Part shown: piece after piece, positions 1-64,000 of the stretch
How positions within the stretch are numbered: the stretch's first letter is position 1
Layout of the letters: every line of letters starts with the position of its first letter
Source: Candidatus Vecturithrix granuli
GTDB taxonomy: Bacteria > Moduliflexota > Moduliflexia > Moduliflexales > Moduliflexaceae
NCBI GenBank assembly: GCA_000739535.1
Contig: DF820470.1
Coordinates: 268,511 to 332,510, forward strand
Reading direction: 5' to 3'
DNA length: 64,000 nucleotides
Position numbers and translations under genes: made by a program
The notes under the pieces: generated by a model
What the model was told of the DNA's origin: nothing
Databases searched by the model: none
What the model saw: only the letters and a program-made list of their open reading frames with translations

Positions 1-94
1 CTGTCAGGGCGTTGCCCTGAGGCGATGACCTCATCGCCCTCCTGTCTGTTGAGCAGTGTTCCGGGTATCCACCACTTACAATTTAACCACTACC
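1..94. repeat. Truncated palindromic element, family A/B, core type B
   Basis: The right end CAATTTAACCACTACC matches the terminal repeat of the elements at 12649, 17271, 27415 and 63040. The inner part (GTCAGGGCGTTGCCCTGA, then a GCGATGA/TCATCGC hairpin) matches the core of the 27415 copy. The left end lies outside the window, so no target duplication can be tested. Confidence 0.75.
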
Positions 95-223
95 GAAAAA
101 TTCATGGATATTTGCAAAATCAGGTTCCCCTCAAAAAATTTGATTTTTTTTTGAAATAAAAAATTCAAATTTTTCCCTTGACAAATAGTCCTTCAAAAAC
201 GTAGTTCTTTTGTTATTGATAGC

Positions 224-240
224 AGGTGAAGTGTTCACCT
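224..240. promoter_or_regulatory. Candidate operator palindrome upstream of DUF3798 operon
   Basis: AGGTGAA-GTG-TTCACCT is a perfect inverted repeat with 7-bp arms. It lies about 50 bp upstream of the first gene of the importer operon and 40 bp downstream of a TTGACA box (178-183). No clear -10 box was found at the right spacing. The position fits a repressor site. The regulator is not identifiable from this window. Confidence 0.4.
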
Positions 241-291
241 ATCTTTGTGTTATGTAGTTTAACTATTAACTTTTAAGGAGGATGTACAAGT

Positions 292-1464
292 ATGAAGAAG
301 TCCTTTGTAATTCTGATGGCCTTGATTGCCATGGCAAGTTTTGCCACCGCCGCTGATTTTCACATCGGCGTGGTGACCGGTACCGTATCGCAGTCTGAAG
401 ATGACCTGCGCGGTGCGGAAAAATTGATTGAAAAATATGGAGCTGTCGCTGAGGGCGGGATGATTCAACATGTGACCTATCCTGATAACTTCATGCAGGA
501 AATGGAAACCACGATCACTCAGATCGTCAGTTTAGCGGACGATCCGTTGATGAAAGCCATCGTGGTGAACCAGGCGATTCCCGGCACCACTGAAGCGTTC
601 AGACGTGTGCGCGAGAAAAACCCTGACATCCTGCTGATTGCCGGGGAAGCCCACGAAGATCCGCTCGTGATCGAAAGCGCTGCTGACTTAGCGACAAATA
701 ACGACTTTATCTCAAGAGGATATTTGATTATTCACACCGCTAAAGAATTGGGCTGCGATACTTTTGTCCATATTTCTTTCCCGCGCCACATGAGCTATGA
801 AACGCTCTCAACCAGAAGAAATATTTTTGAACAGGTCTGTAATGATATGGGCATGAAATTCATCTTTGAAACCGCTCCTGATCCGGTCAGTGACGTTGGT
901 GTGGCTGGCGCACAGCAGTATATTCTTGAAAAAGTACCGGCCTGGGTTGAAAAATATGGCAAGAATGCGGCCTTCTTCTGTACTAATGATGCGCATACCG
1001 AACCGTTGCTGAAACAGCTCTTAGAGTACGGCGGTTATTTCATTGAAGCTGATCTGCCATCGCCGTTGATGGGCTATCCGGGCGCATTAGGCGTAGATTT
1101 GTCAGCCGCGCAGGGCGATTTCCCCAAAATCCTCAAAACCGTTGAAGATGCAGTCGTTGCGAAAGGCGGAGCCGGCAGATTCGGCACCTGGGCCTATTCC
1201 TATGGCTTCACTGTGACCGCAGGTCTTGGCGAGCATGCGATCCGCGTGGTTAAGGGCGAAGCTGACTTGACAAGTATTGAGGATGTGATGGCCGCCTTTG
1301 GAGAATATACGCCGGGCGCAGCCTGGAATGGGGCATATTATACCGATAGAAACACAGGCGTGACCGCTGACAATCATATCCTGACCTACCAGGATACGTA
1401 TATCATGGGCAAAGGCTATATGCACGTGACCGACATTGAAGTTCCTGAAAAATACTTGAAATAA
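292..1464 (+). CDS. DUF3798-family periplasmic substrate-binding protein
   Basis: This 390-residue protein starts with a typical signal peptide (MKKSFVILMALIAMASFATAA) and continues with a type-1 periplasmic-binding fold. It opens FHIGVVTGTVSQSEDDLRGA and later has a VPAWVEKYGKNAAFFCTND stretch, which I recognise as the DUF3798 family. Members of that family sit beside sugar-type ABC transporters, and here a dual ATPase and two permeases follow. AAGGAGGATG lies just before the start. A strong hairpin (1478-1512) separates it from the ATPase gene, which would leave the binding protein more abundant. The substrate is unknown; a sugar or nucleoside-like compound is an inference from the permease family. 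Confidence 0.85.
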   Translation: MKKSFVILMALIAMASFATAADFHIGVVTGTVSQSEDDLRGAEKLIEKYGAVAEGGMIQHVTYPDNFMQEMETTITQIVSLADDPLMKAIVVNQAIPGTTEAFRRVREKNPDILLIAGEAHEDPLVIESAADLATNNDFISRGYLIIHTAKELGCDTFVHISFPRHMSYETLSTRRNIFEQVCNDMGMKFIFETAPDPVSDVGVAGAQQYILEKVPAWVEKYGKNAAFFCTNDAHTEPLLKQLLEYGGYFIEADLPSPLMGYPGALGVDLSAAQGDFPKILKTVEDAVVAKGGAGRFGTWAYSYGFTVTAGLGEHAIRVVKGEADLTSIEDVMAAFGEYTPGAAWNGAYYTDRNTGVTADNHILTYQDTYIMGKGYMHVTDIEVPEKYLK

Positions 1465-1477
1465 GCAGGTTTCTGAC

Positions 1478-1512
1478 AACGTCAAGGGAAAATGTTTCCC
1501 TTGACGTTTTTC
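1478..1512 (+). terminator. Hairpin with T-run between binding protein and ATPase genes
   Basis: Perfect 14-bp arms (AACGTCAAGGGAAA and its complement, loop ATG) are followed by TTTTTCC. It looks like an intrinsic terminator placed inside the operon. Partial read-through would lower ATPase and permease expression relative to the binding protein. Confidence 0.75.
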
Positions 1513-1632
1513 CGGGCTTTGTTGCATACTCTTGCTCTCCATGTTCATTCTTGTCTCGGCATTTTCCAGGACATGACGAATGGAGAGAAGTGTGTGTGTG
1601 GCAAAGCTTTTTTTTTCAGAGGGAAATTATTC

Positions 1633-3255
1633 ATGAAGAAGAATACGGAAACATTTCTCGAAATGCGCGGAATTTCCAAAGAATTTTTCGGGAACCGGGT
1701 CTTGAATGACGTTAGTTTTTCGATGCAGCGCGGAGAAATTCTGGGCCTGGTCGGCGAGAACGGCGCGGGCAAGTCCACGCTCATGAAAATTCTGTTCGGC
1801 ATGTCTGTGATTCATGAAACCGGCGGCTATGACGGAAAAATCTTGCTGGACGGCAAAGAAGTGACGTTTGCCAGTCCGCTGAATGCGCTGGATGCCGGGA
1901 TCGGCATGGTGCACCAGGAATTTTCGCTGATTCCCGGATTTACCACCACCGAGAACATCGTGCTGAATACGGAATCATTAAAATATAACGTTCTGGTTGA
2001 ACTCTTTGGCGATAAAATCAAAAATTTGGATTTTGAAAAAAATACGCAGCGCGCCAAAACCGCGATTGCCAAACTCGGGTTCAATCTGGATGAAACCATG
2101 CTGGTGTCTGAAATGCCGGTCGGACACAAACAATTTACGGAAATTGCGCGTGAATTGGATCGTGAACAGATTGAACTGATTGTGCTCGATGAGCCAACAG
2201 CGGTGCTGACCGAATCGGAAGCGGATATTTTATTGCAGTCCATTCGAACCTTATCGAAAGAAGGGATTGCGATTATTCTCATTTCGCATCGGCTGCAAGA
2301 AATCATTGAGGTGGCGGATAAGGTGCTGGTCTTACGCGATGGCGCGGTTGTGCAGGAAGTTTCGGCTTCCCAAACCAATGTGGAACAGATTGCGGAATGG
2401 ATGGTCGGACGTGAACTGCATCAGACCGTGATTGAAAAAGTTGACACGGTCAGAGAAGAAAAATCAGGGGAACTCTTGTTGTCGGTTGAGCACTTATGGG
2501 TGGATATGCCTGGCGAAACGGTGCGGGATGTCTCTTTTGAGGTACGGCGAGGGGAAATTTTGGGCATCGGCGGCCTGGCCGGACAGGGAAAATTAGGTAT
2601 TCCCAACGGCATTATGGGCCTGCACGTCGCCGGAGGCCAGGTGATCTTCAAGGGGCAGCCGGTCACATTAAATAATCCACGCTTCTCATTGAATATCGGC
2701 ATGGCCTTTGTGTCAGAGGACCGGCGCGGCGTGGGGCTGCTGCTGGAAGAGCCTCTGGACTGGAACATTGTGTTTACGGCCATGCAAACCCAGGATAAGT
2801 ATGTCAAATCCTATTTGGGGGGTCTGATCCAATGGCGCGATGATGAGGCGATGAGTCGCGTGGCGCAGGAGTATATTCAGGTCCTTGAAATTCGATGTAC
2901 CAGTGAAAAACAGTTAGCACAGGAGCTCTCAGGAGGAAATCAGCAAAAAATCTGTCTTGCCAAGGCTTTTGCTCTTAATCCTGAATTATTGTTTGTGTCT
3001 GAACCGACGCGCGGGATTGACGTGGGCGCGAAAAAAATTGTGCTCGATACGCTGCGCAAGCATAACAAACAAAAAGGCACAACCATCGTGATGGTATCGT
3101 CTGAACTGGAAGAAATGCGTTCGATCTGTGATCGTATCGCGATTGTTGATGAAGGCTTTATTTCCGGCATCCTTCCGGCATCGGCAAAATCAACGGAATT
3201 CGGTTTGCTGATGGTTGGGAAAGGTAAAGAGCACAAGGAGGAAGCCAACGCATGA
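1633..3255 (+). CDS. Sugar-type ABC importer ATPase, two ABC domains
   Basis: A 540-residue RbsA/MglA-type protein with two fused nucleotide-binding domains. Domain 1 has Walker A GENGAGKST, a degenerate signature (MPVGHKQ), Walker B LIVLDEPTAVL and the switch His in ISHRLQE. Domain 2 has the family's altered Walker A (GLAGQGKLG), a full LSGGNQQK signature and SEPTRGIDVGAK. I chose ATG 1633, which follows an AGAGGGA box. The longer reading frame from 1492 runs through the upstream terminator hairpin and is not credible. The stop overlaps the next gene by ATGA, so translation is coupled. Confidence 0.9.
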   Translation: MKKNTETFLEMRGISKEFFGNRVLNDVSFSMQRGEILGLVGENGAGKSTLMKILFGMSVIHETGGYDGKILLDGKEVTFASPLNALDAGIGMVHQEFSLIPGFTTTENIVLNTESLKYNVLVELFGDKIKNLDFEKNTQRAKTAIAKLGFNLDETMLVSEMPVGHKQFTEIARELDREQIELIVLDEPTAVLTESEADILLQSIRTLSKEGIAIILISHRLQEIIEVADKVLVLRDGAVVQEVSASQTNVEQIAEWMVGRELHQTVIEKVDTVREEKSGELLLSVEHLWVDMPGETVRDVSFEVRRGEILGIGGLAGQGKLGIPNGIMGLHVAGGQVIFKGQPVTLNNPRFSLNIGMAFVSEDRRGVGLLLEEPLDWNIVFTAMQTQDKYVKSYLGGLIQWRDDEAMSRVAQEYIQVLEIRCTSEKQLAQELSGGNQQKICLAKAFALNPELLFVSEPTRGIDVGAKKIVLDTLRKHNKQKGTTIVMVSSELEEMRSICDRIAIVDEGFISGILPASAKSTEFGLLMVGKGKEHKEEANA

Positions 3256-4298
3256 AAAATATCAAAGCATTTATTGAAAAAGTTGGAATACCGCGGATCG
3301 TGATCGCGCTCTTACTCCTCGCCCTGTTCATTTTAGCACCTTTTGTCCAGGTGCGGATTGATACCTCGCTCAGCGACATTCTCAAACGCTTTGGCATGAC
3401 CTCAATTCTGGTGTTGGCCATGGTGCCGATGGTGCAATCCGGCTGCGGGCTGAATTTTGGGATTCAGATCGGGATTATCGCGGGTCTGTTAGGCTCAACC
3501 TTTGCCATGAATATGCAACTGCAAGGCATGGCGGGGTTCTTAACTGCTCTGCTTGTCACTATTATTCTGGGTTTCCTGTTTGGGTATGCCTACGGACTAT
3601 TGCTCAATCGGGTGAAAGGCTCGGAAATGACGATTGCCCTGTATATCGGTTGGTCAACCGTAGCCTTTATGTGTATATGGTGGCTGCTGCTGCCCTATAA
3701 GAACCCGGTCATGATCTGGGGCTACGGCGGCGAAGGCTTGCGTACGACTATTACGACGGAAGGCTACTGGCTGCACGTGCTCGATGATTTCCTGGCGATC
3801 AATATTGGCAGTCATTTTACGTTTCCGACCGGAACCATGCTCTTTATCGCCGTGCTCTGTTTCCTGGTCTGGGCCTTTTTTCATACGAAAACCGGGACCG
3901 CGGTCACGGCGGTGGGATCAAACCCAGATTTTGCCAGAGCTTCCGGCATCAGCATTGACAGTATGCGCATGAAATCAGTCGTATTCTCGACCGTGCTGGG
4001 TGGAATCGGCATTCTCGTTTATCAGCAGTCCTTTGGTTTCATCCAACTCTATTTAGCGCCCTTATGGATGTCCTTCCCGGCGGTAGCCTCGATTTTGCTC
4101 GGCGGCGCGACCATTCATAAAGCGACAATTACGAATGTGGTCATCGGGACGCTGCTGTATCAGGGCATTGTGGCGATGACGCCATCGGTGATCAATAGTT
4201 TGATCCAATCCGATATTTCCGATGTCATCCGTATTATTTCGACCCACGGCATCATTTTGTATGCCCTCACCATGAAAATTACTGCAAGGGGGAAATAA
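3252..4298 (+). CDS. ABC importer permease, BPD_transp_2 family
   Basis: A 348-residue polytopic membrane protein of the RbsC-like class. Hydrophobic helices alternate with the conserved cytoplasmic segment TGTAVTAVGSNPDFARASGI, the EAA-like coupling region of this family, and a SILLGGATI stretch near the end. It overlaps the upstream ATPase gene (ATGA) and abuts the second permease (TAAATG), so the three are one translational unit. With the 4299 protein it should form a heterodimeric inner-membrane channel. Confidence 0.88.
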   Translation: MKNIKAFIEKVGIPRIVIALLLLALFILAPFVQVRIDTSLSDILKRFGMTSILVLAMVPMVQSGCGLNFGIQIGIIAGLLGSTFAMNMQLQGMAGFLTALLVTIILGFLFGYAYGLLLNRVKGSEMTIALYIGWSTVAFMCIWWLLLPYKNPVMIWGYGGEGLRTTITTEGYWLHVLDDFLAINIGSHFTFPTGTMLFIAVLCFLVWAFFHTKTGTAVTAVGSNPDFARASGISIDSMRMKSVVFSTVLGGIGILVYQQSFGFIQLYLAPLWMSFPAVASILLGGATIHKATITNVVIGTLLYQGIVAMTPSVINSLIQSDISDVIRIISTHGIILYALTMKITARGK

Positions 4299-5429
4299 AT
4301 GAAGAAAAATGCCTTCTCACTTCAAAAGATGTTTACGCAGGGGAACCTCTCACGCCTGCTTGTGAATAATGCGGTGCCGATTCTCTTCATCTGTATCAGT
4401 CTGTTTGCCATTCCGTTGTCAAAGTTCTCCCTGCTGTATCTGGCTCAGGAACTCATGACCCGCCTGGTGCGAAACTCGTTTTTAGTCCTGTCCCTAATCA
4501 TTCCGATTATCGCCGGCATGGGTTTAAACTTTGCGATGGTTCTGGGCGCAATGGCCGGACAAATCGGCCTGATTTTCGTAACCGACTGGAATATTCTGGG
4601 CATGCCAGGGATGTTGTTAGCCATGATTATTTCAACCCCGATTGCGCTGTTGAACGGCTATTTTTGCGGCAAAATCCTGAACCGCGCCAGAGGCCGGGAG
4701 ATGGTGACCGGTTTGATTCTCGGATTTTTTTCACAGGCCATCTATCTGCTGATCGTGCTGTATGGCATGGGCAGTTTTATTCCGATCAAAAGCCCGGCCT
4801 TAGTGCTGTCGCGTGGCTGGGGCATTCGCAATGCGGTCAACCTGATTGGGATGCGCGCGGCACTGGATCGCCTGATTCCGATCCACCTCGGCGGATTCAA
4901 CCTGCCGCTGGCCACATTGGCGGTGATTGCTTTGCTGTGTGTGTTTATTATCTGGTTTAAAAAGACCAAACTCGGTCAGGATATGCGCGCGATCGGGCAG
5001 GATATGGCGGTGGCGGAATCGGCCGGGATTAATGTGATGCGCACGCGCCTGATTGCGATCATGATGTCCACGGTCATGGCCTGTTACGGGCAAATCATTT
5101 ACCTGCAAAATATCGGCACAATTAACACCTATAACAGCCATGAGCAGATCGGCTTATTTTCGGCCGCCGCGCTGTTAGTCGGAGGAGCCACCGTGAGCCG
5201 GGCGAACATTTCGAACGTGTTTCTGGGCGTGATCTTGTTCCATTTGATGTTCATTGTGTCGCCTATGGCCGGCAAAAATCTGATCGGCTCAGCCATGCTT
5301 GGCGAGTATTTCCGCGTGTTTGTTACCTACGGCGTCATCGCCATTTCCCTGGTGATTTACGCCTGGGCGCGTTTCAAAGAAAAAGAACGCGAACGCATGG
5401 GCCTGCGCGGTCTCAAAGCCGAAGCCTAA
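4299..5429 (+). CDS. ABC importer permease, BPD_transp_2 family
   Basis: The second membrane subunit (376 residues) of the DUF3798 system. It is homologous to its neighbour, with the corresponding segments GQDMRAIGQDMAVAESAGI and LLVGGATVSRANI. Several strongly hydrophobic stretches fit about eight to ten helices. The start codon directly follows the upstream stop. The basic tail (FKEKERERMGLRGLKAEA) is cytoplasmic. It is the last gene of the operon; a candidate terminator follows at 5442. Confidence 0.88.
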   Translation: MKKNAFSLQKMFTQGNLSRLLVNNAVPILFICISLFAIPLSKFSLLYLAQELMTRLVRNSFLVLSLIIPIIAGMGLNFAMVLGAMAGQIGLIFVTDWNILGMPGMLLAMIISTPIALLNGYFCGKILNRARGREMVTGLILGFFSQAIYLLIVLYGMGSFIPIKSPALVLSRGWGIRNAVNLIGMRAALDRLIPIHLGGFNLPLATLAVIALLCVFIIWFKKTKLGQDMRAIGQDMAVAESAGINVMRTRLIAIMMSTVMACYGQIIYLQNIGTINTYNSHEQIGLFSAAALLVGGATVSRANISNVFLGVILFHLMFIVSPMAGKNLIGSAMLGEYFRVFVTYGVIAISLVIYAWARFKEKERERMGLRGLKAEA

Positions 5430-5441
5430 GCCCTAACTCCC

Positions 5442-5485
5442 TGTACCGATGGATATCCCTGTCCGTCGGTACAACTATTTTTAAA
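5442..5485 (+). terminator. Candidate terminator of the DUF3798 operon
   Basis: TGTACCGATGGA pairs with TCCGTCGGTACA with one interruption, and the stem is followed by ACTATTTTTAAA. It lies 12 bases after the last permease stop. Confidence 0.6.
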
Positions 5486-5602
5486 GGAGTTCACATGAGC
5501 TAACCGCTCACCCGACATCATGAAAATCAGGCACGTAGTAGCCGCTTCAGCGGCGTGAAGAAACGCTGAAGCGTTTACTACGAACAGGCATTTTCAAAGG
5601 AG
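5483..5602 (+). repeat. Modular leader repeat, copy R1
   Basis: It begins AAAGGAGTTCACATGAG and ends TTTTCAAAGGAG, as in the other copies. The micro-ORF here is only ATGAGCTAA. The middle holds a separate palindrome (5535-5585, GTAGTAGCCGCTTCAGCGG ... CGCTGAAGCGTTTACTAC), apparently inserted in place of the usual hairpin. Its 3' AAAGGAGTT is also the start of copy R2. Confidence 0.65.
5535..5585. repeat. GTAGTAGCCGC...CTACGAAC palindromic repeat
   Basis: Two small stems (GCCGCTTCAGCGGC and AACGCTGAAGCGTT) lie between GTAGTA and TACTAC ends. A second full copy is at 38016-38066, and a half copy lies just upstream of hutU (20752-20778). Confidence 0.65.
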
Positions 5603-5820
5603 TTCATACGAATGGATTATGCGCCCGGTACATCTGAAACTACAAGGATTTGGTGTAGGAAGGATTCTCAGAGGCAGGGTTTAGTGGTACGCCGACAATT
5701 GCCATCAAGAATCCTTCCTACACCAAATCCTTGTAGTTTCAGATGTACCGCGAAATTCCTTTTCGCGGCCATGTCAGGCGTAAGCGCGAAAAGGAATTTC
5801 GCGCTACATTTTCAAAAGAG
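5596..5820 (+). repeat. Modular leader repeat, copy R2 with 43-bp hairpin
   Basis: After AAAGGAGTTCAT and an ATG (5612) comes a perfect inverted repeat with 43-bp arms, 5626-5668 and 5708-5750. The ends contain TGAAACTACAAGG and CCTTGTAGTTTCA. A second palindrome with GCGAAATTCCTTTTCGC-type arms follows (about 5750-5805). The ATG at 5612 opens an 80-codon frame made almost entirely of palindrome, so I do not call it a gene. The hairpin is nearly the same as that of copy R5, with paired base changes. Confidence 0.75.
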
Positions 5821-5927
5821 TTATCATGAGCGGATCGCTCACCCAACGTCATGAAACGACAGGGATTTCACATAACCAGGGATAACAACATCCTTGCTTA
5901 TGAGAAATCCCTGTCGTTTCAAAGGAG
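5814..5927 (+). repeat. Modular leader repeat, copy R3
   Basis: AAAAGAGTTATCATGAGCGG is followed by a 19-codon micro-ORF from 5826 (MSGSLTQRHETTGISHNQG). Next come 18-bp perfect arms TGAAACGACAGGGATTTC (5852-5869) and complement (5904-5921), then AAAGGAG. No gene starts downstream; the next feature is a convergent terminator. Confidence 0.7.
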
Positions 5928-5967
5928 AGTGCTGCGGGGGGAGGCTATCAGGGTTCATATAAAACAG

Positions 5968-6001
5968 TGAAGGGGGTAAAGCTAAGGCTTTACCCCCTTC
6001 A
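5968..6001. terminator. Bidirectional terminator
   Basis: TGAAGGGGGTAAAGC pairs perfectly with GCTTTACCCCCTTCA around a TAAG loop. It lies between the (+) DUF3798 operon and the (-) glycerol-transporter operon, whose last stop is at 6041, so it can end transcription from both sides. Confidence 0.75.
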
Positions 6002-6040
6002 TTCATTTTAACGATAGATACGACGTATGCTACGGTGCAA

Positions 6041-7771
6041 TTATTTCACGCGACCTTCGCGCCAGGCTTGCAGGAGCAGATCGTAGTCAACCGTCTCGCC
6101 TTGCGGTTTTTCATTTTCGAGTTTGGCTTTAGGTGCGCCGGGTTGGTCAAACCAGTAGGATACGTCTTGTTCCGGGTTCAACTTCGGCCCGCATTCCTTC
6201 TGGGTGCCCGAACGTTCGATCCGTTCCATAACCTTATCCATCTCACGCGCCAGGTTGTCCATGGCCACTTGCGGGGTCACTTCACCGGAAATCGCCTCGC
6301 CGATATTCTGCCACCACAACTGCGCCAGTTTTGGATAATCAGGCACGTTCGTTCCGGTCGGCGTCCAGGCGACGCGCGCCGGGCTGCGATAGAACTCCAC
6401 TAACCCGCCGAGTTTGGGGGCACGTTCGGTAAATGATACGTGTCTGATGTCGCTGTCGCGAATCGGTGTCAGGGTCATGTGGGTTTTTTTCAGGGATGTG
6501 GTTTTGCACACGCAGAACTGAGCATAGAGCCATGCGGCCTTGCGGCGTTCGAGCGGCGTACTGGTCATAAACGTCCAGGAACCGCAATCCTGATAGCCCA
6601 GTTTCATCCCCTCTTCCCAATAAGGACCATGGGGGGAAGGCGCCATACGCCATTTCGGTGTGCCGTCTTCGTTGACTGTCGGGCCTGGTTTCACCATGTC
6701 TGGCAAGAAGGCCGTGTACCAGAAAATCTGCTGGGCGACATTGCCATTGGCCAGATAAGGCAGGTAGGTGTAAAAATCCATGCCGAAACCACCTGGAGGT
6801 GCATATTTCTTGAGCCATTCGATGTACTTGGTGAGCGCATACACGGCCGCCGGACCATTGGCGTCGCCGCCGCGCGTCACGCTCGATCCTGCCGGGCTGC
6901 AACCCTCAACCCGGATGCCCCATTCGTCCACCGGTTTGCCATTGGGCAACCCTTTGTCGCCCGCGCCAGCCATGGACAACCAGGCGTCAGTAAAACGCCA
7001 GCCTAAATCCGGGGCTTTTTTGCCGTAGTCGTTGTGACCGTACACGATATTGCCGTCAATCTCTCTGCCCGTGAAAAATTCGGCAATATCTTCATAGGCC
7101 GACCAGTTGACTGGCACGCCTAATTCATAGCCGTACTTTTCCTTGAACTCTGCTTTCAAATCCGGGCGCGTAAACCAATCGTAACGGAACCAGTATAGAT
7201 TAGCAAACTGTTGATCCGGCAGTTGATAAATTTTGCCGTCTGGGCCGGTTGTGAAGGAGATGCCCATGAAATCGTTCACGTCGAGCGTCGGCAGCGTCAC
7301 ATCTTTGCCCTCGCCTTCCCAAAAATCAGATAGGGGTACCACAAATCCGTAACGCATGTGGGTGCCGATGAGATCAGAATCGTTGACCCAACCGTCATAG
7401 ACATTTTGCCCGGAAGCCCACTGGGTTTGCAGCTTTTCGATGACATCCCCTTCCTGAATCAGGTCATGTGTGACTTTGATGCCGGTGATCTCTTCAAAAG
7501 CCTTGGCCAGCACTTTCGACTCATACTCGTGTGTCGCAATGGTCTCGGACACGATCTTGATCTCCATGCCCGCGAAGGGCTTGGCGGCATTGATGAACCA
7601 CTCCATTTCTTTGAGTTGTTCTTCCCTTGTTAAGGTTGATGGTTGAAATTCTTCATCCACCCACTTTTCAGCGGCGGCCATGTCCGCGATTGCAGAGCTT
7701 GCGCCAAACGCGAACAATGTTACCACGGCACTGACCAGAAGCAGCAACCTGGTCCATTTCGTTAACATCAT
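6041..7771 (-). CDS. glpV: Glycerol-type ABC importer, substrate-binding protein GlpV-like
   Basis: A 576-residue family-1 extracellular solute-binding protein, longer than the usual 400-450 but normal for GlpV. A hydrophobic signal sequence (residues 5-29) ends at ASSAIA. Internal marks include ATHEYESKVLAKAFEEITGI and the tryptophan-rich middle. The start has a strong AAGGAGG box. It is the last gene of a set whose order (two ATPases, two permeases, small DUF2160 protein, binding protein) matches the glycerol importer described in rhizobia. Glycerol as substrate is inferred from that order; a related polyol is possible. Confidence 0.82.
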   Translation of the reverse strand: MMLTKWTRLLLLVSAVVTLFAFGASSAIADMAAAEKWVDEEFQPSTLTREEQLKEMEWFINAAKPFAGMEIKIVSETIATHEYESKVLAKAFEEITGIKVTHDLIQEGDVIEKLQTQWASGQNVYDGWVNDSDLIGTHMRYGFVVPLSDFWEGEGKDVTLPTLDVNDFMGISFTTGPDGKIYQLPDQQFANLYWFRYDWFTRPDLKAEFKEKYGYELGVPVNWSAYEDIAEFFTGREIDGNIVYGHNDYGKKAPDLGWRFTDAWLSMAGAGDKGLPNGKPVDEWGIRVEGCSPAGSSVTRGGDANGPAAVYALTKYIEWLKKYAPPGGFGMDFYTYLPYLANGNVAQQIFWYTAFLPDMVKPGPTVNEDGTPKWRMAPSPHGPYWEEGMKLGYQDCGSWTFMTSTPLERRKAAWLYAQFCVCKTTSLKKTHMTLTPIRDSDIRHVSFTERAPKLGGLVEFYRSPARVAWTPTGTNVPDYPKLAQLWWQNIGEAISGEVTPQVAMDNLAREMDKVMERIERSGTQKECGPKLNPEQDVSYWFDQPGAPKAKLENEKPQGETVDYDLLLQAWREGRVK

Positions 7772-7898
7772 AGCTATCCTCCTTATTTACTGGCCTTCGG
7801 TCTTGGTTTACGTATAACTTCTCTGAGCCTCTATCAGCAGCGGGAAGGCCATGACCGCCGCACAACAGAAACCAGAGAAACTTGTTTGACCTCGTCAT

Positions 7899-8198
7899 TT
7901 AGCCCCAGCGCATCACCACACCAATCCAACACAGGGCAATGACAAGCATGATCCACAGCGACAAATCAGTCAATCCAACCCATGCAAAAAAAATATACGC
8001 GCTGCCTAATAATCCGATAAAAAGCCGGTCACCCGGCGTGGTCGGAATCGGCAGGAATCCACGGCGTTCGACAGAGGGCCACTTAGCCTGCCAGATTGTC
8101 ATAACAACCAGGATCAGGAAAATGACAATGAAAAAAATTGCGCTCGGAAGCGTCCACTCCATCCAGGTTAAAAAAGCCACACTCAGCATAAGTTCCAT
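7899..8198 (-). CDS. DUF2160-family small membrane protein of glycerol importer
   Basis: This 99-residue protein has about three hydrophobic segments (IFFIVIFLILVVMTIW, LFIGLLGSAYIFFAWVGL, LWIMLVIALCWIGVVMRW) with WPSVERRGFLPIPTTPGDRL between the first two. This matches the DUF2160 family found between permease and binding-protein genes of GlpSTPQV systems. Its exact role is unknown; an accessory membrane subunit is the usual guess. GGAGTATCATTGT precedes the start. Confidence 0.8.
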   Translation of the reverse strand: MELMLSVAFLTWMEWTLPSAIFFIVIFLILVVMTIWQAKWPSVERRGFLPIPTTPGDRLFIGLLGSAYIFFAWVGLTDLSLWIMLVIALCWIGVVMRWG

Positions 8199-8224
8199 AC
8201 AATGATACTCCTCACACTTCGACT

Positions 8225-8292
8225 CCGCTCAGTGTCCGCGCAGGTCGTCGACCGGTTGTCGAGCGAACCGGTTGTCGAGCAAAGTCGAGACA
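8225..8292. repeat. CGACTTCGCTC-type repeat debris
   Basis: CTTCGACTCCGCTCAGTG is followed by a directly repeated ACCGGTTGTCGAGC (two copies). The short GAGCGAAGTCGA module is the same one used as core by the 12649-type and 29311-type elements. It sits between the DUF2160 and glpQ genes. Confidence 0.45.
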
Positions 8293-8298
8293 TTCGAT

Positions 8299-9102
8299 TT
8301 ATACCCGACCTAACGCAAAGCCTTTGGCCATGTGATTACGTGCAAACCAGATCACCAGCGCCCCAGGAACGATGGTAAGTATCCCGGCAGCAGCCAACAG
8401 GCCATAGTCCAGACCGGTCGCACTGATGGTGCGCGTCATGATGGCTGAGATCGGTTTGGCGTTTGTAACTGTCAAGGTCCGGGCAATCAGCAACTCGACC
8501 CAACTAAACATAAAGCAGAAAAACGCTGTGACGCCAACTCCGGCTCGGATCAACGGGATGTAGATCGTGAGAAAAAATCGCGGAAAACTGTAGCCATCAA
8601 TAAACGCGGTTTCATCAATCTCTCTGGGGATGCCAGACATAAAACCTTCCAGAATCCAGACCGCCAGGGGCACATTGAACAGACAGTGCGCCAGGGCTAC
8701 GGCAATGTGCGTATCCATCAGGCCGACAGAAGAATACAACTGGAAAAAGGGCAGGACGAACACTGCGACCGGCGCCATGCGGTTCGTGAGCAGCCAGAAA
8801 AATACGTGTTTGTCTCCGAGAAACCGATAGCGTGAAAACGCATAGGCCGCTGGCAGAGCTACTACTAAGGAGATCACCGTGTTAATGCTGACATAGATCA
8901 TAGAATTGATGTAACCGGAGTACCAGGATTCATCCGTGAAAATTTTTATGTAGTTGGCCAATGTGATATTTCTGGGGTATAAAACGAAATTACTGAGTAT
9001 GTCGGCGTTGGTGCGCAGGGACATGCCGAACATCCAGTAGATCGGCGCCAGCAGCAGGCCGAAATAGATCAATAAACCAATAGTTCTTTTCTGGATTTTC
9101 AT
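8299..9102 (-). CDS. glpQ: Glycerol-type ABC importer permease GlpQ-like
   Basis: A 267-residue MalG-type permease with six predicted helices. The EAA loop is present as GIPREIDETAFIDGYSFPRFF, slightly altered from EAAxDG in that Thr-Ala replaces Ala-Ala. AAGGAGAGAAAGC precedes the ATG, which overlaps the glpP stop (ATGA). It pairs with the 9099 protein to form the channel. Confidence 0.85.
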   Translation of the reverse strand: MKIQKRTIGLLIYFGLLLAPIYWMFGMSLRTNADILSNFVLYPRNITLANYIKIFTDESWYSGYINSMIYVSINTVISLVVALPAAYAFSRYRFLGDKHVFFWLLTNRMAPVAVFVLPFFQLYSSVGLMDTHIAVALAHCLFNVPLAVWILEGFMSGIPREIDETAFIDGYSFPRFFLTIYIPLIRAGVGVTAFFCFMFSWVELLIARTLTVTNAKPISAIMTRTISATGLDYGLLAAAGILTIVPGALVIWFARNHMAKGFALGRV

Positions 9103-9968
9103 GCTTTCTCTCCTTTTCCAACTCTCTGAAGCGCCTGATAAAACAGATAACAGAACAGTTCGACGATGACAAAGTAGATCAATGAGAACGCCCCGCCCGG
9201 TCCCAGGTCGAATTGTAGGAGGGCAATTTTGACCAGGTAAATAGACAGGAAGGTGGTGGCATTGCCAGGACCACCGCCGGTCAGTACGAAAGGCTCAGCG
9301 TAAATCAAAAAACTATCCATGAAGCGCAGCAGCAAAGCGATAGTGAGGACGCCGCGCATCTTGGGCAACTGGATATACAAGAAGGTGGACCAGGAGGAGG
9401 AACCGTCGATTTTGGCGGCCTGATAATAGGCGTCAGGAATCGCCCGCAGCCCCGCGTATGCCAACAGGGTCACCAGCGGGGTCCAATGCCAGACCTCCAT
9501 CAACATCAGGGTAATCCAGGCATCGAGCGGTCTTGCGGTATGGTCGAATTTGGTGAAATGGTTGATGATCGAGCCGAACAGACCAATGTCCGGGCGTGTA
9601 AAAATAATCCAGATCGTCCCGATCGTATTCCAGGGAATAAGCAGGGGCAACGAAATCGTCACGAGACAGGCGGAGACGCCCCACCCGCGTTTCGGCATCG
9701 CCAGCGCCAGGAGGATGCCGAGCGGCATCTCAATCAACAGCACAAGTCCGGAAAATAGAAGTTGACGCCACAGGGCCTCGTGCAGGCGTTTGTCAGCCAA
9801 CATCTCCTTGTACCATTCGATGCCGACGAAAACGCTCTGTCCAGGCCCCCATATATCCTGGAGCGAATAATTCACCACCGTCATGAGCGGCAGGATTGAA
9901 CTGAACGCGACGATGATAAACACCGGTACCACCAAAAACCAGGCTTTATTGCTTTCCCACTTATCCAT
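9099..9968 (-). CDS. glpP: Glycerol-type ABC importer permease GlpP-like
   Basis: A 289-residue MalF/UgpA-type permease. It starts MDKWESNKAWFLVVPVF and has the EAA loop IPDAYYQAAKIDGSSSWSTF. FVLTGGGPGNATTFLS near the end is typical of this permease class. AGGAG lies 9 bases before the start. A tiny ATG frame of four codons overlaps the start region and is probably meaningless. Confidence 0.85.
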   Translation of the reverse strand: MDKWESNKAWFLVVPVFIIVAFSSILPLMTVVNYSLQDIWGPGQSVFVGIEWYKEMLADKRLHEALWRQLLFSGLVLLIEMPLGILLALAMPKRGWGVSACLVTISLPLLIPWNTIGTIWIIFTRPDIGLFGSIINHFTKFDHTARPLDAWITLMLMEVWHWTPLVTLLAYAGLRAIPDAYYQAAKIDGSSSWSTFLYIQLPKMRGVLTIALLLRFMDSFLIYAEPFVLTGGGPGNATTFLSIYLVKIALLQFDLGPGGAFSLIYFVIVELFCYLFYQALQRVGKGEKA

Positions 9969-10063
9969 CAGTCATAACTCCTGTGCCAATTGCTTAAAAA
10001 TCACGTGGTTTATCAGAATTTTCTCATTACCAGTAATCAATACCCATGAATACCTAATTGGGG

Positions 10064-11152
10064 TTACTTATGCACCAGGCGCCCATCAACAAACAGCTTT
10101 GTCCATTGTTTCGGAAATCGCAGCCAGCCTTGATTCGAGGGCACGGCTTGATCTTCGGGCAAACGGGCGCGCAGCGTATAGCCTGCCATGTTGACCGTCA
10201 CAATTTTGAAACTCCCCTGGTCTTCCACGGAGGTCACGGCGGCTGGAATCCCGTCTTGAATAGATTTACTATGAACTTCCAGGTACATCGGACGAATGCC
10301 GATTTCCATTTTTCCCTGGGCTTTTTGCGCCAATGCCACCGTGTCATCGTCGAGCGTGATATTGGCCCCATCCACCCGGGCGATATTACCCTCCAGGGTA
10401 CATGTTAAAAAATTCATGCCGGGGCTGCCGATAAAAAAGCCGACGAATTTATGCTGCGGATTTTCAAACAGCTCCTGGGGTGTTCCAATCTGGACCAATT
10501 CACCTTCGTACATGACCATGACCTGGTCGGCAAAGGTCAGAGCCTCTGTCTGATCATGAGTCACATAAATTAGAGTCAACTTCAGTTGTTCGTGAATTTC
10601 TTTGAGCTTGCGCCGAAGATGCCACTTCAGATGGGGATCGATCACCGTCAGCGGTTCGTCGAATAAAATAGCCGCCACATCGCTTCTGACCAATCCTCTG
10701 CCCAGAGAGATTTTTTGCTTGGCGTCAGCGGCCAATCCGGCCGCCCGTCGGTGAAGAAAGGGCGTCAAATCCAGAATTTCGGCCACTTCCATGACTCGTT
10801 TTTTCACGTCACTTTCTTCAACCCCCCGATTTCGCAAAGGAAACGCCAGATTATTAAACACCGACATTGTATCGTATAACACCGGGAATTGAAAGACCTG
10901 GGCAATATTTCGTTTTTCTGGGGGCAAATCTGTGACATCCTTGCCATTATATAATACCTGTCCCTGACTGGGTGTGACCAGCCCGGAAATCACATTGAGC
11001 AGGGTCGTTTTCCCGCACCCGGAAGGGCCGAGCAGGGCATACGCGCCGCCGTCATTCCAGGTATTATGAATACGTTTCAGAGCATAATCCGCTTCGCTTT
11101 TGGGCCTTTTTGCATAACTGTGGGCAACTTCCTGTAAATCAATGCGCGCCAT
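10064..11152 (-). CDS. glpT: Glycerol-type ABC importer ATPase GlpT-like
   Basis: A 362-residue MalK/UgpC-type ATPase with an N-terminal nucleotide-binding domain and a C-terminal OB-fold (TOBE) region. Walker A is intact (GPSGCGKTT, about residues 42-50), as are Walker B (AILFDEP) and the switch His (IYVTHDQTEA, H199). The ABC signature is degenerate: AADAKQKISLGRGL stands where LSGGQ should be. The partner GlpS shows the opposite pattern, so the pair should have one consensus and one degenerate ATP site. AGGAG precedes the start, 12 bases after glpS. Confidence 0.85.
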   Translation of the reverse strand: MARIDLQEVAHSYAKRPKSEADYALKRIHNTWNDGGAYALLGPSGCGKTTLLNVISGLVTPSQGQVLYNGKDVTDLPPEKRNIAQVFQFPVLYDTMSVFNNLAFPLRNRGVEESDVKKRVMEVAEILDLTPFLHRRAAGLAADAKQKISLGRGLVRSDVAAILFDEPLTVIDPHLKWHLRRKLKEIHEQLKLTLIYVTHDQTEALTFADQVMVMYEGELVQIGTPQELFENPQHKFVGFFIGSPGMNFLTCTLEGNIARVDGANITLDDDTVALAQKAQGKMEIGIRPMYLEVHSKSIQDGIPAAVTSVEDQGSFKIVTVNMAGYTLRARLPEDQAVPSNQGWLRFPKQWTKLFVDGRLVHK

Positions 11153-11164
11153 ACCGATCTCCTA

Positions 11165-12262
11165 TCATAACGGCTTTTCAAAACTATTTCGGCCGGGTGA
11201 CGCCACTAACACACCCGCTTGATCGAAGACAAAGAAATTACTCGGATTGACATAAATGGAAATTTCCGCGCCCATTTGATGGGGATGTACGCCGTCTTCC
11301 TGGATGACCAGGCGCGAACCATTATACATCACATGAATGAAGGTTTCAGATCCGTTGATTTCCGCCAATTCTACTTTGGTGCGAATTTCAGTGTCTTCGG
11401 CGCTGGCGCGATTCAAAGACAGATGATTGGGGCGGACGCCGAAAATATACTGCGCGGCAGACAGTGATTGCAGATGATTCGTCAAAGGAAATTCGATCTG
11501 TTCCCCTAGAGATGCTGTCCGTTCCCTCACTGTGCAAGGCAGGTAGTTGATAGGTGGGTCGCTGAAGACTTCCGCAACTTTGGTCGTTGCGGGATTGTGA
11601 TATACTTCGGGCGTCGAACCGGTTTGCAGAACCCGTCCTTCGTCAATCACCACAATATTACCTCCCATCATCAACGCCTCGGCCGGTTCAGTGGTGGTAT
11701 AAATAACAATGGCCTCGCGCCGTTTGAAAATTTCCCGCAGCTCAATGCGCAGTTCTTCACGCAATTTATAGTCCAGATTGACCAGGGGTTCATCCAATAG
11801 CAACAACTCAGCGTCTTTTACCAGGGCGCGAGCGATGGCAGTCCGCTGCTGCTGTCCGCCGGAAAGCTCGCTAGGCAAACGATCCAACAAGTTTTCGATA
11901 TGGAGCATTTCTGCGGTTTCGCGAACATGCCGGTCAATGTCGCCTTTGTTCATACCGCTGGTTTTCAGGGGCGAGGCGATGTTGTTATAGACGGTCAGGG
12001 AAGGATAATTGATAAACTGCTGATAGACCATTGCCACACTGCGGTTTCTTACGGAAACGCCCGTCACGTCTTTATCGCCGATAAGAATATTTCCTCGCGT
12101 CGGACGATCAAGGCCGGCCATGATGCGAAGGAGAGATGTTTTACCTGACAGGGTACGGCCTAAAAGTATATTATGCGAGCCAGACTTAAACTCAAGATTC
12201 ACATCTTTGAGATAAGTCTCCTGGTTGACAAGCTTGTGAACATTTTGAAGCACCAGATTCAT
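11165..12262 (-). CDS. glpS: Glycerol-type ABC importer ATPase GlpS-like
   Basis: A 365-residue ATPase. Walker A is unusual (GRTLSGKTS, residues 35-43). The LSGGQQQR signature and Walker B (LLLLDEPLVNLD) are intact, but the switch His is missing: YTTTEPAEA stands where YVTHDxxEA is expected. I chose ATG 12262, with AAAGGG ten bases upstream, over the TTG at 12283. It is the first gene of the (-) operon. Promoter sequences should lie in the AT-rich 12300-12500 region, where a reverse-strand TTGACA sits at 12361-12366. Confidence 0.85.
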   Translation of the reverse strand: MNLVLQNVHKLVNQETYLKDVNLEFKSGSHNILLGRTLSGKTSLLRIMAGLDRPTRGNILIGDKDVTGVSVRNRSVAMVYQQFINYPSLTVYNNIASPLKTSGMNKGDIDRHVRETAEMLHIENLLDRLPSELSGGQQQRTAIARALVKDAELLLLDEPLVNLDYKLREELRIELREIFKRREAIVIYTTTEPAEALMMGGNIVVIDEGRVLQTGSTPEVYHNPATTKVAEVFSDPPINYLPCTVRERTASLGEQIEFPLTNHLQSLSAAQYIFGVRPNHLSLNRASAEDTEIRTKVELAEINGSETFIHVMYNGSRLVIQEDGVHPHQMGAEISIYVNPSNFFVFDQAGVLVASPGRNSFEKPL

Positions 12263-12545
12263 GTCATCTACACCCTTTGCCAATTCCGAGTTTAATCCTA
12301 CGCATTCTAAGAATTGAACATTACATTATGAGAGAGACTCAAAAGATAACTTTATTTTTCTGTCAAGTTTTATTTTAAAAAATACATATTTTATCTATTA
12401 AAAATATTATATAAAAAATTTCTATAAGTTCATATTTTTTTATATTATATTTATTTTGAGAAAAAAACATTAATGATTTTATTTTTCACTTGACAATGTT
12501 TATTGGGCACTGTTTTGTATTTTTGAGGGAAATGTTGAGTAATTT
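12263..12545. other. AT-rich divergent intergenic region
   Basis: This very AT-rich stretch separates the (-) glp operon from the (+) gene at 12890. It holds a reverse TTGACA (12361-12366) facing glpS. It also holds a forward TTGACA (12489-12494) followed 17 bases later by TTTTGT, a poor -10. I see no coding capacity. Confidence 0.5.
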
Positions 12546-12638
12546 AGAGCTACCGGAAAAAACTCCTGACCCCACCCCATCCCTCCCGTAAATTAGAGGA
12601 GGGAGCGAGGGAGGGGTTGTATTTTTTCCGGTAGCTCT
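12546..12638. repeat. Palindromic element with AGAGCTACCGGAAAAAA ends
   Basis: 17-bp perfect terminal arms (12546-12562 and 12622-12638) enclose a C-rich/G-rich stem (CACCCCATCCCTCCC ... GGGAGCGAGGGAGGGG). It lies 10 bp from the transposed element at 12649. I found no second copy with these ends in the window. Confidence 0.6.
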
Positions 12639-12648
12639 TACAACATTA

Positions 12649-12762
12649 GGTAGTGGTTAAATGGTAAGTGATGCCCGCTCGTTGAGCGAAGTCGAAACGA
12701 GCCGCTTATTGTTCCCTTCGACTTCGCTCAGGGAACGCATCACTTACCATTTAACCATTACC
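12649..12762. mobile_element. Non-autonomous transposable element (MITE), family A, with 8-bp target duplication
   Basis: Terminal inverted repeats start GGTAGTGGTTAAATGG and end CCATTTAACCATTACC. The perfect duplication CAACATTA is present at 12641-12648 and 12763-12770. The core contains TCGTTGAGCGAAGTCGAA and CTTCGACTTCGCTCA. It has no coding capacity, so a transposase must act in trans. Confidence 0.85.
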
Positions 12763-12889
12763 CAACATTATTCACCAGGATTGAATATATTCAAAGGAGT
12801 GCCAAAGTTTGTCTTTGGCTGTCAAAGCCACTCCTGTTCTATAGCTAACTCCGCTGCATAATGCTGTAACTACAAGGACCATAAGATTC

Positions 12890-15220
12890 ATGAGTGAATT
12901 TGCCCGGGTGTTAAGTGAGATTATTGAGCAAGGCAAACAAGAGCGAACCTTCAGCATTAAAGAACTGGCTCAACACGCCCGGATTACGCCGAGTTATTTG
13001 AGCAACCTGAAACAATCGAATCGAAAACCGCCAGCGCGCAAAACACTTCATAAACTCACAGAAGGACTGCGGCAGTTATATGTCTCGGAAAGCGATATCC
13101 AGGAACTTATTGAGGCGTACAACCGCCAACACTTCAATTATCAAGAAGAGAGCGGACTGCTGGAATCTCTGATCGACGATTATAAGGAAGAGGGCACACT
13201 GTTTGAACGCGTCAAACAAGGCGTTCAAACAAGAGGACTGGTGCTGAAAAGATCGGTTGATGCACGCGATATCCTGGTGCATGAATCGCAGCCCTCCGGA
13301 TGTTTTGAAGGCGATCATCACGCCTTTATCGCCCAGGCGATCACGCTGCTTGAAATTGCTCATGACCGCGGCGATCTCGGTGGGAAAATTTATATCACTT
13401 GGTTTCATCATGACCTGTTTGACGAAGAGTTTAGCCGGGACCGCAAAAATGTGCGGGATATGCTGCGCAGTTTTCTGTGGGCTGATTCTCCGTTTCAGGC
13501 ATTTCATTTATGGGCCGGAGATATTACCCGCGACATCACCGTGATTGCGGATTTTCTGGCGCAATATATCGGCACATCTCATTGTTTTCTCTATGAAATC
13601 CCACACGGAGAGAGTCTGCCTGAATATCTGGTGATCGAAGGCGTGGGGTTTGTCGAAGCGAAACCCGTGTCAGAAAACCGATATTGGATTCGCCATGAAA
13701 CGGTTGATCACAAAGAGTCTCCTCAGGCGGCTGAACTCCGGGCGCTCATTCAGTATCTTGAATATCTGTTAGGCCCGCCAGAGCAGCGTAAGCCCCTGGT
13801 GAAAACAAACGCCCCTTCCCAAAGATTTTCCGTGACGCCAGTGACGAGAAAACTGGCGGATACGGAAGCGCGCACGATTAAAACCGAACTGCTCCTGATT
13901 AAATCGTCGCTGTCGGCTCGTTTTCGACCGGTTGAACATCTGCGCGCAGTACTGGAAGCGTCTGATGTTCCGTCGGATCGCATTGAAACCTATCTCAAAC
14001 ATCATCTTGAACGGGTGACGGCCCATGAAAAACGACAGCAAAGCGGCAAAGAGCGATCCATTCATGAAAAAAATTTTTTGAGCAAAGAATTTCGAGATCT
14101 TCTCCCCTGCCTTGCGCCATCTGAGGCAGAGCAAGGAAACTTGCTGGCGGCTGAAGCCAAATTATTCCAACAACAGATTCTCCGGGTGGTACAAACGCTC
14201 GCCCATCATCCCAATATCCATGTTGCGCTGGCAGACCAGGAATTTTTGATCCGATTTTCGCTCAGCGATAATACGGCCTTTCTGTCGTTTGATCCGCCCG
14301 GCGCACAGGGAGAGCCTCCCTTAAAACGGGATGATTCATTGGTCCGGGCCTGGACCGAACACCCGGATGTCGTCTATCAACTCCGGCATGAATTCAATAT
14401 GATCTGGAAAGACATCGATCCGCAGTGGCGCACGGATACAGAACAGGGCCGTCGGAATGTGCTCCACTTTTTTATGACAGAACCGCTCAAAGCTTTATTG
14501 GAAGCCGATCTTCCGGAACCAGACTTGTGGGGGTTTGTCAGTGAGTTGATTGACGGGGCAAGTTCATTCGATGCGGAATCCTTTGTGCGAAAAGTGTGCA
14601 CCCATGAACAGGAGGCGGAAAATATGCTCATTGTCAACAATATTTTCCCGCTGTTTACCATGCCGATCGACATTGATCCGTGGAATTCCGGAAGCGCAGT
14701 CCGCACTCGTCAACTCGTCTTTCACGCCCTGGTACAAGAAATAGAGCACATACATCTGATCCTCTCGCAAACACAGCTTGAGACCTATTGGGCTACAGGG
14801 CAATATGGGAGGTATACATTTCCGCACGCCTGGGTCGTCCGGCATGTTCAGGCCTTTCAATCCCTGCTGCTCAAATTTCCGGAAAAAATCACGGTCGCCG
14901 TCATTCCAAGTCGGGAAGAGTTTCCGGTCAATGTTGAAATCATTAACGGCGAATATGTCTCCTTTCAAAAAGCTGCAACGGATGATGAAAAAGGGGGAAT
15001 TATTCTGCATGACAAAGCGGTGGCTGATACGCTGTTAGCATATATCGAGCGCACGATTGCTTCGAGATGTCCAACGCCCTTGAAAGGCGCTCAGAATGTC
15101 GCCCGATGGCTTGAACAACAATTTGACATCCTCAGTGCCCTCCCTTCAAAAGACCTTGAGAATTCAACAAACATACCTGTCCCGATTTCTGGCTCTTATC
15201 CTCCCGTTCATCCGGATTGA
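12890..15220 (+). CDS. Large HTH (XRE-like) protein with unknown C-terminal region
   Basis: This is a 776-residue cytoplasmic protein. Residues about 20-65 form a Cro/C1-type helix-turn-helix (SIKELAQHARITPSYLSNLK). The next 700 residues match nothing I can name. They are mixed alpha/beta with no membrane segments. A region rich in His, Trp and Asp lies near residues 160-215 (ITWFHHDLFDEE, FHLWAGDITRDI). The length is far beyond ordinary repressors, so the C-terminal part may sense a ligand or act as an enzyme. The gene stands alone downstream of two palindromic elements, with a weak AAGGA box about 12 bases before ATG. The neighbours give no clue to its target. Confidence 0.7.
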   Translation: MSEFARVLSEIIEQGKQERTFSIKELAQHARITPSYLSNLKQSNRKPPARKTLHKLTEGLRQLYVSESDIQELIEAYNRQHFNYQEESGLLESLIDDYKEEGTLFERVKQGVQTRGLVLKRSVDARDILVHESQPSGCFEGDHHAFIAQAITLLEIAHDRGDLGGKIYITWFHHDLFDEEFSRDRKNVRDMLRSFLWADSPFQAFHLWAGDITRDITVIADFLAQYIGTSHCFLYEIPHGESLPEYLVIEGVGFVEAKPVSENRYWIRHETVDHKESPQAAELRALIQYLEYLLGPPEQRKPLVKTNAPSQRFSVTPVTRKLADTEARTIKTELLLIKSSLSARFRPVEHLRAVLEASDVPSDRIETYLKHHLERVTAHEKRQQSGKERSIHEKNFLSKEFRDLLPCLAPSEAEQGNLLAAEAKLFQQQILRVVQTLAHHPNIHVALADQEFLIRFSLSDNTAFLSFDPPGAQGEPPLKRDDSLVRAWTEHPDVVYQLRHEFNMIWKDIDPQWRTDTEQGRRNVLHFFMTEPLKALLEADLPEPDLWGFVSELIDGASSFDAESFVRKVCTHEQEAENMLIVNNIFPLFTMPIDIDPWNSGSAVRTRQLVFHALVQEIEHIHLILSQTQLETYWATGQYGRYTFPHAWVVRHVQAFQSLLLKFPEKITVAVIPSREEFPVNVEIINGEYVSFQKAATDDEKGGIILHDKAVADTLLAYIERTIASRCPTPLKGAQNVARWLEQQFDILSALPSKDLENSTNIPVPISGSYPPVHPD

Positions 15221-15341
15221 AGCATCCCTACTCCTTTTCCTGAAATTCTAAGATGAAGGCCGTCTCAAAGCCTATTATGACAAACTTCGGAGAAGGTCTT
15301 TCCATCTCAAAGAATCTCCTGCTTTGTCAAGGGTTTGACTG

Positions 15342-15400
15342 ACAGGTTCGTAGTTCCGCCTTCAGGCGGGAAACGCGCTAAAACGCGAACTACGAACCCG
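15342..15400. repeat. GTTCGTAGTTCCGCC...GAACTACGAAC palindromic repeat
   Basis: Two small stems (CCGCCTTCAGGCGG and a CGCG...CGCG arm pair) lie between GTTCGTAGTT and AACTACGAAC. Related copies occur at 19714, 27201, 27273 and 45838. Confidence 0.6.
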
Positions 15401-15422
15401 TCAACGATAACTGGAAAGAGTG

Positions 15423-17252
15423 CTACGCTGCGCGTAATACTTGAGTTTCGTGCTCTTCCATGAACTGATTGGTGTAAAGCCGGTAATAATAGCCTTTCTG
15501 CTTCAACAACTCGTGGTGGCTGCCTTGTTCGGTGAGCTTCCCGCGCCGAATCACCAGAATGCGGTCGGCCTCCCGAATGGTAGAAAGCCGGTGTGCGATG
15601 ATAAAGCTTGTGCGATCCTTTAACACATGATGAATCGCATGTTGAATTTTCTGCTCCGTTTCCGTATCCACTGACGAAGTCGCTTCATCGAGCACGAAAA
15701 TGCGAGGATTCGCCAGAATCGCCCGTGCAAAGGAGATTAGTTGCTTTTCGCCGGTTGAAAGGCGATTGCCGCCCTCGCCCACCTCCGTGTCGTAGCCCCG
15801 CTCCATCTTCATGATAAATTCATGGGCGTTGACTAATTTGGCGGCGTTGACGATTTCTTCATCTGTGGCCTCTAAACGTCCGTAACGGATGTTTTCTTTG
15901 ACCGTGCCGCTGAACAGATGCGGCGTTTGCAGCACGTAGCCCAGGTGCGATTGCAGCCAGGCCAGAGAGCGATCACGATAATCAACGCCATCAATCAAAA
16001 TCTGCCCCTCGCTCGGTTCAAAGAAGCGGCAGGCCAGATTGACAATCGTACTCTTTCCAGCGCCGGTTTCGCCAACCAGGGCGATCTTCTCTCCGGCTTT
16101 GACTTCCAGATTGAAGTTTGACAGCACATGTTCCCCTTCCTTATACGCAAAAGACACGTTTTTAAAGGCAAGATTACCCTGGATTTCCGGCCAGGATTCC
16201 GGTTTCGGCTGATACACATCGCCGTAGCGCGCGACTACCTCTGGTTTGTCCGTGATCTCCGGTGGCGTTGAGAGCATCGAAAAAATGCGTTCCGCTGACG
16301 CTTGCGCCGATTGCAGTTCCGCAAACACGCGCGCTAAGTCGCGGATCGGGTCAAAAAACAGCACTGTATAAGACAGGAATGCTGCTAAGGTGCCATAGCT
16401 GATCGTCTCTAGCAAAATCTGCTGGCCGCCGAACCACAGAGCTAATCCTGTGCCGATGCTCGCCAGCGCCAACACCGAGGGTAGATACAACGAGGCTAAG
16501 ACCGCGGCCTGCACCGACGAACGAAACATGGCCCCGGTTTCTTCCTGGAATTCCTGTAAATTTTCTGCTTCGCGCACCAGGGTTTTCGTGGTTTTGGCCC
16601 CGCCAATGCCTTCGTTAAAACCGGCTGTAATCCGGGAATTGATTTTTCGCACCCGGCGCTGCGCTTTCAGGATTTTCTGCTGAAAAAGCAGGCTGATTAC
16701 CACCAGCGGCGGCACAACTATGAGAGTGACTAACGCCAATTTCCAATTCAAACTGAGCATGGCAATCATAATGGCGATCATCATCGTCAGCCCCCAAACC
16801 GAATCCACGACACCCCAGGCCAATACATCGGCCAGACGGCGAATATCTGAGGTCATGCGCGCCATCATCCAGCCCACCGGAGTTTTGTCGTAGTAGGAAA
16901 ACGACAGGTCTTGCAAATGCTGAAACCCTTTACGGCGGATATCGTAGCTGATCCACATATCAATTTTTCCGGCAATGGCTATCAGGGTCCAAACATTCAT
17001 TGCCTGCACCGTGATTATGACAAGATAGATCATCACAAATTTCCACAGTCCCTCAAGGGTGCCGGGGATGATGAAATGATCGATCACATACCTGGTCAGG
17101 AGCGGAAATACCGCATCTATGCTGGCAACTGCGATCATCACGACCGCCAACCCCAGAAAATATTTTTTATAGGGCCTGGCAAATTGAAAGAGTTTCTTCC
17201 ACAAGCCCGGATCAAAGCGTTTGCTGTATTCTTCTTCACGATAGATGCTCAT
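15423..17252 (-). CDS. Heterodimeric ABC exporter subunit (YheH-like, canonical catalytic Glu)
   Basis: A 609-residue half-transporter with a six-helix exporter membrane domain (about residues 20-320) and one nucleotide-binding domain. Walker A GETGAGKST, Walker B VLDEATSSVD and switch IIAHRLST are intact, but the signature is LSTGEKQ instead of LSGGQ. This is the hallmark of one partner in YheH/YheI, BmrCD or TM287/288-type pairs. I set the start at ATG 17252. An upstream extension to 17372 is encoded by the transposed element at 17271-17384. The insertion lies 18 bases upstream of the ATG, and no strong ribosome site is visible there. The exported substrate is unknown; drugs, lipids or peptides are all possible. 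Confidence 0.85.
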   Translation of the reverse strand: MSIYREEEYSKRFDPGLWKKLFQFARPYKKYFLGLAVVMIAVASIDAVFPLLTRYVIDHFIIPGTLEGLWKFVMIYLVIITVQAMNVWTLIAIAGKIDMWISYDIRRKGFQHLQDLSFSYYDKTPVGWMMARMTSDIRRLADVLAWGVVDSVWGLTMMIAIMIAMLSLNWKLALVTLIVVPPLVVISLLFQQKILKAQRRVRKINSRITAGFNEGIGGAKTTKTLVREAENLQEFQEETGAMFRSSVQAAVLASLYLPSVLALASIGTGLALWFGGQQILLETISYGTLAAFLSYTVLFFDPIRDLARVFAELQSAQASAERIFSMLSTPPEITDKPEVVARYGDVYQPKPESWPEIQGNLAFKNVSFAYKEGEHVLSNFNLEVKAGEKIALVGETGAGKSTIVNLACRFFEPSEGQILIDGVDYRDRSLAWLQSHLGYVLQTPHLFSGTVKENIRYGRLEATDEEIVNAAKLVNAHEFIMKMERGYDTEVGEGGNRLSTGEKQLISFARAILANPRIFVLDEATSSVDTETEQKIQHAIHHVLKDRTSFIIAHRLSTIREADRILVIRRGKLTEQGSHHELLKQKGYYYRLYTNQFMEEHETQVLRAA

Positions 17253-17270
17253 ATAACTATAAGAAACTTG

Positions 17271-17384
17271 GGTAGTGGTTAAATAGTAAGTGATGCCCGC
17301 TCGTTGAGCGAAGTCGAAACGAGCCGCTCGCTGTTCCCTTCGACTTCGCTCAGGGAACGCATCATTTACCATTTAACCACTACC
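17271..17384. mobile_element. MITE family A between the two exporter genes
   Basis: It has the same ends as the 12649 copy and lies in the same orientation. Flanks are GAAACTTG (17263-17270) and GAAATTTG (17385-17392), a 7-of-8 target duplication. It separates the two subunit genes of one exporter and supplies a spurious in-frame N-terminal extension to the downstream one. Confidence 0.85.
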
Positions 17385-17397
17385 GAAATTTGTAAGT

Positions 17398-17481
17398 GGC
17401 TCAAGGGACTCAAGGGACTAAAGTTGAAGATATTTCTTCTCACTTGAGTCACTTGAGTCACTTGAGTCTCTTGAGTCCCTT
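17398..17481. repeat. Tandem CTTGAGTCA repeats forming a hairpin
   Basis: AGGGACTCAAGGGACT on the left can pair with AGTCTCTTGAGTCCCT on the right, with one mismatch. The right side is a short tandem array of CACTTGAGT units. It lies just after the stop of the upstream exporter gene and next to the MITE. It may act as a terminator or attenuator within the operon. Confidence 0.5.
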
Positions 17482-17489
17482 TTTGTTTT

Positions 17490-19394
17490 TTACACCTCGC
17501 AATGCTGCCGGTGCAGGGATTCAGGCGTATAAAAACGCACTCCTAAATCTTCAACATTCTGCGGATGTTCCGGCAAGGCCATCTCCTGCGTTAATTCGTC
17601 TTCCAGTTCACTCTGAATGGTCCAGATTCGGCGGTATAAGCCTTCCTGCCGGATCAATTCTGCATGGGAGCCGGCCTGCACCAGTCGCCCGCCATCCAGC
17701 ACCAGAATCAAATCTGCTTCCGCGAGCGTGGCAATGCGGTGCGAGATCATAAAGGTCGTCGCATAGTTTCTGCTGCGGATCGCATGCCGAATTACAGCGT
17801 CGGTTTCCGTGTCCACCGCGCTCAGAGAATCGTCAAAAATCAGAATCGGACAATGACGAATCAGGGTCCGAGCAATCGCCATGCGCTGCTTCTGTCCGCC
17901 GGAAAGGGTGACACCTTTTTCTCCCACCGCGGTTTCGTAGCCTTGTTCAAATTGTAAAATAACCTCATGCAAAGAGGCCATGCGGGCCGCGTCAAAAATT
18001 TCAGCATCCTGCGTGTTGTTGCGAGCCAAACGGATATTTTCTTTCACTGTTTTTGAGAACAGAAATGGCTCCTGAAGCACAAGTCCGACATGCTTACGCA
18101 GCCAGTGCTTATCAATTTCTTTCAATTCAACGCCATCAAGGGTAATTGAGCCTTGTTGATAGTCGTACAGACGCGCCAATAGATGCACCAACGCGGTTTT
18201 GCCGGACCCGGTCGGCCCCAAAATTGCCACAGTCTGTCCGGATTGAATGCGAAATGAAATATCTTGTAACACCGGTTTTCCGGGTTCATATTCAAATGAG
18301 ACATTGCGGAATTCCAGGTTCCCGTGAATAGGCGGTTTCGTTTGAGCCTGTTCGACCGACTCCGTTGGTTCCGCGAGAATTTCCTGAATACGCTTTAACG
18401 CCACCAGGGCTTTGCCCATATCTGTCAGCACGCGTCCCATTTGTCGAACTGGACGGATAATCTGATCCACATAAGCGATGAAAACCACGAGAGTGCCTAA
18501 ACTGATCAGCCCTTTTGCCGCCCAATATGCGCCGCAAATTAACACGATCCCAAATTGGGTCATGCCCAGGAACGCAGAGACCAGCCAATACACGGCCAGT
18601 AAACGGATCAACCGATAAGTCGTGTCGCGATAATCCTGGTTCGTCTGGTCAAATTTCTCAATTTCATAGACCTGGCGCGTAAACGCCCGCACTACACGGA
18701 CGCCGGAAAGATTTTCCTGCAACACGGTGGACATCCGTCCTTCGGCCTCATCTGAGGCTTGAAACACTTTTTGAACTTTGAGAAAAAAGAGGTACGCAAA
18801 GCCAAAAATGATCGGGATAATCGCCATTGTGACGAGCGCCATTCGCTGATCCAACGCAAACATAAGCGGAATCACCGTAACAATAATGAACAGCGCGCGT
18901 CCGACTTCCACAAACTGCACAGCCAGGAATTGCCGAATAGTATCCACATCCGAGGTGCAGCGTTGAATCAGGTCTCCGGTTTCCGCGTTCACATGGTAAT
19001 TGTAGTGGAGATGTTGTAAGTGATCATAGACCCGGTCGCGGATATGTTGGGCGGTTGATTCTGCCGCAATCGCCGACCACCGACCTTTCAGATATTGGAA
19101 CACTCCTTCGGCGATTGCCAGAGCAATCACAGTCAGGCTGCACATCCATAAATTTCGAACTAATACCTCTTTTCCTCCTGCGCTTTCGATCAGCCTCCGC
19201 AGCCATATCAAGGTCTCTGACAGTGGTTTATCACCGATGATCGAATCAATCGTGGCTCGCAAGACGAGCGGAGCCAGCAGACCGAAACCGGTCGCCAGGC
19301 CAATCGCCGCAATTGACCCGGCATACAACACGCGATTGCCGCGCATAAAATCCCATAAAAGGGTAACTTGCTGTAACCTGCCTTTCTTGATCAT
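17490..19394 (-). CDS. Heterodimeric ABC exporter subunit (YheI-like, degenerate catalytic site)
   Basis: A 634-residue half-transporter. Walker A GPTGSGKTA and signature LSGGQKQR are intact. The Walker B sequence is LIFDDSLSAVD, so Asp replaces the catalytic Glu that follows Walker B. Together with LSTGE in the partner, this predicts one working ATP site (partner Walker motifs plus this LSGGQ) and one non-hydrolysing site. It precedes the partner on the (-) strand. Two small genes lie upstream. The start MIKKGRLQQVTLLWDF is the only plausible one. Confidence 0.87.
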   Translation of the reverse strand: MIKKGRLQQVTLLWDFMRGNRVLYAGSIAAIGLATGFGLLAPLVLRATIDSIIGDKPLSETLIWLRRLIESAGGKEVLVRNLWMCSLTVIALAIAEGVFQYLKGRWSAIAAESTAQHIRDRVYDHLQHLHYNYHVNAETGDLIQRCTSDVDTIRQFLAVQFVEVGRALFIIVTVIPLMFALDQRMALVTMAIIPIIFGFAYLFFLKVQKVFQASDEAEGRMSTVLQENLSGVRVVRAFTRQVYEIEKFDQTNQDYRDTTYRLIRLLAVYWLVSAFLGMTQFGIVLICGAYWAAKGLISLGTLVVFIAYVDQIIRPVRQMGRVLTDMGKALVALKRIQEILAEPTESVEQAQTKPPIHGNLEFRNVSFEYEPGKPVLQDISFRIQSGQTVAILGPTGSGKTALVHLLARLYDYQQGSITLDGVELKEIDKHWLRKHVGLVLQEPFLFSKTVKENIRLARNNTQDAEIFDAARMASLHEVILQFEQGYETAVGEKGVTLSGGQKQRMAIARTLIRHCPILIFDDSLSAVDTETDAVIRHAIRSRNYATTFMISHRIATLAEADLILVLDGGRLVQAGSHAELIRQEGLYRRIWTIQSELEDELTQEMALPEHPQNVEDLGVRFYTPESLHRQHCEV

Positions 19395-19407
19395 AATTTA
19401 GGGTATA

Positions 19408-19438
19408 GACTCCCGGAATCTCTGAGATTCCGGGAGTC
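19408..19438 (-). terminator. Strong hairpin between small gene and exporter
   Basis: 15-bp perfect arms GACTCCCGGAATCTC and complement around one base. It lies 14 bases upstream of the exporter start and 27 bases downstream of the 19465 stop, so it could terminate or attenuate transcription into the exporter genes. Confidence 0.55.
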
Positions 19439-19464
19439 TTCTACTCGGTTGTTTTCATAGCGCA

Positions 19465-19677
19465 TCAGAACTTACATTGACCCAGATACATCGCCTGAAT
19501 ACGGTTCATTTCCCAGCGGGCCTGTTCTGCCGCTTTTATCTGTTGATATGTTACTTCAGGTTTTTCGTGTTTGGGTTTCGCTGTGGCTGCCCGAATTTTC
19601 GTCGTCACCGGCAAAATCTCCAGATTGATAAAATACGCAAATCTCGGTAGTGTAATTTTCAATGAATAAGCTTTCAT
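19465..19677 (-). CDS. Small protein of unknown function (70 aa)
   Basis: The chosen start MKAYSLKITLPRFAYFINLE has GGAG eight bases upstream. The longer frame to 19752 reads through a palindromic repeat and is rejected. The protein has a hydrophobic aromatic N-terminal half, a Lys/Pro-rich middle (TAKPKHEKPEVTYQQ) and a helical tail ending MYLGQCKF. No family is recognised. It lies upstream of an exporter pair, which would fit an exported peptide or its precursor, but nothing in the sequence proves that. Confidence 0.5.
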   Translation of the reverse strand: MKAYSLKITLPRFAYFINLEILPVTTKIRAATAKPKHEKPEVTYQQIKAAEQARWEMNRIQAMYLGQCKF

Positions 19678-19713
19678 ATATTTTTCTCCATCATAAGAGT
19701 TGTTTCGGGAATC

Positions 19714-19770
19714 GGTTCGTAGTTCCGCCTTCAGGCGGAAGAACTCATTCAAGCGAGAACTACAAACTTG
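19714..19770. repeat. GTTCGTAGTTCCGCC-type palindromic repeat
   Basis: GGTTCGTAGTTCCGCCTTC, AGGCGG, then AAGCGAGAACTACAAAC. Same family as the 15342 copy; it lies upstream of the 19677 small gene. Confidence 0.6.
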
Positions 19771-19809
19771 TTAATTATACTTGAACAGAGCGTTCCACTG
19801 TTGCAATTT

Positions 19810-19971
19810 CTACCAAAAATCCTGTTCGAACAACCAGACGGCATAAGTGGTGATATTTTTCTTCCCCGCCGAAACGTCGAATTGTCCTGGATTTTGATGA
19901 TTTCCGACCATAAGCATATCTACTGCTGTTGCAGTGCTCATCTCCGCGTATGTACGAGATGTGTTTCTCAT
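19810..19971 (-). CDS. Small protein of unknown function (53 aa)
   Basis: The start at 19971 (MRNTSRTYAEMSTATAVDML) is supported by an AAAGGAGATAGAAAT ribosome site. The protein is small and polar, ends AVWLFEQDFW, and has no recognised domain or signal peptide. It is transcribed in the same direction as the 70-residue gene and the exporter pair. A shifted (+) frame over the same bases lacks a ribosome site. It could be a peptide substrate of the exporter, but this is only positional. Confidence 0.45.
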   Translation of the reverse strand: MRNTSRTYAEMSTATAVDMLMVGNHQNPGQFDVSAGKKNITTYAVWLFEQDFW

Positions 19972-20709
19972 ATTTCTATCTCCTTTTGACAATTCACAAT
20001 TGGCAATTGGCAATCAACAATTGACAATTGTCAATATCACTGCTTGCGATACCATGCGTGTGTGTTGGCAGGTCTGAAGACGCGCAGGGGTTGCGAAATT
20101 TTGCGGGAATAACAACCTCAAACGGCGCTCAGCCTGGCCGATAACGATATAAATGTTTTTAAGTGAGTCAGATGTTCTCGTGGTTAACACGAGAGAAATA
20201 CTACTGATACTTGCGAAAAATGAACTGCCCGGTGCGGGCGTATGAAGGTATGAAGTCTGGAAGTTCCGCCTGAAAAAAGCTTCTTGCGGAAAAAAGAAGT
20301 GAATAGCTTCTCTGGTTCGTTCCGATGAACATCGAGAAGATCAACACATAAATACAAGTATCCACTCGTTCACGCATTTTGACGTGAATGAGTATAACTG
20401 ATGGCTTTCCCTGGGATCGCGTCTCCAGGCTTCATCCATTCACTACGCTGCCGCTAACGCCGACGCAGTGACCATCTATCATAAGCCATACTGGTGCTTG
20501 ATAAAGTTTGATGCTGATCATGGTAAAATCCTTTCGGTAATTTGTGGACGTATCTGAGCGTTCGTCAGATACATACACGTTCATGTTTATCACACAATGC
20601 TCTTTTACAATTACACTTCCGTAGAAGCGAAAAGTCACCCTAAGAGAGACCGGAAATCTTGTCAAATAATTTTTTTGAAATTTGATTTTTTTCATACCTT
20701 GAAATTCTA
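19972..20709. other. Long intergenic region with small palindromes
   Basis: It holds clustered CAATTG repeats (19987-20037), a TCTCGTG/CACGAGA hairpin (20176-20194) and an ACTCGTTCACG/CGTGAATGAGT hairpin (20364-20393). A reverse-strand TTGACA lies at 20660-20665. A 29-codon (-) frame at 20432-20521 (MISIKLYQAPVWLMIDGHCV...) has AAAGGA six bases before its ATG. I see no other coding signal. Confidence 0.4.
20432..20521 (-). CDS. Possible 29-aa micro-protein
   Basis: The only support is a good AAAGGA site six bases before ATG and a reverse TTGACA about 140 bp upstream (20660-20665) with a TAGGGT 17 bases after it. The product starts MISIKLYQAPVWLMIDGHCV. The hairpin at 20364-20393 could be its terminator. 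This could equally be chance. Confidence 0.2.
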   Translation of the reverse strand: MISIKLYQAPVWLMIDGHCVGVSGSVVNG

Positions 20710-20738
20710 TTGACAGAACTAATGGAGACCTCTATGTT
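20710..20738 (+). promoter_or_regulatory. Candidate sigma-70 promoter of hutU
   Basis: TTGACA (20710-20715) and TATGTT (20733-20738) are separated by exactly 17 bases. A half-copy of the GTAGTAG repeat (20752-20778) and the GGAGGG ribosome site of hutU follow. Confidence 0.55.
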
Positions 20739-20803
20739 TTTCTCAGGGGAAGAAACGCTAAAGCGTTTACTACGAACGGGATTTACATTGGAGGGAACGA
20801 GAG

Positions 20804-22843
20804 ATGATTAGTAATCATGAGATTTCGCAAGCGATGTCTGTCAAATTGGAGGACATATTCGCTGAACTGCCGGCCATGCCGGAATTCGCAGAAGGCATTC
20901 GCCGCGCGCCGAAGCGGGATGCCGCCTTATCGCAAGCTGATATGGAACTCGCGTTCAGGAATGCGCTGCGTTATATTCCTGAACAATGGCATGAGCAGCT
21001 CGCGCCGGAATTTTTAGAGGAACTGCTGACGCGCGGACGTATTTACGGCTATCGCTTTCGTCCGGCCGGCAGGTTATACGGCAAGCCAGTTAATGAGTAC
21101 ACAGGGAATTGTCTGGAAGGCAAAGCCTTTCAGGTGATGATTGAGAACAATCTGGATTTTGAGGTCGCGCTCTACCCTTATGAACTTGTGACCTATGGCG
21201 AAACCGGACAAGTGTGTCAGAATTGGATGCAATACCGCCTCATCAAACGTTATCTGGAAATCATGACTGAGAATCAAACCCTGGTGCTCGAATCAGGGCA
21301 TCCGGTCGGCTTGTTTGCTTCATCCCCCAACGCGCCGCGCGTGATTATCACGAATGCCCTGATGATCGGCATGTTTGACGATTACGAAAATTGGCAGCGC
21401 GCCGCCGCGATTGGAGTAGCGAATTACGGACAAATGACAGCCGGCGGCTGGATGTATATCGGCCCGCAAGGGATTGTGCATGGCACCTACAGCACGATTC
21501 TGAACGCCGGACGCGATAAACTCGGCATTCCGGCTGATCAGGATTTGCGCGGACGCCTGTATGTGACCTCCGGCTTAGGGGGGATGAGCGGCGCGCAGGG
21601 CAAAGCCGTGGAAATCGCGCACGGCGTCGGCATACTGGCCGAAGTAGATTATTCCCGCATTCAGACACGCTACGATCAGGGCTGGATCAGTAAAATCACA
21701 AACACCCCGGCCGAAGCCTTTCAAACGGCAAAAGCATATCAGAGAAAAAAAGAACCCTGCGCCATTGCTTTTTTCGGCAATGTTGTGGATCTGCTGGAAT
21801 ATGCAGTTGAACAACGAATTCAGATCGATCTGCTCTCGGATCAAACCTCTTGTCATGCGGCGTATGACGGCGGTTATTGTCCGCAGGGCTTGACTTTTGA
21901 AGAGCGCACCGAGATGATGAAAAGCAACCCGACAAAATTTCGACAACTGGTTGACAAATCCTTACAGCGTCATTTCGAATTGATCAAAATCCTGGTGGAA
22001 CGCGGCGTGTATTTCTTTGACTATGGCAACAGTTTCATGAAAGCGGTCTATGACGCCGGCGTCAAAGAAATCTGCAAAAACGGCGTGGATGAACTGAATG
22101 GATTTATTTTCCCGTCTTATGTGGAAGACATCATGGGCCCGGTGCTGTTTGACTATGGCTATGGCCCTTTCCGCTGGGTCTGCTTGAGCGGGAAACCAGA
22201 GGATTTACGTAAAACCGATCATGCGGCGATGGCGTGTATTGACCCGGAACGACGGTTCCAGGATCGCGATAATTACGTCTGGATTCGGGATGCTGAAAAA
22301 AATAAGTTAGTGGTTGGCACGCAAGCCCGCATTTTGTATCAGGATGCGATGGGACGCATGAAGATTGCGTTAAAATTTAATGAAATGGTTAGAAACGGCG
22401 AAATCGGCCCGGTGATGCTCGGACGCGACCACCATGACACCGGCGGCACGGATTCCCCGTTCCGCGAAACCTCGAATATCAAAGACGGCAGCAATATCAT
22501 GGCAGATATGGCGACTCAGTGTTTTGCCGGAAACGCGGCACGTGGTATGAGTCTGGTCGCGTTGCACAACGGCGGCGGCGTGGGCATCGGCAAAGTCATT
22601 AACGGCGGTTTCGGATTGGTGCTGGATGGCAGCGAACGAGTGGATCAGGTGATTCAATCTGCGATCCCCTGGGATGTGATGGGCGGCGTGGCGCGGCGAG
22701 CCTGGGCGCGTAACCCGCATTCCATTGCAACCTGCATCGAATATAACCAGACACGCAGCGGCCGCGATCATATCACTCTGCCTTTTATTCCAGAGGAAGC
22801 CCTGGTTAAAAAGCTGGTCGCCAAAGCGTTTGAGAACAAATGA
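20804..22843 (+). CDS. hutU: Urocanate hydratase
   Basis: Converts urocanate to imidazolonepropionate with tightly bound NAD, the second step of histidine degradation, in the cytoplasm. The 679 residues are clearly urocanase (YTGNCLEGKAFQVMIENNLD, ANYGQMTAGGWMYIGPQGI, YVTSGLGGMSGAQGKA, SDQTSCHAAYDGGYCPQG, MLGRDHHDTGGTDSP). The enzyme is about 120 residues longer than the 550-residue proteobacterial form, as in the long class known from Firmicutes and others. The ribosome site is GGAGGGAACGAGAG. hutI follows after one small gene. hutH is not in the window. Confidence 0.95.
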   Translation: MISNHEISQAMSVKLEDIFAELPAMPEFAEGIRRAPKRDAALSQADMELAFRNALRYIPEQWHEQLAPEFLEELLTRGRIYGYRFRPAGRLYGKPVNEYTGNCLEGKAFQVMIENNLDFEVALYPYELVTYGETGQVCQNWMQYRLIKRYLEIMTENQTLVLESGHPVGLFASSPNAPRVIITNALMIGMFDDYENWQRAAAIGVANYGQMTAGGWMYIGPQGIVHGTYSTILNAGRDKLGIPADQDLRGRLYVTSGLGGMSGAQGKAVEIAHGVGILAEVDYSRIQTRYDQGWISKITNTPAEAFQTAKAYQRKKEPCAIAFFGNVVDLLEYAVEQRIQIDLLSDQTSCHAAYDGGYCPQGLTFEERTEMMKSNPTKFRQLVDKSLQRHFELIKILVERGVYFFDYGNSFMKAVYDAGVKEICKNGVDELNGFIFPSYVEDIMGPVLFDYGYGPFRWVCLSGKPEDLRKTDHAAMACIDPERRFQDRDNYVWIRDAEKNKLVVGTQARILYQDAMGRMKIALKFNEMVRNGEIGPVMLGRDHHDTGGTDSPFRETSNIKDGSNIMADMATQCFAGNAARGMSLVALHNGGGVGIGKVINGGFGLVLDGSERVDQVIQSAIPWDVMGGVARRAWARNPHSIATCIEYNQTRSGRDHITLPFIPEEALVKKLVAKAFENK

Positions 22844-22887
22844 AAGGAATGAACTTATGTGTGCATATTCAACAAAGGTGAATAATC

Positions 22888-23187
22888 ATGTTGACGATAC
22901 CGATTCAAGATAAATATGTGAATGTCCTCGCTGCGTTTGGCGACATTCAGTCTGCCATTGACGCTGCTGTGCGGCGTTACACGCTGGAACGGATTACTAC
23001 GAAAATTACCGAACTGCGGCAGCGCGATCAGGCGTATCAGGCCAAATACGGTCTGGAATATCCGGCCTTTGCCGAACGAATCGCCGCAGATGAGGATTTT
23101 GTCACGCAGATCGGGGCAACAATCAATAAACTCTGGGAAAACGATGCAGCGGATTGGGAGTTCTGCTACAAAGGAGTACAAGATTAG
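22888..23187 (+). CDS. Small antitoxin-like protein of unknown function (99 aa)
   Basis: A short acidic helical protein. It begins with a beta-like segment (MLTIPIQDKYVNVLAAFGDI) and continues with YTLERITTKITELRQRDQAY, a layout common among small proteins paired with DUF-type toxins. No partner is intact here: the 180 bases after it contain only a short frame ending VEWVKTNIITK. AAAGGTG precedes the ATG. It lies between hutU and hutI on the same strand, so it may be co-transcribed by accident of insertion. The antitoxin idea is tentative. Confidence 0.45.
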   Translation: MLTIPIQDKYVNVLAAFGDIQSAIDAAVRRYTLERITTKITELRQRDQAYQAKYGLEYPAFAERIAADEDFVTQIGATINKLWENDAADWEFCYKGVQD

Positions 23188-23365
23188 ACGTACACCTTAC
23201 ACAACATTAATTGCGCTGACAGAGGAATTCACTGTTCCGATGTTTGTAGAATGGGTGAAAACAAATATTATTACAAAATAACAGAATGCAGCAACCAACC
23301 TGTATGACGCTGGTGTGAGATTACACCATAACTTTTGGGGGAACTGAAAGGATCCCAGGATAATA

Positions 23366-24625
23366 ATGAAAAACCTCATCATAAAAAATGCGGCCGAACT
23401 TGTGACGTGCCGCGGAAATCGCGCTAAAAAGGGGCGGGAGATGTCGGAACTACACGTCATCCCTGACGGCACAGTCGTGATCGAAGACGGCATCATTACG
23501 GCAGTCGGCAATTCACAAGAGATATGCGCCTATCTCGATGAATCAAACTATGAAGTGATTGACGCTAGCGGCAAGGCAGTATTGCCCGGGTTTGTGGATT
23601 CGCACACACATCTGGTGTTCGGCGGCTATCGCGCCGAAGAATTTTCCTGGCGTTTGCGCGGCGATAGCTATATGGAAATTATGCAGCGCGGCGGCGGGAT
23701 TATCAACACGGTCAAAGCCACGCGACAAGCTTCAAAAGCAGAGTTGCTGGCCTCTGCCAAAAAACGTCTGGATTCGATGGTATCTTTCGGCGTGACGACC
23801 GTAGAAGGCAAAAGCGGCTATGGCCTGGACGATGAAACTGAGATTAAGCAGTTGGAAGTCATGCAGCAATTGAACGAAGAGCACCCGGTTGATGTGGTCA
23901 GCACCTTTTTAGGGGCTCATGCGGTTCCCAACGAGTATAAAGGGCGTGAAGATGAATTTATTGATTTCCTGATTGATAAGGTGCTGCCGGTCGTATCTGA
24001 AAGAAAATTGGCCGAGTTCTGCGACGTGTTTTGTGAACAAAATGTGTTTTCGGTGGAACAATCGCGCCGCTTGCTACGTAAAGCCCAGGAATTCGGATTA
24101 GGAGTAAAATTGCACGCCGATGAAATTGTGCAGCTTGGCGGTGCGGAATTGGCGGCGGAGCTTGGGGCTGTGTCGGCCGATCATCTTCTGCAAGCGTCGG
24201 ACGCCGGAATTAAAGCCCTGGCAGAAGCCGGAGTTGTAGCAACTTTACTGCCGGGCACCGCGTTCAGTTTAAAAGCACCCTATGCGCGCGGCCGTTTTAT
24301 GATCGACCAGGGCTGCGCGGTCGCCCTGGCAACCGACATGAATCCGGGCAGTTGTTTTACCGAATCAATTCCATTGATTTTCGCGCTGGCGGTGTTGTAT
24401 ATGAACCTGAGCATCGAAGAAGCGGTCACAGCCTTCACGATCAACGGCGCGGCTGCGGTTGGTCGAGCTGATAAAATCGGCAGCCTCGACGTCGGCAAAT
24501 ACGGAGATGTGGTTATTTTAGAATTCCCCTCGTACAAATATATTCCGTATCATATCGGCGTCAGCACGGTCGAGAAAGTCATCAAACGCGGCGTGCTGGT
24601 TTTCGACAAAGTAAAATTAAGCTAA
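23366..24625 (+). CDS. hutI: Imidazolonepropionase
   Basis: A 419-residue cytoplasmic amidohydrolase that opens imidazolone-5-propionate to N-formimidoyl-glutamate, the third step of histidine breakdown. Metal-binding HTHLVFGGYR, a second metal His in LHADEIVQ and the ATDMNPGS motif are all present at family positions. The length is normal. It lies downstream of hutU in the same direction. The next step (formimidoylglutamate processing) is not encoded in the window. Confidence 0.94.
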   Translation: MKNLIIKNAAELVTCRGNRAKKGREMSELHVIPDGTVVIEDGIITAVGNSQEICAYLDESNYEVIDASGKAVLPGFVDSHTHLVFGGYRAEEFSWRLRGDSYMEIMQRGGGIINTVKATRQASKAELLASAKKRLDSMVSFGVTTVEGKSGYGLDDETEIKQLEVMQQLNEEHPVDVVSTFLGAHAVPNEYKGREDEFIDFLIDKVLPVVSERKLAEFCDVFCEQNVFSVEQSRRLLRKAQEFGLGVKLHADEIVQLGGAELAAELGAVSADHLLQASDAGIKALAEAGVVATLLPGTAFSLKAPYARGRFMIDQGCAVALATDMNPGSCFTESIPLIFALAVLYMNLSIEEAVTAFTINGAAAVGRADKIGSLDVGKYGDVVILEFPSYKYIPYHIGVSTVEKVIKRGVLVFDKVKLS

Positions 24626-24634
24626 TGGTTATAG

Positions 24635-24654
24635 CAGGCTTTAGCCTGCTTTCG
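24635..24654 (+). terminator. Short hairpin after hutI
   Basis: AGCAGGCTTTAGCCTGCTTT forms a compact stem 10 bases after the hutI stop. A second small stem (CTGACGATTGATCGTCAG) follows. The T-run is weak, so termination is uncertain. Confidence 0.45.
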
Positions 24655-24705
24655 CTTTGAGACTGACGATTGATCGTCAGACCAGGGAGGGAGTGAAAGA
24701 CGAGG

Positions 24706-25824
24706 ATGACATTAACCAACTTACTCAAAGGCATTTTGGGACTCATTTTCCACCTGTGTCGGAAAACTTTGGCGTTTGGATGGCAGAAAATTTCCGGAAT
24801 TTCTCCGGCGTCGTTCCGCCGGAATAATGAGACCCGCCATGCTCACAGAGTGTTGTTTCATGCCCATAACAGGGACGATGCTGAAATCGGAATTGTCAAA
24901 GCCGAACAAATCCGCACGCTTGAAGTCATGCCGGTGACAGTCAAAATTCTCTATACACAATTATTGGCTGCGCAAGCTCTGGCAGATCGCCAGCTTGATC
25001 AACGCGAATTTTCAGATCTCTATGTATTTATGGCGCAAATCGGGCTGGATGCCACCGCCCGCGATCAGGTGCGTAAATCTCTGGTCACGCAGCATGCAGA
25101 TATCATCGCCCTTGCGGATCAAATTCTTGAGCTGGTTAAGCCGGAAGAACAGAAGCTTTTAAAGTTTTCCATGATTAAAGACCTCATTCGAGTTGCGCGC
25201 ATGGACGGCCGCGTTTCAGCGGAAGAACAGCAGAATATTCACTGCCTGGCGGCCCATCTGTACCACACGCCGGAAAAAGTCGCGCAAATCATCGCGTTTG
25301 CGGAAAAAGCGATTGATTATGATGAAAAATTATTGATGGGCAAACTCACGGCGGAAGAGTTTACGAGAGGCGCGAAAAATTTAGCGGCAACTGCTGCGAG
25401 TATTGGCGTTCCGGTGACCGCCGTGTATTTTAGCGGTAGCGTGATTGGCCTGAGCGCAGCCGGCATTATTTCCGGTTTGACTCAATTAGGGCTGGGTGGG
25501 ATTTTAGGTCTCAGTAGTTTAGTGACCGGAATCGGCGTGGTGGTGATGATGGGCATTATCACGTTTAAACTGATTCATTGGGCGATTACTGGTCAAGAAC
25601 GACGTATGGAAAAAATGCGCGAACATCTGATCCAGGAAGTTATCAAGGTGAATCAACAAGCCATGCTCTCACTGGCCGAAGATTTAAATCATCTGGCATC
25701 TCAGATGGAACAGCTTGCTTCAACATCAAGCCAGAATCGCGCGATGTTAGCCCAATTAAAATCAGTATATCAACAGGCGTTACACACCCTGCAAGAACGG
25801 AAGGAACAATATGCCGAATCTTGA
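24706..25824 (+). CDS. TerB-like domain protein with membrane segments and coiled coil
   Basis: 372 residues. Residues about 70-215 resemble the TerB helical fold found in tellurite-resistance and stress proteins (AAQALADRQLDQREFSDLY, then a second repeat-like VARMDGRVSAEEQQNIHCL with acidic residues). Residues about 235-300 are glycine-rich and hydrophobic and should span the membrane two or three times. The last 70 residues are a coiled coil (NHLASQMEQLASTSSQNRA). It overlaps the next gene by 14 bases, so the two are translationally coupled and probably interact. The function is unknown; TerB-like assignment is by pattern only. Confidence 0.6.
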   Translation: MTLTNLLKGILGLIFHLCRKTLAFGWQKISGISPASFRRNNETRHAHRVLFHAHNRDDAEIGIVKAEQIRTLEVMPVTVKILYTQLLAAQALADRQLDQREFSDLYVFMAQIGLDATARDQVRKSLVTQHADIIALADQILELVKPEEQKLLKFSMIKDLIRVARMDGRVSAEEQQNIHCLAAHLYHTPEKVAQIIAFAEKAIDYDEKLLMGKLTAEEFTRGAKNLAATAASIGVPVTAVYFSGSVIGLSAAGIISGLTQLGLGGILGLSSLVTGIGVVVMMGIITFKLIHWAITGQERRMEKMREHLIQEVIKVNQQAMLSLAEDLNHLASQMEQLASTSSQNRAMLAQLKSVYQQALHTLQERKEQYAES

Positions 25825-27199
25825 GAAAACCGCAAGAGTTTTAGCCTATCAGAAATCTACTCTGCTCGATATTCAGGGACTATATGAAACCTTGCGCTGC
25901 GACCTGAACGAATATTTTGAGCAAGAACAGCAGATCGCCGAGGAGATCAGCATCTTGCAGCGGGGATTTGCCGATCTGTTGCAGCGTAGAAAAACAGTTC
26001 CACTTCCTCCCCTCTCCGCTCTCCCTGAAAGCCAGGAGCATTCTGCCGCGCCTGCCAAAACCTACGCACGTCTCAATGTCCCTGCCCCGGACACGCTGGA
26101 ACTCCTATGCCTTCAGGCCGAAAAATATCTGCGTCAGCGCGGGATTGATTTGCACGATGACCCTCTGCCTGCTATTCTAGATGCCCGAGAAATCCTGGAT
26201 ATTGCAGATGCTTATCGAAAAAAGTACGGAGCGATCAAATGGAATCGCGCCGATTATCTTGTTGTGACTCTGGCCGGAATGATGGGAACGTTATTGGATC
26301 TGTTTTTGGGGCAGATTCCGGGAAACCCGCGCTTATTACTGACATTGCCCCAGGGATATGCTCTGACAGACTGGATTCGTAAGAATTCTCAGCATATTCA
26401 GGATGAGTATCTTGTTCCGATCCAGGTTTTAGCGCAGAAATATCTAACGGTTTCAGCCGATGCTCAGGAACAGATCGAACATTTTATGGCCCGGCAGCGT
26501 GCAGACGATCAGGATGCCTTGTTGAGTTTCATTTTGGGAGTCCTTGATATTGTGCGGTACAGCGGCACTTTCATTGACCAGCATGGCAATGTCGTCGTCT
26601 CAGAACGTTTTGCAACGCTTTCTGACAACGAGCGCACGACATGGATCGTCAAACGCCTCTTGCGCTTATTTTCAGAGGCGTTTGCCTCCGCAGGCATGGC
26701 CCCGCCGTTTGGCAGACTTCTTGTTCTTGTCCAGAATGCTGATGCTCCCGATTCATCCGAATCGGCGGCAGAGGATCAGGCGTCCTGGAACGCCCTCATC
26801 GCCTATTTACATTCGCACGGATACAATGGGCGCGATTTTTTGATGATGGGTATTGTTCCGGCAGCCATTGAAAGTATTGTCAGAGGATACTGGCTATTGC
26901 AAAGTTTCGACGCTCAGGAACATCTGGACCGCGTAAAAGTCAAAATGACATCCATGCTGCTGTTGAGCCACGCCATCTCACTTTCCGGAAATGTCATGAA
27001 AACCGGCCTCTTGTTTCAACTCAACCCGCTGCTCCTGAATTGGAGTCACCTGCTGCGGTTTTTTCCTTTAATGGTTTGTTGGATTCACGAAGGCATTGAA
27101 CGGGAAAAATGTATCCGGGCGAAATTGGATGATGAATGGCTCAAGTTATATCAGCGCTTTAACCAGTCAGAGGAGTCAAACGAGATAAACATTGCCTGA
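25811..27199 (+). CDS. Unknown protein coupled to the TerB-like gene (462 aa)
   Basis: No family is recognised. The N-terminal 60 residues form a coiled coil (LNEYFEQEQQIAEEISILQR), followed by a Pro-rich linker (VPLPPLSALPESQEHSAAPA). The remainder (residues 95-450) is helical. It includes a Gly/Met-rich hydrophobic stretch (YLVVTLAGMMGTLLDLFLGQ) and, near the C-terminus, a second one that may touch the membrane (LLLSHAISLSGNVMKTGLLF). The start ATG lies within the upstream gene with AAGGAAC before it. The matching coiled coils of the two products suggest a complex. Confidence 0.55.
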   Translation: MPNLEKTARVLAYQKSTLLDIQGLYETLRCDLNEYFEQEQQIAEEISILQRGFADLLQRRKTVPLPPLSALPESQEHSAAPAKTYARLNVPAPDTLELLCLQAEKYLRQRGIDLHDDPLPAILDAREILDIADAYRKKYGAIKWNRADYLVVTLAGMMGTLLDLFLGQIPGNPRLLLTLPQGYALTDWIRKNSQHIQDEYLVPIQVLAQKYLTVSADAQEQIEHFMARQRADDQDALLSFILGVLDIVRYSGTFIDQHGNVVVSERFATLSDNERTTWIVKRLLRLFSEAFASAGMAPPFGRLLVLVQNADAPDSSESAAEDQASWNALIAYLHSHGYNGRDFLMMGIVPAAIESIVRGYWLLQSFDAQEHLDRVKVKMTSMLLLSHAISLSGNVMKTGLLFQLNPLLLNWSHLLRFFPLMVCWIHEGIEREKCIRAKLDDEWLKLYQRFNQSEESNEINIA

Positions 27200-27200
27200 C

Positions 27201-27256
27201 GGGTTCGTAGTCTTGTCTTCAGGAGGAAACTCGCTAAAGCGAGAACTACAAACCTG
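27201..27256. repeat. GTTCGTAGT-type palindromic repeat, tandem copy 1
   Basis: GGGTTCGTAGTCTTGTCTTC ... CGCTAAAGCGAGAACTACAAACC. It begins two bases after the 27199 stop. ATTGCCTGAC before it is repeated before the next copy, so a unit of about 73 bases is tandemly duplicated. Confidence 0.6.
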
Positions 27257-27272
27257 AGTTGAAAATTGCCTG

Positions 27273-27331
27273 ACAGATTCGTAGTTCGGCCTTCAGGCGG
27301 AAACTCGCTAAAGCGAGAACTACAAACCTGG
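27273..27331. repeat. GTTCGTAGT-type palindromic repeat, tandem copy 2
   Basis: GATTCGTAGTTCGGCCTTC, AGGCGG, then CGCTAAAGCGAGAACTACAAACC. It is preceded by the same ATTGCCTGAC as copy 1 and separated from it by 16 bases. Confidence 0.6.
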
Positions 27332-27414
27332 CAAAATTAACTTTATCGGGATCCCTGTTGTCAAATAAATTAGAAGCCAGAAGTGTTAGAGTTGTTGCTG
27401 TCCAAACAGAGAGC

Positions 27415-27588
27415 GGTAGTGGTGAAATGGTAAGTGATAACTCATTGCCAGGGGTGGTCAGGAGTTTCGTCGCAACGGCATCTCTGATGCCGCGCCTGTC
27501 AGGGCGTTGCCCTGATGCGATGACCTCATCGCACTCCTGTGTCCTGGGCACTGTTCCGACATTCATCACTTACCATTTTACCACTACC
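27415..27588. mobile_element. MITE family A/B ends with core type B
   Basis: The ends GGTAGTGGTGAAATGG and CCATTTTACCACTACC match the 12649 family. The core is different and longer and matches 1-94 (GTCAGGGCGTTGCCCTGA, GCGATGACCTCATCGC). No clear 8-bp duplication is visible (left CAGAGAGC, right GAAAATTG), so the insertion is old or rearranged. Confidence 0.75.
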
Positions 27589-27834
27589 GAAAATTGAGAT
27601 TAATTACATTAAATTAACGGAATATCATGATAAAAAACGGTATGAACCGAATAGTAATAAAAAATTTACTTGACAATTAAAACTCACAGATTTTAGCACT
27701 GTGAACACTATCTTAAAAGGAGGGATGCATCGTATGCGACTGAAATTTCCTTTTTAAAGCATGAATCACGATATGTTGACTATCAGGAAAATTCAAAGGT
27801 TTTTTAACGATACATTTTTATGGGAGGGTATAAT

Positions 27835-29247
27835 ATGAATAAGATCAGAAGTATTGCTGTGTGTTTCTTGATAGTGTTATCCTTTTCACTGCTTGCCAAT
27901 GCTCAAACAATCACAGTTGCTACCCATTCAGGTCATAATGCGACCCCATGGTATAATGAAGCCAATACTCTGAAAGAGAAGTATGGGATAGAACTGAATG
28001 TGGTCGAGATCACTCCCGATGAAATCTACTCCCGTGAGGTGCTCGAACTCACCCAGCAAACCGGCGCTTACGACATTATCCAGTATAACTCGGCCTGGGT
28101 CGGAGACTATGAACCCTACATTCTTCCCTTAGACGATTATGCGGCCAAGGATAATGACGCCATCGGGTTTGCCGATATCTTACCAGCCTTTAACAAGGCT
28201 CAAAACCTGTGGGGCGGCAAGAAGGTTTCAGTCACCATCGATGGAGATACCTTCCTGTTCTATTACAGGAAAGACCTGTTCCAGAATGCAGAAGAAAAAG
28301 CCGCCTTCCAGTCCAAATACGGCTATGAACTTCCCGATCCGCCAACGACGTGGCAGCAAGTTGTGGATCTAGCGCAGTTCTTCACACGCAAGAAAGGGGA
28401 GACACTTGCCGGTCAAACACTGACAAAGGATTTCTATGGTTATGCTGATCAGGCCAAGCGAGGAAGAGTGTACTATTGGTATCTGTTCCGTTTTGTTCCA
28501 TTTAACGCCCCGAATCCCCATTACTTCGATCCTGATACGATGGAGCCTAAAATCAATTCTGAAGGGGCTGTCGCCGCGTTAGAAAACATGAAAGAGCTTC
28601 TGAAGTATTCGCCTCCGGGGGTGCTCTCCTGGGAATGGGATGAATTATACACCGCGGCCATGAATGATGGAACGGTAGGGATGTGGATTCACTGGACTGA
28701 TGAAGGCAGAGGCTTTAACCAACTTGCTCCGCTTCCGGTCGAAAATCCCCCGGCCCCTGAACTGGGCATTGCGACAAATCCTGGAGTTGAAGTTGACGGG
28801 AAAGTCTATCAGTACACTATCGTTGATTCTGCCTGGGTCGCTTCGATCTGCAAAGATAGCAAGAACCCCGATGCGGCCTATACTGTGCTGAAACACATGT
28901 TTGGCCCCGGACCGGTTAATCTGGGGTATATCATGAATCCGGTCATTGGTTGGGATCCCTCACGCTATTCACACTTTAATTCTGAAGAGTGGCGCAAAGC
29001 AGTTCCCGGAATCGAGAAATATCTTGAGCTTGAACTGAAAGCCCTTGAATACGGGTATCCAATGATCAAGATTCCAGGAGCCTTTGAGTACAACGATGTG
29101 CTTGATCTGAATGTTTCTAAATTCCTGGCCGGAGATATCGCGACTGCCAAAGAAACACTTGATACTGTGGCTGCCCGGTGGCAAGAACTGAATCAAAAGT
29201 TTGGCGTAGAAAAACAAAAAGGCTTCTACGCTAAGATGTGGCAGTAA
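27835..29247 (+). CDS. Sugar ABC importer substrate-binding protein (family 1)
   Basis: 470 residues. A signal peptide (MNKIRSIAVCFLIVLSFSLL, cleavage near LANAQ) precedes a type-2 periplasmic-binding domain with the usual FYYRKDLFQN, TTWQQVVDLAQFF and WVASICKDSKNPDAA landmarks. I preferred ATG 27835, which has GGGAGGG at the right spacing, over 27820. TTGACA occurs at 27670-27675 but the -10 is poor. Two permeases and an aminotransferase follow; no ATPase does. The substrate is probably a mono- or oligosaccharide, not determinable here. Confidence 0.87.
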   Translation: MNKIRSIAVCFLIVLSFSLLANAQTITVATHSGHNATPWYNEANTLKEKYGIELNVVEITPDEIYSREVLELTQQTGAYDIIQYNSAWVGDYEPYILPLDDYAAKDNDAIGFADILPAFNKAQNLWGGKKVSVTIDGDTFLFYYRKDLFQNAEEKAAFQSKYGYELPDPPTTWQQVVDLAQFFTRKKGETLAGQTLTKDFYGYADQAKRGRVYYWYLFRFVPFNAPNPHYFDPDTMEPKINSEGAVAALENMKELLKYSPPGVLSWEWDELYTAAMNDGTVGMWIHWTDEGRGFNQLAPLPVENPPAPELGIATNPGVEVDGKVYQYTIVDSAWVASICKDSKNPDAAYTVLKHMFGPGPVNLGYIMNPVIGWDPSRYSHFNSEEWRKAVPGIEKYLELELKALEYGYPMIKIPGAFEYNDVLDLNVSKFLAGDIATAKETLDTVAARWQELNQKFGVEKQKGFYAKMWQ

Positions 29248-29310
29248 GTAAGCGATCCGTTGTTGTTTTTAAGGTGGCACCTCTCTCCGTGGAGTCCATC
29301 TGAGAGGCCA

Positions 29311-29417
29311 GGCTGTTAAGTTCTGTGGATGTGTGTCATCTCGACTTCGCTCGATGACCGGAACACCGCACGTCGAGCGAAGTCGAGACGGGCATGTTGT
29401 ACAAGAACTTAACAGCC
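29311..29417. repeat. Palindromic element with GGCTGTTAAGTTCT ends, copy 1
   Basis: GGCTGTTAAGTTCT and AGAACTTAACAGCC enclose a CATCTCGACTTCGCTCGATG / CGTCGAGCGAAGTCGAGACG core. Other copies lie at 29524, 35563 and 51679. It is between a binding-protein gene and its permease genes. Confidence 0.7.
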
Positions 29418-29449
29418 CTGCACCTGAGGGGCGGTCTCCACCTGAACAA

Positions 29450-29481
29450 GATGGAGGCCACTTCGGAAAGTGGACTCCATC
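29450..29481. repeat. GATGGAGGCCACTT...CTCCATC hairpin
   Basis: The stem GATGGAGGCCACTT / AAGTGGACTCCATC has the same design as the hairpin at 33886-33916 (read on the other strand), with a paired G-C versus T-A change. Confidence 0.5.
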
Positions 29482-29523
29482 TCGGATATTGAGAATTTAA
29501 CAGCCTTCCCCCATTAAGACGGA

Positions 29524-29620
29524 GGGCTGTTAAGTTCTACAAAATATTGGAGTGCCAAAGCTCTGCTTTGGCAGCGAAAGCAGAGCTTTGGCACTCCGGA
29601 TCGTCGAGAACTTAACAGCC
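29524..29620. repeat. Palindromic element with GGCTGTTAAGTTCT ends, copy 2
   Basis: It has the same ends as 29311 but a different core: a perfect 21-bp inverted repeat (29549-29569 and 29577-29597, GGAGTGCCAAAGCTCTGC...). The family therefore keeps its ends and swaps its centre. Confidence 0.7.
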
Positions 29621-29678
29621 CTGCCATCAAGAGGGAGGGAGTGAACTTGTGCGAGTTGAAAATTTTGGAGGAGATTGA

Positions 29679-30563
29679 ATGACGTTAACATTAAAAAGAC
29701 AGGCCACCTTCCTGGTAGTGCCAACAGTTCTGATACTGGCACTCATTGTGATTTTCCCTCTCCTGTTTTCCTTATATGTCGCCGTAACAGGATATGATAT
29801 CCGCATCCCTGAACATCCTTTTGTCGGCATCGGGAATTTTAAGAATCTTCTGAAACAGAGTGATTTCTATAATTCGCTTTATGTGACCGGAACATTGATT
29901 GTGGTTGAACTCATTATTGAACTCCTGCTCGGGTTGATTCTGGCATTGCTGCTTCTCCAGTTGCCAGGAGCGCGAAAATTCTTTCAACCGATCTTGCTCA
30001 TACCGATGATGGTGATGCCTGTGGTGATTGGATACGTCGGCAGACTGGTGTTTGAAGTACGCTCAGGTCCGATTAATTATTTTCTCAATCTCCTGGGATT
30101 TGAGAGTCTTCAATGGCATGCTTCTCCGACGCTGGCATTGATTACCGTCTTGATTCTGCGCTTATGGCAGTGGACGCCGTTTGTGATGGCTGTTCTTCTG
30201 GCAGGACTGCTTTCGCTTCCGGTCGAACCGTATGATAGTGCCCAGGTTGACGGCGCCAGCGCCTGGCAGACATTTCGGTATCTTACTGTACCAATGTTAC
30301 GGCCAGTCATCACTCTTGTCGTGATCATGAGAACCCTGGAAATTCTTCAGACCTTTGATATTATTTATGTGTTAACCATGGGAGGCCCGGGGTCGAGAAC
30401 AATGACGGTCAGTTTATATACCTACCTGGCCGGCTTTCGCTATTGGGATGTCGGTATGGCTTCGGCAGCCGCCTGGTTTATGATGATTCCGCTGTCATTC
30501 CTTATCACGCTATTTGTAAAATTTATGGAGAAAGGAGAGCAACAACTTGTCGAGACACAGTAA
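29679..30563 (+). CDS. Sugar ABC importer permease (MalF-like)
   Basis: 294 residues, six helices. The EAA-type loop is LPVEPYDSAQVDGASAWQTF, with Asp-Ser-Ala in place of Glu-Ala-Ala. The C-terminal MGGPGSRTMTVSLYTYLAGF is typical of family members. GGAGGAGATTGA is the ribosome site. It is separated from its binding-protein gene by 430 bases of palindromic elements and overlaps the next permease. Confidence 0.87.
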   Translation: MTLTLKRQATFLVVPTVLILALIVIFPLLFSLYVAVTGYDIRIPEHPFVGIGNFKNLLKQSDFYNSLYVTGTLIVVELIIELLLGLILALLLLQLPGARKFFQPILLIPMMVMPVVIGYVGRLVFEVRSGPINYFLNLLGFESLQWHASPTLALITVLILRLWQWTPFVMAVLLAGLLSLPVEPYDSAQVDGASAWQTFRYLTVPMLRPVITLVVIMRTLEILQTFDIIYVLTMGGPGSRTMTVSLYTYLAGFRYWDVGMASAAAWFMMIPLSFLITLFVKFMEKGEQQLVETQ

Positions 30564-31371
30564 AATCTTTATTAAGAAAACCCTGATTTTTTTCTTGATG
30601 ATCGTGATCGTCATCGTCTGTATTTTTCCTATTTATTGGTTGCTTCTTACCTCTATTCAGCCCCGTGATGAACTGATGACTTTACCGCCGCATTTCTCTA
30701 CGGCGCGACCGACCCTGCAATATTGGAAATTTACATTCAAGGAAACCCTGCCAGAGTTTTTGAACAGTGTGGTCATCGCCTCGTTTGCGACCGTGATCGC
30801 GATCATCATGGGGGCGACCAGCGGCTATGCCTTTGCGCGGTATCGGGTTGGAGGCGATACACTGCCATTCTGGATTCTTTCGCTGAAATTTTTTCCACCG
30901 GTTGTCGCCATTGTCCCTTATTTTCTGATGATGAAAACCTTGCGATTAATGGATACACGCACAGCAGTCATTATTCCGCATCTCATCATCACAGTCCCCT
31001 TTGCCGTCTGGATGATCAAAGGATTTATCCAGGAGGTGCCGCACGAATTGGAGGAAGCGGCTATGATCGATGGCTGTTCGCAATTGGAGGTGATCAGAGT
31101 GATTACCCTGCCATTAATCGCTCCGGGACTGGTTGTGACCGCGCTTTTCTGTTTTATCTGGTCCTGGAATGATTTTATGTTTGCGCTGATTCTCACGAGA
31201 AATCGGGCAATGACCATTCCGGTTGCCATTGCAGGAATGCGAGAAGCGCATGGCTTGATGTGGGGAGAGGTTTCAGCTACAGCAGCTCTCGGGACCATTC
31301 CAATATTAATTCTCGCGATTATTCTTCAGAAATATTTGGTTCGAGGATTATCATTAGGATCATTTAGATAA
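30547..31371 (+). CDS. Sugar ABC importer permease (MalG-like)
   Basis: 274 residues, six helices, EAA loop VPHELEEAAMIDGCSQLEV. The start is a TTG (30547) inside the end of the previous gene, with AAAGGAGAG at good spacing. The N-terminal MSRHSKIFIKKTLIFFLMIV is a sensible beginning for this class. The C-terminal LQKYLVRGLSLGSFR is the usual end of MalG-type proteins. A modular leader repeat begins two bases after the stop. Confidence 0.87.
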   Translation: MSRHSKIFIKKTLIFFLMIVIVIVCIFPIYWLLLTSIQPRDELMTLPPHFSTARPTLQYWKFTFKETLPEFLNSVVIASFATVIAIIMGATSGYAFARYRVGGDTLPFWILSLKFFPPVVAIVPYFLMMKTLRLMDTRTAVIIPHLIITVPFAVWMIKGFIQEVPHELEEAAMIDGCSQLEVIRVITLPLIAPGLVVTALFCFIWSWNDFMFALILTRNRAMTIPVAIAGMREAHGLMWGEVSATAALGTIPILILAIILQKYLVRGLSLGSFR

Positions 31372-31372
31372 T

Positions 31373-31466
31373 AAGGAGTTATCATGAGTGGAACGCTCAC
31401 TCGTTACAATGAAACGGGACAGGGCCATTCTTGCTTATTCTTAATTCCTGTAGTTTCATAGGAGGG
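31373..31466 (+). repeat. Modular leader repeat, copy R4, with 25-codon micro-ORF
   Basis: AAGGAGTTATCATGAGTGG opens a micro-ORF at 31384-31461 (starts MSGTLTRYNETGQG, ends PVVS). It is followed by the terminal CCTGTAGTTTCATAGGAGG, which supplies the ribosome site of the aminotransferase gene at 31472. The element fills the whole gap between two operon genes. Confidence 0.7.
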
Positions 31467-31471
31467 GATTT

Positions 31472-32674
31472 ATGCCAGGACCAGGAGCTTATTTAGTAGG
31501 CGAAGAAGAACGACGTGAAGTCGAAGATGTGCTTGAAACGGGGTATGTTTCCAGATACGGAACAGCAGATAATCTGAAGTTTAAGAGAAAAGTTGTCACC
31601 TTAGAACAGGAGTTTGCAAAATATAGCGGCGTGAAGCATTGCGTTGCCCTTAGCGGCGGGACAGGCGCGATCATGGCTGCGCTTGTGGCCCTCGGTGTCG
31701 GGCCTGGGGTGAAAGTCCTTGTGCCAGGCTATACGTTTGTTGCCTCGATCTCAGCCGTTATTTCGGTCGGAGGGCAGCCAATTCTTACGGAGATTGATGA
31801 ATCGTTGACGATGGATCCGCAGGATCTTGAAAAAAAGATCACGAAAGAGACAAAGGTGATTATGCCGGTGCACATGCTTGGGAATCCGTGTGACATGGAT
31901 GCGATCATGGAAGTGGCGAAAAAACACGAACTTCTCGTGCTTGAAGATTGCTGCCAGGCTTTAGGGGCAAGCTATAAAGGCAAGAAAGTCGGTTCTATCG
32001 GAGATATAGGCGCGTTCTCGCTCAATATCAATAAAACGATCACTTGCGGCGATGGCGGTCTGGTGACGACAAATGACCAGCATCTCTACGAACGCGCCTT
32101 TGGTTTTCATGATCAAGGGCATCTGCCGCTGCGGATGGGAGTGGAGATCGGGAAACGCTCATTGATTGGAATTAACTTGCGGCTGAACGAGTTGACCGGC
32201 GCATTTGCTCTGGGGCAGTTGCAGAAACTCGATCATATTTTACAGACGCTCAGAGCGAAAAAAACTCAATTCAAGCATGCGATCCTGGCAGGCGACATAA
32301 AAAATATGACCTTCAGAAAAATCAACGATCCTGATGAATGTCATACGCTCCTGACCGTTCTATTCAAAGATGCCCCGACAGCTCAGCGGGTTGCCGAAAC
32401 CCTCGGCACCACAACGCTTGATCATAGCGGCTGGCATGTGTACAATAATATGGAACAGATTCTGGCCTATACGGATTCAGCAGGCAACAAGCTCTATCAC
32501 AAATATATGCTTCCACAAACCGATGATATTCTCAGTCGGGCAATCAATCTGAGCGTTGGCGTCGTTGATCCGGGGCTTGGGGCGTCTTTTGGGATCAATA
32601 TTCTCTCAAGTCATGCAGAAATCGAAACAACCGCAGAGAAATTTATCCGAATTGTGAAACCTCTTGTGGATTGA
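31472..32674 (+). CDS. DegT/DnrJ/EryC1-family PLP aminotransferase
   Basis: A cytoplasmic enzyme of 400 residues. The cofactor-anchoring Lys lies in SLNINKTITCGDGG (about residue 188), the PLP-phosphate contacts in LSGGTGAIMAAL, and VLEDCCQALGASYKGKKVGS is conserved. Family members transaminate keto-sugars or inosose to amino sugars. It is the last gene of a sugar-import operon, so it may act on the imported sugar or a product of it. The acceptor cannot be read from the sequence. Confidence 0.87.
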   Translation: MPGPGAYLVGEEERREVEDVLETGYVSRYGTADNLKFKRKVVTLEQEFAKYSGVKHCVALSGGTGAIMAALVALGVGPGVKVLVPGYTFVASISAVISVGGQPILTEIDESLTMDPQDLEKKITKETKVIMPVHMLGNPCDMDAIMEVAKKHELLVLEDCCQALGASYKGKKVGSIGDIGAFSLNINKTITCGDGGLVTTNDQHLYERAFGFHDQGHLPLRMGVEIGKRSLIGINLRLNELTGAFALGQLQKLDHILQTLRAKKTQFKHAILAGDIKNMTFRKINDPDECHTLLTVLFKDAPTAQRVAETLGTTTLDHSGWHVYNNMEQILAYTDSAGNKLYHKYMLPQTDDILSRAINLSVGVVDPGLGASFGINILSSHAEIETTAEKFIRIVKPLVD

Positions 32675-32844
32675 TTGCATTCACTCAGGCGGCTTGTATT
32701 GGTCTCTCATTTCCAGCCACAACCTGAGAAATTCCAATAGCTCCAGCAGTCCCGTAACGGTTTTTCGCCCCGAAAGCCTTACGGGCACTTCAAAGATTGA
32801 AGTGATTCCAAAATCGTGTTTCGAATCTCTCCATATAAAACGCG
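32675..32844. other. Non-coding spacer
   Basis: Between the aminotransferase stop and the MITE I see only short stems (for example CTTCAAAGATTGAAG). No promoter or coding signal is convincing. Confidence 0.35.
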
Positions 32845-32955
32845 GGTAGTGGTTAAATGGTAAGTGATGCGTTCCCTGAGCGAAGTCGAAGGGAACGATG
32901 AGCGGCTCGTTTCGATTTCGCTCAACGAGCGGGCATCACTTACTATTCAACCACG
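32845..32955. mobile_element. MITE family A, inverted orientation, degraded right end
   Basis: The left end GGTAGTGGTTAAATGG is intact. The right end CTATTCAACCAC has decayed. The core is in the opposite orientation to the 12649 and 17271 copies (GCGTTCCCTGAGCGAAG first). No target duplication remains. Confidence 0.75.
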
Positions 32956-33104
32956 GACTTGTGATTCTGCCCTATGGCGACAGCCTCTTTTTTTGATGAA
33001 AATCCTTTGACGAAATGAACGGGAAAATGTATAGGGGTGATAGATTTGACTTTGTAAAATAGACTGCGAACAATTTGAACCCGTAAATACAGGCAGGTCG
33101 AACT

Positions 33105-33872
33105 ATGACAGCAACAATGCAAGCATTACTTAAAGAGATTGAAGAAGAGCCAATCTTCCGACAGCGTTTAGCAGAATTGTTGATGAAATCGCCAGATCCT
33201 GTTCGCCAGCCCAGCACCATGACTTATGAAGAATTTTTGGAGTGGGCGGATGAAGATACTCTGGCCGAATGGGTCAATGGAGAAATTATTATGAGTTCAC
33301 CAGCATCGTATTGGCATCAAAATGTGGTTGATTTTTTAGTGACCATGCTACGGATTTATGTCGAAACCAGACAACTTGGCATCATCTGTTCCGCTCCATT
33401 TCAAATGAAACTCAAACCGGCCGGCCGGGAACCGGATGTGATTTTTCTTGCCACACAGCACCTTGATCGCCTCAAAAAAACTTATCTGGATGGCCCGGCT
33501 GATCTGGTAGTCGAAATTGTCTCGCCAGAAAGTGTGGCGCGCGATCGCGGCGAAAAATTTTATGAATACGAAGCTGGCGGAGTTTCCGAATATTGGCTGC
33601 TCGACCCGATCCGCACCTGGGCTGAATTTTATCACCTCAATCAGGAAGGACGATACATCACCGCCTTTGCTGGAAAAGAGGGCGTCTATCAGGCGCTCAC
33701 GATTCCCGGGTTCTGGGTGCGCATCGAGTGGTTCTGGCAAGACCCATTGCCCAAGGCCCTGCCAGCTTTAGCCGAAATTATCGGGCTGGCCCCTGAGGTG
33801 CTTGGATCCCTTCTTACTGCTCTGGGAGGAGGAAACGAAGATAGCAACACACGGAATGAACATCAGCAATAG
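33105..33872 (+). CDS. Uma2-family (DUF820) putative restriction-fold endonuclease
   Basis: 255 residues. The central part has MTYEEFLEWADEDTLAEWVN, GREPDVIFL, LVVEIVSPES and RDRGEKFYEYEAGGVSEYWL, the PD-(D/E)XK core of Uma2 proteins (the Asp of PDV, the Glu of VEIVSPES, then Lys). An N-terminal extension of about 35 residues (MTATMQALLKEIEEEPIFRQ) is helical. These genes are abundant in cyanobacteria and other repeat-rich genomes, and their role is not settled. It is a single gene next to a MITE and unrelated to the transporters around it. Confidence 0.85.
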   Translation: MTATMQALLKEIEEEPIFRQRLAELLMKSPDPVRQPSTMTYEEFLEWADEDTLAEWVNGEIIMSSPASYWHQNVVDFLVTMLRIYVETRQLGIICSAPFQMKLKPAGREPDVIFLATQHLDRLKKTYLDGPADLVVEIVSPESVARDRGEKFYEYEAGGVSEYWLLDPIRTWAEFYHLNQEGRYITAFAGKEGVYQALTIPGFWVRIEWFWQDPLPKALPALAEIIGLAPEVLGSLLTALGGGNEDSNTRNEHQQ

Positions 33873-33885
33873 GAGTCACCGATAC

Positions 33886-33916
33886 GATGTAGTCCACTTT
33901 CAAAGTGGCCTACATC
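33886..33916. repeat. GATGTAGTCCACTTT...CTACATC hairpin
   Basis: GATGTAGTCCACTTT pairs with AAAGTGGCCTACATC with a single internal mismatch. It lies in the leader of the BMP-type importer ATPase gene. A smaller CCCATG/CATGGG stem follows (33926-33950). A sister hairpin is at 29450-29481. Confidence 0.5.
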
Positions 33917-33969
33917 TGACATGCACCCATGAACATTTCATGTACATGGGAGTACGAAGGCAATTGCTT

Positions 33970-35517
33970 ATGACTGAGAACATGACGTTTTTAGCCATGC
34001 AGGGCATTTCAAAATATTTTGCGAAGGTCATCGCGAACGATAAGATTGATATTGATGTAAAATATGGCGAAATTTTAGGCATCTTAGGCGAGAATGGCGC
34101 CGGAAAAACCACGCTGATGAACATTCTCTATGGGTTGTACGCCCCGGATGAAGGCCAAATTGTGATTGATGATCAGCCTGTCTCAATTCATTCTCCCAAA
34201 GATTCCATTCTGCATGGCATCGGCATGGTGCATCAGCATTTTATGCTTGTGCCCACGCATACCGTTGTTGAAAATATTATTTTAGGAATGTCCTCGCAGA
34301 AAGGTCGCTTACGTCTGCGTCAGGCCGCAGAGGAAATTCTCACCCTCTCACAGCAATTAGGCTTTCAGATCGATCCGTTCAGTTATATCCGCGATCTTCC
34401 GGTTGGCACGCAGCAGAAAGTCGAGATTCTCAAGTCAATTTATCGCGGGGCCAAGCTGCTGATTATGGATGAACCCACGGCGGTGCTCACCCCGCAGGAA
34501 ACAGAAGAGATGTTCAAAATCCTGCGTCATTTTACAGGCTCCGGAAATGCGGTCATTTTTATCACCCATAAACTCAATGAAGTCATGGCGATTACGGATC
34601 GGATTACCGTCTTGCGCGACGGCAAGCTGATCGGCACGGTCAAGCGCACTGAAACCACCACCAATGAATTAGCTCGCATGATGGTCGGGCGCGACATTGC
34701 GCTTACCGTGAACAAACATGCGCAGCCGATTTCCGCCGAGATCGGCTTGCGGGTCGAAAATGTCACCGTGCAAAACCAACATCATAAGAATGTGTTACAC
34801 AATCTTTCATTGACAATTCAGCGCGGTGAAATTCTTGGTATCGCCGGCGTGAGCGGCAACGGGCAGGAAGAACTGGCTGAAGTGCTCTCAGGTTTACGAA
34901 AAGTCAGCAGTGGGCATATTTATGTGAAAGGCAGAGAGGTTACCAATCTAAGCGCCAAAGAGATGATCGAACACGGCGTGAGTTTTATCCCTGAAGATCG
35001 CCAGCACACCGGCCTGATTCTGGATATGTCAATTTACGAAAATTTGATGCTCAAAAGCTTTTATCGTACCCCATTCTCCAATCGTCATTTTCTGAACAAA
35101 CAGGCAACGCTGAATCATGCCGCCACGCTGATCGCCAATTACAACATCAAAACCCCGTCTCCGGCAACCAAAGTCAAAAACCTTTCCGGCGGACATCAGC
35201 AAAAAGTGGTTGTCGCCCGCGAGTTGTCATTGGAACCGGAGGTATTAATCGCATTTCAACCGACGCGCGGACTCGACATTGGTGCGATTGAATATGTCCA
35301 TACCCTGATTCTGCAAGCCAGGAATGAGGGCAAATCTGTCTTGTTGATTTCGACCGAACTGTCAGAGATCTTCAGCCTCTCAGATCGGATCGGTGTGCTC
35401 TATCAGGGCGAGATTTTGAAAATTTTTGAGGCAGCCGATGCCACCATTGAAGAAGTTGGGCTCTTAATGGCGGGAGTGAAGGAAAAAACTACAGGAATGA
35501 AGAATAAGAAAGAATAG
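33970..35517 (+). CDS. Nucleoside/BMP-type ABC importer ATPase, two ABC domains
   Basis: 515 residues. Domain 1 has GENGAGKTT, LPVGTQQKVEI, LLIMDEPTAVL and ITHKLNEV. Domain 2 has GVSGNGQEEL (degenerate Walker A, as in the family), LSGGHQQKVV and the distinctive FQPTRGLDIGAIE. The QPTRGLD motif and the two BPD_transp_2 permeases plus BMP protein downstream point to the YufO/PnrCDE-like nucleoside importers. I used ATG 33970; the open frame from 33802 overlaps the Uma2 gene and runs through a hairpin. Confidence 0.87.
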   Translation: MTENMTFLAMQGISKYFAKVIANDKIDIDVKYGEILGILGENGAGKTTLMNILYGLYAPDEGQIVIDDQPVSIHSPKDSILHGIGMVHQHFMLVPTHTVVENIILGMSSQKGRLRLRQAAEEILTLSQQLGFQIDPFSYIRDLPVGTQQKVEILKSIYRGAKLLIMDEPTAVLTPQETEEMFKILRHFTGSGNAVIFITHKLNEVMAITDRITVLRDGKLIGTVKRTETTTNELARMMVGRDIALTVNKHAQPISAEIGLRVENVTVQNQHHKNVLHNLSLTIQRGEILGIAGVSGNGQEELAEVLSGLRKVSSGHIYVKGREVTNLSAKEMIEHGVSFIPEDRQHTGLILDMSIYENLMLKSFYRTPFSNRHFLNKQATLNHAATLIANYNIKTPSPATKVKNLSGGHQQKVVVARELSLEPEVLIAFQPTRGLDIGAIEYVHTLILQARNEGKSVLLISTELSEIFSLSDRIGVLYQGEILKIFEAADATIEEVGLLMAGVKEKTTGMKNKKE

Positions 35518-35529
35518 GATCCCTAAGCC

Positions 35530-35703
35530 CCCCACTCCCATCCCCTCCCCAAAGGAGAGGCCGGGCTGTTAAGTTCTCGCAAAACATAACGTCTCGACTT
35601 CGCTCGACGTGCGATGTTCCGGTCATCGAGCGAAGTCGAGATGACAAACACCCACAGAATTTAACGACCTTGCCTCTCCTTTGGGGAGGGGACGGGGATG
35701 GGG
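35530..35703. repeat. Outer palindrome enclosing a second element
   Basis: 31-base arms (35530-35560 and 35673-35703; C-rich then G-rich, with CCCCAAAGGAGAGG next to the break) pair with three mismatches. The centre is exactly filled by a GGCTGTTAAGTTCT element. It looks like one palindromic element inserted into the loop of another. Confidence 0.6.
35563..35668. repeat. Palindromic element with GGCTGTTAAGTTCT ends, copy 3
   Basis: GGGCTGTTAAGTTCTCG on the left, AGAATTTAACGACC on the right, CGACTTCGCTCGACG / ATCGAGCGAAGTCGAGAT core. It sits between the importer ATPase gene and the first permease gene. Confidence 0.65.
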
Positions 35704-35733
35704 TCATAAGAAAGAAAGTTATTTATATTCACT

Positions 35734-36846
35734 ATGAATATTTTTACACAAATCAAAACCTTTCTTTTGAACAAAGAACACCACACATTCTGGATGTGGA
35801 TCTATCCGGTCGCATCAATTGTCCTGGCCTTTATCTGCGGCGGGTTGATGCTGTTGCTGCTGGATTTGAACCCGATCAGCATTTATCGCACCATGCTGGT
35901 GATGACCTTTAACGATCCCTATTCCATTGGTGAAATCTTTGTCAAATCAATCCCCTTGATGTTAAGCGCGCTCTCTTTTGCCTTTGCGTTTAAAGCGGGC
36001 CTGTTCAATATCGGCGCAGATGGACAATTCTACATGGGGGCTTTAGCGGCGGTGATCGTCTCTTTAAAACTGTCATTCCTCAACCCCGTCGCCATTTTGC
36101 TGATCGCCTTTGTGTTCAGCGTCATTGCCGGCAGTCTTTGGAGTGGGATTTCAGGCTATTTGAAGGCAAAATATAACGCCAATGAAATTATTATCACGAT
36201 CATGCTCAATTACATCGCCTTTCAGATCGTCAATTTCATGGTCAATGGGCCGATTAAAGAACAAATCGGCGCGTATCCGCAGACCGATCCGATTCCGCGT
36301 CACGCGCATCTTCCGATTTTACTTCCGCGTACCAGACTGCATTGGGGCTTGTTATTGGGATTGCTTTTTGTCGCGCTGTTTTATGTGATCCTCATGAAAA
36401 CCACATTAGGCTTTAAAATCCGGGCGGTTGGGTTGAATAGCAACGCCGCCGAATATGGCGGAATTCATACCAAACAGGTCTTAATCATGACTATGTTGCT
36501 TACCGGGATATACGCCGGTGTAGCAGGATTTATCGAAATCAATGGCGTGCAGCATATTTTGATTCAGGGTTTTGCTCCGAATATCGGCGGCGAAGGCACA
36601 ATCATTGCCTTGCTGGCTTATACGAATCCTATCGGTATTGTGATCGCCTCAATCTTTTTTGGGTTTTTAAAGGTTGGCGCAAATATCATTCAACAGACCT
36701 CGAAAGTGCCGACTGATGCTATTACAATGATCGAAGGTTTTGTCGTAATTTTTGTGCTGATTTCCTATTATCTTCAAGCGCAGATGATGCAGCGCCGCAG
36801 TAAACGGCTGATCGCACGTCAGGCGCATCAGAAACAGGGATTATGA
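35734..36846 (+). CDS. Nucleoside/BMP-type ABC importer permease 1
   Basis: 370-residue polytopic protein of the YufP type. GLFNIGADGQFYMGALAA and YNANEIIITIMLNYIAFQIV are landmark segments of this permease family, followed by TTLGFKIRAVGLNSNAAEYG (coupling region). It overlaps the next permease by ATGA. Confidence 0.88.
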   Translation: MNIFTQIKTFLLNKEHHTFWMWIYPVASIVLAFICGGLMLLLLDLNPISIYRTMLVMTFNDPYSIGEIFVKSIPLMLSALSFAFAFKAGLFNIGADGQFYMGALAAVIVSLKLSFLNPVAILLIAFVFSVIAGSLWSGISGYLKAKYNANEIIITIMLNYIAFQIVNFMVNGPIKEQIGAYPQTDPIPRHAHLPILLPRTRLHWGLLLGLLFVALFYVILMKTTLGFKIRAVGLNSNAAEYGGIHTKQVLIMTMLLTGIYAGVAGFIEINGVQHILIQGFAPNIGGEGTIIALLAYTNPIGIVIASIFFGFLKVGANIIQQTSKVPTDAITMIEGFVVIFVLISYYLQAQMMQRRSKRLIARQAHQKQGL

Positions 36847-37763
36847 CCTTTTTTGTCAATTTACTTGCGGCCGGCATAGGGCTTGCCGCCCCGCTTTTAA
36901 TCGCAGCTTTAGGCGAATTATACGCCGAACGTTCAGGCGTGCTGAATATTGGGATCGAAGGTATGATGCTGGCCGGAGCCTGGGGTGGATTTGTTGGGAC
37001 GCACTTTAGCAAAAACCTGGGAATTGGGCTGCTTACCGCGATCCTAATAGGACTGATCCTGGCGCTATTAAATGGTTTGCTCACCATCAGTTTCAAAGTC
37101 AATCAGGTGGTCAGCGGCATTGCGATCAATATTCTCACTGCTGGATTAACCATGTATCTGTACCGCGTCATTTTCGGCATTCCGCTGCTGCCAATTACAA
37201 TCAAACCCTTTCAAAAAATTTCGATTCCGCTGCTCTCGAAACTCCCATATCTTGGAGATATTTTCTTTAATCATAACCTGATGGTCTATCTGGCCTTTCT
37301 GCTGGTTCCGGTCGCGTATTATGTGTTGTATAAAACCTCCTTTGGTCTGGAAATTCGATCGGTGGGCGAAAAACCGGAAGTAGTAGATTCAGCCGGCTTG
37401 AATGTCTTTCGCATGCGCTATATCGGGATGTTGATTGGCGGCGTGATGGCCGGATTGGCCGGCGCTTTTTATTCGTTAGCGTATTTGAACATGTTTAGCA
37501 ATAATATCATCAGCGGACGCGGCTTTATCGCCTTTTCCGCGGTAATTTTCGGCGGCTGGCATCCATTCAGAATTATGATGGCGACTTTGATTTTCGGTAT
37601 TGCCGATGCGCTGTCAACGCGGGTGCTCACCGCTGGAATCAAGCTGATTCCGTATGAATTACTGTTGGCCTTGCCCTATATTGTGACGATTATCGCCACC
37701 TTATTGCTCAGCCGCCGATCCGTCGCGCCAGCCTCATTAGGCGTGCCGTATCAAAAAGAATAA
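36843..37763 (+). CDS. Nucleoside/BMP-type ABC importer permease 2
   Basis: 306-residue YufQ-type permease. ERSGVLNIGIEGMMLAGAWG, VNQVVSGIAINILTAGLTMY and TSFGLEIRSVGEKPEVVDSA are diagnostic. Together with the 35734 protein it forms the inner-membrane channel. The start codon overlaps the upstream stop, so the two subunits should be made in equal amounts. Confidence 0.88.
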   Translation: MTFFVNLLAAGIGLAAPLLIAALGELYAERSGVLNIGIEGMMLAGAWGGFVGTHFSKNLGIGLLTAILIGLILALLNGLLTISFKVNQVVSGIAINILTAGLTMYLYRVIFGIPLLPITIKPFQKISIPLLSKLPYLGDIFFNHNLMVYLAFLLVPVAYYVLYKTSFGLEIRSVGEKPEVVDSAGLNVFRMRYIGMLIGGVMAGLAGAFYSLAYLNMFSNNIISGRGFIAFSAVIFGGWHPFRIMMATLIFGIADALSTRVLTAGIKLIPYELLLALPYIVTIIATLLLSRRSVAPASLGVPYQKE

Positions 37764-37794
37764 AGTTCAACGTTTCCGCTTTAACAGGTAAGAC

Positions 37795-37947
37795 AGGGGA
37801 GTTGTCATGAGTGTGTACTCACCAGGCACAATGAAACTACAAGGATTTTGTGTAGGAAGGATTCTCAGAGGCAGGGTTCGGTGTCACGCCGACCAATTCG
37901 CCGCCAGGAATCCTTCCTACACAAAATCCTTGTAGTTTCAAAGGAGG
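37795..37947 (+). repeat. Modular leader repeat, copy R5 with 33-bp perfect hairpin
   Basis: GGGGAGTTGTCATGAG opens a 42-codon micro-ORF (37807-37935, begins MSVYSPGTMKLQGF) that runs through the hairpin. Arms are 37832-37864 and 37908-37940 (TGAAACTACAAGGATTTTG...). The 3' end is AAAGGAGG. Compared with copy R2 (5626-5750), the stem differs by paired changes that keep it perfect. Confidence 0.75.
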
Positions 37948-38012
37948 TGGTGTGTAGGAAAAATTGGAGAAAAGAGATATTTAAGTTGTTAACAATGACA
38001 TATAAACAGCAG

Positions 38013-38066
38013 TTCGTAGTAGCCGCTTTAGCGGCTTTATAAAACGCTGAAGCGTTTACTACAAAC
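38013..38066. repeat. GTAGTAGCCGC...ACTACAAAC palindromic repeat, copy 2
   Basis: TTCGTAGTAGCCGCTTTAGC then AACGCTGAAGCGTTTACTAC. It matches 5535-5585 and lies between modular repeats R5 and R6. Confidence 0.6.
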
Positions 38067-38076
38067 AATAATTTGC

Positions 38077-38198
38077 AGAGAAGTTCACGTGAATGGGTTA
38101 TTCGCCCGGTATCATGAAACGACAAGAAGGGCGATAAGCAAGAATATGCCTGAAATCGAATTCTTGCTTATTCTTCATTCCTGGAGTTTCAGAGGAGA
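38077..38198 (+). repeat. Modular leader repeat, copy R6, supplying the BMP gene ribosome site
   Basis: AGAGAAGTTCACGTGAATGG begins it. ATAAGCAAGAAT (38134-38145) pairs with ATTCTTGCTTAT (38160-38171). GGAGTTTCAGAGGAG ends it and provides the Shine-Dalgarno of the gene at 38206. A GTG at 38089 reads in frame through the whole element into that gene. Confidence 0.65.
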
Positions 38199-38205
38199 AG
38201 AAGGT

Positions 38206-39183
38206 ATGAAGATCACGAAAATGTTGTTGAGTTGCTTGCTGGTGCTGGTATTTGCCGTTCCTGGCCTGGCTGTGGTAAAGGAAGCGAAAGATTATAAAGT
38301 TGTGCTGATCCTGCCCGGTCCGATTAACGATCAAAGCTGGAATGCGACCAATTACAATGGCCTGGTTGCCTGCAATGAACAACTTGGCACCAATATCGAG
38401 TATGTTGAGAATGTGCAGCAATCAGATTTTGAATCCACCTTCAGAAATTATGGCGAACGCGGCTATGATCTGGTGATCTCGGCCGGAACGCAGTTTGATA
38501 ATGCGGCTGAAACCATTGCCCCGCTCTATCCGAATACCCGCTATCTCGTGATTAACGGCGCGAAAACGAACGGCGCGAACCTGACCGGCGTCACTATTCG
38601 TGAATGGGAAAGCGGCTATTTAGCAGGCGTATTAGCCGGATTAGCCACTGAAGCAGGGATTATCGGGGAAATGGGAGGCTTCCCGAATCCATTAATGAAA
38701 GACGCCCTGAATGGCGTGACCGCCGGAGCCAAAAGCGTGAATCCGAATTTTCAAAAAGCGATCCGGGCCTACGCCAATTCCTGGTCAGACATTGCCAAAG
38801 GCAAAGAAATCGGCGTGTCCATGATTGAAGGCGGCGCAGATGTGCTGTTCGCGTATGCGAATCAGGCCGGACTGGGAACCCTGATGGCGGCACAGGAAGC
38901 CGGGAAAAAATTTATCGGCTTTGCCAGCGATCAGAATGCTTCCGCCCCGGGGTTGATTCCCGGCAGCGTTGTGTATAAATACGATCAACTGTATCTGTTT
39001 GTTGTGGGAGAGTTCATCAAAGGTCAGTTGCCGGCCGATGTCATGACCGCCGGCCTGAGTGAAGGGATCATTGATATCATTTTTTCAGATTCCGCAACTC
39101 AGGAAATGAAAGACGCCATTGAAAAAGCCAAAGCAGGCATCCTCTCCGGCGAGATTCCCAAACCCGAAGGCGAAGAAGAATAG
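38206..39183 (+). CDS. BMP-family (PnrA-like) nucleoside-binding protein
   Basis: 325 residues. A signal peptide (MKITKMLLSCLLVLVFAVPG) precedes a BMP-family type-1 binding fold: YKVVLILPGPINDQSWNATN, GYDLVISAGTQFDNAAETIA and GADVLFAYANQAGLGTLMAA. Family members bind purine nucleosides or related ligands. ATG 38206 has GAGGAGAAGAAGGT before it. The open frame from GTG 38089 only adds repeat-encoded residues. The ATPase-permease-permease-binding protein order completes the importer. A terminator-like stem follows at 39204. Confidence 0.9.
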   Translation: MKITKMLLSCLLVLVFAVPGLAVVKEAKDYKVVLILPGPINDQSWNATNYNGLVACNEQLGTNIEYVENVQQSDFESTFRNYGERGYDLVISAGTQFDNAAETIAPLYPNTRYLVINGAKTNGANLTGVTIREWESGYLAGVLAGLATEAGIIGEMGGFPNPLMKDALNGVTAGAKSVNPNFQKAIRAYANSWSDIAKGKEIGVSMIEGGADVLFAYANQAGLGTLMAAQEAGKKFIGFASDQNASAPGLIPGSVVYKYDQLYLFVVGEFIKGQLPADVMTAGLSEGIIDIIFSDSATQEMKDAIEKAKAGILSGEIPKPEGEEE

Positions 39184-39203
39184 TTCGGAGAAGTACTTTT
39201 CCG

Positions 39204-39240
39204 TCAGGGTGGCTATGGCTCGAAACAACAGCCACCCTGG
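39204..39240 (+). terminator. Terminator-like hairpin after BMP gene
   Basis: TCAGGGTGGCT pairs with AGCCACCCTGG (nearly full arm), 20 bases after the stop. The downstream T content is modest (AAGTTTATTG). Confidence 0.5.
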
Positions 39241-39388
39241 AAGTTTATTGTAAGATTTTTTCGGAATGGTTGGGGAGCGACAAGTATGCGTATCAATCAA
39301 AGATTTTATGGAAAATTTATTTTTTTTGAGAGGAAAGGATTGACAACCTGATAAAACTAACTGAATGATTTATGTGTGAAAGATAACA

Positions 39389-39532
39389 ATTCAATAGTTC
39401 GGACAGTTTTCGTATGACCCCTCTTTATCCCCCCGTCAACGGGGGGAAATTGGACATCCCCCTCTCGTATGCGCTTCCCCCCGCTTGCGGGGGGATTGAG
39501 GGGGGTAGAATCAAAACTGTCCGAAGTATTGA
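39389..39532. repeat. Palindromic element with TTCGGACAGTTTT ends
   Basis: TTCAATAGTTCGGACAGTTTT pairs with AAAACTGTCCGAAGTATTGAA. Inside are C-run/G-run stems (CCCCCCGTCAACGGGGGG and CCCCCCGCTTGCGGGGGG). It is non-coding, with no second copy seen in this window. Confidence 0.6.
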
Positions 39533-39682
39533 ACAATTGATAAGGGGATATTTTGAGTAGATCATTGACATAATTCCGCTTGTTAACAAAGAACGACCTC
39601 TTTATTCCACCTTAAAAATGCTTTCCAGGTCATACAAAACATCGTATTAGCGTTCATAAAAGAAGTTCATAAAAGAAATAGA

Positions 39683-39710
39683 TTGACACGAGAAGATAAC
39701 TGAGTAAAAT
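39683..39710 (+). promoter_or_regulatory. Candidate sigma-70 promoter of the porin/chemoreceptor cluster
   Basis: TTGACA (39683-39688) and TAAAAT (39705-39710) are separated by 16 bases, 150 bases upstream of the PstS-like gene. This is the best-matching promoter in the window. Confidence 0.6.
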
Positions 39711-39860
39711 AAAAGTATAAATTTATAACATATTTGATCTCTATCTGTCTTAATAGAGGAAAAAATGAAAACTCGCTGGGGTATGTTTTACCAATGTCGT
39801 GTTTGTCCGAAAATTTGTCGGGTTTGTTGTAAGCTGCTACAGAAAGGAGGAGGAATGCTG

Positions 39861-40277
39861 ATGAAATGCATAAGTTTGTGTGTATTGTGTGTGTTGTTGT
39901 GTTCTTCAGGGGTGACATGGGCCGAGATGCTGATCATCGCTCATCAAAATATCTCTGAAACAACCATTTCCCAAAAAGATATTCAGGAGATTTTTTTAGG
40001 GAAACGCGTACAATGGAAGGATAATACGGCCATCCATCCGGCGACCATCAAAAATCCGGAACTGCACGAGGTCTTTCTGAAGCACTATGTGAAAAAAACG
40101 TCGTCTCAATGGATTGCGCACTGGAAACGCATGGTATTTACCGGCAATGGGACGCCGCCGCAGCAATTCGACACCCAACAGGAACTGCTGGAATATGTCG
40201 CGAACACTTCAGGAGCTATAGGATATGTTGATGCCGAGACGTCTATCGAAAATGTTACAATTCTTAAGGTACAATAG
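39861..40277 (+). CDS. Short PstS-like periplasmic protein
   Basis: 138 residues. A signal peptide (MKCISLCVLCVLLCSSGVTW, cleavage near AEM) precedes a single small lobe with ISQKDIQEIFLGKRVQWKDN and SGAIGYVDAETSIENV. This matches the truncated phosphate-binding-like (PBP-like) proteins of about 140 residues that often precede an outer-membrane barrel gene and chemoreceptors. It is too short for a true PstS. I chose ATG 39861 (GGAGG seven bases upstream) over 39855 and the longer frame from 39765. The gap to the barrel gene is 12 bases, so they are co-transcribed. Confidence 0.75.
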   Translation: MKCISLCVLCVLLCSSGVTWAEMLIIAHQNISETTISQKDIQEIFLGKRVQWKDNTAIHPATIKNPELHEVFLKHYVKKTSSQWIAHWKRMVFTGNGTPPQQFDTQQELLEYVANTSGAIGYVDAETSIENVTILKVQ

Positions 40278-40289
40278 GAGGACGAAATA

Positions 40290-41420
40290 ATGAAAAAAAT
40301 ATTGATATTTGTCTTATTTCTGGGAATAAGTTGGCAAGCCTTTGCCTTTGATCCTGACCAAATCCAGATTCATGGGTTTGCTTCGCAGGGTTATTTACTA
40401 TCGAATCACTATGATTACCTGTCGGCTGAGACGGAAAAAGGCACGGTGGAGTTTAATGAGTTTGGCCTGAATGTCACGTCCAATCTGACCGACCGTTTCC
40501 GCCTGGGAATGCAGTTCTTTGCCCGTGATTTAGGAGATCTCGGCAATGACAAATTTACGATCGATTGGGCCTTTGGCGATTATCGCTATCGCAACTGGTT
40601 AGGCCTTCGGTTTGGAAAGATGAAAAAAGCCATCGGATTGTATAACCAGAGCCGTGATGTTGATGTGGCTCGAATTGGGATATTCTTGCCGTTAAGCGTG
40701 TATAATGAAAATGCCAGAACTGCTCAACAATCAGTGAAGGGTTTCGCGCTGTATGGGACACTTCCCAGAGGATTTGACTACCAGATTCAATATGGGACAT
40801 TAGATTCTGACTTTGAGACTGAGGCTTTGGACACTCCTAATGCGGTGAGTAACGAGGTGTCTGATAATGAGTATGCCCTTCACCTGCTGTGGAACACGCC
40901 GCTTGACGGGCTGAAATTGGTTGGCACGCTCACTCGTTCCGAGTGGTCCTCGGTCTGGGAAGCGGAACCATCCAATTGGGAATTCGAGTTCGAACGTAAG
41001 GAGTGGATTGTTGGGGTAGAATACACAATTGGAGAATTAACCTGTGCTGTTGAATACAGCCAGGCCGCATTTGAGATGGTAATGAAAGATTTTCCAGGAA
41101 TGGAATATACCTCTGAAGCTTATTATGGCCTTGTTACTTACCGATTGACTGACTGGTTTGTAGTGGGGACCTCGTATGCTGTGTTCTACGAGGATATGGA
41201 TGATAAAGAAGGGGAAAACTACGAGCCGCGAGGGTTGCCCAAAGCAGCGGGATGGTTCAAAGACCTTGCAATTTCGACGCGTTTCGATGTGAATGAATAC
41301 TGGCTGATCAAGCTTGAAGGGCATTGGATCAATGGTTTGAACGGAGCCTCCGGATATGAGGGAGACAATCCTTCTGAAGAGGGCTTTCTTGTCGCCATCA
41401 AAATGACCTGTAGTTTTTAA
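40290..41420 (+). CDS. Outer-membrane beta-barrel (porin-like) protein
   Basis: 376 residues. A signal peptide ([20 protein letters not shown]) is followed by alternating aromatic/polar strands such as [40 protein letters not shown] and [14 protein letters not shown]. The protein ends with Phe, as outer-membrane barrels do (VAIKMTCSF). It resembles porins of the DcaP/phosphate-selective type. It is the main evidence for an outer membrane in this organism. Next to a PstS-like protein and chemoreceptors it may help sense or admit an anion. Confidence 0.8.
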
Positions 41421-41443
41421 TCCATCATAAAAGAGGTATGACA

Positions 41444-43522
41444 ATGTGGCGATCATTACGGTTGGCTCAAAAAATCTGGGGCGGATTAAGCATTTTGCTG
41501 ATTGGATACTTTGCTTCAATGGTCTTGGGCTTTGTGCTCGGACAGCAGACGGAATCGCGGCTCTATGAGATAGACACCTCGTGGTTTCCGGCAGCGATGC
41601 AGAGCCAACAGGCTCTGGCAGCCTTCAACAATCAAATCACCCGCTATACCGAAGCAGTTATGACCGGGGACCCGGAACTGTTAGAGACCGCCAGGCAGCA
41701 CGCCCTTGAAGTTTCCCAGGCGCTTGGCGCAATCGAGGCACTGGCAGGACTGCCTCAGGAAAAACGAGAAGAGGTCCGGAAATTTCTGGAGCAATTTGAG
41801 ACATTTACCGGAACAGCTCAGACGATTTATGCGACGATGAGTCAATCTACAGAAGGTCAAGACGCCCTGGGGGCGATTACAGACATGAAACTTCAGGCGG
41901 ATGAACTTGCGAACCAGACAGAAAGTATTCGACACGCGCTCGAAACGTTCACGACTGGATTTACTGAGACGCTCAGCACGGAATCCGAGGAAATCCGGAG
42001 TGAGAGCAAACAGAATCGCTATATGAATATGATCGTCTTTGTCGTCGTCGTGAGCCTGGCGATGGGGATCGTGAGCGTGTTGATGCGCCGGAGCGTCACG
42101 CGTCCGATCGCTGCGCTTGTGGGGATCGCCCATGCAATCGCGGATGGCGATGTCAGCCAGGAGGTTCATATCACAAGCCATGACGAAATGGGTGAGCTGG
42201 CCGGGGCCTTTCAGCGTATGACCACGATGATTCGCGCGGTGCTCGATGACACTGAACGCGTCATTCAGTCCATTCAGCAGGGCGATTTGCACACCAGCAG
42301 TCAGGCTGCCGCGTTTCAGGGAAGCTGGCGCGACCTGGTGACGGGGATCAATCAGGTACGTGAGGCATTTCTTGCCCCGATGACGATGACCGCTACGACG
42401 CTGCGTCAGATTGCCCGGGGCAGGATTCCCGCAGAGATGAGTGAGAGCTATCAGGGTGATTTCAACAAGATGCGCGATGATCTGAATATCGTGATTCGCA
42501 CCCTGAGCAAGTTTACCCTCGACATTCGAAGCGCTGCGGATCAAGTGGCGTCCGGCAGCCGTCAGCTTAATGAGAGCGCCGAACGATTGTCTCAGGGTAC
42601 GACGCGACAGGCTGCCACTGCGGAAGAAGTGTCTGCCACGATCGAACAGATGTCGGCGAATATTCGCCAAAATGCTGACAATGCCTCACAAACTGCCAAA
42701 GTTGCCCAACAATCTGCGGATGATGCCCGGCAAAGCGGGGCGGCCGTGGCGCAAACGGTGAAGGCGATGCAAGAGATTGCCGCTAAAATTCAGTTGATTG
42801 AAGAGATCGCCCAACAGACTCACATGCTCTCGCTCAACGCCGCCATCGAAGCGGCCAAAGCCGAGGAACATGGCAAAGGCTTTGCGGTGGTTGCGTCAGA
42901 GGTGCGTATGCTGGCAGAACGGAGTCGTACTGCGGCAGAAGAGATTAATCGGCTGGCCAATTCCAGCGTGACGATTGCTGAAACCGCCGGGACGATGTTG
43001 GTCGACCTGGTACCGAAAATTGAGGGGACTGCCGAATTAATCCAGCAAATTAGTACAGCCAGTCATGAACAAAAGATTGGAGTTGAACAAATTAATGTGG
43101 CGGTGCAGCAGCTTGACCTGGTAATTCAACAAAATGCCGCAATTTCTGAGGAAACGGCTGACACGGCTGATGATCTCTTGCAGCAAGCTGAACAGCTCCA
43201 GAAAATCATCGCCTTTTTCCATATCGCCGGAACAGACCAGGAATCGGAAACGCAGTGGGAAGATTTTTTAAATACCCTTCATCTTCTTCCCGATCAACAT
43301 CTGCGCGACAGGATTATGACGATGATCGAAACATTCAGGTCAACGCCAGAATCTCAGGAAAAACGCATCCATCTAACAAAACAAAAGCAAACACATAAGA
43401 ACACGACAAAGCATAAGTTATCCAAAGAAAAAGAGAGAAAGAATCTCAATGACTATGGTTTTCCTGTAGATTCGCCTGATTTCTTCGGGGATAGTGTCGA
43501 TCAGGAGTTTGAGCGGCATTAG
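41444..43522 (+). CDS. Methyl-accepting chemotaxis protein 1
   Basis: 692 residues. Helix 1 (about 12-34), a periplasmic four-helix-type sensor region (about 35-193), helix 2 (about 195-215, [19 protein letters not shown]), HAMP and a long signalling domain. The signalling tip has [20 protein letters not shown] and [21 protein letters not shown] charged Lys-rich tail follows residue 630. [12 protein letters not shown] matches the start of the next gene, which supports ATG 41444 over 41438. It is a tandem paralogue of the 43602 gene with a closely similar sensor half but a different C-terminal half. Confidence 0.92.
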
Positions 43523-43551
43523 AGAGAGATGTTGAGGAATTTATTTGCAGG

Positions 43552-43585
43552 AAAAAGCCGGGTTTTTCGAAAAAACCCGGCTTTT
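43552..43585. terminator. Terminator hairpin between the two chemoreceptor genes
   Basis: AAAAAGCCGGGTTTTT pairs with AAAAACCCGGCTTTT. It belongs to the same AAACCGGGTTT-type set as the hairpins at 47471, 48190 and 60978. Confidence 0.7.
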
Positions 43586-43601
43586 AGATGAAAGGGATTT
43601 C

Positions 43602-45815
43602 ATGATGTGGCAATCATTACGGCTTGCGCAAAAAATTTGGATTGGGTTGAGTATTCTGTTGATCGGATACTCTGCATCAATGGTTTTCGGAGTTGTACTT
43701 GGTCAATATACGGAATCACGGCTCTATACAGTAGAAACATCGCTGTTCCCGGCTGCCATGCAGAGCCAACAGGCGCTATCGGCTTTTAACAATCAAATTA
43801 CCCGCTACAGCGAAGCGGTGATGGCAGGTGATCCGACCTTGTTAGACATCGCCGGACAGCATGCCCTCGAAGTGACCCAGGCGTTTGAAGCGATTTTAGC
43901 CCTGACAGGACTTCATCAGGGCCAGATCGAGGCGGCCCGAAAAACCCGGGAGATGTTTGAGACCTTCAGCAAATCGGCCCAAACCGTGTATGCCGCGATG
44001 AGTGAACCTGCATCAGATGAACAAGATGCTCTGACGATGATGGCAGAGATCGAAGGACAGGCCTCTGTGCTTGCTGAGCAAACCGAGGTGGTCAGGCAGA
44101 ATCTCGATGATCTGAACACGCTCTTCGCTGAGATGCTCAAAACGGAAGTATCCGCTATCCGTAGCAATAGTAAACAGAACCGTTATATAAATATCGCGGT
44201 GTTTGTACTCGTCGTAAGCCTGTCAATCGTTGCTGTCAGTTTCCTGATGACGAGGGGGATCACGCGTCCGGTGTCCGCGCTTATGGAAATGGCACATACT
44301 ATTGCAAAAGGCGAGGTAAGTCAGAAACTTCAGATCAAGGGGCATGATGAGATTGGGAAATTAGCCGAAGCCTTTCAAAAACTGATTCTGTATTTCCAGG
44401 AAATGGCGAAAGCTGCCGCAGAAATTTCCCACGGCAATTTAGAGACGCATGTTCAGCCCCGCTCTGAACACGATGTGTTGGGAACAGGCTTTGCCCAGAT
44501 GAGCGACTATCTTAAAAAAATGGGGAAAATCGCCGAACGGGTCTCACAAGGGGATCTGCGAAGCCAAATTGTATTACAATCCCCCACCGATCAATTAGGG
44601 ACAGCGTTTATTCACATGCAGAAAGGGTTAATCACTCTCATTTCAGAGATTCACGCAAGTTCAGATTATATTGCGTCAATCAGTACGCAAGTGCTCAGCA
44701 CATCATCAATAAATGCTGACGCCTTGGAACAGATCGGGAATGCAGCGCAAGTCACTTCTTCAGCGATGAATGAAGTGAATACTACGGCCAAAGAAGTGCG
44801 TGTGAATATGGAACAGTTAACCTCTTCAGTCGAGAAAAATGGGGCGTCGATCAGTGAAATGCTGGCCTCGATTAATCAGGTTGCTGGTAATTTACGTAAA
44901 CTCTCGCATTTTGCCGATGATACCACCTCAACAGTGATCGAGATTATACGTTCTCTTGAAAAAGTCGCTGCCCAGGCTGAACATTCCAAAATGCTCTCAG
45001 AAGCTGTCTCACAAGACGCGGTATCCGGTCGTCAATCTGTTGAGGAAATGAGTGCGAGCATCTCGGCAATTTCCCAGGTCACAATGCATATTTCCGATAT
45101 TATTTCGCGCCTGGAGCATCGCTCAACAGAAATCGGAACAATCCTTGATGTGATTAATGAGGTTGCAGAACAAACATCCTTACTGGCGCTGAATGCCGCA
45201 ATCATCGCGGCTCAGGCCGGAGAACACGGACGCGGATTTGCTGTGGTGGCGAATGAAATTAAAGAGCTTGCCACGCGTGTTGGCGCCTCGACCAAGGAAA
45301 TTGCCGCCATTATCAAAGCGGTGCAAAACGATTCCTTCGACGCGGTGAACGCCATCGAACACGGACGGAAAGAGGTTGAACATGGCGTCACGGTGACTCA
45401 TCAAGCCGGGGAAGCATTAAAAAAAATCGGAGACAGTGCTGAAAATTCCTCCCAGGTGGCGGCTGAAATGGCTAGATCTCTCCACCAGCAAACCCAGGCT
45501 CATGCACATATCACCGGATCGATTCAGGATGTCACAAACATGATCAATGAAATTACTCAGGCCACCCAAGAACAAGAAAAAAATTCTTCACAGCTCTTAA
45601 CAATGGTAGAAGATATGCAGAATTTAGCAATCCACGTGCTACGAGCTATCCAGGAACAACAACTCAGTACACGGCAGGTGACTGAGTTCATGACAAATGT
45701 GACCAGCTTAGTCGAGAAAAATACCCCAACTGTCCAGCAATTAGCGCAATCTGCGAATAATCTTACCATTCAGGCCGATACGCTGAAACACAATGTCGAA
45801 CGGTTTCATATATAG
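43602..45815 (+). CDS. Methyl-accepting chemotaxis protein 2
   Basis: 737 residues. The N-terminal half mirrors the previous receptor ([32 protein letters not shown]). Helix 2 is at about 195-217, followed by HAMP, an apparent second HAMP-like segment (MGKIAERVSQGDLRSQIVLQ) and the signalling domain. The tip is INEVAEQTSLLALNAAIIAA and HGRGFAVVANEIKELATRVG; note Ile-Ile where Ile-Glu is usual in NAAIEAA. ATG 43602 or 43605 follows AAAGGG. The longer frame from 43545 crosses a terminator. Confidence 0.92.
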   Translation: MMWQSLRLAQKIWIGLSILLIGYSASMVFGVVLGQYTESRLYTVETSLFPAAMQSQQALSAFNNQITRYSEAVMAGDPTLLDIAGQHALEVTQAFEAILALTGLHQGQIEAARKTREMFETFSKSAQTVYAAMSEPASDEQDALTMMAEIEGQASVLAEQTEVVRQNLDDLNTLFAEMLKTEVSAIRSNSKQNRYINIAVFVLVVSLSIVAVSFLMTRGITRPVSALMEMAHTIAKGEVSQKLQIKGHDEIGKLAEAFQKLILYFQEMAKAAAEISHGNLETHVQPRSEHDVLGTGFAQMSDYLKKMGKIAERVSQGDLRSQIVLQSPTDQLGTAFIHMQKGLITLISEIHASSDYIASISTQVLSTSSINADALEQIGNAAQVTSSAMNEVNTTAKEVRVNMEQLTSSVEKNGASISEMLASINQVAGNLRKLSHFADDTTSTVIEIIRSLEKVAAQAEHSKMLSEAVSQDAVSGRQSVEEMSASISAISQVTMHISDIISRLEHRSTEIGTILDVINEVAEQTSLLALNAAIIAAQAGEHGRGFAVVANEIKELATRVGASTKEIAAIIKAVQNDSFDAVNAIEHGRKEVEHGVTVTHQAGEALKKIGDSAENSSQVAAEMARSLHQQTQAHAHITGSIQDVTNMINEITQATQEQEKNSSQLLTMVEDMQNLAIHVLRAIQEQQLSTRQVTEFMTNVTSLVEKNTPTVQQLAQSANNLTIQADTLKHNVERFHI

Positions 45816-45837
45816 TACATGACCACAATAAATGTGA

Positions 45838-45885
45838 TGAGTTCGTGGTGGAAAGACTCGTTCAAGCGAGCACTATAAGCCTATC
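45838..45885. repeat. Degraded GTTCGTAGT-type repeat
   Basis: GAGTTCGTGGTGGAAAGACTC then AAGCGAGCACTATAAGCC resembles the 15342 family with several changes. Confidence 0.35.
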
Positions 45886-45979
45886 ACTCAAATATTGACA
45901 TAGCAGGGAAACATGTTCTGGAAGGTACTTTCCTTGACAATTGTTATACATCGTGGTTATCCGAAGGAGTGTACTTCTT

Positions 45980-47440
45980 ATGAGTAATTCTTTTCGAAGT
46001 GATGAACCAAAGGAACATACCTTCACGGATGTTGGAAAAGTCAGATATACACCGCTCTACTTACAAGTGAAAGATGTTCTGCTCAAGCGCATCACGAATA
46101 ATGTGTATCAACGCGGCGAGGCAATCCCCAGCGAAGCGACGTTAGCCCGGGAATTTGGTGCCAGTGTTTCGACGATTCGGCAGGCTTTAGCTCTTCTGGC
46201 CGCTGATGGGGTGTTGGTCAAAAAACAAGGCAAAGGCACTTACGTTTCAGAACAAAAAACAACCTTGCGTTTTTTTTCCTGGATGAGCGAGAAGGAACCG
46301 GGAAAAGCCATTCTACTGAGGACAATCGAACGTTTTGAGCAGAAATATCCGATGTGTGTCATTGAAATCCTTCCGAACAGTTTCCAGACTGCCAAAGAGG
46401 ATCTGGTTCATTTGATTGCCAGCGGCAACGCCCCTGACATTGTGCAGATCATGACGCACTGGACCAGTTATTTTGCCGCAATGGGGGCATTGGAATGCCT
46501 GGATGGGCTGCTTAGTCAGGAAAATGTGAACAGCCGGTTTTATGAACAAGACCTCTACGGCGGCCTATTTCAGAACAAACTCTATTCTGTCTCCTGGGGA
46601 CTGGGGCCGTTTGCGCTGATTGCCAATAAAAATATGTTGCGGGAAGTTGGTGTCACGTTTCTGGACTCGCCGATGACGTTAGATGTGTTTTGGGCTGTTT
46701 GCCAGCAGATCGATCAATTTTATCAGGAAAAAGAAAAATATAGCTACGCGCTCAGCCGCTCTTCTGACAAAGAAGCCGATTTTCTGATGCTCTATGGCTT
46801 TTTACAAGCCTTTCACGGCGGATTTACGAATGAAGCAGGTGATATTATCTTTGATTCAACCGCAAACGTTGCCGCGTTTACCTGGCTGCGCGAATTTGTC
46901 AAGAATTGCCGAATTTTTACATCCGATTTACACACGATCCGGGAACGTTTTGCTCATAATGATATTGCCTTTATTTCTGATGGTCCCTGGATTAAATATG
47001 TAATGGAAAATCTGACCGGACGGGAATTCGAGCAGGATTTTACAGTTGTTTTGAACCCCGTGCATGGCGATACGCCCTCCTTTTCCTGGAATTGCAATCT
47101 AGGGCTGGCGATCTGTTCGCAAAGTCCATATAAAGCCTATTCCGCCAAATTCATCGAAGCTCTGACTCATGATCCTGAGATCGTGCGCGACTTTAGCTGG
47201 CGTACTGGAATCCTTCCGGCTCGTAAACATGAACTCGACACGCCTGATTATCACACCGAATTTTTCGAGCCTTATACGCAGCAGTTAGAACATGCAGTCT
47301 GTATCAATGCTCAACATGCGATGTTTACAAAAGCAATGCACTTCTGCGCCGATGCCGCGAGAAGAATCCTTTACGAACAGGTTGATATTGGCCAAGAATT
47401 GCGCGAGAAAACTTATTATTTGAATCTATTATATCATTGA
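45980..47440 (+). CDS. GntR-type regulator fused to a solute-binding domain, copy 1
   Basis: 486 residues, no signal peptide. Residues about 20-90 are a GntR winged helix (YTPLYLQVKDVLLKRITNNV, GEAIPSEATLAREFGASVST, VLVKKQGKGTYVSEQ). Residues about 95-485 are a complete family-1 solute-binding fold (RFFSWMSEKEPGKAILLRTI, GNAPDIVQIMTHWTSYFAAM, AFISDGPWIKYVMENL). The binding fold normally works outside the membrane; here it should be the cytoplasmic effector domain. ATG 45980 has AAGGAG 11 bases upstream and TTGACA at 45934. The paralogue at 58055 has the same architecture. The target genes are not certain. Confidence 0.85.
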   Translation: MSNSFRSDEPKEHTFTDVGKVRYTPLYLQVKDVLLKRITNNVYQRGEAIPSEATLAREFGASVSTIRQALALLAADGVLVKKQGKGTYVSEQKTTLRFFSWMSEKEPGKAILLRTIERFEQKYPMCVIEILPNSFQTAKEDLVHLIASGNAPDIVQIMTHWTSYFAAMGALECLDGLLSQENVNSRFYEQDLYGGLFQNKLYSVSWGLGPFALIANKNMLREVGVTFLDSPMTLDVFWAVCQQIDQFYQEKEKYSYALSRSSDKEADFLMLYGFLQAFHGGFTNEAGDIIFDSTANVAAFTWLREFVKNCRIFTSDLHTIRERFAHNDIAFISDGPWIKYVMENLTGREFEQDFTVVLNPVHGDTPSFSWNCNLGLAICSQSPYKAYSAKFIEALTHDPEIVRDFSWRTGILPARKHELDTPDYHTEFFEPYTQQLEHAVCINAQHAMFTKAMHFCADAARRILYEQVDIGQELREKTYYLNLLYH

Positions 47441-47470
47441 ACGATGAAATAGAACCAGCCAGAGAGGACG

Positions 47471-47503
47471 AGAAACCAGGTTTTTGAAAAAAACCTGGTT
47501 TCT
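47471..47503. terminator. Terminator hairpin after GntR/solute-binding gene
   Basis: AGAAACCAGGTTTTT pairs with AAAACCTGGTTTCT around a short A-rich loop. Same design as 43552, 48190 and 60978, with a CCAGG/CCTGG core. Confidence 0.7.
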
Positions 47504-47535
47504 CTGCTTTTCATCACTGAAAAAGGATAGAAGCT

Positions 47536-48177
47536 ATGAAAGTGGTATTGACCGGATTTGAGCCGTTTGAGGGGGAAAGCGTGAATCCTTCGCTGGAAGC
47601 AGTGAACCAGCTTGATGAGACGATTGCCGGAGCGCAGATTATGAAAGCTCAACTTCCGACGGTGTTTGGCAAGGCCATTGAACGCTTACAGGCAACCATA
47701 AACCAGGAACAGCCAGATGTCGTGATTTGCATTGGTCAGGCCAAAGAGAGCGTAGATCTGCGCGTGGAGCGTGTGGCGATCAATTTGAATGACGCGCGCA
47801 TTCCTGATAATGAAGGTCAACAACCTTTTGACGAACCGATTTTTGCTGACGGCCCCAACGCGTATTTTACTAACCTACCTGCCAAAGCCATGGTGGCGGA
47901 AATACGCAAACAGAAGATTCCGGCTTCTCTTTCCTATTCGGCCGGCACGTTTGTGTGCAACCACATCATGTACGGCCTGCTCTATCTGATTGATAAGCAA
48001 TATCCAAACATGCGCGGCGGTTTCATTCACGTGCCTTACATCCCGGAGCAAGTGCTTGAAAAGCCCAAAACCCCGAGCATGGCCTTATCTCTGATTATTC
48101 AAGGGCTTCATGCGGCAGTGACGGCCGCTGTTACGTACTACGAGGATATAAAAACAATCGAGGGGACGCTAAGTTAA
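47536..48177 (+). CDS. pcp: Pyroglutamyl-peptidase I
   Basis: Cytoplasmic cysteine peptidase (family C15) that removes N-terminal pyroglutamate from peptides. 213 residues, normal length. Start VVLTGFEPFEGESVNPS is diagnostic. The catalytic triad can be read as Glu78 (RVERVAIN), Cys141 (SAGTFVCNHIMYGLLY) and His165 (GFIHVPYIP). AAAAGGATAGAAGCT precedes the ATG. It is flanked by two terminator hairpins and is a single-gene unit. Confidence 0.95.
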   Translation: MKVVLTGFEPFEGESVNPSLEAVNQLDETIAGAQIMKAQLPTVFGKAIERLQATINQEQPDVVICIGQAKESVDLRVERVAINLNDARIPDNEGQQPFDEPIFADGPNAYFTNLPAKAMVAEIRKQKIPASLSYSAGTFVCNHIMYGLLYLIDKQYPNMRGGFIHVPYIPEQVLEKPKTPSMALSLIIQGLHAAVTAAVTYYEDIKTIEGTLS

Positions 48178-48189
48178 GCAAGCGCAACC

Positions 48190-48222
48190 AAAAAACCGGG
48201 TTTTTTCAAAAACCCGGTTTTT
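48190..48222. terminator. Bidirectional terminator between pcp and korC
   Basis: AAAAAACCGGGTTTTT and AAAAACCCGGTTTTT arms. It lies between convergent genes, so it can serve both strands. Confidence 0.75.
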
Positions 48223-48227
48223 CCTAA

Positions 48228-48776
48228 TTATTCTTCGCGTCGATGCTGTTTGCCTAAGTCCAATCCCAGGGTCAATGCCTGCCGATTCAGTTCGACGCCG
48301 CGAGGAAACCGTTCCTCTAACACCTTCATGACCGATTCGGGTTTAATCAGATCGATTAAACCCAGGATCGTGCCTAATACACAGATATTGAACACAATCG
48401 GCTTCCCGATCTGATCCATCACAGTTTGATACATCGGCAGTTGCACCTGTTGGGCGTCAACATTCGTCCGCACGGTCACAAAGCGCGAATCTGTCAACAG
48501 AACTCCGCCGGGCCGGACAATCGAAGAAAATTTACCATAGGCTTCCTGCGTCAGGCAGACGAGCACATCTGGCTGCATGACTTTGGGGTAACGAATTTCA
48601 GATTTAGCAATGATGACATCCGACCGGGTCGCGCCGCCTCTGGCTTCCGGCCCGTAGGATTGGGCCTGGGTAGCATTCAGGTTTTCATGTAAAACCGCTG
48701 CTTCAGCTAACACGATCGCCGCAGTGATGACGCCTTGCCCCCCGGACCCCGTAAAAACCAATCTACATTTTTCCAT
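48228..48776 (-). CDS. korC: 2-oxoacid:ferredoxin oxidoreductase gamma subunit
   Basis: 182 residues with the gamma-domain motif VFTGSGGQGVITAAIVLAEA and EARGGATRSDVIIA. In the complete enzyme it helps CoA-dependent decarboxylation of 2-oxoglutarate (or a branched 2-oxoacid) with ferredoxin as acceptor. It is the last gene of korDABC on the (-) strand. The weak AAAGGCG box suggests lower translation than its neighbours. Confidence 0.88.
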   Translation of the reverse strand: MEKCRLVFTGSGGQGVITAAIVLAEAAVLHENLNATQAQSYGPEARGGATRSDVIIAKSEIRYPKVMQPDVLVCLTQEAYGKFSSIVRPGGVLLTDSRFVTVRTNVDAQQVQLPMYQTVMDQIGKPIVFNICVLGTILGLIDLIKPESVMKVLEERFPRGVELNRQALTLGLDLGKQHRREE

Positions 48777-48850
48777 GACACACGCCTTTTTCTCTTTGAT
48801 TCTCGTGAAACATGAGGCATTCCGGCAGCACGTTTCACGTTGTTATTACT

Positions 48851-49648
48851 TCATTGCATGGCCTGATCGACAACTCGTTGATATTCATCGCAATATTCTG
48901 GTTTATCTCGCTGAATAAATACGCCGCGTTCAATTAAGTCGGGCTGTTCCTCTTTGGCCTTGGATCCGATGGGCGTCGTATTGTTCTTGAAAATTTCCAT
49001 CATATTGGCAGCATCGCCCTGTTTATTCTTACGGCCAAAATACGTAGGACATTGCGAAAGCACTTCCACCACTGAAAAGCCTTTGTGCATAATGGCTTCT
49101 TTCAGCATTTTCACGATTTGATGGGGATGAGCCGTTGTGGTGCGAGCAATAAACGTGGCCCCTGCGCCTTTTGCCAATTCGACCACATCAAAATCGTGAT
49201 CAATATTGAAATAGGGCGCGGTGGTTGCGGTAATACCGCAGCCCGATAACGGGGAGTGCTGACCGCCGGTCATGCCGTAAATACGGTTATTCATGACGAT
49301 CGCGGTCATGTCAATATTACGTCGGGCTGCATGGATAAAGTGATTGCCTCCGATCGCCAGCGCGTCGCCATCTCCCATCGGAACGAGTACTTTGAGGTCT
49401 GGCTTGCTCAATTTGACTCCGGTCGCAAATGCCAGAGCCCTGCCGTGCAGCGTGTGCAACGAGTGAAAATCCACATAACCCGAAATTCTCGAGGAACATC
49501 CGATGCCCGACACCATCACGATGTCATTCTTATTCAATCCTAATTCATCAACCGCCCGTAACAAATTGTTCAACACGATGCCATGCCCACATCCGGGACA
49601 CCAGATATGTGGGAAAAATTTTTTACGAATATACTCTTTGATAGCCAT
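48851..49648 (-). CDS. korB: 2-oxoacid:ferredoxin oxidoreductase beta subunit (TPP-binding)
   Basis: 265 residues. The iron-sulfur/TPP region starts HIWCPGCGHGIVLNNLLRAV, and the TPP-Mg motif is GDGDALAIGGNHFIHAARRN followed by NNRIYGMTGGQ. Size and motifs fit KorB. It lies four bases from korA (stop-to-start), so the two are coupled. KorA and KorB would form the catalytic core. Confidence 0.92.
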   Translation of the reverse strand: MAIKEYIRKKFFPHIWCPGCGHGIVLNNLLRAVDELGLNKNDIVMVSGIGCSSRISGYVDFHSLHTLHGRALAFATGVKLSKPDLKVLVPMGDGDALAIGGNHFIHAARRNIDMTAIVMNNRIYGMTGGQHSPLSGCGITATTAPYFNIDHDFDVVELAKGAGATFIARTTTAHPHQIVKMLKEAIMHKGFSVVEVLSQCPTYFGRKNKQGDAANMMEIFKNNTTPIGSKAKEEQPDLIERGVFIQRDKPEYCDEYQRVVDQAMQ

Positions 49649-49651
49649 AAG

Positions 49652-50800
49652 CTACACCCCCCTTCCTTGAATCAGCCGCAGATGGTTTTTAATATCAACC
49701 GGCGTGATAAAGACGCCGTCAATCCGGTTTGCCAGGAAGACGCGCTCAGGATATTTGACCGCTTTTTTCACTTCCTGCGTGATCTGCCCCATATTCATTT
49801 CAATCACGACAATGTGTTTGGCATTGGCGGATTTTTCTTCCACTAAATCATGCGGAAAAGGCCAGAGAGTTTGCAATTCCAACAAACCAAGCCGTTCGCC
49901 CTTTGCTCGCCGGTCTTCAACGAGATGCAGGGCTGAACGCGCCGCGCCGCCATAAGAAATCAGCAGCGTTTTGGCGTCGTCCACATAATATTCTTTATAG
50001 CGCGTAATATCGTCGGTATGGCTTTCGATTTTATCAACCAGGTGCCGAACCAGATCGTGCACGACGCGAGGGTTGGTTGATGGAAACCCCCACATATCGT
50101 GGAATAAGCCAGTGACATTGTAACGGTGTTCGCCGCCAAAGTCCGACATTGGCAAACGTCCGTCTTCTCTCGGCAAATACGGGTGATAATCTACACCGGC
50201 TTTAACCGACGTGCGCAAGCGTTTCACGACCGGCAGGTCGCCAGGCGTAGGCATCACGAGTTTCTCACGCATGTGGCCGATCACTTCATCGAACAAGAGT
50301 ACCACGGGCGTGCGATAGGTTTCTGCCAAATTAAAGGCATCAACGGTCATCTGGAACACATCCTGATGATTCGAAGCGGTCAAGGCAATAATCGCATGGT
50401 CGCCATGAGTGCCCCAGCGCGCCTGATATACATCCCCCTGGCTCGGACTGGTCGGGAGGCCGGTTGACGGTCCGCCGCGCATGACATTGACAATCACACA
50501 TGGGATTTCCGCCATGATCGCATAGCCCAGCCCTTCTTGCATCAGGGAGAATCCTGGTCCACTGGTCGCCGTCATGACCTTGCGCCCCGTTAAAGAGGCT
50601 CCGATAATCGCGCAAATCGAAGAAATTTCATCCTCCATTTGGATAAATTTGCCTCCAATCTGCGGCAACCGGTATGACATCAGTTCAGCTACTTCAGTGG
50701 AAGGCGTAATCGGGTATCCGGCATAAAACTCTAAACCGGCATATAATGACGCTTCCACGCACACCTCGTTTCCTTGAATAAATTGTATCTGTTCACTCAT
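49652..50800 (-). CDS. korA: 2-oxoacid:ferredoxin oxidoreductase alpha subunit
   Basis: 382 residues. It starts with the pyrimidine-binding region GNEVCVEASLYAGLEFYAGY PITPSTE, then SGPGFSLMQEGLGYAIMAEI and RGGPSTGLPTSPSQGD, all hallmarks of KorA. With KorB, KorC and the small ferredoxin it makes the four-subunit 2-oxoglutarate-type enzyme of anaerobes. Substrate choice between 2-oxoglutarate and branched-chain 2-oxoacids cannot be settled from sequence alone. Confidence 0.92.
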   Translation of the reverse strand: MSEQIQFIQGNEVCVEASLYAGLEFYAGYPITPSTEVAELMSYRLPQIGGKFIQMEDEISSICAIIGASLTGRKVMTATSGPGFSLMQEGLGYAIMAEIPCVIVNVMRGGPSTGLPTSPSQGDVYQARWGTHGDHAIIALTASNHQDVFQMTVDAFNLAETYRTPVVLLFDEVIGHMREKLVMPTPGDLPVVKRLRTSVKAGVDYHPYLPREDGRLPMSDFGGEHRYNVTGLFHDMWGFPSTNPRVVHDLVRHLVDKIESHTDDITRYKEYYVDDAKTLLISYGGAARSALHLVEDRRAKGERLGLLELQTLWPFPHDLVEEKSANAKHIVVIEMNMGQITQEVKKAVKYPERVFLANRIDGVFITPVDIKNHLRLIQGRGV

Positions 50801-50813
50801 AATTATACGCCCT

Positions 50814-51020
50814 CTATTCCTGAATGATAACTTCTATAGCGAGATCCGGACATTGAAACTCGCATAATTTGCAACAAATACACGCTTCCGGGCGAGCGGC
50901 ATACGCCTTATCCTGGTCATCAAGTTCCAGAACTTTTTTGGGACAAAAATGCACGCAAATCCCGCACCCTTTACACCATGCCTGGTTGATGAGCAGTTCT
51001 TTTAATACTTTCTTAGCCAT
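50814..51020 (-). CDS. korD: 2-oxoacid:ferredoxin oxidoreductase delta (2x[4Fe-4S]) subunit
   Basis: 68 residues with two complete cluster motifs, CKGCGICVHFCP and CICCKLCEFQCP. I chose the start MAKKVLKELLINQAWC (ATG 51020) with GGGGAG five bases upstream; the frame to 51068 adds an unlikely leader. It is the first gene of korDABC and the electron exit to free ferredoxin. Confidence 0.9.
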   Translation of the reverse strand: MAKKVLKELLINQAWCKGCGICVHFCPKKVLELDDQDKAYAARPEACICCKLCEFQCPDLAIEVIIQE

Positions 51021-51384
51021 GAAATCTCCCCTCTTGCTGTTATTGGCGATAGGCCTCCAGAGAATCACGTATCAAACGTTGTTATATGAAGCACGTTAAA
51101 TAAATTCTAAATCCTGTTTCAATTCTTATAGTTTTCTTGCACAAACCATGTCAAGAAAAATTTCTTTCATAAACAGCACAAGGGGGTGCCAGATTCTCGA
51201 ATTTCTTCTTCACCAGAGAAAGCTATCCACATATTTTTCTTGGAGGGAAATAAGTATCGGGACAGAATTATTCTTGAACAATGCCGCAAGGCGGCAGCAA
51301 AAGCGTTGTGCTCCTCTTCAGGGAAAAAGGTGTGGGGGTGTCTTTTCTTCCCAGAGTGACGTTGCCACTGACCCTGAGATAATT

Positions 51385-51628
51385 TAACGTGAGTTCGAGA
51401 TAAGAAAAACGCCGTAAAAGTCCCGAAGAGACGGGATATGATAGCCCAGGGTGTCAGCCCTAGGGGTGAAAATCCGACATGTGTGCCTTCTCCTCTCCGC
51501 GTTCCGCCGCCGCTCGCGGCGGAACGCGGAGAGGAGAAGGGATCCCGCTTCTTGTCCCAGGGCTGACACCCTGGGCTACCAGATTCCGCTCCGTTGGGGC
51601 TTAAAAGCTTATCCCGAACTCACGTTAA
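51385..51628. repeat. Triple nested palindrome
   Basis: There are three concentric inverted repeats. The outer arms are TAACGTGAGTTCGAGATAAG and near-complement (51608-51628). The middle arms are TAGCCCAGGGTGTCAGCCCT (51442-51461) and complement (51559-51578). The inner arms are 25 bases (51486-51510 and 51516-51540) rich in CCGC. It looks like successive insertion of palindromic elements into one another. Confidence 0.7.
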
Positions 51629-51678
51629 TTTATGAAGCCTTTCAGAACAAAGAACTTTTCTTCGCAAAGGGCAGGCAG

Positions 51679-51800
51679 AGCTGTTAAGTTCTCGTCAAAA
51701 TTACATCTCGACAAAATTACGTCTCGACTCCGCTCGATGTCAGGGTTTCCGTTCATAGAGCGAAGTCAAGGTGAAGGAGAATCCCCGGAACTTAACAGCC
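51679..51800. repeat. Palindromic element with GCTGTTAAGTTCT ends, copy 4
   Basis: GAGCTGTTAAGTTCTCG and GGAACTTAACAGCC ends. The core has two CATCTCGAC / GTCTCGACTCCGCTCGATG segments and a degraded complement. Part of the left inner arm is duplicated. Confidence 0.6.
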
Positions 51801-51888
51801 CTGCGATACAAAGAGGGGTGGGCTTGTTCAACAGAGATGATGATGTATGTCGGATGCTCGTCACATGAATCTTTAATCTGTTCTGTGT

Positions 51889-52017
51889 TTATGATCTTTC
51901 CCCATTAAATTCTTTCACCGCATAGATCATTGCGACAATGTTTTCCGAGGGGATTCCTGCCATAATATTGTGGACTTGCTGAAAGACATACCCGCCGCCT
52001 GGGCTGATGAAAAAGCG
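51889..52017 (-). pseudogene. C-terminal remnant of a URO-D-family protein
   Basis: About 42 codons read RFFISPGGGYVFQQVHNI then IPSENIVAMIYAVKEFNG before a stop. This is the characteristic end of uroporphyrinogen-decarboxylase-like (methyltransferase-type) proteins. Nothing of the first 300 residues is present. It lies directly after the ATPase pseudogene in the same frame, separated by one stop codon. Confidence 0.65.
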
Positions 52018-52029
52018 GTTCAGCCTGCA

Positions 52030-52622
52030 TCAGCTAATTGATCCCATTTTTATTCCGTTGTGTGTTGAAATTTGCAGGGGTTTATCGAAATCCGTGATAT
52101 GTCCAAATTCTAATGTTTTAAAATGAGAGGCGGCAATGTCATGCATCTTTTTCTGATCCATGAATTTGATTCTGGCGAAATACCGCTTGAGCGGGTTGAG
52201 AGTCCGATGGACTTCCCTTCCCAGGAAGAAATTCCGAGTGATACTCATTGAATCGATCAGAGACAAGTTCTGGTGTTTCGTCGCTATTCCAGCCAATCGA
52301 GCATCGTTGGGGATCTGAAGTTGGCTTTTTTCCCATCGAAATAGATTTCGCCTGAAAATGACTTGTATATGCCTATGAGAGTATTGACCAGAGTCGTTTT
52401 GTCCGCCCCATTCTCCCCCAACAATCCGACAATTTCGTTTCTATCTACCCTGAAATTGGCGCCATCGAAAGCAAGCACCTTTCCGAAAGACAATTGATCG
52501 TCATTAAGCAGGATTGTGAATTCAAAGCCTTCCATCGGAAAGTTTGAAGACTCCGATGTCTGCGTGCGGACAGCCCTGTCAGATTTCCGAAACATCTCAA
52601 GACCTGTAAAAAATCGTTTCAT
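52030..52622 (-). pseudogene. Decayed sugar-importer ATPase (RbsA/FrcA-like)
   Basis: The first part reads FRVDRNEIVGLLGENGADKT with Asp in the Walker A Gly position, then a frameshift near 52313. The family sequence resumes in another frame (LAGIATKHQNLSLIDSMSIT, FFLGREV). The signature, Walker B and everything after are missing. The upstream 40 residues are also scrambled. The intact gene at 56236 is of the same family, so this may be a dead duplicate of that system. Confidence 0.75.
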
Positions 52623-52693
52623 AACACTTTATGAGAGACAGGTTTTGAGAAATTATTGGAGTTCCTCAGGTCAAAAATGGTCGATAGATTAGT

Positions 52694-54676
52694 TTACTCT
52701 CTCAGCTCGTATCCGGAAGAAGCAAGAATCTCTAATTCTTCAGGGTCTTGCAGAACCTTTGCATTGGTTAATGAGGCTGCAAAGGGCAGGACGATTTCTA
52801 ATCTAAATGTACTCCCCTTCTTCACTGTACTTTCAACGTACAACCTCCCGCCCATTAAGTGAGCCAATCGCTGACTTAACGATAAGCCGATGCCAGGACC
52901 ATAGCTGTAAAGATGTTGATCGTCAACATAGTTAAAGGCTTCAAAGATGGTTTCAAGGCGTTCAGGAGGGATACCAACGCCTGTATCAATTACTTCAAAA
53001 CGCAGCAAAGCCGATTGCAGATCATTCTCACTGCTGACTCTGAAGGTCACTCCGCCTTGTTTGGTAAACTTGATGGCATTACTCAGCAGGTTGCGCAGAA
53101 TTTGGCGTAAACGCCGTTCGTCGCCATAAACAAGAGGTGGAACGGTTGGCGCAAGATGATATTCAAAAGTTAATTGCTTTTCTTCGGCAAGAAGCTCATG
53201 AATAGCGACAAGTTTCTTCAAGAGATGGGGGAGAAAAAACTCTCTCGGCTGCAAGACGATTTTCTGGGCTTCAATTTTTGTTAGATCTAAAATATCATTA
53301 ATCATCAAAAGCAGATGTTCTCCACTCTGCCAGATAATATGAATCGCTTTCTGGTATTGTTCGGGAAAGGTGGAACTTTTGCTGAGCAACTGGGCATATC
53401 CTAAAATCCCATTCAAGGGGGTACGGAGTTCATGGCTCATGTTGGCGAGAAAAGTGCTCTTTGCTCGGTTTGCTGCCTCAGCCGCCTCTTTTGCTCGCTG
53501 CAATTCCTCAGCGATACGCTGTCGTTCGGCAATTTCCTGACGCAGACGCTCATTCGTTTCCATAAGTTCGTGCGTGCGGTTATGCACCAATTCTTCAAGA
53601 TGATCGTGATGTGTGCGGAGATCCGCTTGAGATTGTTCTAAGGCCGTTAGCATGTTATTAATGGTGCCACCCAGGTGGCTGAGTTCATCATGACCGACAA
53701 CGCCAACACGGCGTGACAGATCAGTTTCCTTACGAATATGGGCTAATTCGTGATCAAGAAGGGTGAGGCGCGCCAGAACCACGCGCTCTAAGACGACAAG
53801 CATGATTCCCCCGAGTATTGCGCTACTCACCAGGAGTGAGACCGCCAAGTACCGGAGACTGGATTGCCCATGGAGCACAATGGATCGCGGCGAATCCACG
53901 CGGATGGCTAAACACGGTGATCCATATAAGTCATCTATCGTGGTATAACCGGCTATCGTCCTTGAATTCAGGGGAATTGCAATAATCGGCTCATCTGGCG
54001 CCATATTGTCAATTGCATCCTGAACATCTCCAGGAATCTCCGCCGAGGAGATCGGAAAAATAGACAATGAGAGTTGCAGCGTTTCTGCCAGGAGTTGAAT
54101 TGCCGATATGTCCAGATACCGCCCTGCGATCAATATCCCTTGAATCGGCCCCTGCCCAACACTGGTAAGAATAGGATGAGAGGCAACGATCATTGGTCCA
54201 TCGGGCAGCAGAATCAACCCTGATGCTTTTGTTTCTGGTTCCGAAAGGTGTAGCAGAGGAGAATCTGCCTGAAGGTGTGCCTGAAGTTTTTCCGGAACGG
54301 CAATTTGTTCGCCGCTCTCCAGATCAATAGCTTTAACGAAAACAACCTGACCGGCAACGTTCAGATACACAAAGAGATTCACTCTCAGATTGAGAAAGGT
54401 CTCTTTGACAAAATTGACATCAATAAAGCTCTGATTCCCATCTTGCATAAATTGATATGAATCATCCCAGGGAGCATAGTCGCCTGCAATGCTTGCTATG
54501 CGTTCAACCTCTTTGGATAAAGCTCCTACGACCCGTTCGACATGTTCCCTCATATTCTGAGCTTCTAATGCTCTAAAACTCCCCATTACAATCAAATACG
54601 CCACAGCGTAGAGCATCACAATCAGTGCAAGCCCGGTGACTCCAATAAGGATTATCGTTTTCTTTCGAAGAGTCAT
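52694..54676 (-). CDS. CHASE4-domain sensor histidine kinase
   Basis: 660 residues in the inner membrane. Helix 1 (about 8-30), a periplasmic CHASE4 domain (about 50-260; APWDDSYQFMQDGNQSFIDV is typical), helix 2 (about 278-303), HAMP and a coiled coil. The HisKA box is ANMSHELRTPLNGILGYAQL, with the phospho-His near residue 416. The ATPase has RNLLSNAIKFT (N box), DTGVGIPPER and GPGIGLSLS. No receiver domain is fused and no response regulator gene is adjacent, so it is an orphan kinase. It is divergent from the importer at 55172, which it might control. Confidence 0.92.
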   Translation of the reverse strand: MTLRKKTIILIGVTGLALIVMLYAVAYLIVMGSFRALEAQNMREHVERVVGALSKEVERIASIAGDYAPWDDSYQFMQDGNQSFIDVNFVKETFLNLRVNLFVYLNVAGQVVFVKAIDLESGEQIAVPEKLQAHLQADSPLLHLSEPETKASGLILLPDGPMIVASHPILTSVGQGPIQGILIAGRYLDISAIQLLAETLQLSLSIFPISSAEIPGDVQDAIDNMAPDEPIIAIPLNSRTIAGYTTIDDLYGSPCLAIRVDSPRSIVLHGQSSLRYLAVSLLVSSAILGGIMLVVLERVVLARLTLLDHELAHIRKETDLSRRVGVVGHDELSHLGGTINNMLTALEQSQADLRTHHDHLEELVHNRTHELMETNERLRQEIAERQRIAEELQRAKEAAEAANRAKSTFLANMSHELRTPLNGILGYAQLLSKSSTFPEQYQKAIHIIWQSGEHLLLMINDILDLTKIEAQKIVLQPREFFLPHLLKKLVAIHELLAEEKQLTFEYHLAPTVPPLVYGDERRLRQILRNLLSNAIKFTKQGGVTFRVSSENDLQSALLRFEVIDTGVGIPPERLETIFEAFNYVDDQHLYSYGPGIGLSLSQRLAHLMGGRLYVESTVKKGSTFRLEIVLPFAASLTNAKVLQDPEELEILASSGYELRE

Positions 54677-54879
54677 TTTTTCCCCTTTTGCATTTCAGGT
54701 GAACATAACGCAACTTTCTTCATTTTATTCTCATTATCATCTTTTACGGAAGAGTCAAGAATATTTTTATTTGGTCACCGGTGTTTATGAAGAAATCGTC
54801 TCGATGCTAAGAGTATTTTCTGGAATAAGGGGCGAATTTCCGAAACAACAGAAAATTTATAAATTCTGCGAATATTCTC
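54677..54879. other. Divergent intergenic region, kinase side
   Basis: AT-rich sequence upstream of the kinase gene, with no recognisable gene. The importer promoter begins at 54880. Short open frames here lack ribosome sites. Confidence 0.4.
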
Positions 54880-54911
54880 TTGACATCTTAAAAGTAATCA
54901 TACGAATAACT
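54880..54911 (+). promoter_or_regulatory. Importer promoter with shared palindromic operator, copy 1
   Basis: TTGACA (54880-54885) is followed by TAAAAGTAATCATACGAATA and ACT (54889-54911). The last 23 bases match 59528-59550 at 21 positions and contain an AATCAT-ACGA-ATAACT near-palindrome. It is a candidate binding site for the GntR/solute-binding regulator encoded nearby. It lies 260 bases upstream of the importer start. Confidence 0.5.
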
Positions 54912-55171
54912 ACTTAAATATCCAGTTATTTGTTGAGATGCATTCTGAGGCTAAACGCTTGACGGCAGAATACTCTGCCGACATTTCGCCAGGTAGGTGA
55001 GATGTGTATGCAACTCATCTCCCCTTTTGGAATGCCTCTGGCAAACTGGATTAACTGCCTTGACATGGGAGGTGATGCATTGGGAATCATATCAAAAATA
55101 TCGTAAGACGTATCCACTATGTTGAGTCATTCCTGTTTCATAACCATCGTGTCAAAAAAGGAGAATATATC

Positions 55172-56161
55172 ATGACAAAGAAACTGATGAGTAGTGTATT
55201 AGTTGGGATATTTCTGCTCAGCATCCCATTCTTTGCAGCGGCAGAAGGGAAACATTTTGAAGATGTGTCAATCATTTTCTTCCCGGGCGGAAGTGAAGGT
55301 GACTCGTTTGCATCAGTTGTGTATCGAGGCGCAAAAGCTGCGGAAGAGGATCTCGGACCAAAGGTTGATTATATGTGGTCAAGTTGGTTGCCGGATAAAA
55401 TGGTCGCCCAATTTAAAGATGCGATTGCGAAAAATCCTGATGGAATCGCGATTATGGGGCACCCAGGGGTTGCCGCATTTCAGCCGTTGGTGGATGAAGC
55501 TATCGCTAAAGGCATTCTTGTGACCAGCCAGAATACCACTCTGCCGGAAATTGAAGCAAAATATAAAGACAAAGGGTTTGGCTATGTTGGACAGGAACTC
55601 TATCCGTCCGGTTTGATGTTAGCCAAAGGCGCTGCTCAACGCGCAGGCTTAAAGGCTGGCGATCGCGCAATGGTTTGGGGGTTGCTTGGTCAGGAGACGC
55701 GTGGTCTTAGAACTAAAGGTTGTATTGACGCCTTGAAAGAAATCGGGGTTGAAGTGGATTATCTCGAAATTTCCGATCAGGTGAACAGCGATGCGGCTTC
55801 AGGCACCCCGGTCATTGCCAGCTATATTGCTGCCCATCCGGATGTCAAAATGATCATCACAGATCATGGCGCTCTGACCGCGACGTTAGGGACTTACTTG
55901 AAGGCCGCGAATAAGAAACCCGGGGAAATTTTCGGGGCCGGGTTCGATTTGAGCGCGGCGACTACTGCGGCTATTAAAGAAGGTTGGGTTGGAGCCGTGC
56001 TCGACCAACAACCCTGGCTGCAAGGCTATCTGCCCATTCTCCAGATCTGTTTAGCCAAAAAATATGGCTTTGCAGGCCTCCATATTGATACAGGAGCCGC
56101 GATCATTGACAACAGCAACATCGATTTTGTGGCTCCGCTTGCAGAACAAGGTATTCGTTAA
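55172..56161 (+). CDS. Ribose/fructose-type ABC importer binding protein
   Basis: 329 residues. A signal peptide (MTKKLMSSVLVGIFLLSIPF, cleavage near AAA) leads to a Peripla_BP_4 type-1 fold: DVSIIFFPGGSEGDSFASVV, AIAKNPDGIAIMGHPGVAAF and GAGFDLSAATTAAIKEGWVG. The ribosome site is AAAAGGAGAATATATC. It starts an operon with a single-domain ATPase and one permease, the FrcBCA arrangement known for fructose, ribose or mannose uptake. The exact sugar is not readable. Confidence 0.88.
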   Translation: MTKKLMSSVLVGIFLLSIPFFAAAEGKHFEDVSIIFFPGGSEGDSFASVVYRGAKAAEEDLGPKVDYMWSSWLPDKMVAQFKDAIAKNPDGIAIMGHPGVAAFQPLVDEAIAKGILVTSQNTTLPEIEAKYKDKGFGYVGQELYPSGLMLAKGAAQRAGLKAGDRAMVWGLLGQETRGLRTKGCIDALKEIGVEVDYLEISDQVNSDAASGTPVIASYIAAHPDVKMIITDHGALTATLGTYLKAANKKPGEIFGAGFDLSAATTAAIKEGWVGAVLDQQPWLQGYLPILQICLAKKYGFAGLHIDTGAAIIDNSNIDFVAPLAEQGIR

Positions 56162-56171
56162 GGATATGAGC

Positions 56172-56213
56172 GATGGACGCCGCCTGGAAACCTGATGATG
56201 GATGGCGTCCATC
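56172..56213 (+). terminator. Attenuator-like hairpin between binding protein and ATPase
   Basis: GATGGACGCC (56172-56181) pairs perfectly with GGCGTCCATC (56204-56213). Without a T-run it may act as a processing or stability element. Confidence 0.5.
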
Positions 56214-56235
56214 ATGACGCTTGAGGGAGAAAACC

Positions 56236-57009
56236 ATGACTGAGAAACATTCGAACACTCCGCTGCTTTCAATGGTCAAAGTCCGTAAATCTTTCGGGGG
56301 AGTAGAAGCGTTGAAAGAGGTGAATTTTACGGTAGGCCGTAATGAAATTGTGGGGCTGGTTGGTGATAACGGAGCAGGAAAATCCACCTTGATTAAACTC
56401 ATCACCGGGGTTCATCCTCCGACCGCAGGGGATATTTACTATAAAGGGCAAAAAATTACGATTCATTCCGTGAAACGTTCGCGTGAACTTGGCATCGAAA
56501 CCGTCTATCAGGAACGCGCGCTCGCGGATCAGCAATCGCTGTGGCGCAATATGTTTGCCGGTCGAGAAATTATTACCAGATTCGGATTTCTCAATGTCAA
56601 GAAACAAAAAGAAGAGACCGACAAACTGCTCCGGGAACACATGGGGTTTACATCGAAAGTGATCACCACGGACTCTCCGGTGTTAAATCTTTCCGGTGGA
56701 GAAAAACAGGGGATTGCAATTGGCAGGGCCTTATATTTCAAGGCGGATTTGATCATTTTGGATGAACCGACCATGGGCTTATCGCTTTCGGAAACGCAAA
56801 AAGTGTTAGATTTTGTGCTGGATATTAAAACTCAGGGCAAATCTGCCATTGTGATCAATCACAGTATCTATCAGGTGTATCCGATCGCAGATCGTTTTGT
56901 GATTTTAGATCGAGGGCAAATTGCCGGAGAATTTCTGAAACAAAATATTTCACAGGATGAATTGATTGACAAAATGATTCGGTTAGCCCGTACGGGAAAA
57001 CTGGATTAA
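56236..57009 (+). CDS. Ribose/fructose-type ABC importer ATPase (single domain)
   Basis: 257 residues. Walker A GDNGAGKST, Q-loop VYQERAL, signature LSGGEKQGIAIGRAL, Walker B LIILDEPTMGLS and switch His in INHSIYQV are all intact. One nucleotide-binding domain means a homodimer, as in FrcA-type systems. I used ATG 56236 (GAGGGAG upstream); the frame from 56221 starts with a TTG inside the ribosome site. Confidence 0.9.
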   Translation: MTEKHSNTPLLSMVKVRKSFGGVEALKEVNFTVGRNEIVGLVGDNGAGKSTLIKLITGVHPPTAGDIYYKGQKITIHSVKRSRELGIETVYQERALADQQSLWRNMFAGREIITRFGFLNVKKQKEETDKLLREHMGFTSKVITTDSPVLNLSGGEKQGIAIGRALYFKADLIILDEPTMGLSLSETQKVLDFVLDIKTQGKSAIVINHSIYQVYPIADRFVILDRGQIAGEFLKQNISQDELIDKMIRLARTGKLD

Positions 57010-57049
57010 ACTTGCACACGGTAATACGAAAACCTGGAGGAGAGCAAGA

Positions 57050-58027
57050 GTGAACATCGCAACATTACGCGCATTCAAATTAGAAATTAGTATTACGGCG
57101 GTCCTGATCGTTGTGTTTCTGTTATTCCTGATCGGGAATCCGAATGTGTTTACTCGCTTTGATATATATTATTCTTTTATGTCAACGATCCCATTTTTTG
57201 GGATCATGGCCCTGTCGCTGACGTTTGTGATCATATTAGGGGAAATGGATTTGTCCTTTCCCTCTGTTCTAGCGTTTTCAGCCTGGATTTTTGGGAAGGC
57301 GTTTGAACACACCGGCAATATCTGGCTGGCTGCCCTGGTCTGCTTTCTGGTCGGAATCGCAGCCGGAGCGTTAAATTCCCTCCTCATCGTGAAGATCGGA
57401 ATTCCCTCTCTGGTCGCCACCATCAGCACCATGTTTTTCTTTCGCGGTCTGGTGAATGTCTTTGCCGAGGGTAAGGGGATTCCCCTGGTAAAAGCCAAAG
57501 AAACCCTGTTTTATCAGTTATGTGTCGGACGCATCCCGATCCCCTTTACTGAAGAGCGCACAATTCCTGCCCAGGCCTTATGGTTTTTTGTGTTAGGCAT
57601 AGTCACCTGGTTTCTTTTAAACCGGCATCGTTTTGGCTCCCATGTCTTGTTTGTCGGAGATAATCCAGAGAGTTCCAAAATGATGGGGATTAATGTTGGC
57701 CTGGTGAAAACTCTGGTGTTTATGCAAATGGGACTTTTTGCAGCGTTTGCCGGAATCTTATGCACTCTGGAGGTGACCTATTTCTGGCCCAGTCAGGGGG
57801 AAGGATACCTCTTAACAACCATTGCCGCGGTGTTTGTGGGCGGCACATCGGTGTTTGGAGGCATGGGAACAATTTACGGCACAATTGTCGGCGCACTAAT
57901 TATCGGATCTTTGGAAGCAGGCATTGTTGCCATTGGCTTAACCGGTTTCTGGACCCGAGTGATTTACGGATTGATCATTATGGTGTCGGTGTCAATTTAT
58001 GCCATCTTATTAAAACGAAAAGGCTGA
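57050..58027 (+). CDS. Ribose/fructose-type ABC importer permease
   Basis: 325-residue BPD_transp_2 permease, eight to ten helices. MALSLTFVIILGEMDLSFPS, GALNSLLIVKIGIPSLVATI and HVLFVGDNPESSKMMGINV are the family marks. It starts with GTG (57050) after a TGGAGGAGAGCAAGA ribosome site. A single permease gene suggests a homodimeric channel. The GntR-fusion gene begins 27 bases later and is likely in the same transcript. Confidence 0.9.
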   Translation: MNIATLRAFKLEISITAVLIVVFLLFLIGNPNVFTRFDIYYSFMSTIPFFGIMALSLTFVIILGEMDLSFPSVLAFSAWIFGKAFEHTGNIWLAALVCFLVGIAAGALNSLLIVKIGIPSLVATISTMFFFRGLVNVFAEGKGIPLVKAKETLFYQLCVGRIPIPFTEERTIPAQALWFFVLGIVTWFLLNRHRFGSHVLFVGDNPESSKMMGINVGLVKTLVFMQMGLFAAFAGILCTLEVTYFWPSQGEGYLLTTIAAVFVGGTSVFGGMGTIYGTIVGALIIGSLEAGIVAIGLTGFWTRVIYGLIIMVSVSIYAILLKRKG

Positions 58028-58054
58028 TGTGGCTCTCATGGAAAAGGACGGACA

Positions 58055-59473
58055 ATGAGCGGCAAAGTGCGTTATAAACCGTTGTATCTCCAGGTAAAGG
58101 ATGTCATCCTGACGCGAATTGAACATGATCAGTATCGTGATGGCGAATCCATTCCCACTGAAGCCAAATTCGCTGAAGAATTTGGCACCAGTGTGACCAC
58201 TATTCGTCAAGCTCTGACCTTATTGGTTAATGATGGCATGTTGATCAAAAAACCAGGGAAAGGCACGTATGTTTCCAAACAGAAGACAAAACTCAGGTTC
58301 TTTTCCTGGATTCCTGAAACCAAACGGGGCGAAGAAATTTTGACCGAAGTGATCACGCGCTTTGAACAAAAATACCCGACGATCACGGTTGAATGCCTTC
58401 CAACCCCGTATAATCAGGCCAGAAAGAACCTGATGCAACTCATTTCCGGCGGCAACGCGCCTGATGTTGTCCACATCCAATCCCATTGGACCAGTTATTT
58501 CGCCTCGATTGGCGCGCTTGAACACCTTGAACCCCTGCTCGACAAAGGGAATTTAGATAACCGGTTTTACGAAAAAGATTTAGTCGCCGGCATGTATCAT
58601 AATAAGCTCTATTCCGTTGCCTGGGGCGTATGTCCGGTCTCCATGGTTATGAATACGTACTTGATCAAACAGGCCGGACTGTATCCGTTGCCTTCTCCGA
58701 TGACGTTGGAGATATTTTTTGAATGCTGTCAGAAACTTGATCATTTTTATGAAGGGGAAGATAAGTATTGTTACGCCTTGAATGTGAGCACAGATCAGGA
58801 ATCGGATTTTCTCACCATTTATTTTTTCCTGCTTGCCTTTCAGGGAAGCTTTGTCAACGATCGGGGGGATGTGATCTTCAATTCTCCGGGGAATGTTGCG
58901 GCCTTTACGTGGCTGCGGAATTTTGTCCGTTCTGTCAGAGTCTTCAAATCCACGATCCATGATATTCGTAAACGCTTTGCCCGCGGCGATATTGCGTTTA
59001 TCGCTGACGGCCCCTGGATTAAATATCAATTAGAAGAATATACCGGCGCGCCGTTTGAGCGAAACTTTGAAGTTGTCTTAAATCCGGTGCAAAATCCAGG
59101 GGCCAAATCGCGTTCCTGGAATTATAATCACGCTCTGGCAATCTGTTCACAAAGCCAATATAAGCATCAGGCGGCTCAATTCATTGACGCCATCACGAAC
59201 GATTATGACATCAGCAATCTCTATTATAGCCAGGTTGGGCATTTACCGGCGAATCGAACCTATCTCTCTGCTCCAATGTATGACTCCGATTTCTTTAATA
59301 CCTATAAGCAGCAGTTGACCCATGCTTCATGTATCAATGCCCATAACGCTTCATTTTCGAAAGCAATGATTTTCTGCACAGATGCTGTCAAAAAAATTTT
59401 GTATGAAGAGCGTGAGATCGAAAAAGAACTGAATGAGAAAGAGTATTACTTAAATATGCTCTATAGTGATTAA
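58055..59473 (+). CDS. GntR-type regulator fused to a solute-binding domain, copy 2
   Basis: 472 residues, cytoplasmic. GntR winged helix at residues 1-75 (YKPLYLQVKDVILTRIEHDQ, GESIPTEAKFAEEFGTSVTT, LIKKPGKGTYVSKQ) and a full family-1 binding fold after it (RFFSWIPETKRGEEILTEVI, GNAPDVVHIQSHWTSYFASI, AFIADGPWIKYQLEEY). It is homologous to the 45980 protein along its whole length. It sits between two importers whose promoters share a 23-base motif, so it is the likely local regulator of both. AAAAGGACGGACA precedes the ATG. Confidence 0.87.
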   Translation: MSGKVRYKPLYLQVKDVILTRIEHDQYRDGESIPTEAKFAEEFGTSVTTIRQALTLLVNDGMLIKKPGKGTYVSKQKTKLRFFSWIPETKRGEEILTEVITRFEQKYPTITVECLPTPYNQARKNLMQLISGGNAPDVVHIQSHWTSYFASIGALEHLEPLLDKGNLDNRFYEKDLVAGMYHNKLYSVAWGVCPVSMVMNTYLIKQAGLYPLPSPMTLEIFFECCQKLDHFYEGEDKYCYALNVSTDQESDFLTIYFFLLAFQGSFVNDRGDVIFNSPGNVAAFTWLRNFVRSVRVFKSTIHDIRKRFARGDIAFIADGPWIKYQLEEYTGAPFERNFEVVLNPVQNPGAKSRSWNYNHALAICSQSQYKHQAAQFIDAITNDYDISNLYYSQVGHLPANRTYLSAPMYDSDFFNTYKQQLTHASCINAHNASFSKAMIFCTDAVKKILYEEREIEKELNEKEYYLNMLYSD

Positions 59474-59503
59474 AAAAAGAGGGGCAAAATGGATGAAAAA
59501 AAC

Positions 59504-59550
59504 TTGACAAGAAAAAAAATTGTCCTGTAAAAGTAGTCATACGAATGACT
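59504..59550 (+). promoter_or_regulatory. Importer promoter with shared palindromic operator, copy 2
   Basis: TTGACA (59504-59509) is followed, 17 bases on, by a weak GTAAAA. TAAAAGTAGTCATACGAATG and ACT occupy 59528-59550. The inner AGTCAT-ACGA-ATGACT is a perfect inverted repeat. The motif overlaps the -10 and start region, a position fit for repression. Compare 54880-54911. Confidence 0.55.
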
Positions 59551-59672
59551 TATAAAAGGGAGGTGGTGGTGCGCGTCATTTACAAAAGCCTCTTTGTGTT
59601 CGCTGGTTGCACTATCAAGACAGAAACAATAATATCATGGGATAACAAGTTGTTATCAAGGAGGGTGTTAGT

Positions 59673-60971
59673 ATGAAACGTCATTATATCTTTGCTCTGA
59701 TGATTGTTCTTGTCATGGCAGCAATGCCTGTGTTGGCTCAACCGACCTTAACATTTTGGAATATGCCGTTCAATACGCAGGAAGTTTCGCCTGAATACGT
59801 GGCATGGTGGGAAGAAAATATCGCTAAAGCCTTGCCTGATATTCAAGCCGATACGTATTATGGCCCTGGCACTTACGATGCACAGCGCAAAAATTTTGTT
59901 GTGCAAGCCAAAACTGGAAAACCCGATGTGATTGAAGGACTGGTCGAAGATCTCACGGTCTATACTAAACAGGATATTATTCTTGATCTGACCGAACATT
60001 TTAATAATTGGGATGAGAAAGATCAGTTTGTCGAAAGTACCCTGAAACCATTAATCGTTGATGGCAAGCTCTACGGACTGCCTTATAATACCAACGCCAG
60101 GGTGCTTTTGTATCGCAAGGATCTCTTTGAACAATATGGCCTCGAAGTGCCGAAGACCTGGGATGAATATGTCAAAGTAGCTTCCGTAATCACCGAAAAA
60201 ACCAATAAAGAAGTCTTCGGAACCTATCTCTGTACCAAAGTCGGTGATCCCAGAGCCTATCAGGAATTTGTGTCCTGGTTCTTCCAGGTGAGCCATAAGG
60301 CCCCTGTGTTTAAGAGAGATGCTGAGGGAAAATGGGCGGTAAACGCCACAGCCGAACAGTTTGCGCAGGTGCTCAAACTGTATCAAGAGCTTGTGTTTGC
60401 GAATGCGGATTTCCCGGCGCTTGATCCAAATCAACGCGGTAATGGCTGGCCCGAAGAGGATAACGGCTATGTCGCCGGAAAATGGGCCATGGTGCCGATG
60501 GGGCCATGGATTTGGGGACATCGTGGAGACAACGAAACCGCACGCGCGATTCTTGAAGAAAAAACTGGAATTGCCTCTCTGCCCGTTGTTGAAGGCGGTG
60601 TATTGGCGACGTACCTGGAAGTCAAACCGATCATGGTGAATAAATATTCGAAAAATATTGAACAAGCCTGGGAAATGGCAAAATTCATCACCTCCCGCGA
60701 CGCTATGGCTGGTTGGGCCTGGGATTCCGGATTTATTCCCGCCCGCAAGGATGTGTCGGAATTAGAACAATTCAAGAATAGCTGGTGGCAGCAAGGTTTC
60801 AGCGCGCAGTTGCCGAATGCGGTCGCCTTATCGCCAGTTAACTGGCTGCCTCCGCAACAATCAATGCTGGAAGCCGTCAACATGGTCATCTATCAAAAGA
60901 ATACGCCTGAAGAAGCCGGAAAATGGCTGTACGATGAACTGGTCAAACAGGCCGAAGAAGGATTGCTCTAA
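59673..60971 (+). CDS. Sugar ABC importer substrate-binding protein (family 1)
   Basis: 432 residues. A signal peptide (MKRHYIFALMIVLVMAAMPV, cleavage after LAQ) leads to a family-1 fold with YGLPYNTNARVLLYRKDLFE, PKTWDEYVKVASVIT and KWAMVPMGPWIWGHRG. GCAAGGAGGGTGTTAGT-type ribosome site. The first gene of a three-gene importer without an ATPase. Its fold is shared by the ligand domain of the GntR fusion gene directly upstream, which suggests that the two bind the same or related sugar on opposite sides of the membrane. Confidence 0.88.
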   Translation: MKRHYIFALMIVLVMAAMPVLAQPTLTFWNMPFNTQEVSPEYVAWWEENIAKALPDIQADTYYGPGTYDAQRKNFVVQAKTGKPDVIEGLVEDLTVYTKQDIILDLTEHFNNWDEKDQFVESTLKPLIVDGKLYGLPYNTNARVLLYRKDLFEQYGLEVPKTWDEYVKVASVITEKTNKEVFGTYLCTKVGDPRAYQEFVSWFFQVSHKAPVFKRDAEGKWAVNATAEQFAQVLKLYQELVFANADFPALDPNQRGNGWPEEDNGYVAGKWAMVPMGPWIWGHRGDNETARAILEEKTGIASLPVVEGGVLATYLEVKPIMVNKYSKNIEQAWEMAKFITSRDAMAGWAWDSGFIPARKDVSELEQFKNSWWQQGFSAQLPNAVALSPVNWLPPQQSMLEAVNMVIYQKNTPEEAGKWLYDELVKQAEEGLL

Positions 60972-60977
60972 TCTGAA

Positions 60978-61012
60978 GAGAAACCGGGTTTTTTCCCAAA
61001 AACCCGGTTTCT
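60978..61012 (+). terminator. Terminator hairpin between binding protein and permease
   Basis: GAAACCGGGTTTTT pairs with AAAAACCCGGTTTC. It is placed inside the operon, seven bases after the binding-protein stop, so partial termination would make the binding protein more abundant than the permeases. Confidence 0.7.
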
Positions 61013-61034
61013 GATTTTGAGGAGACTGCATCGC

Positions 61035-61901
61035 ATGGGGAAAACGTGGACGGGTTATCTGCTGTTTTTGCCAACCATCCTTGTGTTGGGGATATTAATT
61101 CTGCTTCCCATTATCGAGGCCATGGGTTGGGCGTTTACAGATTTCAATGTCCTCAAAGATGTCACAAAATACATTGGCCTGGGCAATTTTGCTGCCATGA
61201 ACAAGGATGCGACCTTCTGGACCGCGTTGTTCAACTCGCTGCTGTTGACGACGGTCGTCATTCTGCTGCAATATATTTTGGGCTTGGGACTGGCGGTCAC
61301 CCTCAAACAAAAAGTTCCCGGGATTGGCATTTTCCGCAGCGTCGTGATGGCAAGCTGGGTGATTCCGGTCATTAGCACGGTCATTATGTTCCGGTTCATG
61401 TCTCAGCCGGATTACGGGTTCTTCAATATTCTTTTGGAAAAAATCGGATTAGGAAAATATGCGACATATTGGTTCGGAAGTCTTGCCGGGGCTTTACCGA
61501 TGATCATTATCATGCACCTATGGCGGAACATCCCTTTCTATGGGATTGGGCTGCTGGCGGCGATGCAAGCCATCCCGAATGATTATTATGAAGCCGCTGA
61601 GATTGATGGCGCAAGCGCCTGGCAAAAATTTTTATATATTACTTTTCCCGGCGTCAGATATATGTCGATGGTGATCATTACCATTCATGTGATTTGGACT
61701 TTCAATAACTTCGATTTTATTTTCCTTTCAACCGGCGGTGGTCCCGTCAATGTCACACAGGTACTGCCCGTCTATATTTACATCCAATCCTGGCATCATT
61801 TTGCCATGGGGTATGCTTCCGCCATTGGCCTCGTCATGCTGCTGATTTTACTCGTGTTTTCCTTTATCTATATGCGTTTCAACAAGGAACCAGAGGTGTA
61901 A
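61035..61901 (+). CDS. Sugar ABC importer permease (MalF-like)
   Basis: 288 residues, six helices. EAA loop IPNDYYEAAEIDGASAWQKF and FLSTGGGPVNVTQVLPVYI near the end. I chose ATG 61035. The open frame from 61017 starts with TTG within the GAGGAG ribosome site itself. It pairs with the 61905 protein. Confidence 0.88.
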   Translation: MGKTWTGYLLFLPTILVLGILILLPIIEAMGWAFTDFNVLKDVTKYIGLGNFAAMNKDATFWTALFNSLLLTTVVILLQYILGLGLAVTLKQKVPGIGIFRSVVMASWVIPVISTVIMFRFMSQPDYGFFNILLEKIGLGKYATYWFGSLAGALPMIIIMHLWRNIPFYGIGLLAAMQAIPNDYYEAAEIDGASAWQKFLYITFPGVRYMSMVIITIHVIWTFNNFDFIFLSTGGGPVNVTQVLPVYIYIQSWHHFAMGYASAIGLVMLLILLVFSFIYMRFNKEPEV

Positions 61902-61904
61902 CCC

Positions 61905-62732
61905 ATGAAGAAGTTCCAGCACTATCTCATGACCTACTTCGTGTTACTGCTCTATTTCTCGTTTCTTCTGCTCCCGATGATCTGGATTATCTATAGTTCT
62001 TTCAGAACCCAGGATGCCATTTTCAGCGGACGCATCTTATCTGCGCTGAATGAATTCACACTGGAAAACTATCGCAAAATTCTGGCAGTGAGCGCTTTTT
62101 CCAAAACGATCATGAATTCGTTCAAAATTGCCACTGGCGTCACCCTGATTACTATGCTTCTGGCGACCATGGGGGGCTATGGCTTAAGCCGGTATCAGGT
62201 ACGAGGACGGGATTTTTTTATTCTGGGGATTTTTTCCTCACAAATGTTTCCGCCAGTGCTGATTTTGCTGCCGCTCTATACCTGGCTGTTATCCCTCGGT
62301 TTCGTGGATACATATCCGGGCATTATTCTGGCGCAAACCATGCTGTCGCTGCCGTTTACGGTCTGGATGCTGAAAGGCTATTTTGATAATACCCCGCGGG
62401 AGTTGGATGAGGCTGCCCGCATTGACGGGTGCAGCACGTTTGGGATCCTCTTTCGCATCATTTTTCCCATCGCGGCGCCGGGTATTCTGGTGGCAGCGTT
62501 TTTTGCCTTCATGGTCTCCTGGGGCGATTATCTGATTGTGTCGGTGTTAGCGCAGAGTAATGCTACAGCCACGATGCCCTTTAGTCTGGCTCGTATTTCC
62601 AGCAGTTTACGCGTCAAATGGGGCGATGTCGCTGCTGCTGCGGTGCTAACAATTGTTCCGACCTTAATTTTGTTTACCCTGGTTCAAAAATGGCTGGTGG
62701 AAGGGTTAACCGCCGGCGCTGTGAAACAATAA
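61905..62732 (+). CDS. Sugar ABC importer permease (MalG-like)
   Basis: 275 residues with six helices. EAA loop TPRELDEAARIDGCSTFGIL is a perfect family match. It ends LVQKWLVEGLTAGAVKQ, the usual MalG terminus. It starts three bases after the partner stop. No ATPase gene follows, so a MalK/MsmK-type ATPase from elsewhere must energise the pair. Confidence 0.88.
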   Translation: MKKFQHYLMTYFVLLLYFSFLLLPMIWIIYSSFRTQDAIFSGRILSALNEFTLENYRKILAVSAFSKTIMNSFKIATGVTLITMLLATMGGYGLSRYQVRGRDFFILGIFSSQMFPPVLILLPLYTWLLSLGFVDTYPGIILAQTMLSLPFTVWMLKGYFDNTPRELDEAARIDGCSTFGILFRIIFPIAAPGILVAAFFAFMVSWGDYLIVSVLAQSNATATMPFSLARISSSLRVKWGDVAAAAVLTIVPTLILFTLVQKWLVEGLTAGAVKQ

Positions 62733-62779
62733 GAGTCTATGAAAATCGTGCGAATGAAAACACCATCTCATGAGTACTC

Positions 62780-63019
62780 TTGTCAATGAAGCCAATGGAA
62801 ACAATAGAAACAATAGAAATATGTGAAATCGCTGCTCAAAGCGTGCAGCGACTGGGGCTTGAAGCCGTTATCAGCGGCGATATCCAACAATTCCAGAACG
62901 CCATCAGAATGACACCGTCAGGGGGAAATTGTACATTACCGGAAATTCTCTCTCTTACCAATACATTTTGGAACATGCAGAAAACCTGTCTTTTCCCGAT
63001 GGATCAGGAAAAAATATAA
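62780..63019 (+). CDS. Small hypothetical protein (79 aa)
   Basis: The frame reads MSMKPMETIETIEICEIAAQ and then LGLEAVISGDIQQFQNAIRM TPSG. The sequence looks protein-like but no family is recognised, and no good ribosome site precedes any of its Met codons. It could be a fragment of a larger sugar-metabolism protein. It lies between the importer and a MITE. Confidence 0.35.
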   Translation: MSMKPMETIETIEICEIAAQSVQRLGLEAVISGDIQQFQNAIRMTPSGGNCTLPEILSLTNTFWNMQKTCLFPMDQEKI

Positions 63020-63039
63020 AGACTGGTTTTGTAAATATT

Positions 63040-63153
63040 GGTAGTGGTTAAATGGTAAATGATGCGTTCCCTGAGCGAAGTCGAAGGGAACAATGAGCGG
63101 CTCGTTTCGACTTCGCTCAACGAGCGGGCATCACTTACTATTTAACCACTGCC
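63040..63153. mobile_element. MITE family A with perfect 8-bp target duplication
   Basis: Ends GGTAGTGGTTAAATGG and CTATTTAACCACTGCC. The target duplication TAAATATT is exact at 63032-63039 and 63154-63161. The core orientation is the same as the 32845 copy and opposite to 12649. This is the cleanest copy in the window, so it is probably recent. Confidence 0.88.
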
Positions 63154-63361
63154 TAAATATTAAAACTTGAAGAGAGGTCGGATCCTTCTTTTCTGGCGAT
63201 CAATCGCCAAAATTGAATGCCAAAGGATGCTAAAGCGTCCTGTCAAGTAGGCTACCGCCTGCTTGAGCCATTGATGGCTGGGCTTTTTAAGACAGTGTAG
63301 TCGTAAAAATGGAAGAAGAGTTCCATTATTTTGTAATCATTCATCAACAAGGAGAAGAATT

Positions 63362-64000
63362 ATGGCAACATTCGGACTGATTATCGGTACACGAGGGTTT
63401 TTCCCCACAGAGTTATGCAAAGAGGGACGCGAAGTCATGTTGAAAGTGTTAGAATCAGCAGGACACAAAGCGATCTTGCTCTCACCTGAAGATTCCCCCT
63501 ATGGCTCGGTTGAAACGTATGAGCAATCCAAAAAGTGCGCAGAGTTATTTAAAGCCCATGCTAGTGAGATTGAGGGCATCATCGTCACACTGCCGAATTT
63601 TGGCGAAGAACGCGGCGTGGCAGATGCTGTCCGTCTTGCTGATCTGAACGTACCAGTACTGGTTCATGCCTTCCCGGATGATCCGGCAAAATTAGACATT
63701 GCTCACCGCCGTGATAGCTTTTGCGGAAAGATGTCTTCCTGCAATAATTTATATCAATACGGCATTCGGTATAGCTTAACCACCTTGCACACGGTTGACC
63801 CGCAATCCGAGAGTTTCCGCAAAGATCTGTGCAAATTCGCGGCGGTCTGCCGCGTGGTCAACGGCTTACGCAAAGCGCGTTTCGGGCAGGTCGGCGCACG
63901 CCCGGCCGCGTTCATCACCGTGCGCTACAGCGAAAAAATCCTGGAACGCGCCGGCATCTCGGTCGAAAGCGTGGATTTGTCTGAAATTTTTGGACGAATT
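63362..64000 (+). CDS. L-fucose isomerase-like protein (partial)
   Basis: Continues past the window end; 213 residues are visible. AAGGAGAAGAATT precedes the ATG. MATFGLIIGTRGFFPTELCK, then GIIVTLPNFGEERGVADAVR, KMSSCNNLYQYGIRYSLTTL and VVNGLRKARFGQVGARPAAF match the N-terminal half of the L-fucose/L-arabinose isomerase-like family. These interconvert aldoses and ketoses with Mn. It is oriented as the importer at 59673-62732 and could process its sugar. The metal-binding Glu/Asp residues of the C-terminal half lie outside the window. Confidence 0.8.
   Translation, partial: MATFGLIIGTRGFFPTELCKEGREVMLKVLESAGHKAILLSPEDSPYGSVETYEQSKKCAELFKAHASEIEGIIVTLPNFGEERGVADAVRLADLNVPVLVHAFPDDPAKLDIAHRRDSFCGKMSSCNNLYQYGIRYSLTTLHTVDPQSESFRKDLCKFAAVCRVVNGLRKARFGQVGARPAAFITVRYSEKILERAGISVESVDLSEIFGRI

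Follow-up and report, generated by a model that had tools for sequence, protein, structure and literature searches.

Repeats bounded by Shine–Dalgarno sites in Candidatus Vecturithrix granuli: a probable non-autonomous mobile element of operon junctions

Introduction

A stretch of 64,000 nt from Candidatus Vecturithrix granuli (contig DF820470.1, positions 268,511 to 332,510; hereafter the window) carries, inside transport operons, copies of a repeat that begins and ends with a Shine–Dalgarno (SD) site. Is this repeat a mobile element that can be accommodated between operon genes, or a translational leader of the genes that follow it? A preliminary description listed six copies composed of an SD site, a start codon opening a micro-ORF, a hairpin and a second SD site, and offered both readings.

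Several known repeats provide the background: GTAG-tagged REPs and their RAYTs (PMC3733652, PMC3116915), MITEs tolerated in operons (PMC10969869), pneumococcal BOX elements that form ORFs (PMC3049150) and TAACTGA repeats near start codons (PMC4679880). In the part of the literature covered here, we found no repeat described as bounded by SD sites, and the accessible part of the KSB3 genome paper (PMC4312070) contained no mention of such repeats that we could find. The assignment of the host to KSB3/Modulibacteria follows from its closest named relative, the KSB3 isolate DOLJORAL78, to whose E1beta the host protein is 80% identical.

Results

Six copies share a frame and differ in their central palindrome

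All six copies of the preliminary description were recovered by a covariance model for which 30 copies of the 5' module had served as input (Table 1). An Rfam search at gathering thresholds gave no match at these copies, and a known riboswitch or sRNA was rejected on that basis.

Table 1. Copies of the element and associated features in the window
Feature	Coordinates	Strand	Remarks
Element copy 1 (119 nt)	5484..5602	+	5' AAGGAG, mini-hairpin, GTAGTAGCCGC-type palindrome; fold z -4.4
Element copy 2 (224 nt)	5597..5820	+	diverged 5' module TACGAATGGATTATGCG
Element copy 3 (113 nt)	5815..5927	+	3' AAAGGAG; fold z -8.4
Element copy 4 (92 nt)	31373..31464	+	degenerate hairpin; fold z -0.97
DegT/DnrJ/EryC1 aminotransferase gene, 3' of copy 4	31472..32674	+	PF01041, 7.6e-80
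Element copy 5 (151 nt)	37796..37946	+	GTAGGAAGGATTC-type palindrome; 3' AAAGGAG
Free palindrome of GTAGTAGCCGC type, lacking a 5' module; lies between copies 5 and 6	38015..38069	+	
Element copy 6 (120 nt)	38078..38197	+	module variant TGAAT..ATTCG
Bmp (PnrA-like) ABC substrate-binding protein gene, 3' of copy 6	38206..39183	+	PF02608, 1.3e-57

The frame runs in the order NAGGAG – TTNNC – mini-hairpin with ATG – ACCCGACGCA – ATGAAA (palindrome) TTTCA – NAGGAG, the conserved ACCCGACGCAATGAAA following the mini-hairpin in each copy, and the total length is typically 111 to 151 nt. The mini-hairpin, ATGAGC-loop-GCTCA, has a 5-bp stem that is paired in 96-99% of cells and shows compensatory changes. 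A second type of 5' module, TTCATTCGTTTTGGCAAACGCACCACGGCGAATGAA, occupies the equivalent position in 15 matches. The shared plan of SD site, start codon, hairpin and SD site was correctly described, but the TGAAAC(T/G)ACA...TGTAGTTTCA hairpin that had been given as part of it is just one of several interchangeable palindromes. At least eight unrelated palindrome families fill the centre of one frame: a REPIN pair, which is the commonest (92 copies), and seven others. About half of the copies contain cargo A, GATGTA(G/C)CGCGAAACTCCAGTTTCGCG ... GCGAAACTGGAGTTTCGCGCTACAT, in which the GTAG tag is often GTAC. Cargo A has the two inverted palindromes with GTAG-like tags that define a REPIN; the whole element is not a REP pair, as the 41-nt 5' module and the SD ends lie outside it. 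Nor does the element have the terminal inverted repeats of a MITE, since its ends are direct NAGGAG repeats and the TGAAA/TTTCA inverted repeat is internal to the frame. On the left, the flank has the consensus TTTYA-NAGGAG, which is similar to the right end, and its TTTYA is unlike ordinary SD context. Some TTTCA-NAGGAG hairpins stand before genes with no 5' module.

Copies 1 to 3 form a chain with shared AAGGAG ends, as claimed; direct reading gave TTTTCA-AAGGAG as the end common to copies 1 and 2, and TTTTCA-AAAGAG as that common to copies 2 and 3. Copy 1 departs from the form first described: TGAAAAT...ATTTTCA encloses the GTAGTAGCCGC palindrome. Copy 2 contains a perfect hairpin with 43-bp arms (5626-5668/5708-5750), followed by a GCGAAATTCC-type hairpin. 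The chain does not lead into a gene: no gene start follows copy 3, and the next gene (6041-7771) is convergent, on the - strand. Two other copies end as the ribosome sites of the genes to which they had been assigned. The 5' AAGGAG of copy 4 lies 1 nt past the stop codon of the upstream permease, and its 3' TAGGAG is the SD of the aminotransferase gene (ATG 31472); the 3' GAGGAG of copy 6 is the SD of the Bmp-family gene (ATG 38206). Copy 5 has the 5' module variant TGAGT..ACTCA, a compensatory change, and no gene start directly 3' of its AAAGGAG.

The window contains further repeats. Members of a separate, dispersed inverted-repeat family, GGTAGTGGTTAAATGGTAAGTGATGC ..., lie at 12632-12765, 17254-17387, 32845-32959 and 63040-63154 (115-134 nt, 90-96% alike), and GGTAGTGGTTAAATGGTAAGTGATGC-related sequences are nested within the SD-hairpin element at two other loci, L153 (near 8710) and L109 (near 10068). 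Another repeat family, the palindrome TCTCGACTTCGCTCGA...TCGAGCGAAGTCGAGA adjoining GGGCTGTTAAGTTCT repeats, occurs at 29339-29388, 35592-35641 and 51722-51771 and is also frequent in the part of the genome that was fetched, where 66 arms were counted. Rfam assigned two inverted matches, ~90 nt apart, to Acido-Lenti-1 (51419-51464 on the - strand, 42.6 bits; 51556-51601 on the + strand, 39.5 bits), a family that may itself be a palindromic repeat in this host. A direct repeat of 300 nt, 76% identical (41427-41726 and 43588-43887), lies in the adjacent ORFs 41438-43522 and 43545-45815, which suggests tandem paralogues.

The element is abundant in the host and was not detected elsewhere

The covariance model matched at least 150 places in the 8.38 Mb and 21 contigs of the host genome, and a matrix scan of the 1.93 Mb that was fetched found 192 distinct copies, 43 of which are chained through a shared AGGAG. 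The genome has 33 exact matches to AAGGAGTTNNCATGAG and none to its reversed control; for TTTCANAGGAG the counts are 292 and 14. The copies are spread over 17 contigs of a genome that is rated 10.75% contaminated.

We found no match in 58 other genomes. Phage and plasmid searches, with one copy as query in each, also gave none, and neither did an exact-pattern search of genome and viral contig collections, from which records near the host genome were possibly excluded.

The 3' end lies preferentially at gene starts

We scored a copy as lying at a gene start when an ATG opening at least 80 codons stood 4-13 nt past its last AGGAG, and restricted the count to terminal copies, those that end an array (n=122). 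The start fell within these limits in 74 of the 122, mostly at a spacing of 6-9 nt, compared with 469 of 15,520 random non-genic positions (3.0%), 328 of 1,353 generic non-genic AGGAG sites (24%; Fisher 6e-16 against the terminal copies) and 0/122 on the opposite strand. When the distance was instead counted from the TTTCA end, which avoids assuming an SD, a start lay within 18 nt in 75/134 cases, but in only 4/137 for five other palindromic repeats of the host genome. The next gene was co-directional for 150/187 copies (p 2e-17). All gene-context figures depend on gene calls by a simple, unpublished in-house codon-usage caller.

Gene starts are thus strongly preferred, but they are not obligatory, because about one third of the terminal copies, among them the window array 5484-5927, lack a clear downstream start and 37/187 copies face a gene on the opposite strand. 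Copies end at start codons far more often than in any control, and the random placement that the preliminary description named as evidence against its reading is seen in part only.

Relatives have empty sites, and dispersed copies share a sharp right boundary

Three junctions were compared with relatives, E1beta-E2 and pyrD-pyrF by sequence and an M16 peptidase pair from match coordinates. In the KSB3 relative, the E1beta-E2 junction consists of a stop codon, a few bases, GAGGAG and ATG (~30 nt), and it is equally short in two other lineages (L170/L171); the host junction measures ~290 nt and holds two chained copies and a remnant. The pyrD and pyrF genes overlap by 4 nt in the relative G001, where the SD is absent, while in the host they are separated by an insert of the element family, which supplies the only SD. 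For the M16 pair the gap, as estimated from match coordinates, is 213 nt in the host; in G001 it is ~28 nt, and in G002 and G003 it is 86 nt. Across these comparisons, the insert is absent at three operon junctions in relatives. A search for further empty sites in 789 kb of G001 yielded only a single pair, weak and probably paralogous.

The boundary of the repeated unit was marked by copies that are nearly identical but have unrelated flanks. Identity falls from 0.97 to 0.35 immediately past the 3' AGGAG, and to the left of such copies the TTTYA preference alone is retained. Descent analysis found strong linkage through the palindrome to the right end, weak linkage in the 5' module and, at the left NAGGAG, no signal above expectation, so the left site may derive either from the target or from the element. 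Empty sites, exact 3' ends and the preference for gene starts lend good support to the earlier suggestion that the element can insert between operon genes while restoring translation.

Agreement between N1 and N2, which would be expected of a target-site duplication, was found in 25 cases against 19.6 expected for unchained copies (p 0.07), with p 0.19 for all copies. Neither value is significant.

No reading frame of the micro-ORF is conserved

Of 150 aligned copies, 140 retain the ATG, two bases of which lie within the stem. The reading frame that it opens is a two-codon ORF with a stop at codon 3 in 39/161 copies, about a quarter. A stop at the 3' SD occurs in frame 0 in 38/161 and in frame 2 in 27/161, so frame 0 is not clearly favoured, and in the second type of module ATT often takes the place of ATG. 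Given all this, a conserved peptide is unlikely. The micro-ORF is not conserved as a reading frame; a leader peptide or translational attenuator was rejected on the codon-3 stops and the unconserved frame and length, which, together with the ATT of the second module type, contradict the micro-ORF part of the translational-leader reading. The module ATG may instead be a non-productive ribosome landing site.

Frame and cargo have evolved largely independently

Identity of the module and identity of the cargo were nearly uncorrelated (rho 0.075), which indicates that frame and cargo were exchanged or moved independently. The hairpin cargo and the SD-bearing frame evolve largely independently. Since their histories are largely separate, the frame may be an older structure that receives palindromes rather than one transposing unit. 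Transposition of the whole element as the only route is weakened by the same value.

A RAYT-like gene lies on contig C13 near 26.4 kb (locus L168, 1000-2000; NF047646, 73.6 bits, below the cut-off of 80). Multiple CGCGAACCTCCCGGTTCGCG REPs, which are of a sister type to cargo A but not identical to it, lie on either side of the gene and are likely to form a REPtron with it. The 1.93 Mb that was fetched contains no exact match to these CGCGAACCTCCCGGTTCGCG REPs. Since the RAYT-like gene is flanked by REPs of a sister type, action of a RAYT on the cargo is plausible. The host genome also has 12 Y1 transposase matches; within their 1.5-kb flanks, none lies between element ends, and we rejected an autonomous IS200/IS605-type IS with the element's ends. 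At another locus (L161, 1501-1705), an IS200-type transposase gene fragment is cut off directly at a GAAATCCTTGTAGTT cargo-repeat sequence.

Discussion

We favour, with rather better than even confidence, the interpretation that these copies are a dispersed non-autonomous mobile repeat of the REPIN/MITE kind, whose ends are SD sites and which thereby makes insertion into operons tolerable. The element consists of a fixed frame with an SD at both ends and an interchangeable palindromic cargo. In a copy between two operon genes, the 3' AGGAG stands at a normal distance from the next start codon, and translation downstream would thereby be kept or re-supplied; with an SD at each end, most copies would still allow translation of the following gene to start. 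Head-to-tail copies share AGGAG ends. In this interpretation the frame itself would transpose, its SD ends would be the reason why insertion is tolerable, and IS200-like single-strand chemistry, by a RAYT or a relative, would be involved. A bolder version, which we put forward tentatively and think somewhat less likely to be right than wrong, is that the element is SD-targeting as well as SD-carrying DNA: it would integrate at ribosome-binding sites, re-supply the displaced gene with such a site, stack head to tail, and offer unrelated REPINs and palindromes a place to land.

The nearest known system is REPIN/REP with RAYT (TnpA-REP), as far as PMC3116915 and PMC3733652 were covered. The commonest cargo is likewise a pair of inverted short palindromes tagged GTAG/GTAC, a RAYT-like gene with sister-type REPs is present in the genome, and the copies are extragenic, clustered and often in operons. 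Unlike a REPIN, the cargo here is embedded in a larger frame that adds a 41-nt 5' module and SD ends. That frame also takes at least seven other families of palindrome, and in those sources we found no description of placement at gene starts. The element is short, non-coding, repeated, intergenic and tolerated in operons, like MITEs, Chunjie, ERIC and BOX/RUP/SPRITE, and modular like BOX (PMC10969869, PMC3049150, in part), but its ends are direct AGGAG sites at start codons, without terminal inverted repeats or a significant target-site duplication. The TAACTGA repeats of Beggiatoaceae (PMC4679880, in part) are also concentrated directly 5' of start codons in one orientation; they are heptamer tandems that mostly replace the SD, whereas the element described here is structured, ~90-150 nt long, and supplies it. 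Rickettsia palindromic elements (PMC10969869, in part) resemble it in being tolerated because host-gene expression is kept, but insert in frame inside ORFs, while the present element is intergenic and has ribosome-binding sites of its own.

Could the copies be ordinary intercistronic REPINs and other palindromes that inserted just 5' of host SD sites, the 5' frame being a remnant of earlier insertions? The REPIN cargo and the RAYT gene of cognate type, the decoupling of frame and cargo, and the TTTCA-NAGGAG hairpins that precede genes without a 5' module are all consistent with this explanation. We nevertheless consider it unlikely: the 41-nt module is a repeat in its own right, with 192 copies and a covarying stem, the pyrD-pyrF SD is present in the host and absent in the relative, other host palindromes are not sited at SDs, and the left-flank TTTYA differs from the usual SD context.

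A cis-acting translational or mRNA-processing element, in which a decoy ribosome site and a hairpin insulate the downstream SD and which is kept by selection and not by mobility, would account for the strong strand bias, the fixed SD-to-start spacing and the conserved ATG and mini-hairpin. The 3' SD is also more accessible on average than with shuffled interiors (mean 0.53 vs 0.38). We regard this as improbable, given eight unrelated hairpins at one position, an unconserved micro-ORF, absence of the element from all relatives tested, about a third of terminal copies away from gene starts, and downstream proteins that on inspection had no evident theme of gene function. Site-specific insertion at an AGGAG cleavage site by an integrase-like or IS200/IS605-like enzyme, with arrays sharing ends, is very doubtful, for although chained copies share AGGAG, the left flank resembles the right end and the genome has Y1 transposase matches, no such enzyme gene lies inside element ends and the duplication signal is not significant.

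If the copies are indeed mobile repeats with SD ends, they would illustrate a concrete route by which repeats accumulate in operons without silencing downstream genes, namely by bringing or restoring a ribosome-binding site. Nearly 200 natural copies with swappable hairpins would provide material on how intercistronic hairpins and decoy starts affect translation, and the system may be a tractable case for learning how REPIN populations find tolerated sites.

Follow-up and report, generated by a model that had tools for sequence, protein, structure and literature searches.

Among described regulators, the closest relatives of the protein considered here lie in the GntR family and among transcription factors with binding-protein-like effector domains. 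In the HutC subfamily (NagR/YvoA, DasR) a GntR winged helix is followed by a C-terminal effector domain known as UTRA, and sugar uptake genes are placed under small-molecule control. Members of the AraR subfamily join the GntR winged helix to a LacI-type effector domain of the PBP-I fold, and the LacI/GalR proteins are sugar repressors in which a LacI helix-turn-helix precedes an effector domain of the periplasmic-binding-protein fold. HutC-type operators follow the consensus GT-N4-AC, according to the accessible part of PMC4494728. SgrR/DsvR are portrayed in the accessible sources as a natural fusion of a helix-turn-helix with a solute-binding domain (SBP_bac_5), and SgrR is reported to repress itself (PMC13060122, accessible part). 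The accessible text of PMC9602780 states in general terms that solute-binding protein (SBP) domains occur in transcriptional regulators, and that of PMC6079105 describes engineered, ligand-responsive regulators built from a binding protein and a bacterial DNA-binding domain. No description of a GntR-SBP_bac_1/8 regulator was found in the open literature, most subscription journals lying outside the search; SgrR/DsvR, as presented in the accessible sources, are the nearest published parallel found.

The present analysis concerns a window of 64,000 nucleotides from the genome of Candidatus Vecturithrix granuli, in which genes are named by their start positions (Table 1). The product of gene 58055 belongs to the GntR family by its N-terminal winged helix (PF00392, residues 10-73, E 1.2e-15, 57.3 bits against a cut-off of 27) and to the SBP_bac_1/8 families by its C-terminal part (SBP_bac_8 at residues 99-411, E 1.4e-27, 97.7 bits; SBP_bac_1 at residues 94-382, E 5.1e-17, 63.2 bits). 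Reading of the sequence places the helix-turn-helix at the very N-terminus, with no signal peptide for export ahead of the GntR domain at residue 10, and the receptor domain should therefore be cytoplasmic. The winged helix is closest to HutC-type models, HutC-type NCBIfam matches being N-terminal only and far below cut-off, but the place of UTRA is taken by a CUT1-type SBP domain, a kind of receptor that usually acts on the outer side of the membrane: Pfam gives GntR and SBP_bac_1/8 only, and no UTRA, in 58055 and 45980. The helix also matches that of AraR, whereas the effector domain is of the SBP_bac_1 (PBP-II) rather than the LacI/Peripla_BP type, with no Pfam match to Peripla_BP in 58055. 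SgrR/DsvR, as described in the accessible sources, differ in both DNA-binding domain and SBP family (Pfam finds no SBP_bac_5 in 58055), and LacI/GalR proteins are unrelated to 58055 on both counts. The engineered factors, in the accessible account, are synthetic, whereas the GntR-SBP fusions are a natural and conserved counterpart.

Table 1. Features of the window discussed in the text.
Feature	Coordinates	Strand	Description
Paralogous GntR-SBP regulator	45980-47440	+	486 aa from its ATG; architecture as 58055
TTGACA box	54880..54885	+	17 bp before CUT2-operon operator; read from sequence
Operator 1 (predicted)	54893..54918	+	Core 54897-54910 ATCATACGAATAAC; upstream of CUT2 operon
CUT2 sugar-binding protein	55172..56161	+	Peripla_BP_4; signal-peptide-like N-terminus
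CUT2 ATPase	56221..57009	+	Single ABC domain, 262 aa
CUT2 permease	57050..58027	+	BPD_transp_2
GntR-SBP fusion regulator	58055-59473	+	472 aa, ATG start
TTGACA box	59504..59509	+	32 bp before CUT1-operon operator; read from sequence
Operator 2 (predicted)	59532..59557	+	Core 59536-59549 GTCATACGAATGAC; upstream of CUT1 operon
CUT1 sugar-binding protein	59673..60971	+	SBP_bac_1/8; signal-peptide-like N-terminus
CUT1 permease 1	61017..61901	+	BPD_transp_1
CUT1 permease 2	61905..62732	+	BPD_transp_1

Gene order and neighbouring genes

A CUT2-type importer (55172-58027) ends 27 bp before the start of 58055, which, by this spacing, is probably the last gene of the CUT2 operon. A CUT1-type importer (59673-62732), whose operon lacks an ATPase gene, begins 199 bp after it. 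The preliminary description of a GntR/solute-binding fusion set between two importers is borne out by Pfam and the ORF map, as is its remark that 59673, directly downstream, shares a fold family with the regulator, whose C-terminal domain matches the same Pfam families; the proposed paralogy with 45980 likewise holds, with 56% identity over 468 aa and a shared architecture. By inspection, 45980 has a pyroglutamyl-peptidase-like gene and chemoreceptors as neighbours, and it lies some 8-12 kb from the two predicted operators.

Matches to NCBIfam SBP and permease models all fell far short of their cut-offs and indicated no substrate. Downstream of the CUT1 operon (63362 onward; L120:872-3020, 12666-14045) lie genes for a Fucose_iso_C-type isomerase, with no PDB relative at 1e-5, an AraD protein, which exceeds its NCBIfam cut-off, and an FGGY kinase, together suggesting pentose or deoxysugar use. 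The isomerase and AraD genes allow the weak guess that a pentose or deoxysugar is also the ligand of the regulator; this clue is a hint only, because the 300 bp preceding 63362 contain no operator site.

Other features of the region may be recorded here. Just beyond the window end, L120:3543-6215 (G000:C14:334543-337215) encodes a chemoreceptor-type protein in which an MCP domain is followed by a C-terminal Peripla_BP_4, an order that would make its sugar-binding-protein domain cytoplasmic, in parallel to the fusion regulators. A 23-bp repeat occurs in four window copies (12678, 17300, 32907 and 63102; 0.00 expected in shuffles), one of them in the N-terminal codons of ORF 15423-17372, and is perhaps part of a longer element. 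At 12890-15220 there is a gene for a large helix-turn-helix protein, to which L121:624-2870 on another contig (C13) appears similar by eye; with genome bin contamination at 10.75%, this paralogue argues that the window contig belongs to the genome.

A shared operator-like site

Comparison of upstream regions revealed near-identical 26-bp stretches at 54893 and 59532; RTCATACGAATRAC is present upstream of both importer operons. The second site is a perfect inverted repeat, AGTCAT-N4-ATGACT, and 0.00 such pairs are expected by chance within the window. The relaxed pattern RTCATNCGNATRAS, broadened only after the orthologue sites had been seen, occurs at six distinct places (eight strand hits) in the 8,384,694-base genome, against 1 and 0 for the reversed control. 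Two of these places are upstream of the window importers and four (L018, L036, L121, L122) are within ORFs of 289-845 aa, leaving the two importer promoters as the only intergenic ones. Allowing two mismatches, a wider scan of the same genome gave an uninformative 139 matches against 109 in the reversed control. The two-site pattern was not found before 45980, 58055 or 63362 in the window.

The footprint pattern, defined solely by the two window sites, was sought in the 150 bp upstream of the regulator and compared with 2000 dinucleotide shuffles. It is present in all three complete orthologous loci from other genomes: with no mismatch in L144 and one in L040 (0/2000 shuffles as good in each case), and with two in L041 (7/2000). 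L144 bears the exact 14-mer of window operator 2. The truncated locus L145 has no upstream sequence and so lay outside this test. The pattern was absent from the control regions, which were those before window 58055 and 63362, noted above, and before the CUT2 SBP gene in each of L040, L041 and L144. The recognition helices of 58055, 45980, L040 and L041 are nearly identical, and operator-like sites were also found in the L040 and L041 genomes outside the regulator loci. Conservation of the site upstream of orthologues and its intergenic uniqueness uphold, at the level of sequence, the proposed regulatory link of 58055 with both importers.

A perfect TTGACA lies 17-44 bp upstream of the core in 5/5 sites, at 32-33 bp in three of them; operator 1 differs from the other sites in its promoter geometry, the hexamer being merely 17 bp upstream. 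This would place the operator at or beside the start site, an arrangement known from simple repression, and the geometry appears to fit steric repression together with autoregulation. At several of the five sites the second hexamer matches TATAAT poorly, and a generic promoter scan lists neither window TTGACA box.

Occurrence of the fusion and its transporter partners

Among 59 genomes searched, the own genome included, a match at E 1e-20 was obtained in the own genome only, and a four-sequence profile at 1e-45 matched one of 385 genomes. Scanning of genome contigs gave, among 80 kept of 164 confirmed candidates, two full-length matches, L040 (uncultured Spirochaetes, 52% identity) and L041 (48%). 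In the class of L040's genome there were 13 matches in 10 of 394 genomes at 1e-45; they include L144 (57%) and L145, which a contig end cuts short. A 14-sequence profile at 1e-30 matched 71/297 and 46/385 genomes, mostly in the SBP part only; among the matches listed, 17 in the 297-genome set and three in the 385-genome set start within the first 13 model positions, and five new fusions (L202-L206) came from this profile. The collection comprises 20 complete fusions and one truncated: the two window proteins, L040, L041 and L144; L134, L142 and L146 in subfamily B; L147-L153 in C; L202, L203 and L206 in D; and L204 and L205 (the letters A-D are labels coined in the present analysis). Both domains exceed Pfam cut-offs in all 17 proteins scanned (two from the window, 10 and five others); L040, L041 and L151 are counted as fusions on full-length alignment. 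L151, 99.8% identical to L150, was omitted from the profile alignment, Pfam scan, tree and conservation count, and the truncated L145 from the Pfam scan and conservation count. The GntR-SBP design thus recurs in spirochaete-type genomes.

The importer partner varies with the subfamily. In subfamily A, all five loci adjoining a transporter have a CUT2 importer (window 58055, L040, L041, L144 and L207, the last being the full contig of L145). The gene order is regulator, CUT2 SBP, ATPase, permease in L040, L144 and L207, several neighbours being assigned by eye, and in L041 the CUT2 operon lies on the far side of a URO-D gene. The importers of L040 and L144 are 62-78% alike; the window importer shares 31-33% (ATPase) and 28-29% (permease) with them, and this distant relationship makes a single conserved ligand doubtful. 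In subfamily C the regulator is followed immediately, by eye, by a CUT1 SBP and two permeases in 7/7 loci, which usually include a sulfatase, so that the adjacency pointed out for 58055 and 59673 is a recurrent arrangement. A divergent CUT1 SBP, with permeases downstream, accompanies the regulator in subfamily D loci L203 and L206.

Two observations concern these loci. Genes of the URO-D family (PF01208) flank L040, L041, L144, L134 and L146, some as judged by eye; the own genome has 33 URO-D matches, none within the window. In four of the seven subfamily C loci (L149, L150, its near-copy L151, and L152) a different motif, GGTATCTAT, was seen, in the palindrome-like form GGTATCTAT(A/G)..ATGAA, placed in front of either the regulator gene or the CUT1 SBP gene (L149:5852, L150/L151 regulator upstreams, L152:7427); it is likely a second operator type.

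Proposed mechanism and alternative readings

The reading preferred here, to which we give a probability of about 0.7, is that 58055 represses both importers and is released by the imported sugar or its intracellular product. The protein would act as a one-component sugar sensor, made of a GntR winged helix and a cytoplasmic CUT1-type SBP domain. A dimer would bind the inverted repeat GTCATnCGnATGAC, predicted to overlap or closely follow the promoter of the CUT2 operon, which contains the regulator's own gene, and that of the CUT1 operon, and would block transcription of both. Filling of the receptor domain by the imported sugar or intracellular product would move the domains and free the DNA, and both importers would then be made. 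Binding of the site by 58055, dimerisation, repression and a sugar as ligand are what we infer from the architecture, gene order and sites described above. Counting against a repressor of this kind, GTCATnCGnATGAC departs from the GT-N4-AC consensus of HutC-type operators cited above. The differing promoter geometry of operator 1, the promoter scan, the lack of a site before the catabolic genes from 63362 on and the distance between the window importers and those of the orthologues also count against it.

The preliminary description had allowed for a model in which one sugar is recognised both by the cytoplasmic domain of 58055 and by the extracellular 59673; in its strict form, the two would have equivalent pockets. 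Membership of common Pfam families, adjacency of the genes, the shared operator and the 7/7 subfamily C loci speak for this, but the argument from a shared fold found no support in closer comparison. Plain BLASTP between the two gave nothing meaningful (best E 0.50), and a profile alignment gave about 15% identity. In that alignment, a weak comparison, W85, W145, W190, W321 and W355 of 58055, which we take from the SBP_bac_1 family to line the pocket, stand opposite M31, D93, Y138, W (of GPWI) and Y, so that only one of the five likely pocket tryptophans is a W in 59673. W85 and W190 are >90% conserved among 14 fusions, consistent with a working sugar site in the regulators; structure models (pLDDT 50.9 for the regulator from four sequences, 37.3 for 59673 alone) did not reach a quality at which pockets could be compared. 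When 15 regulator SBP domains and eight CUT1 SBPs are placed in one tree, the regulators form one side of a branch (99/98), with 58055 and 45980 as sisters (93/98), and the receptor domain of the 15 compared fusions probably has a single origin. The AU test rejects a tree that unites 58055 and 59673 (p 0.0002, with the caveat of long branches); the gene now next door is therefore not the source of the receptor domain. Moreover, the nearest relatives, in subfamily A, are partnered by CUT2 importers, and the CUT2 SBP, being of the Peripla_BP type, has a different fold. Recognition of one sugar by 58055 and 59673 through equivalent pockets is thus decidedly improbable.

It is unlikely, though the most serious of the alternatives, that paralogue 45980, alone or in competition with 58055, binds both operators as a two-input switch with different ligands. 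Its near-identical recognition helix, the 56% identity and its place as the sister of 58055 would allow this, and the lack of a site upstream of 45980 means that it may act at the shared sites only; however, the gene lies about 8-12 kb off, in neither operon, and in the orthologous loci the site precedes the regulator's own gene, a position that suits autoregulation by the regulator of each locus. An activator role for 58055, or a switch from repressor to activator, would accord with the weak second hexamers and with the promoter scan, which lists no promoter at the sites, but appears improbable, as the site is downstream of TTGACA in 5/5 promoters and never upstream, and many characterised GntR regulators of sugar use are repressors. 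That the similar sites are remnants of a copied promoter, with no regulator involved, is barely credible: the two promoters are <5 kb apart and alike across 26 bp, but the same core precedes orthologous regulators in three other genomes with different importers.

Beyond repression of both importers by 58055, a wider reading is offered tentatively, at somewhat less than even odds. Cytoplasmic SBP repressors, whose receptor domain probably arose once among the 15 fusions compared, may have been paired repeatedly with different ABC importers. In subfamily A the inside sensor (CUT1-type, PBP-II) and the outside receptor (CUT2-type, PBP-I) would have unrelated folds and yet read one imported compound, or its product, from either side of the membrane. 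In the window, such a sensor would have gained control of a further importer, of the CUT1 type, by way of a second operator.

Many ABC sugar importers have neither substrate nor regulator assigned. An effector domain that is a soluble sugar-binding protein would make direct ligand screening feasible, and a known operator would let the importers of such a regulator be assigned. The GntR-SBP fusion may be regarded as a natural version of biosensors that join a receptor to a DNA-binding domain, with its predicted operator included.
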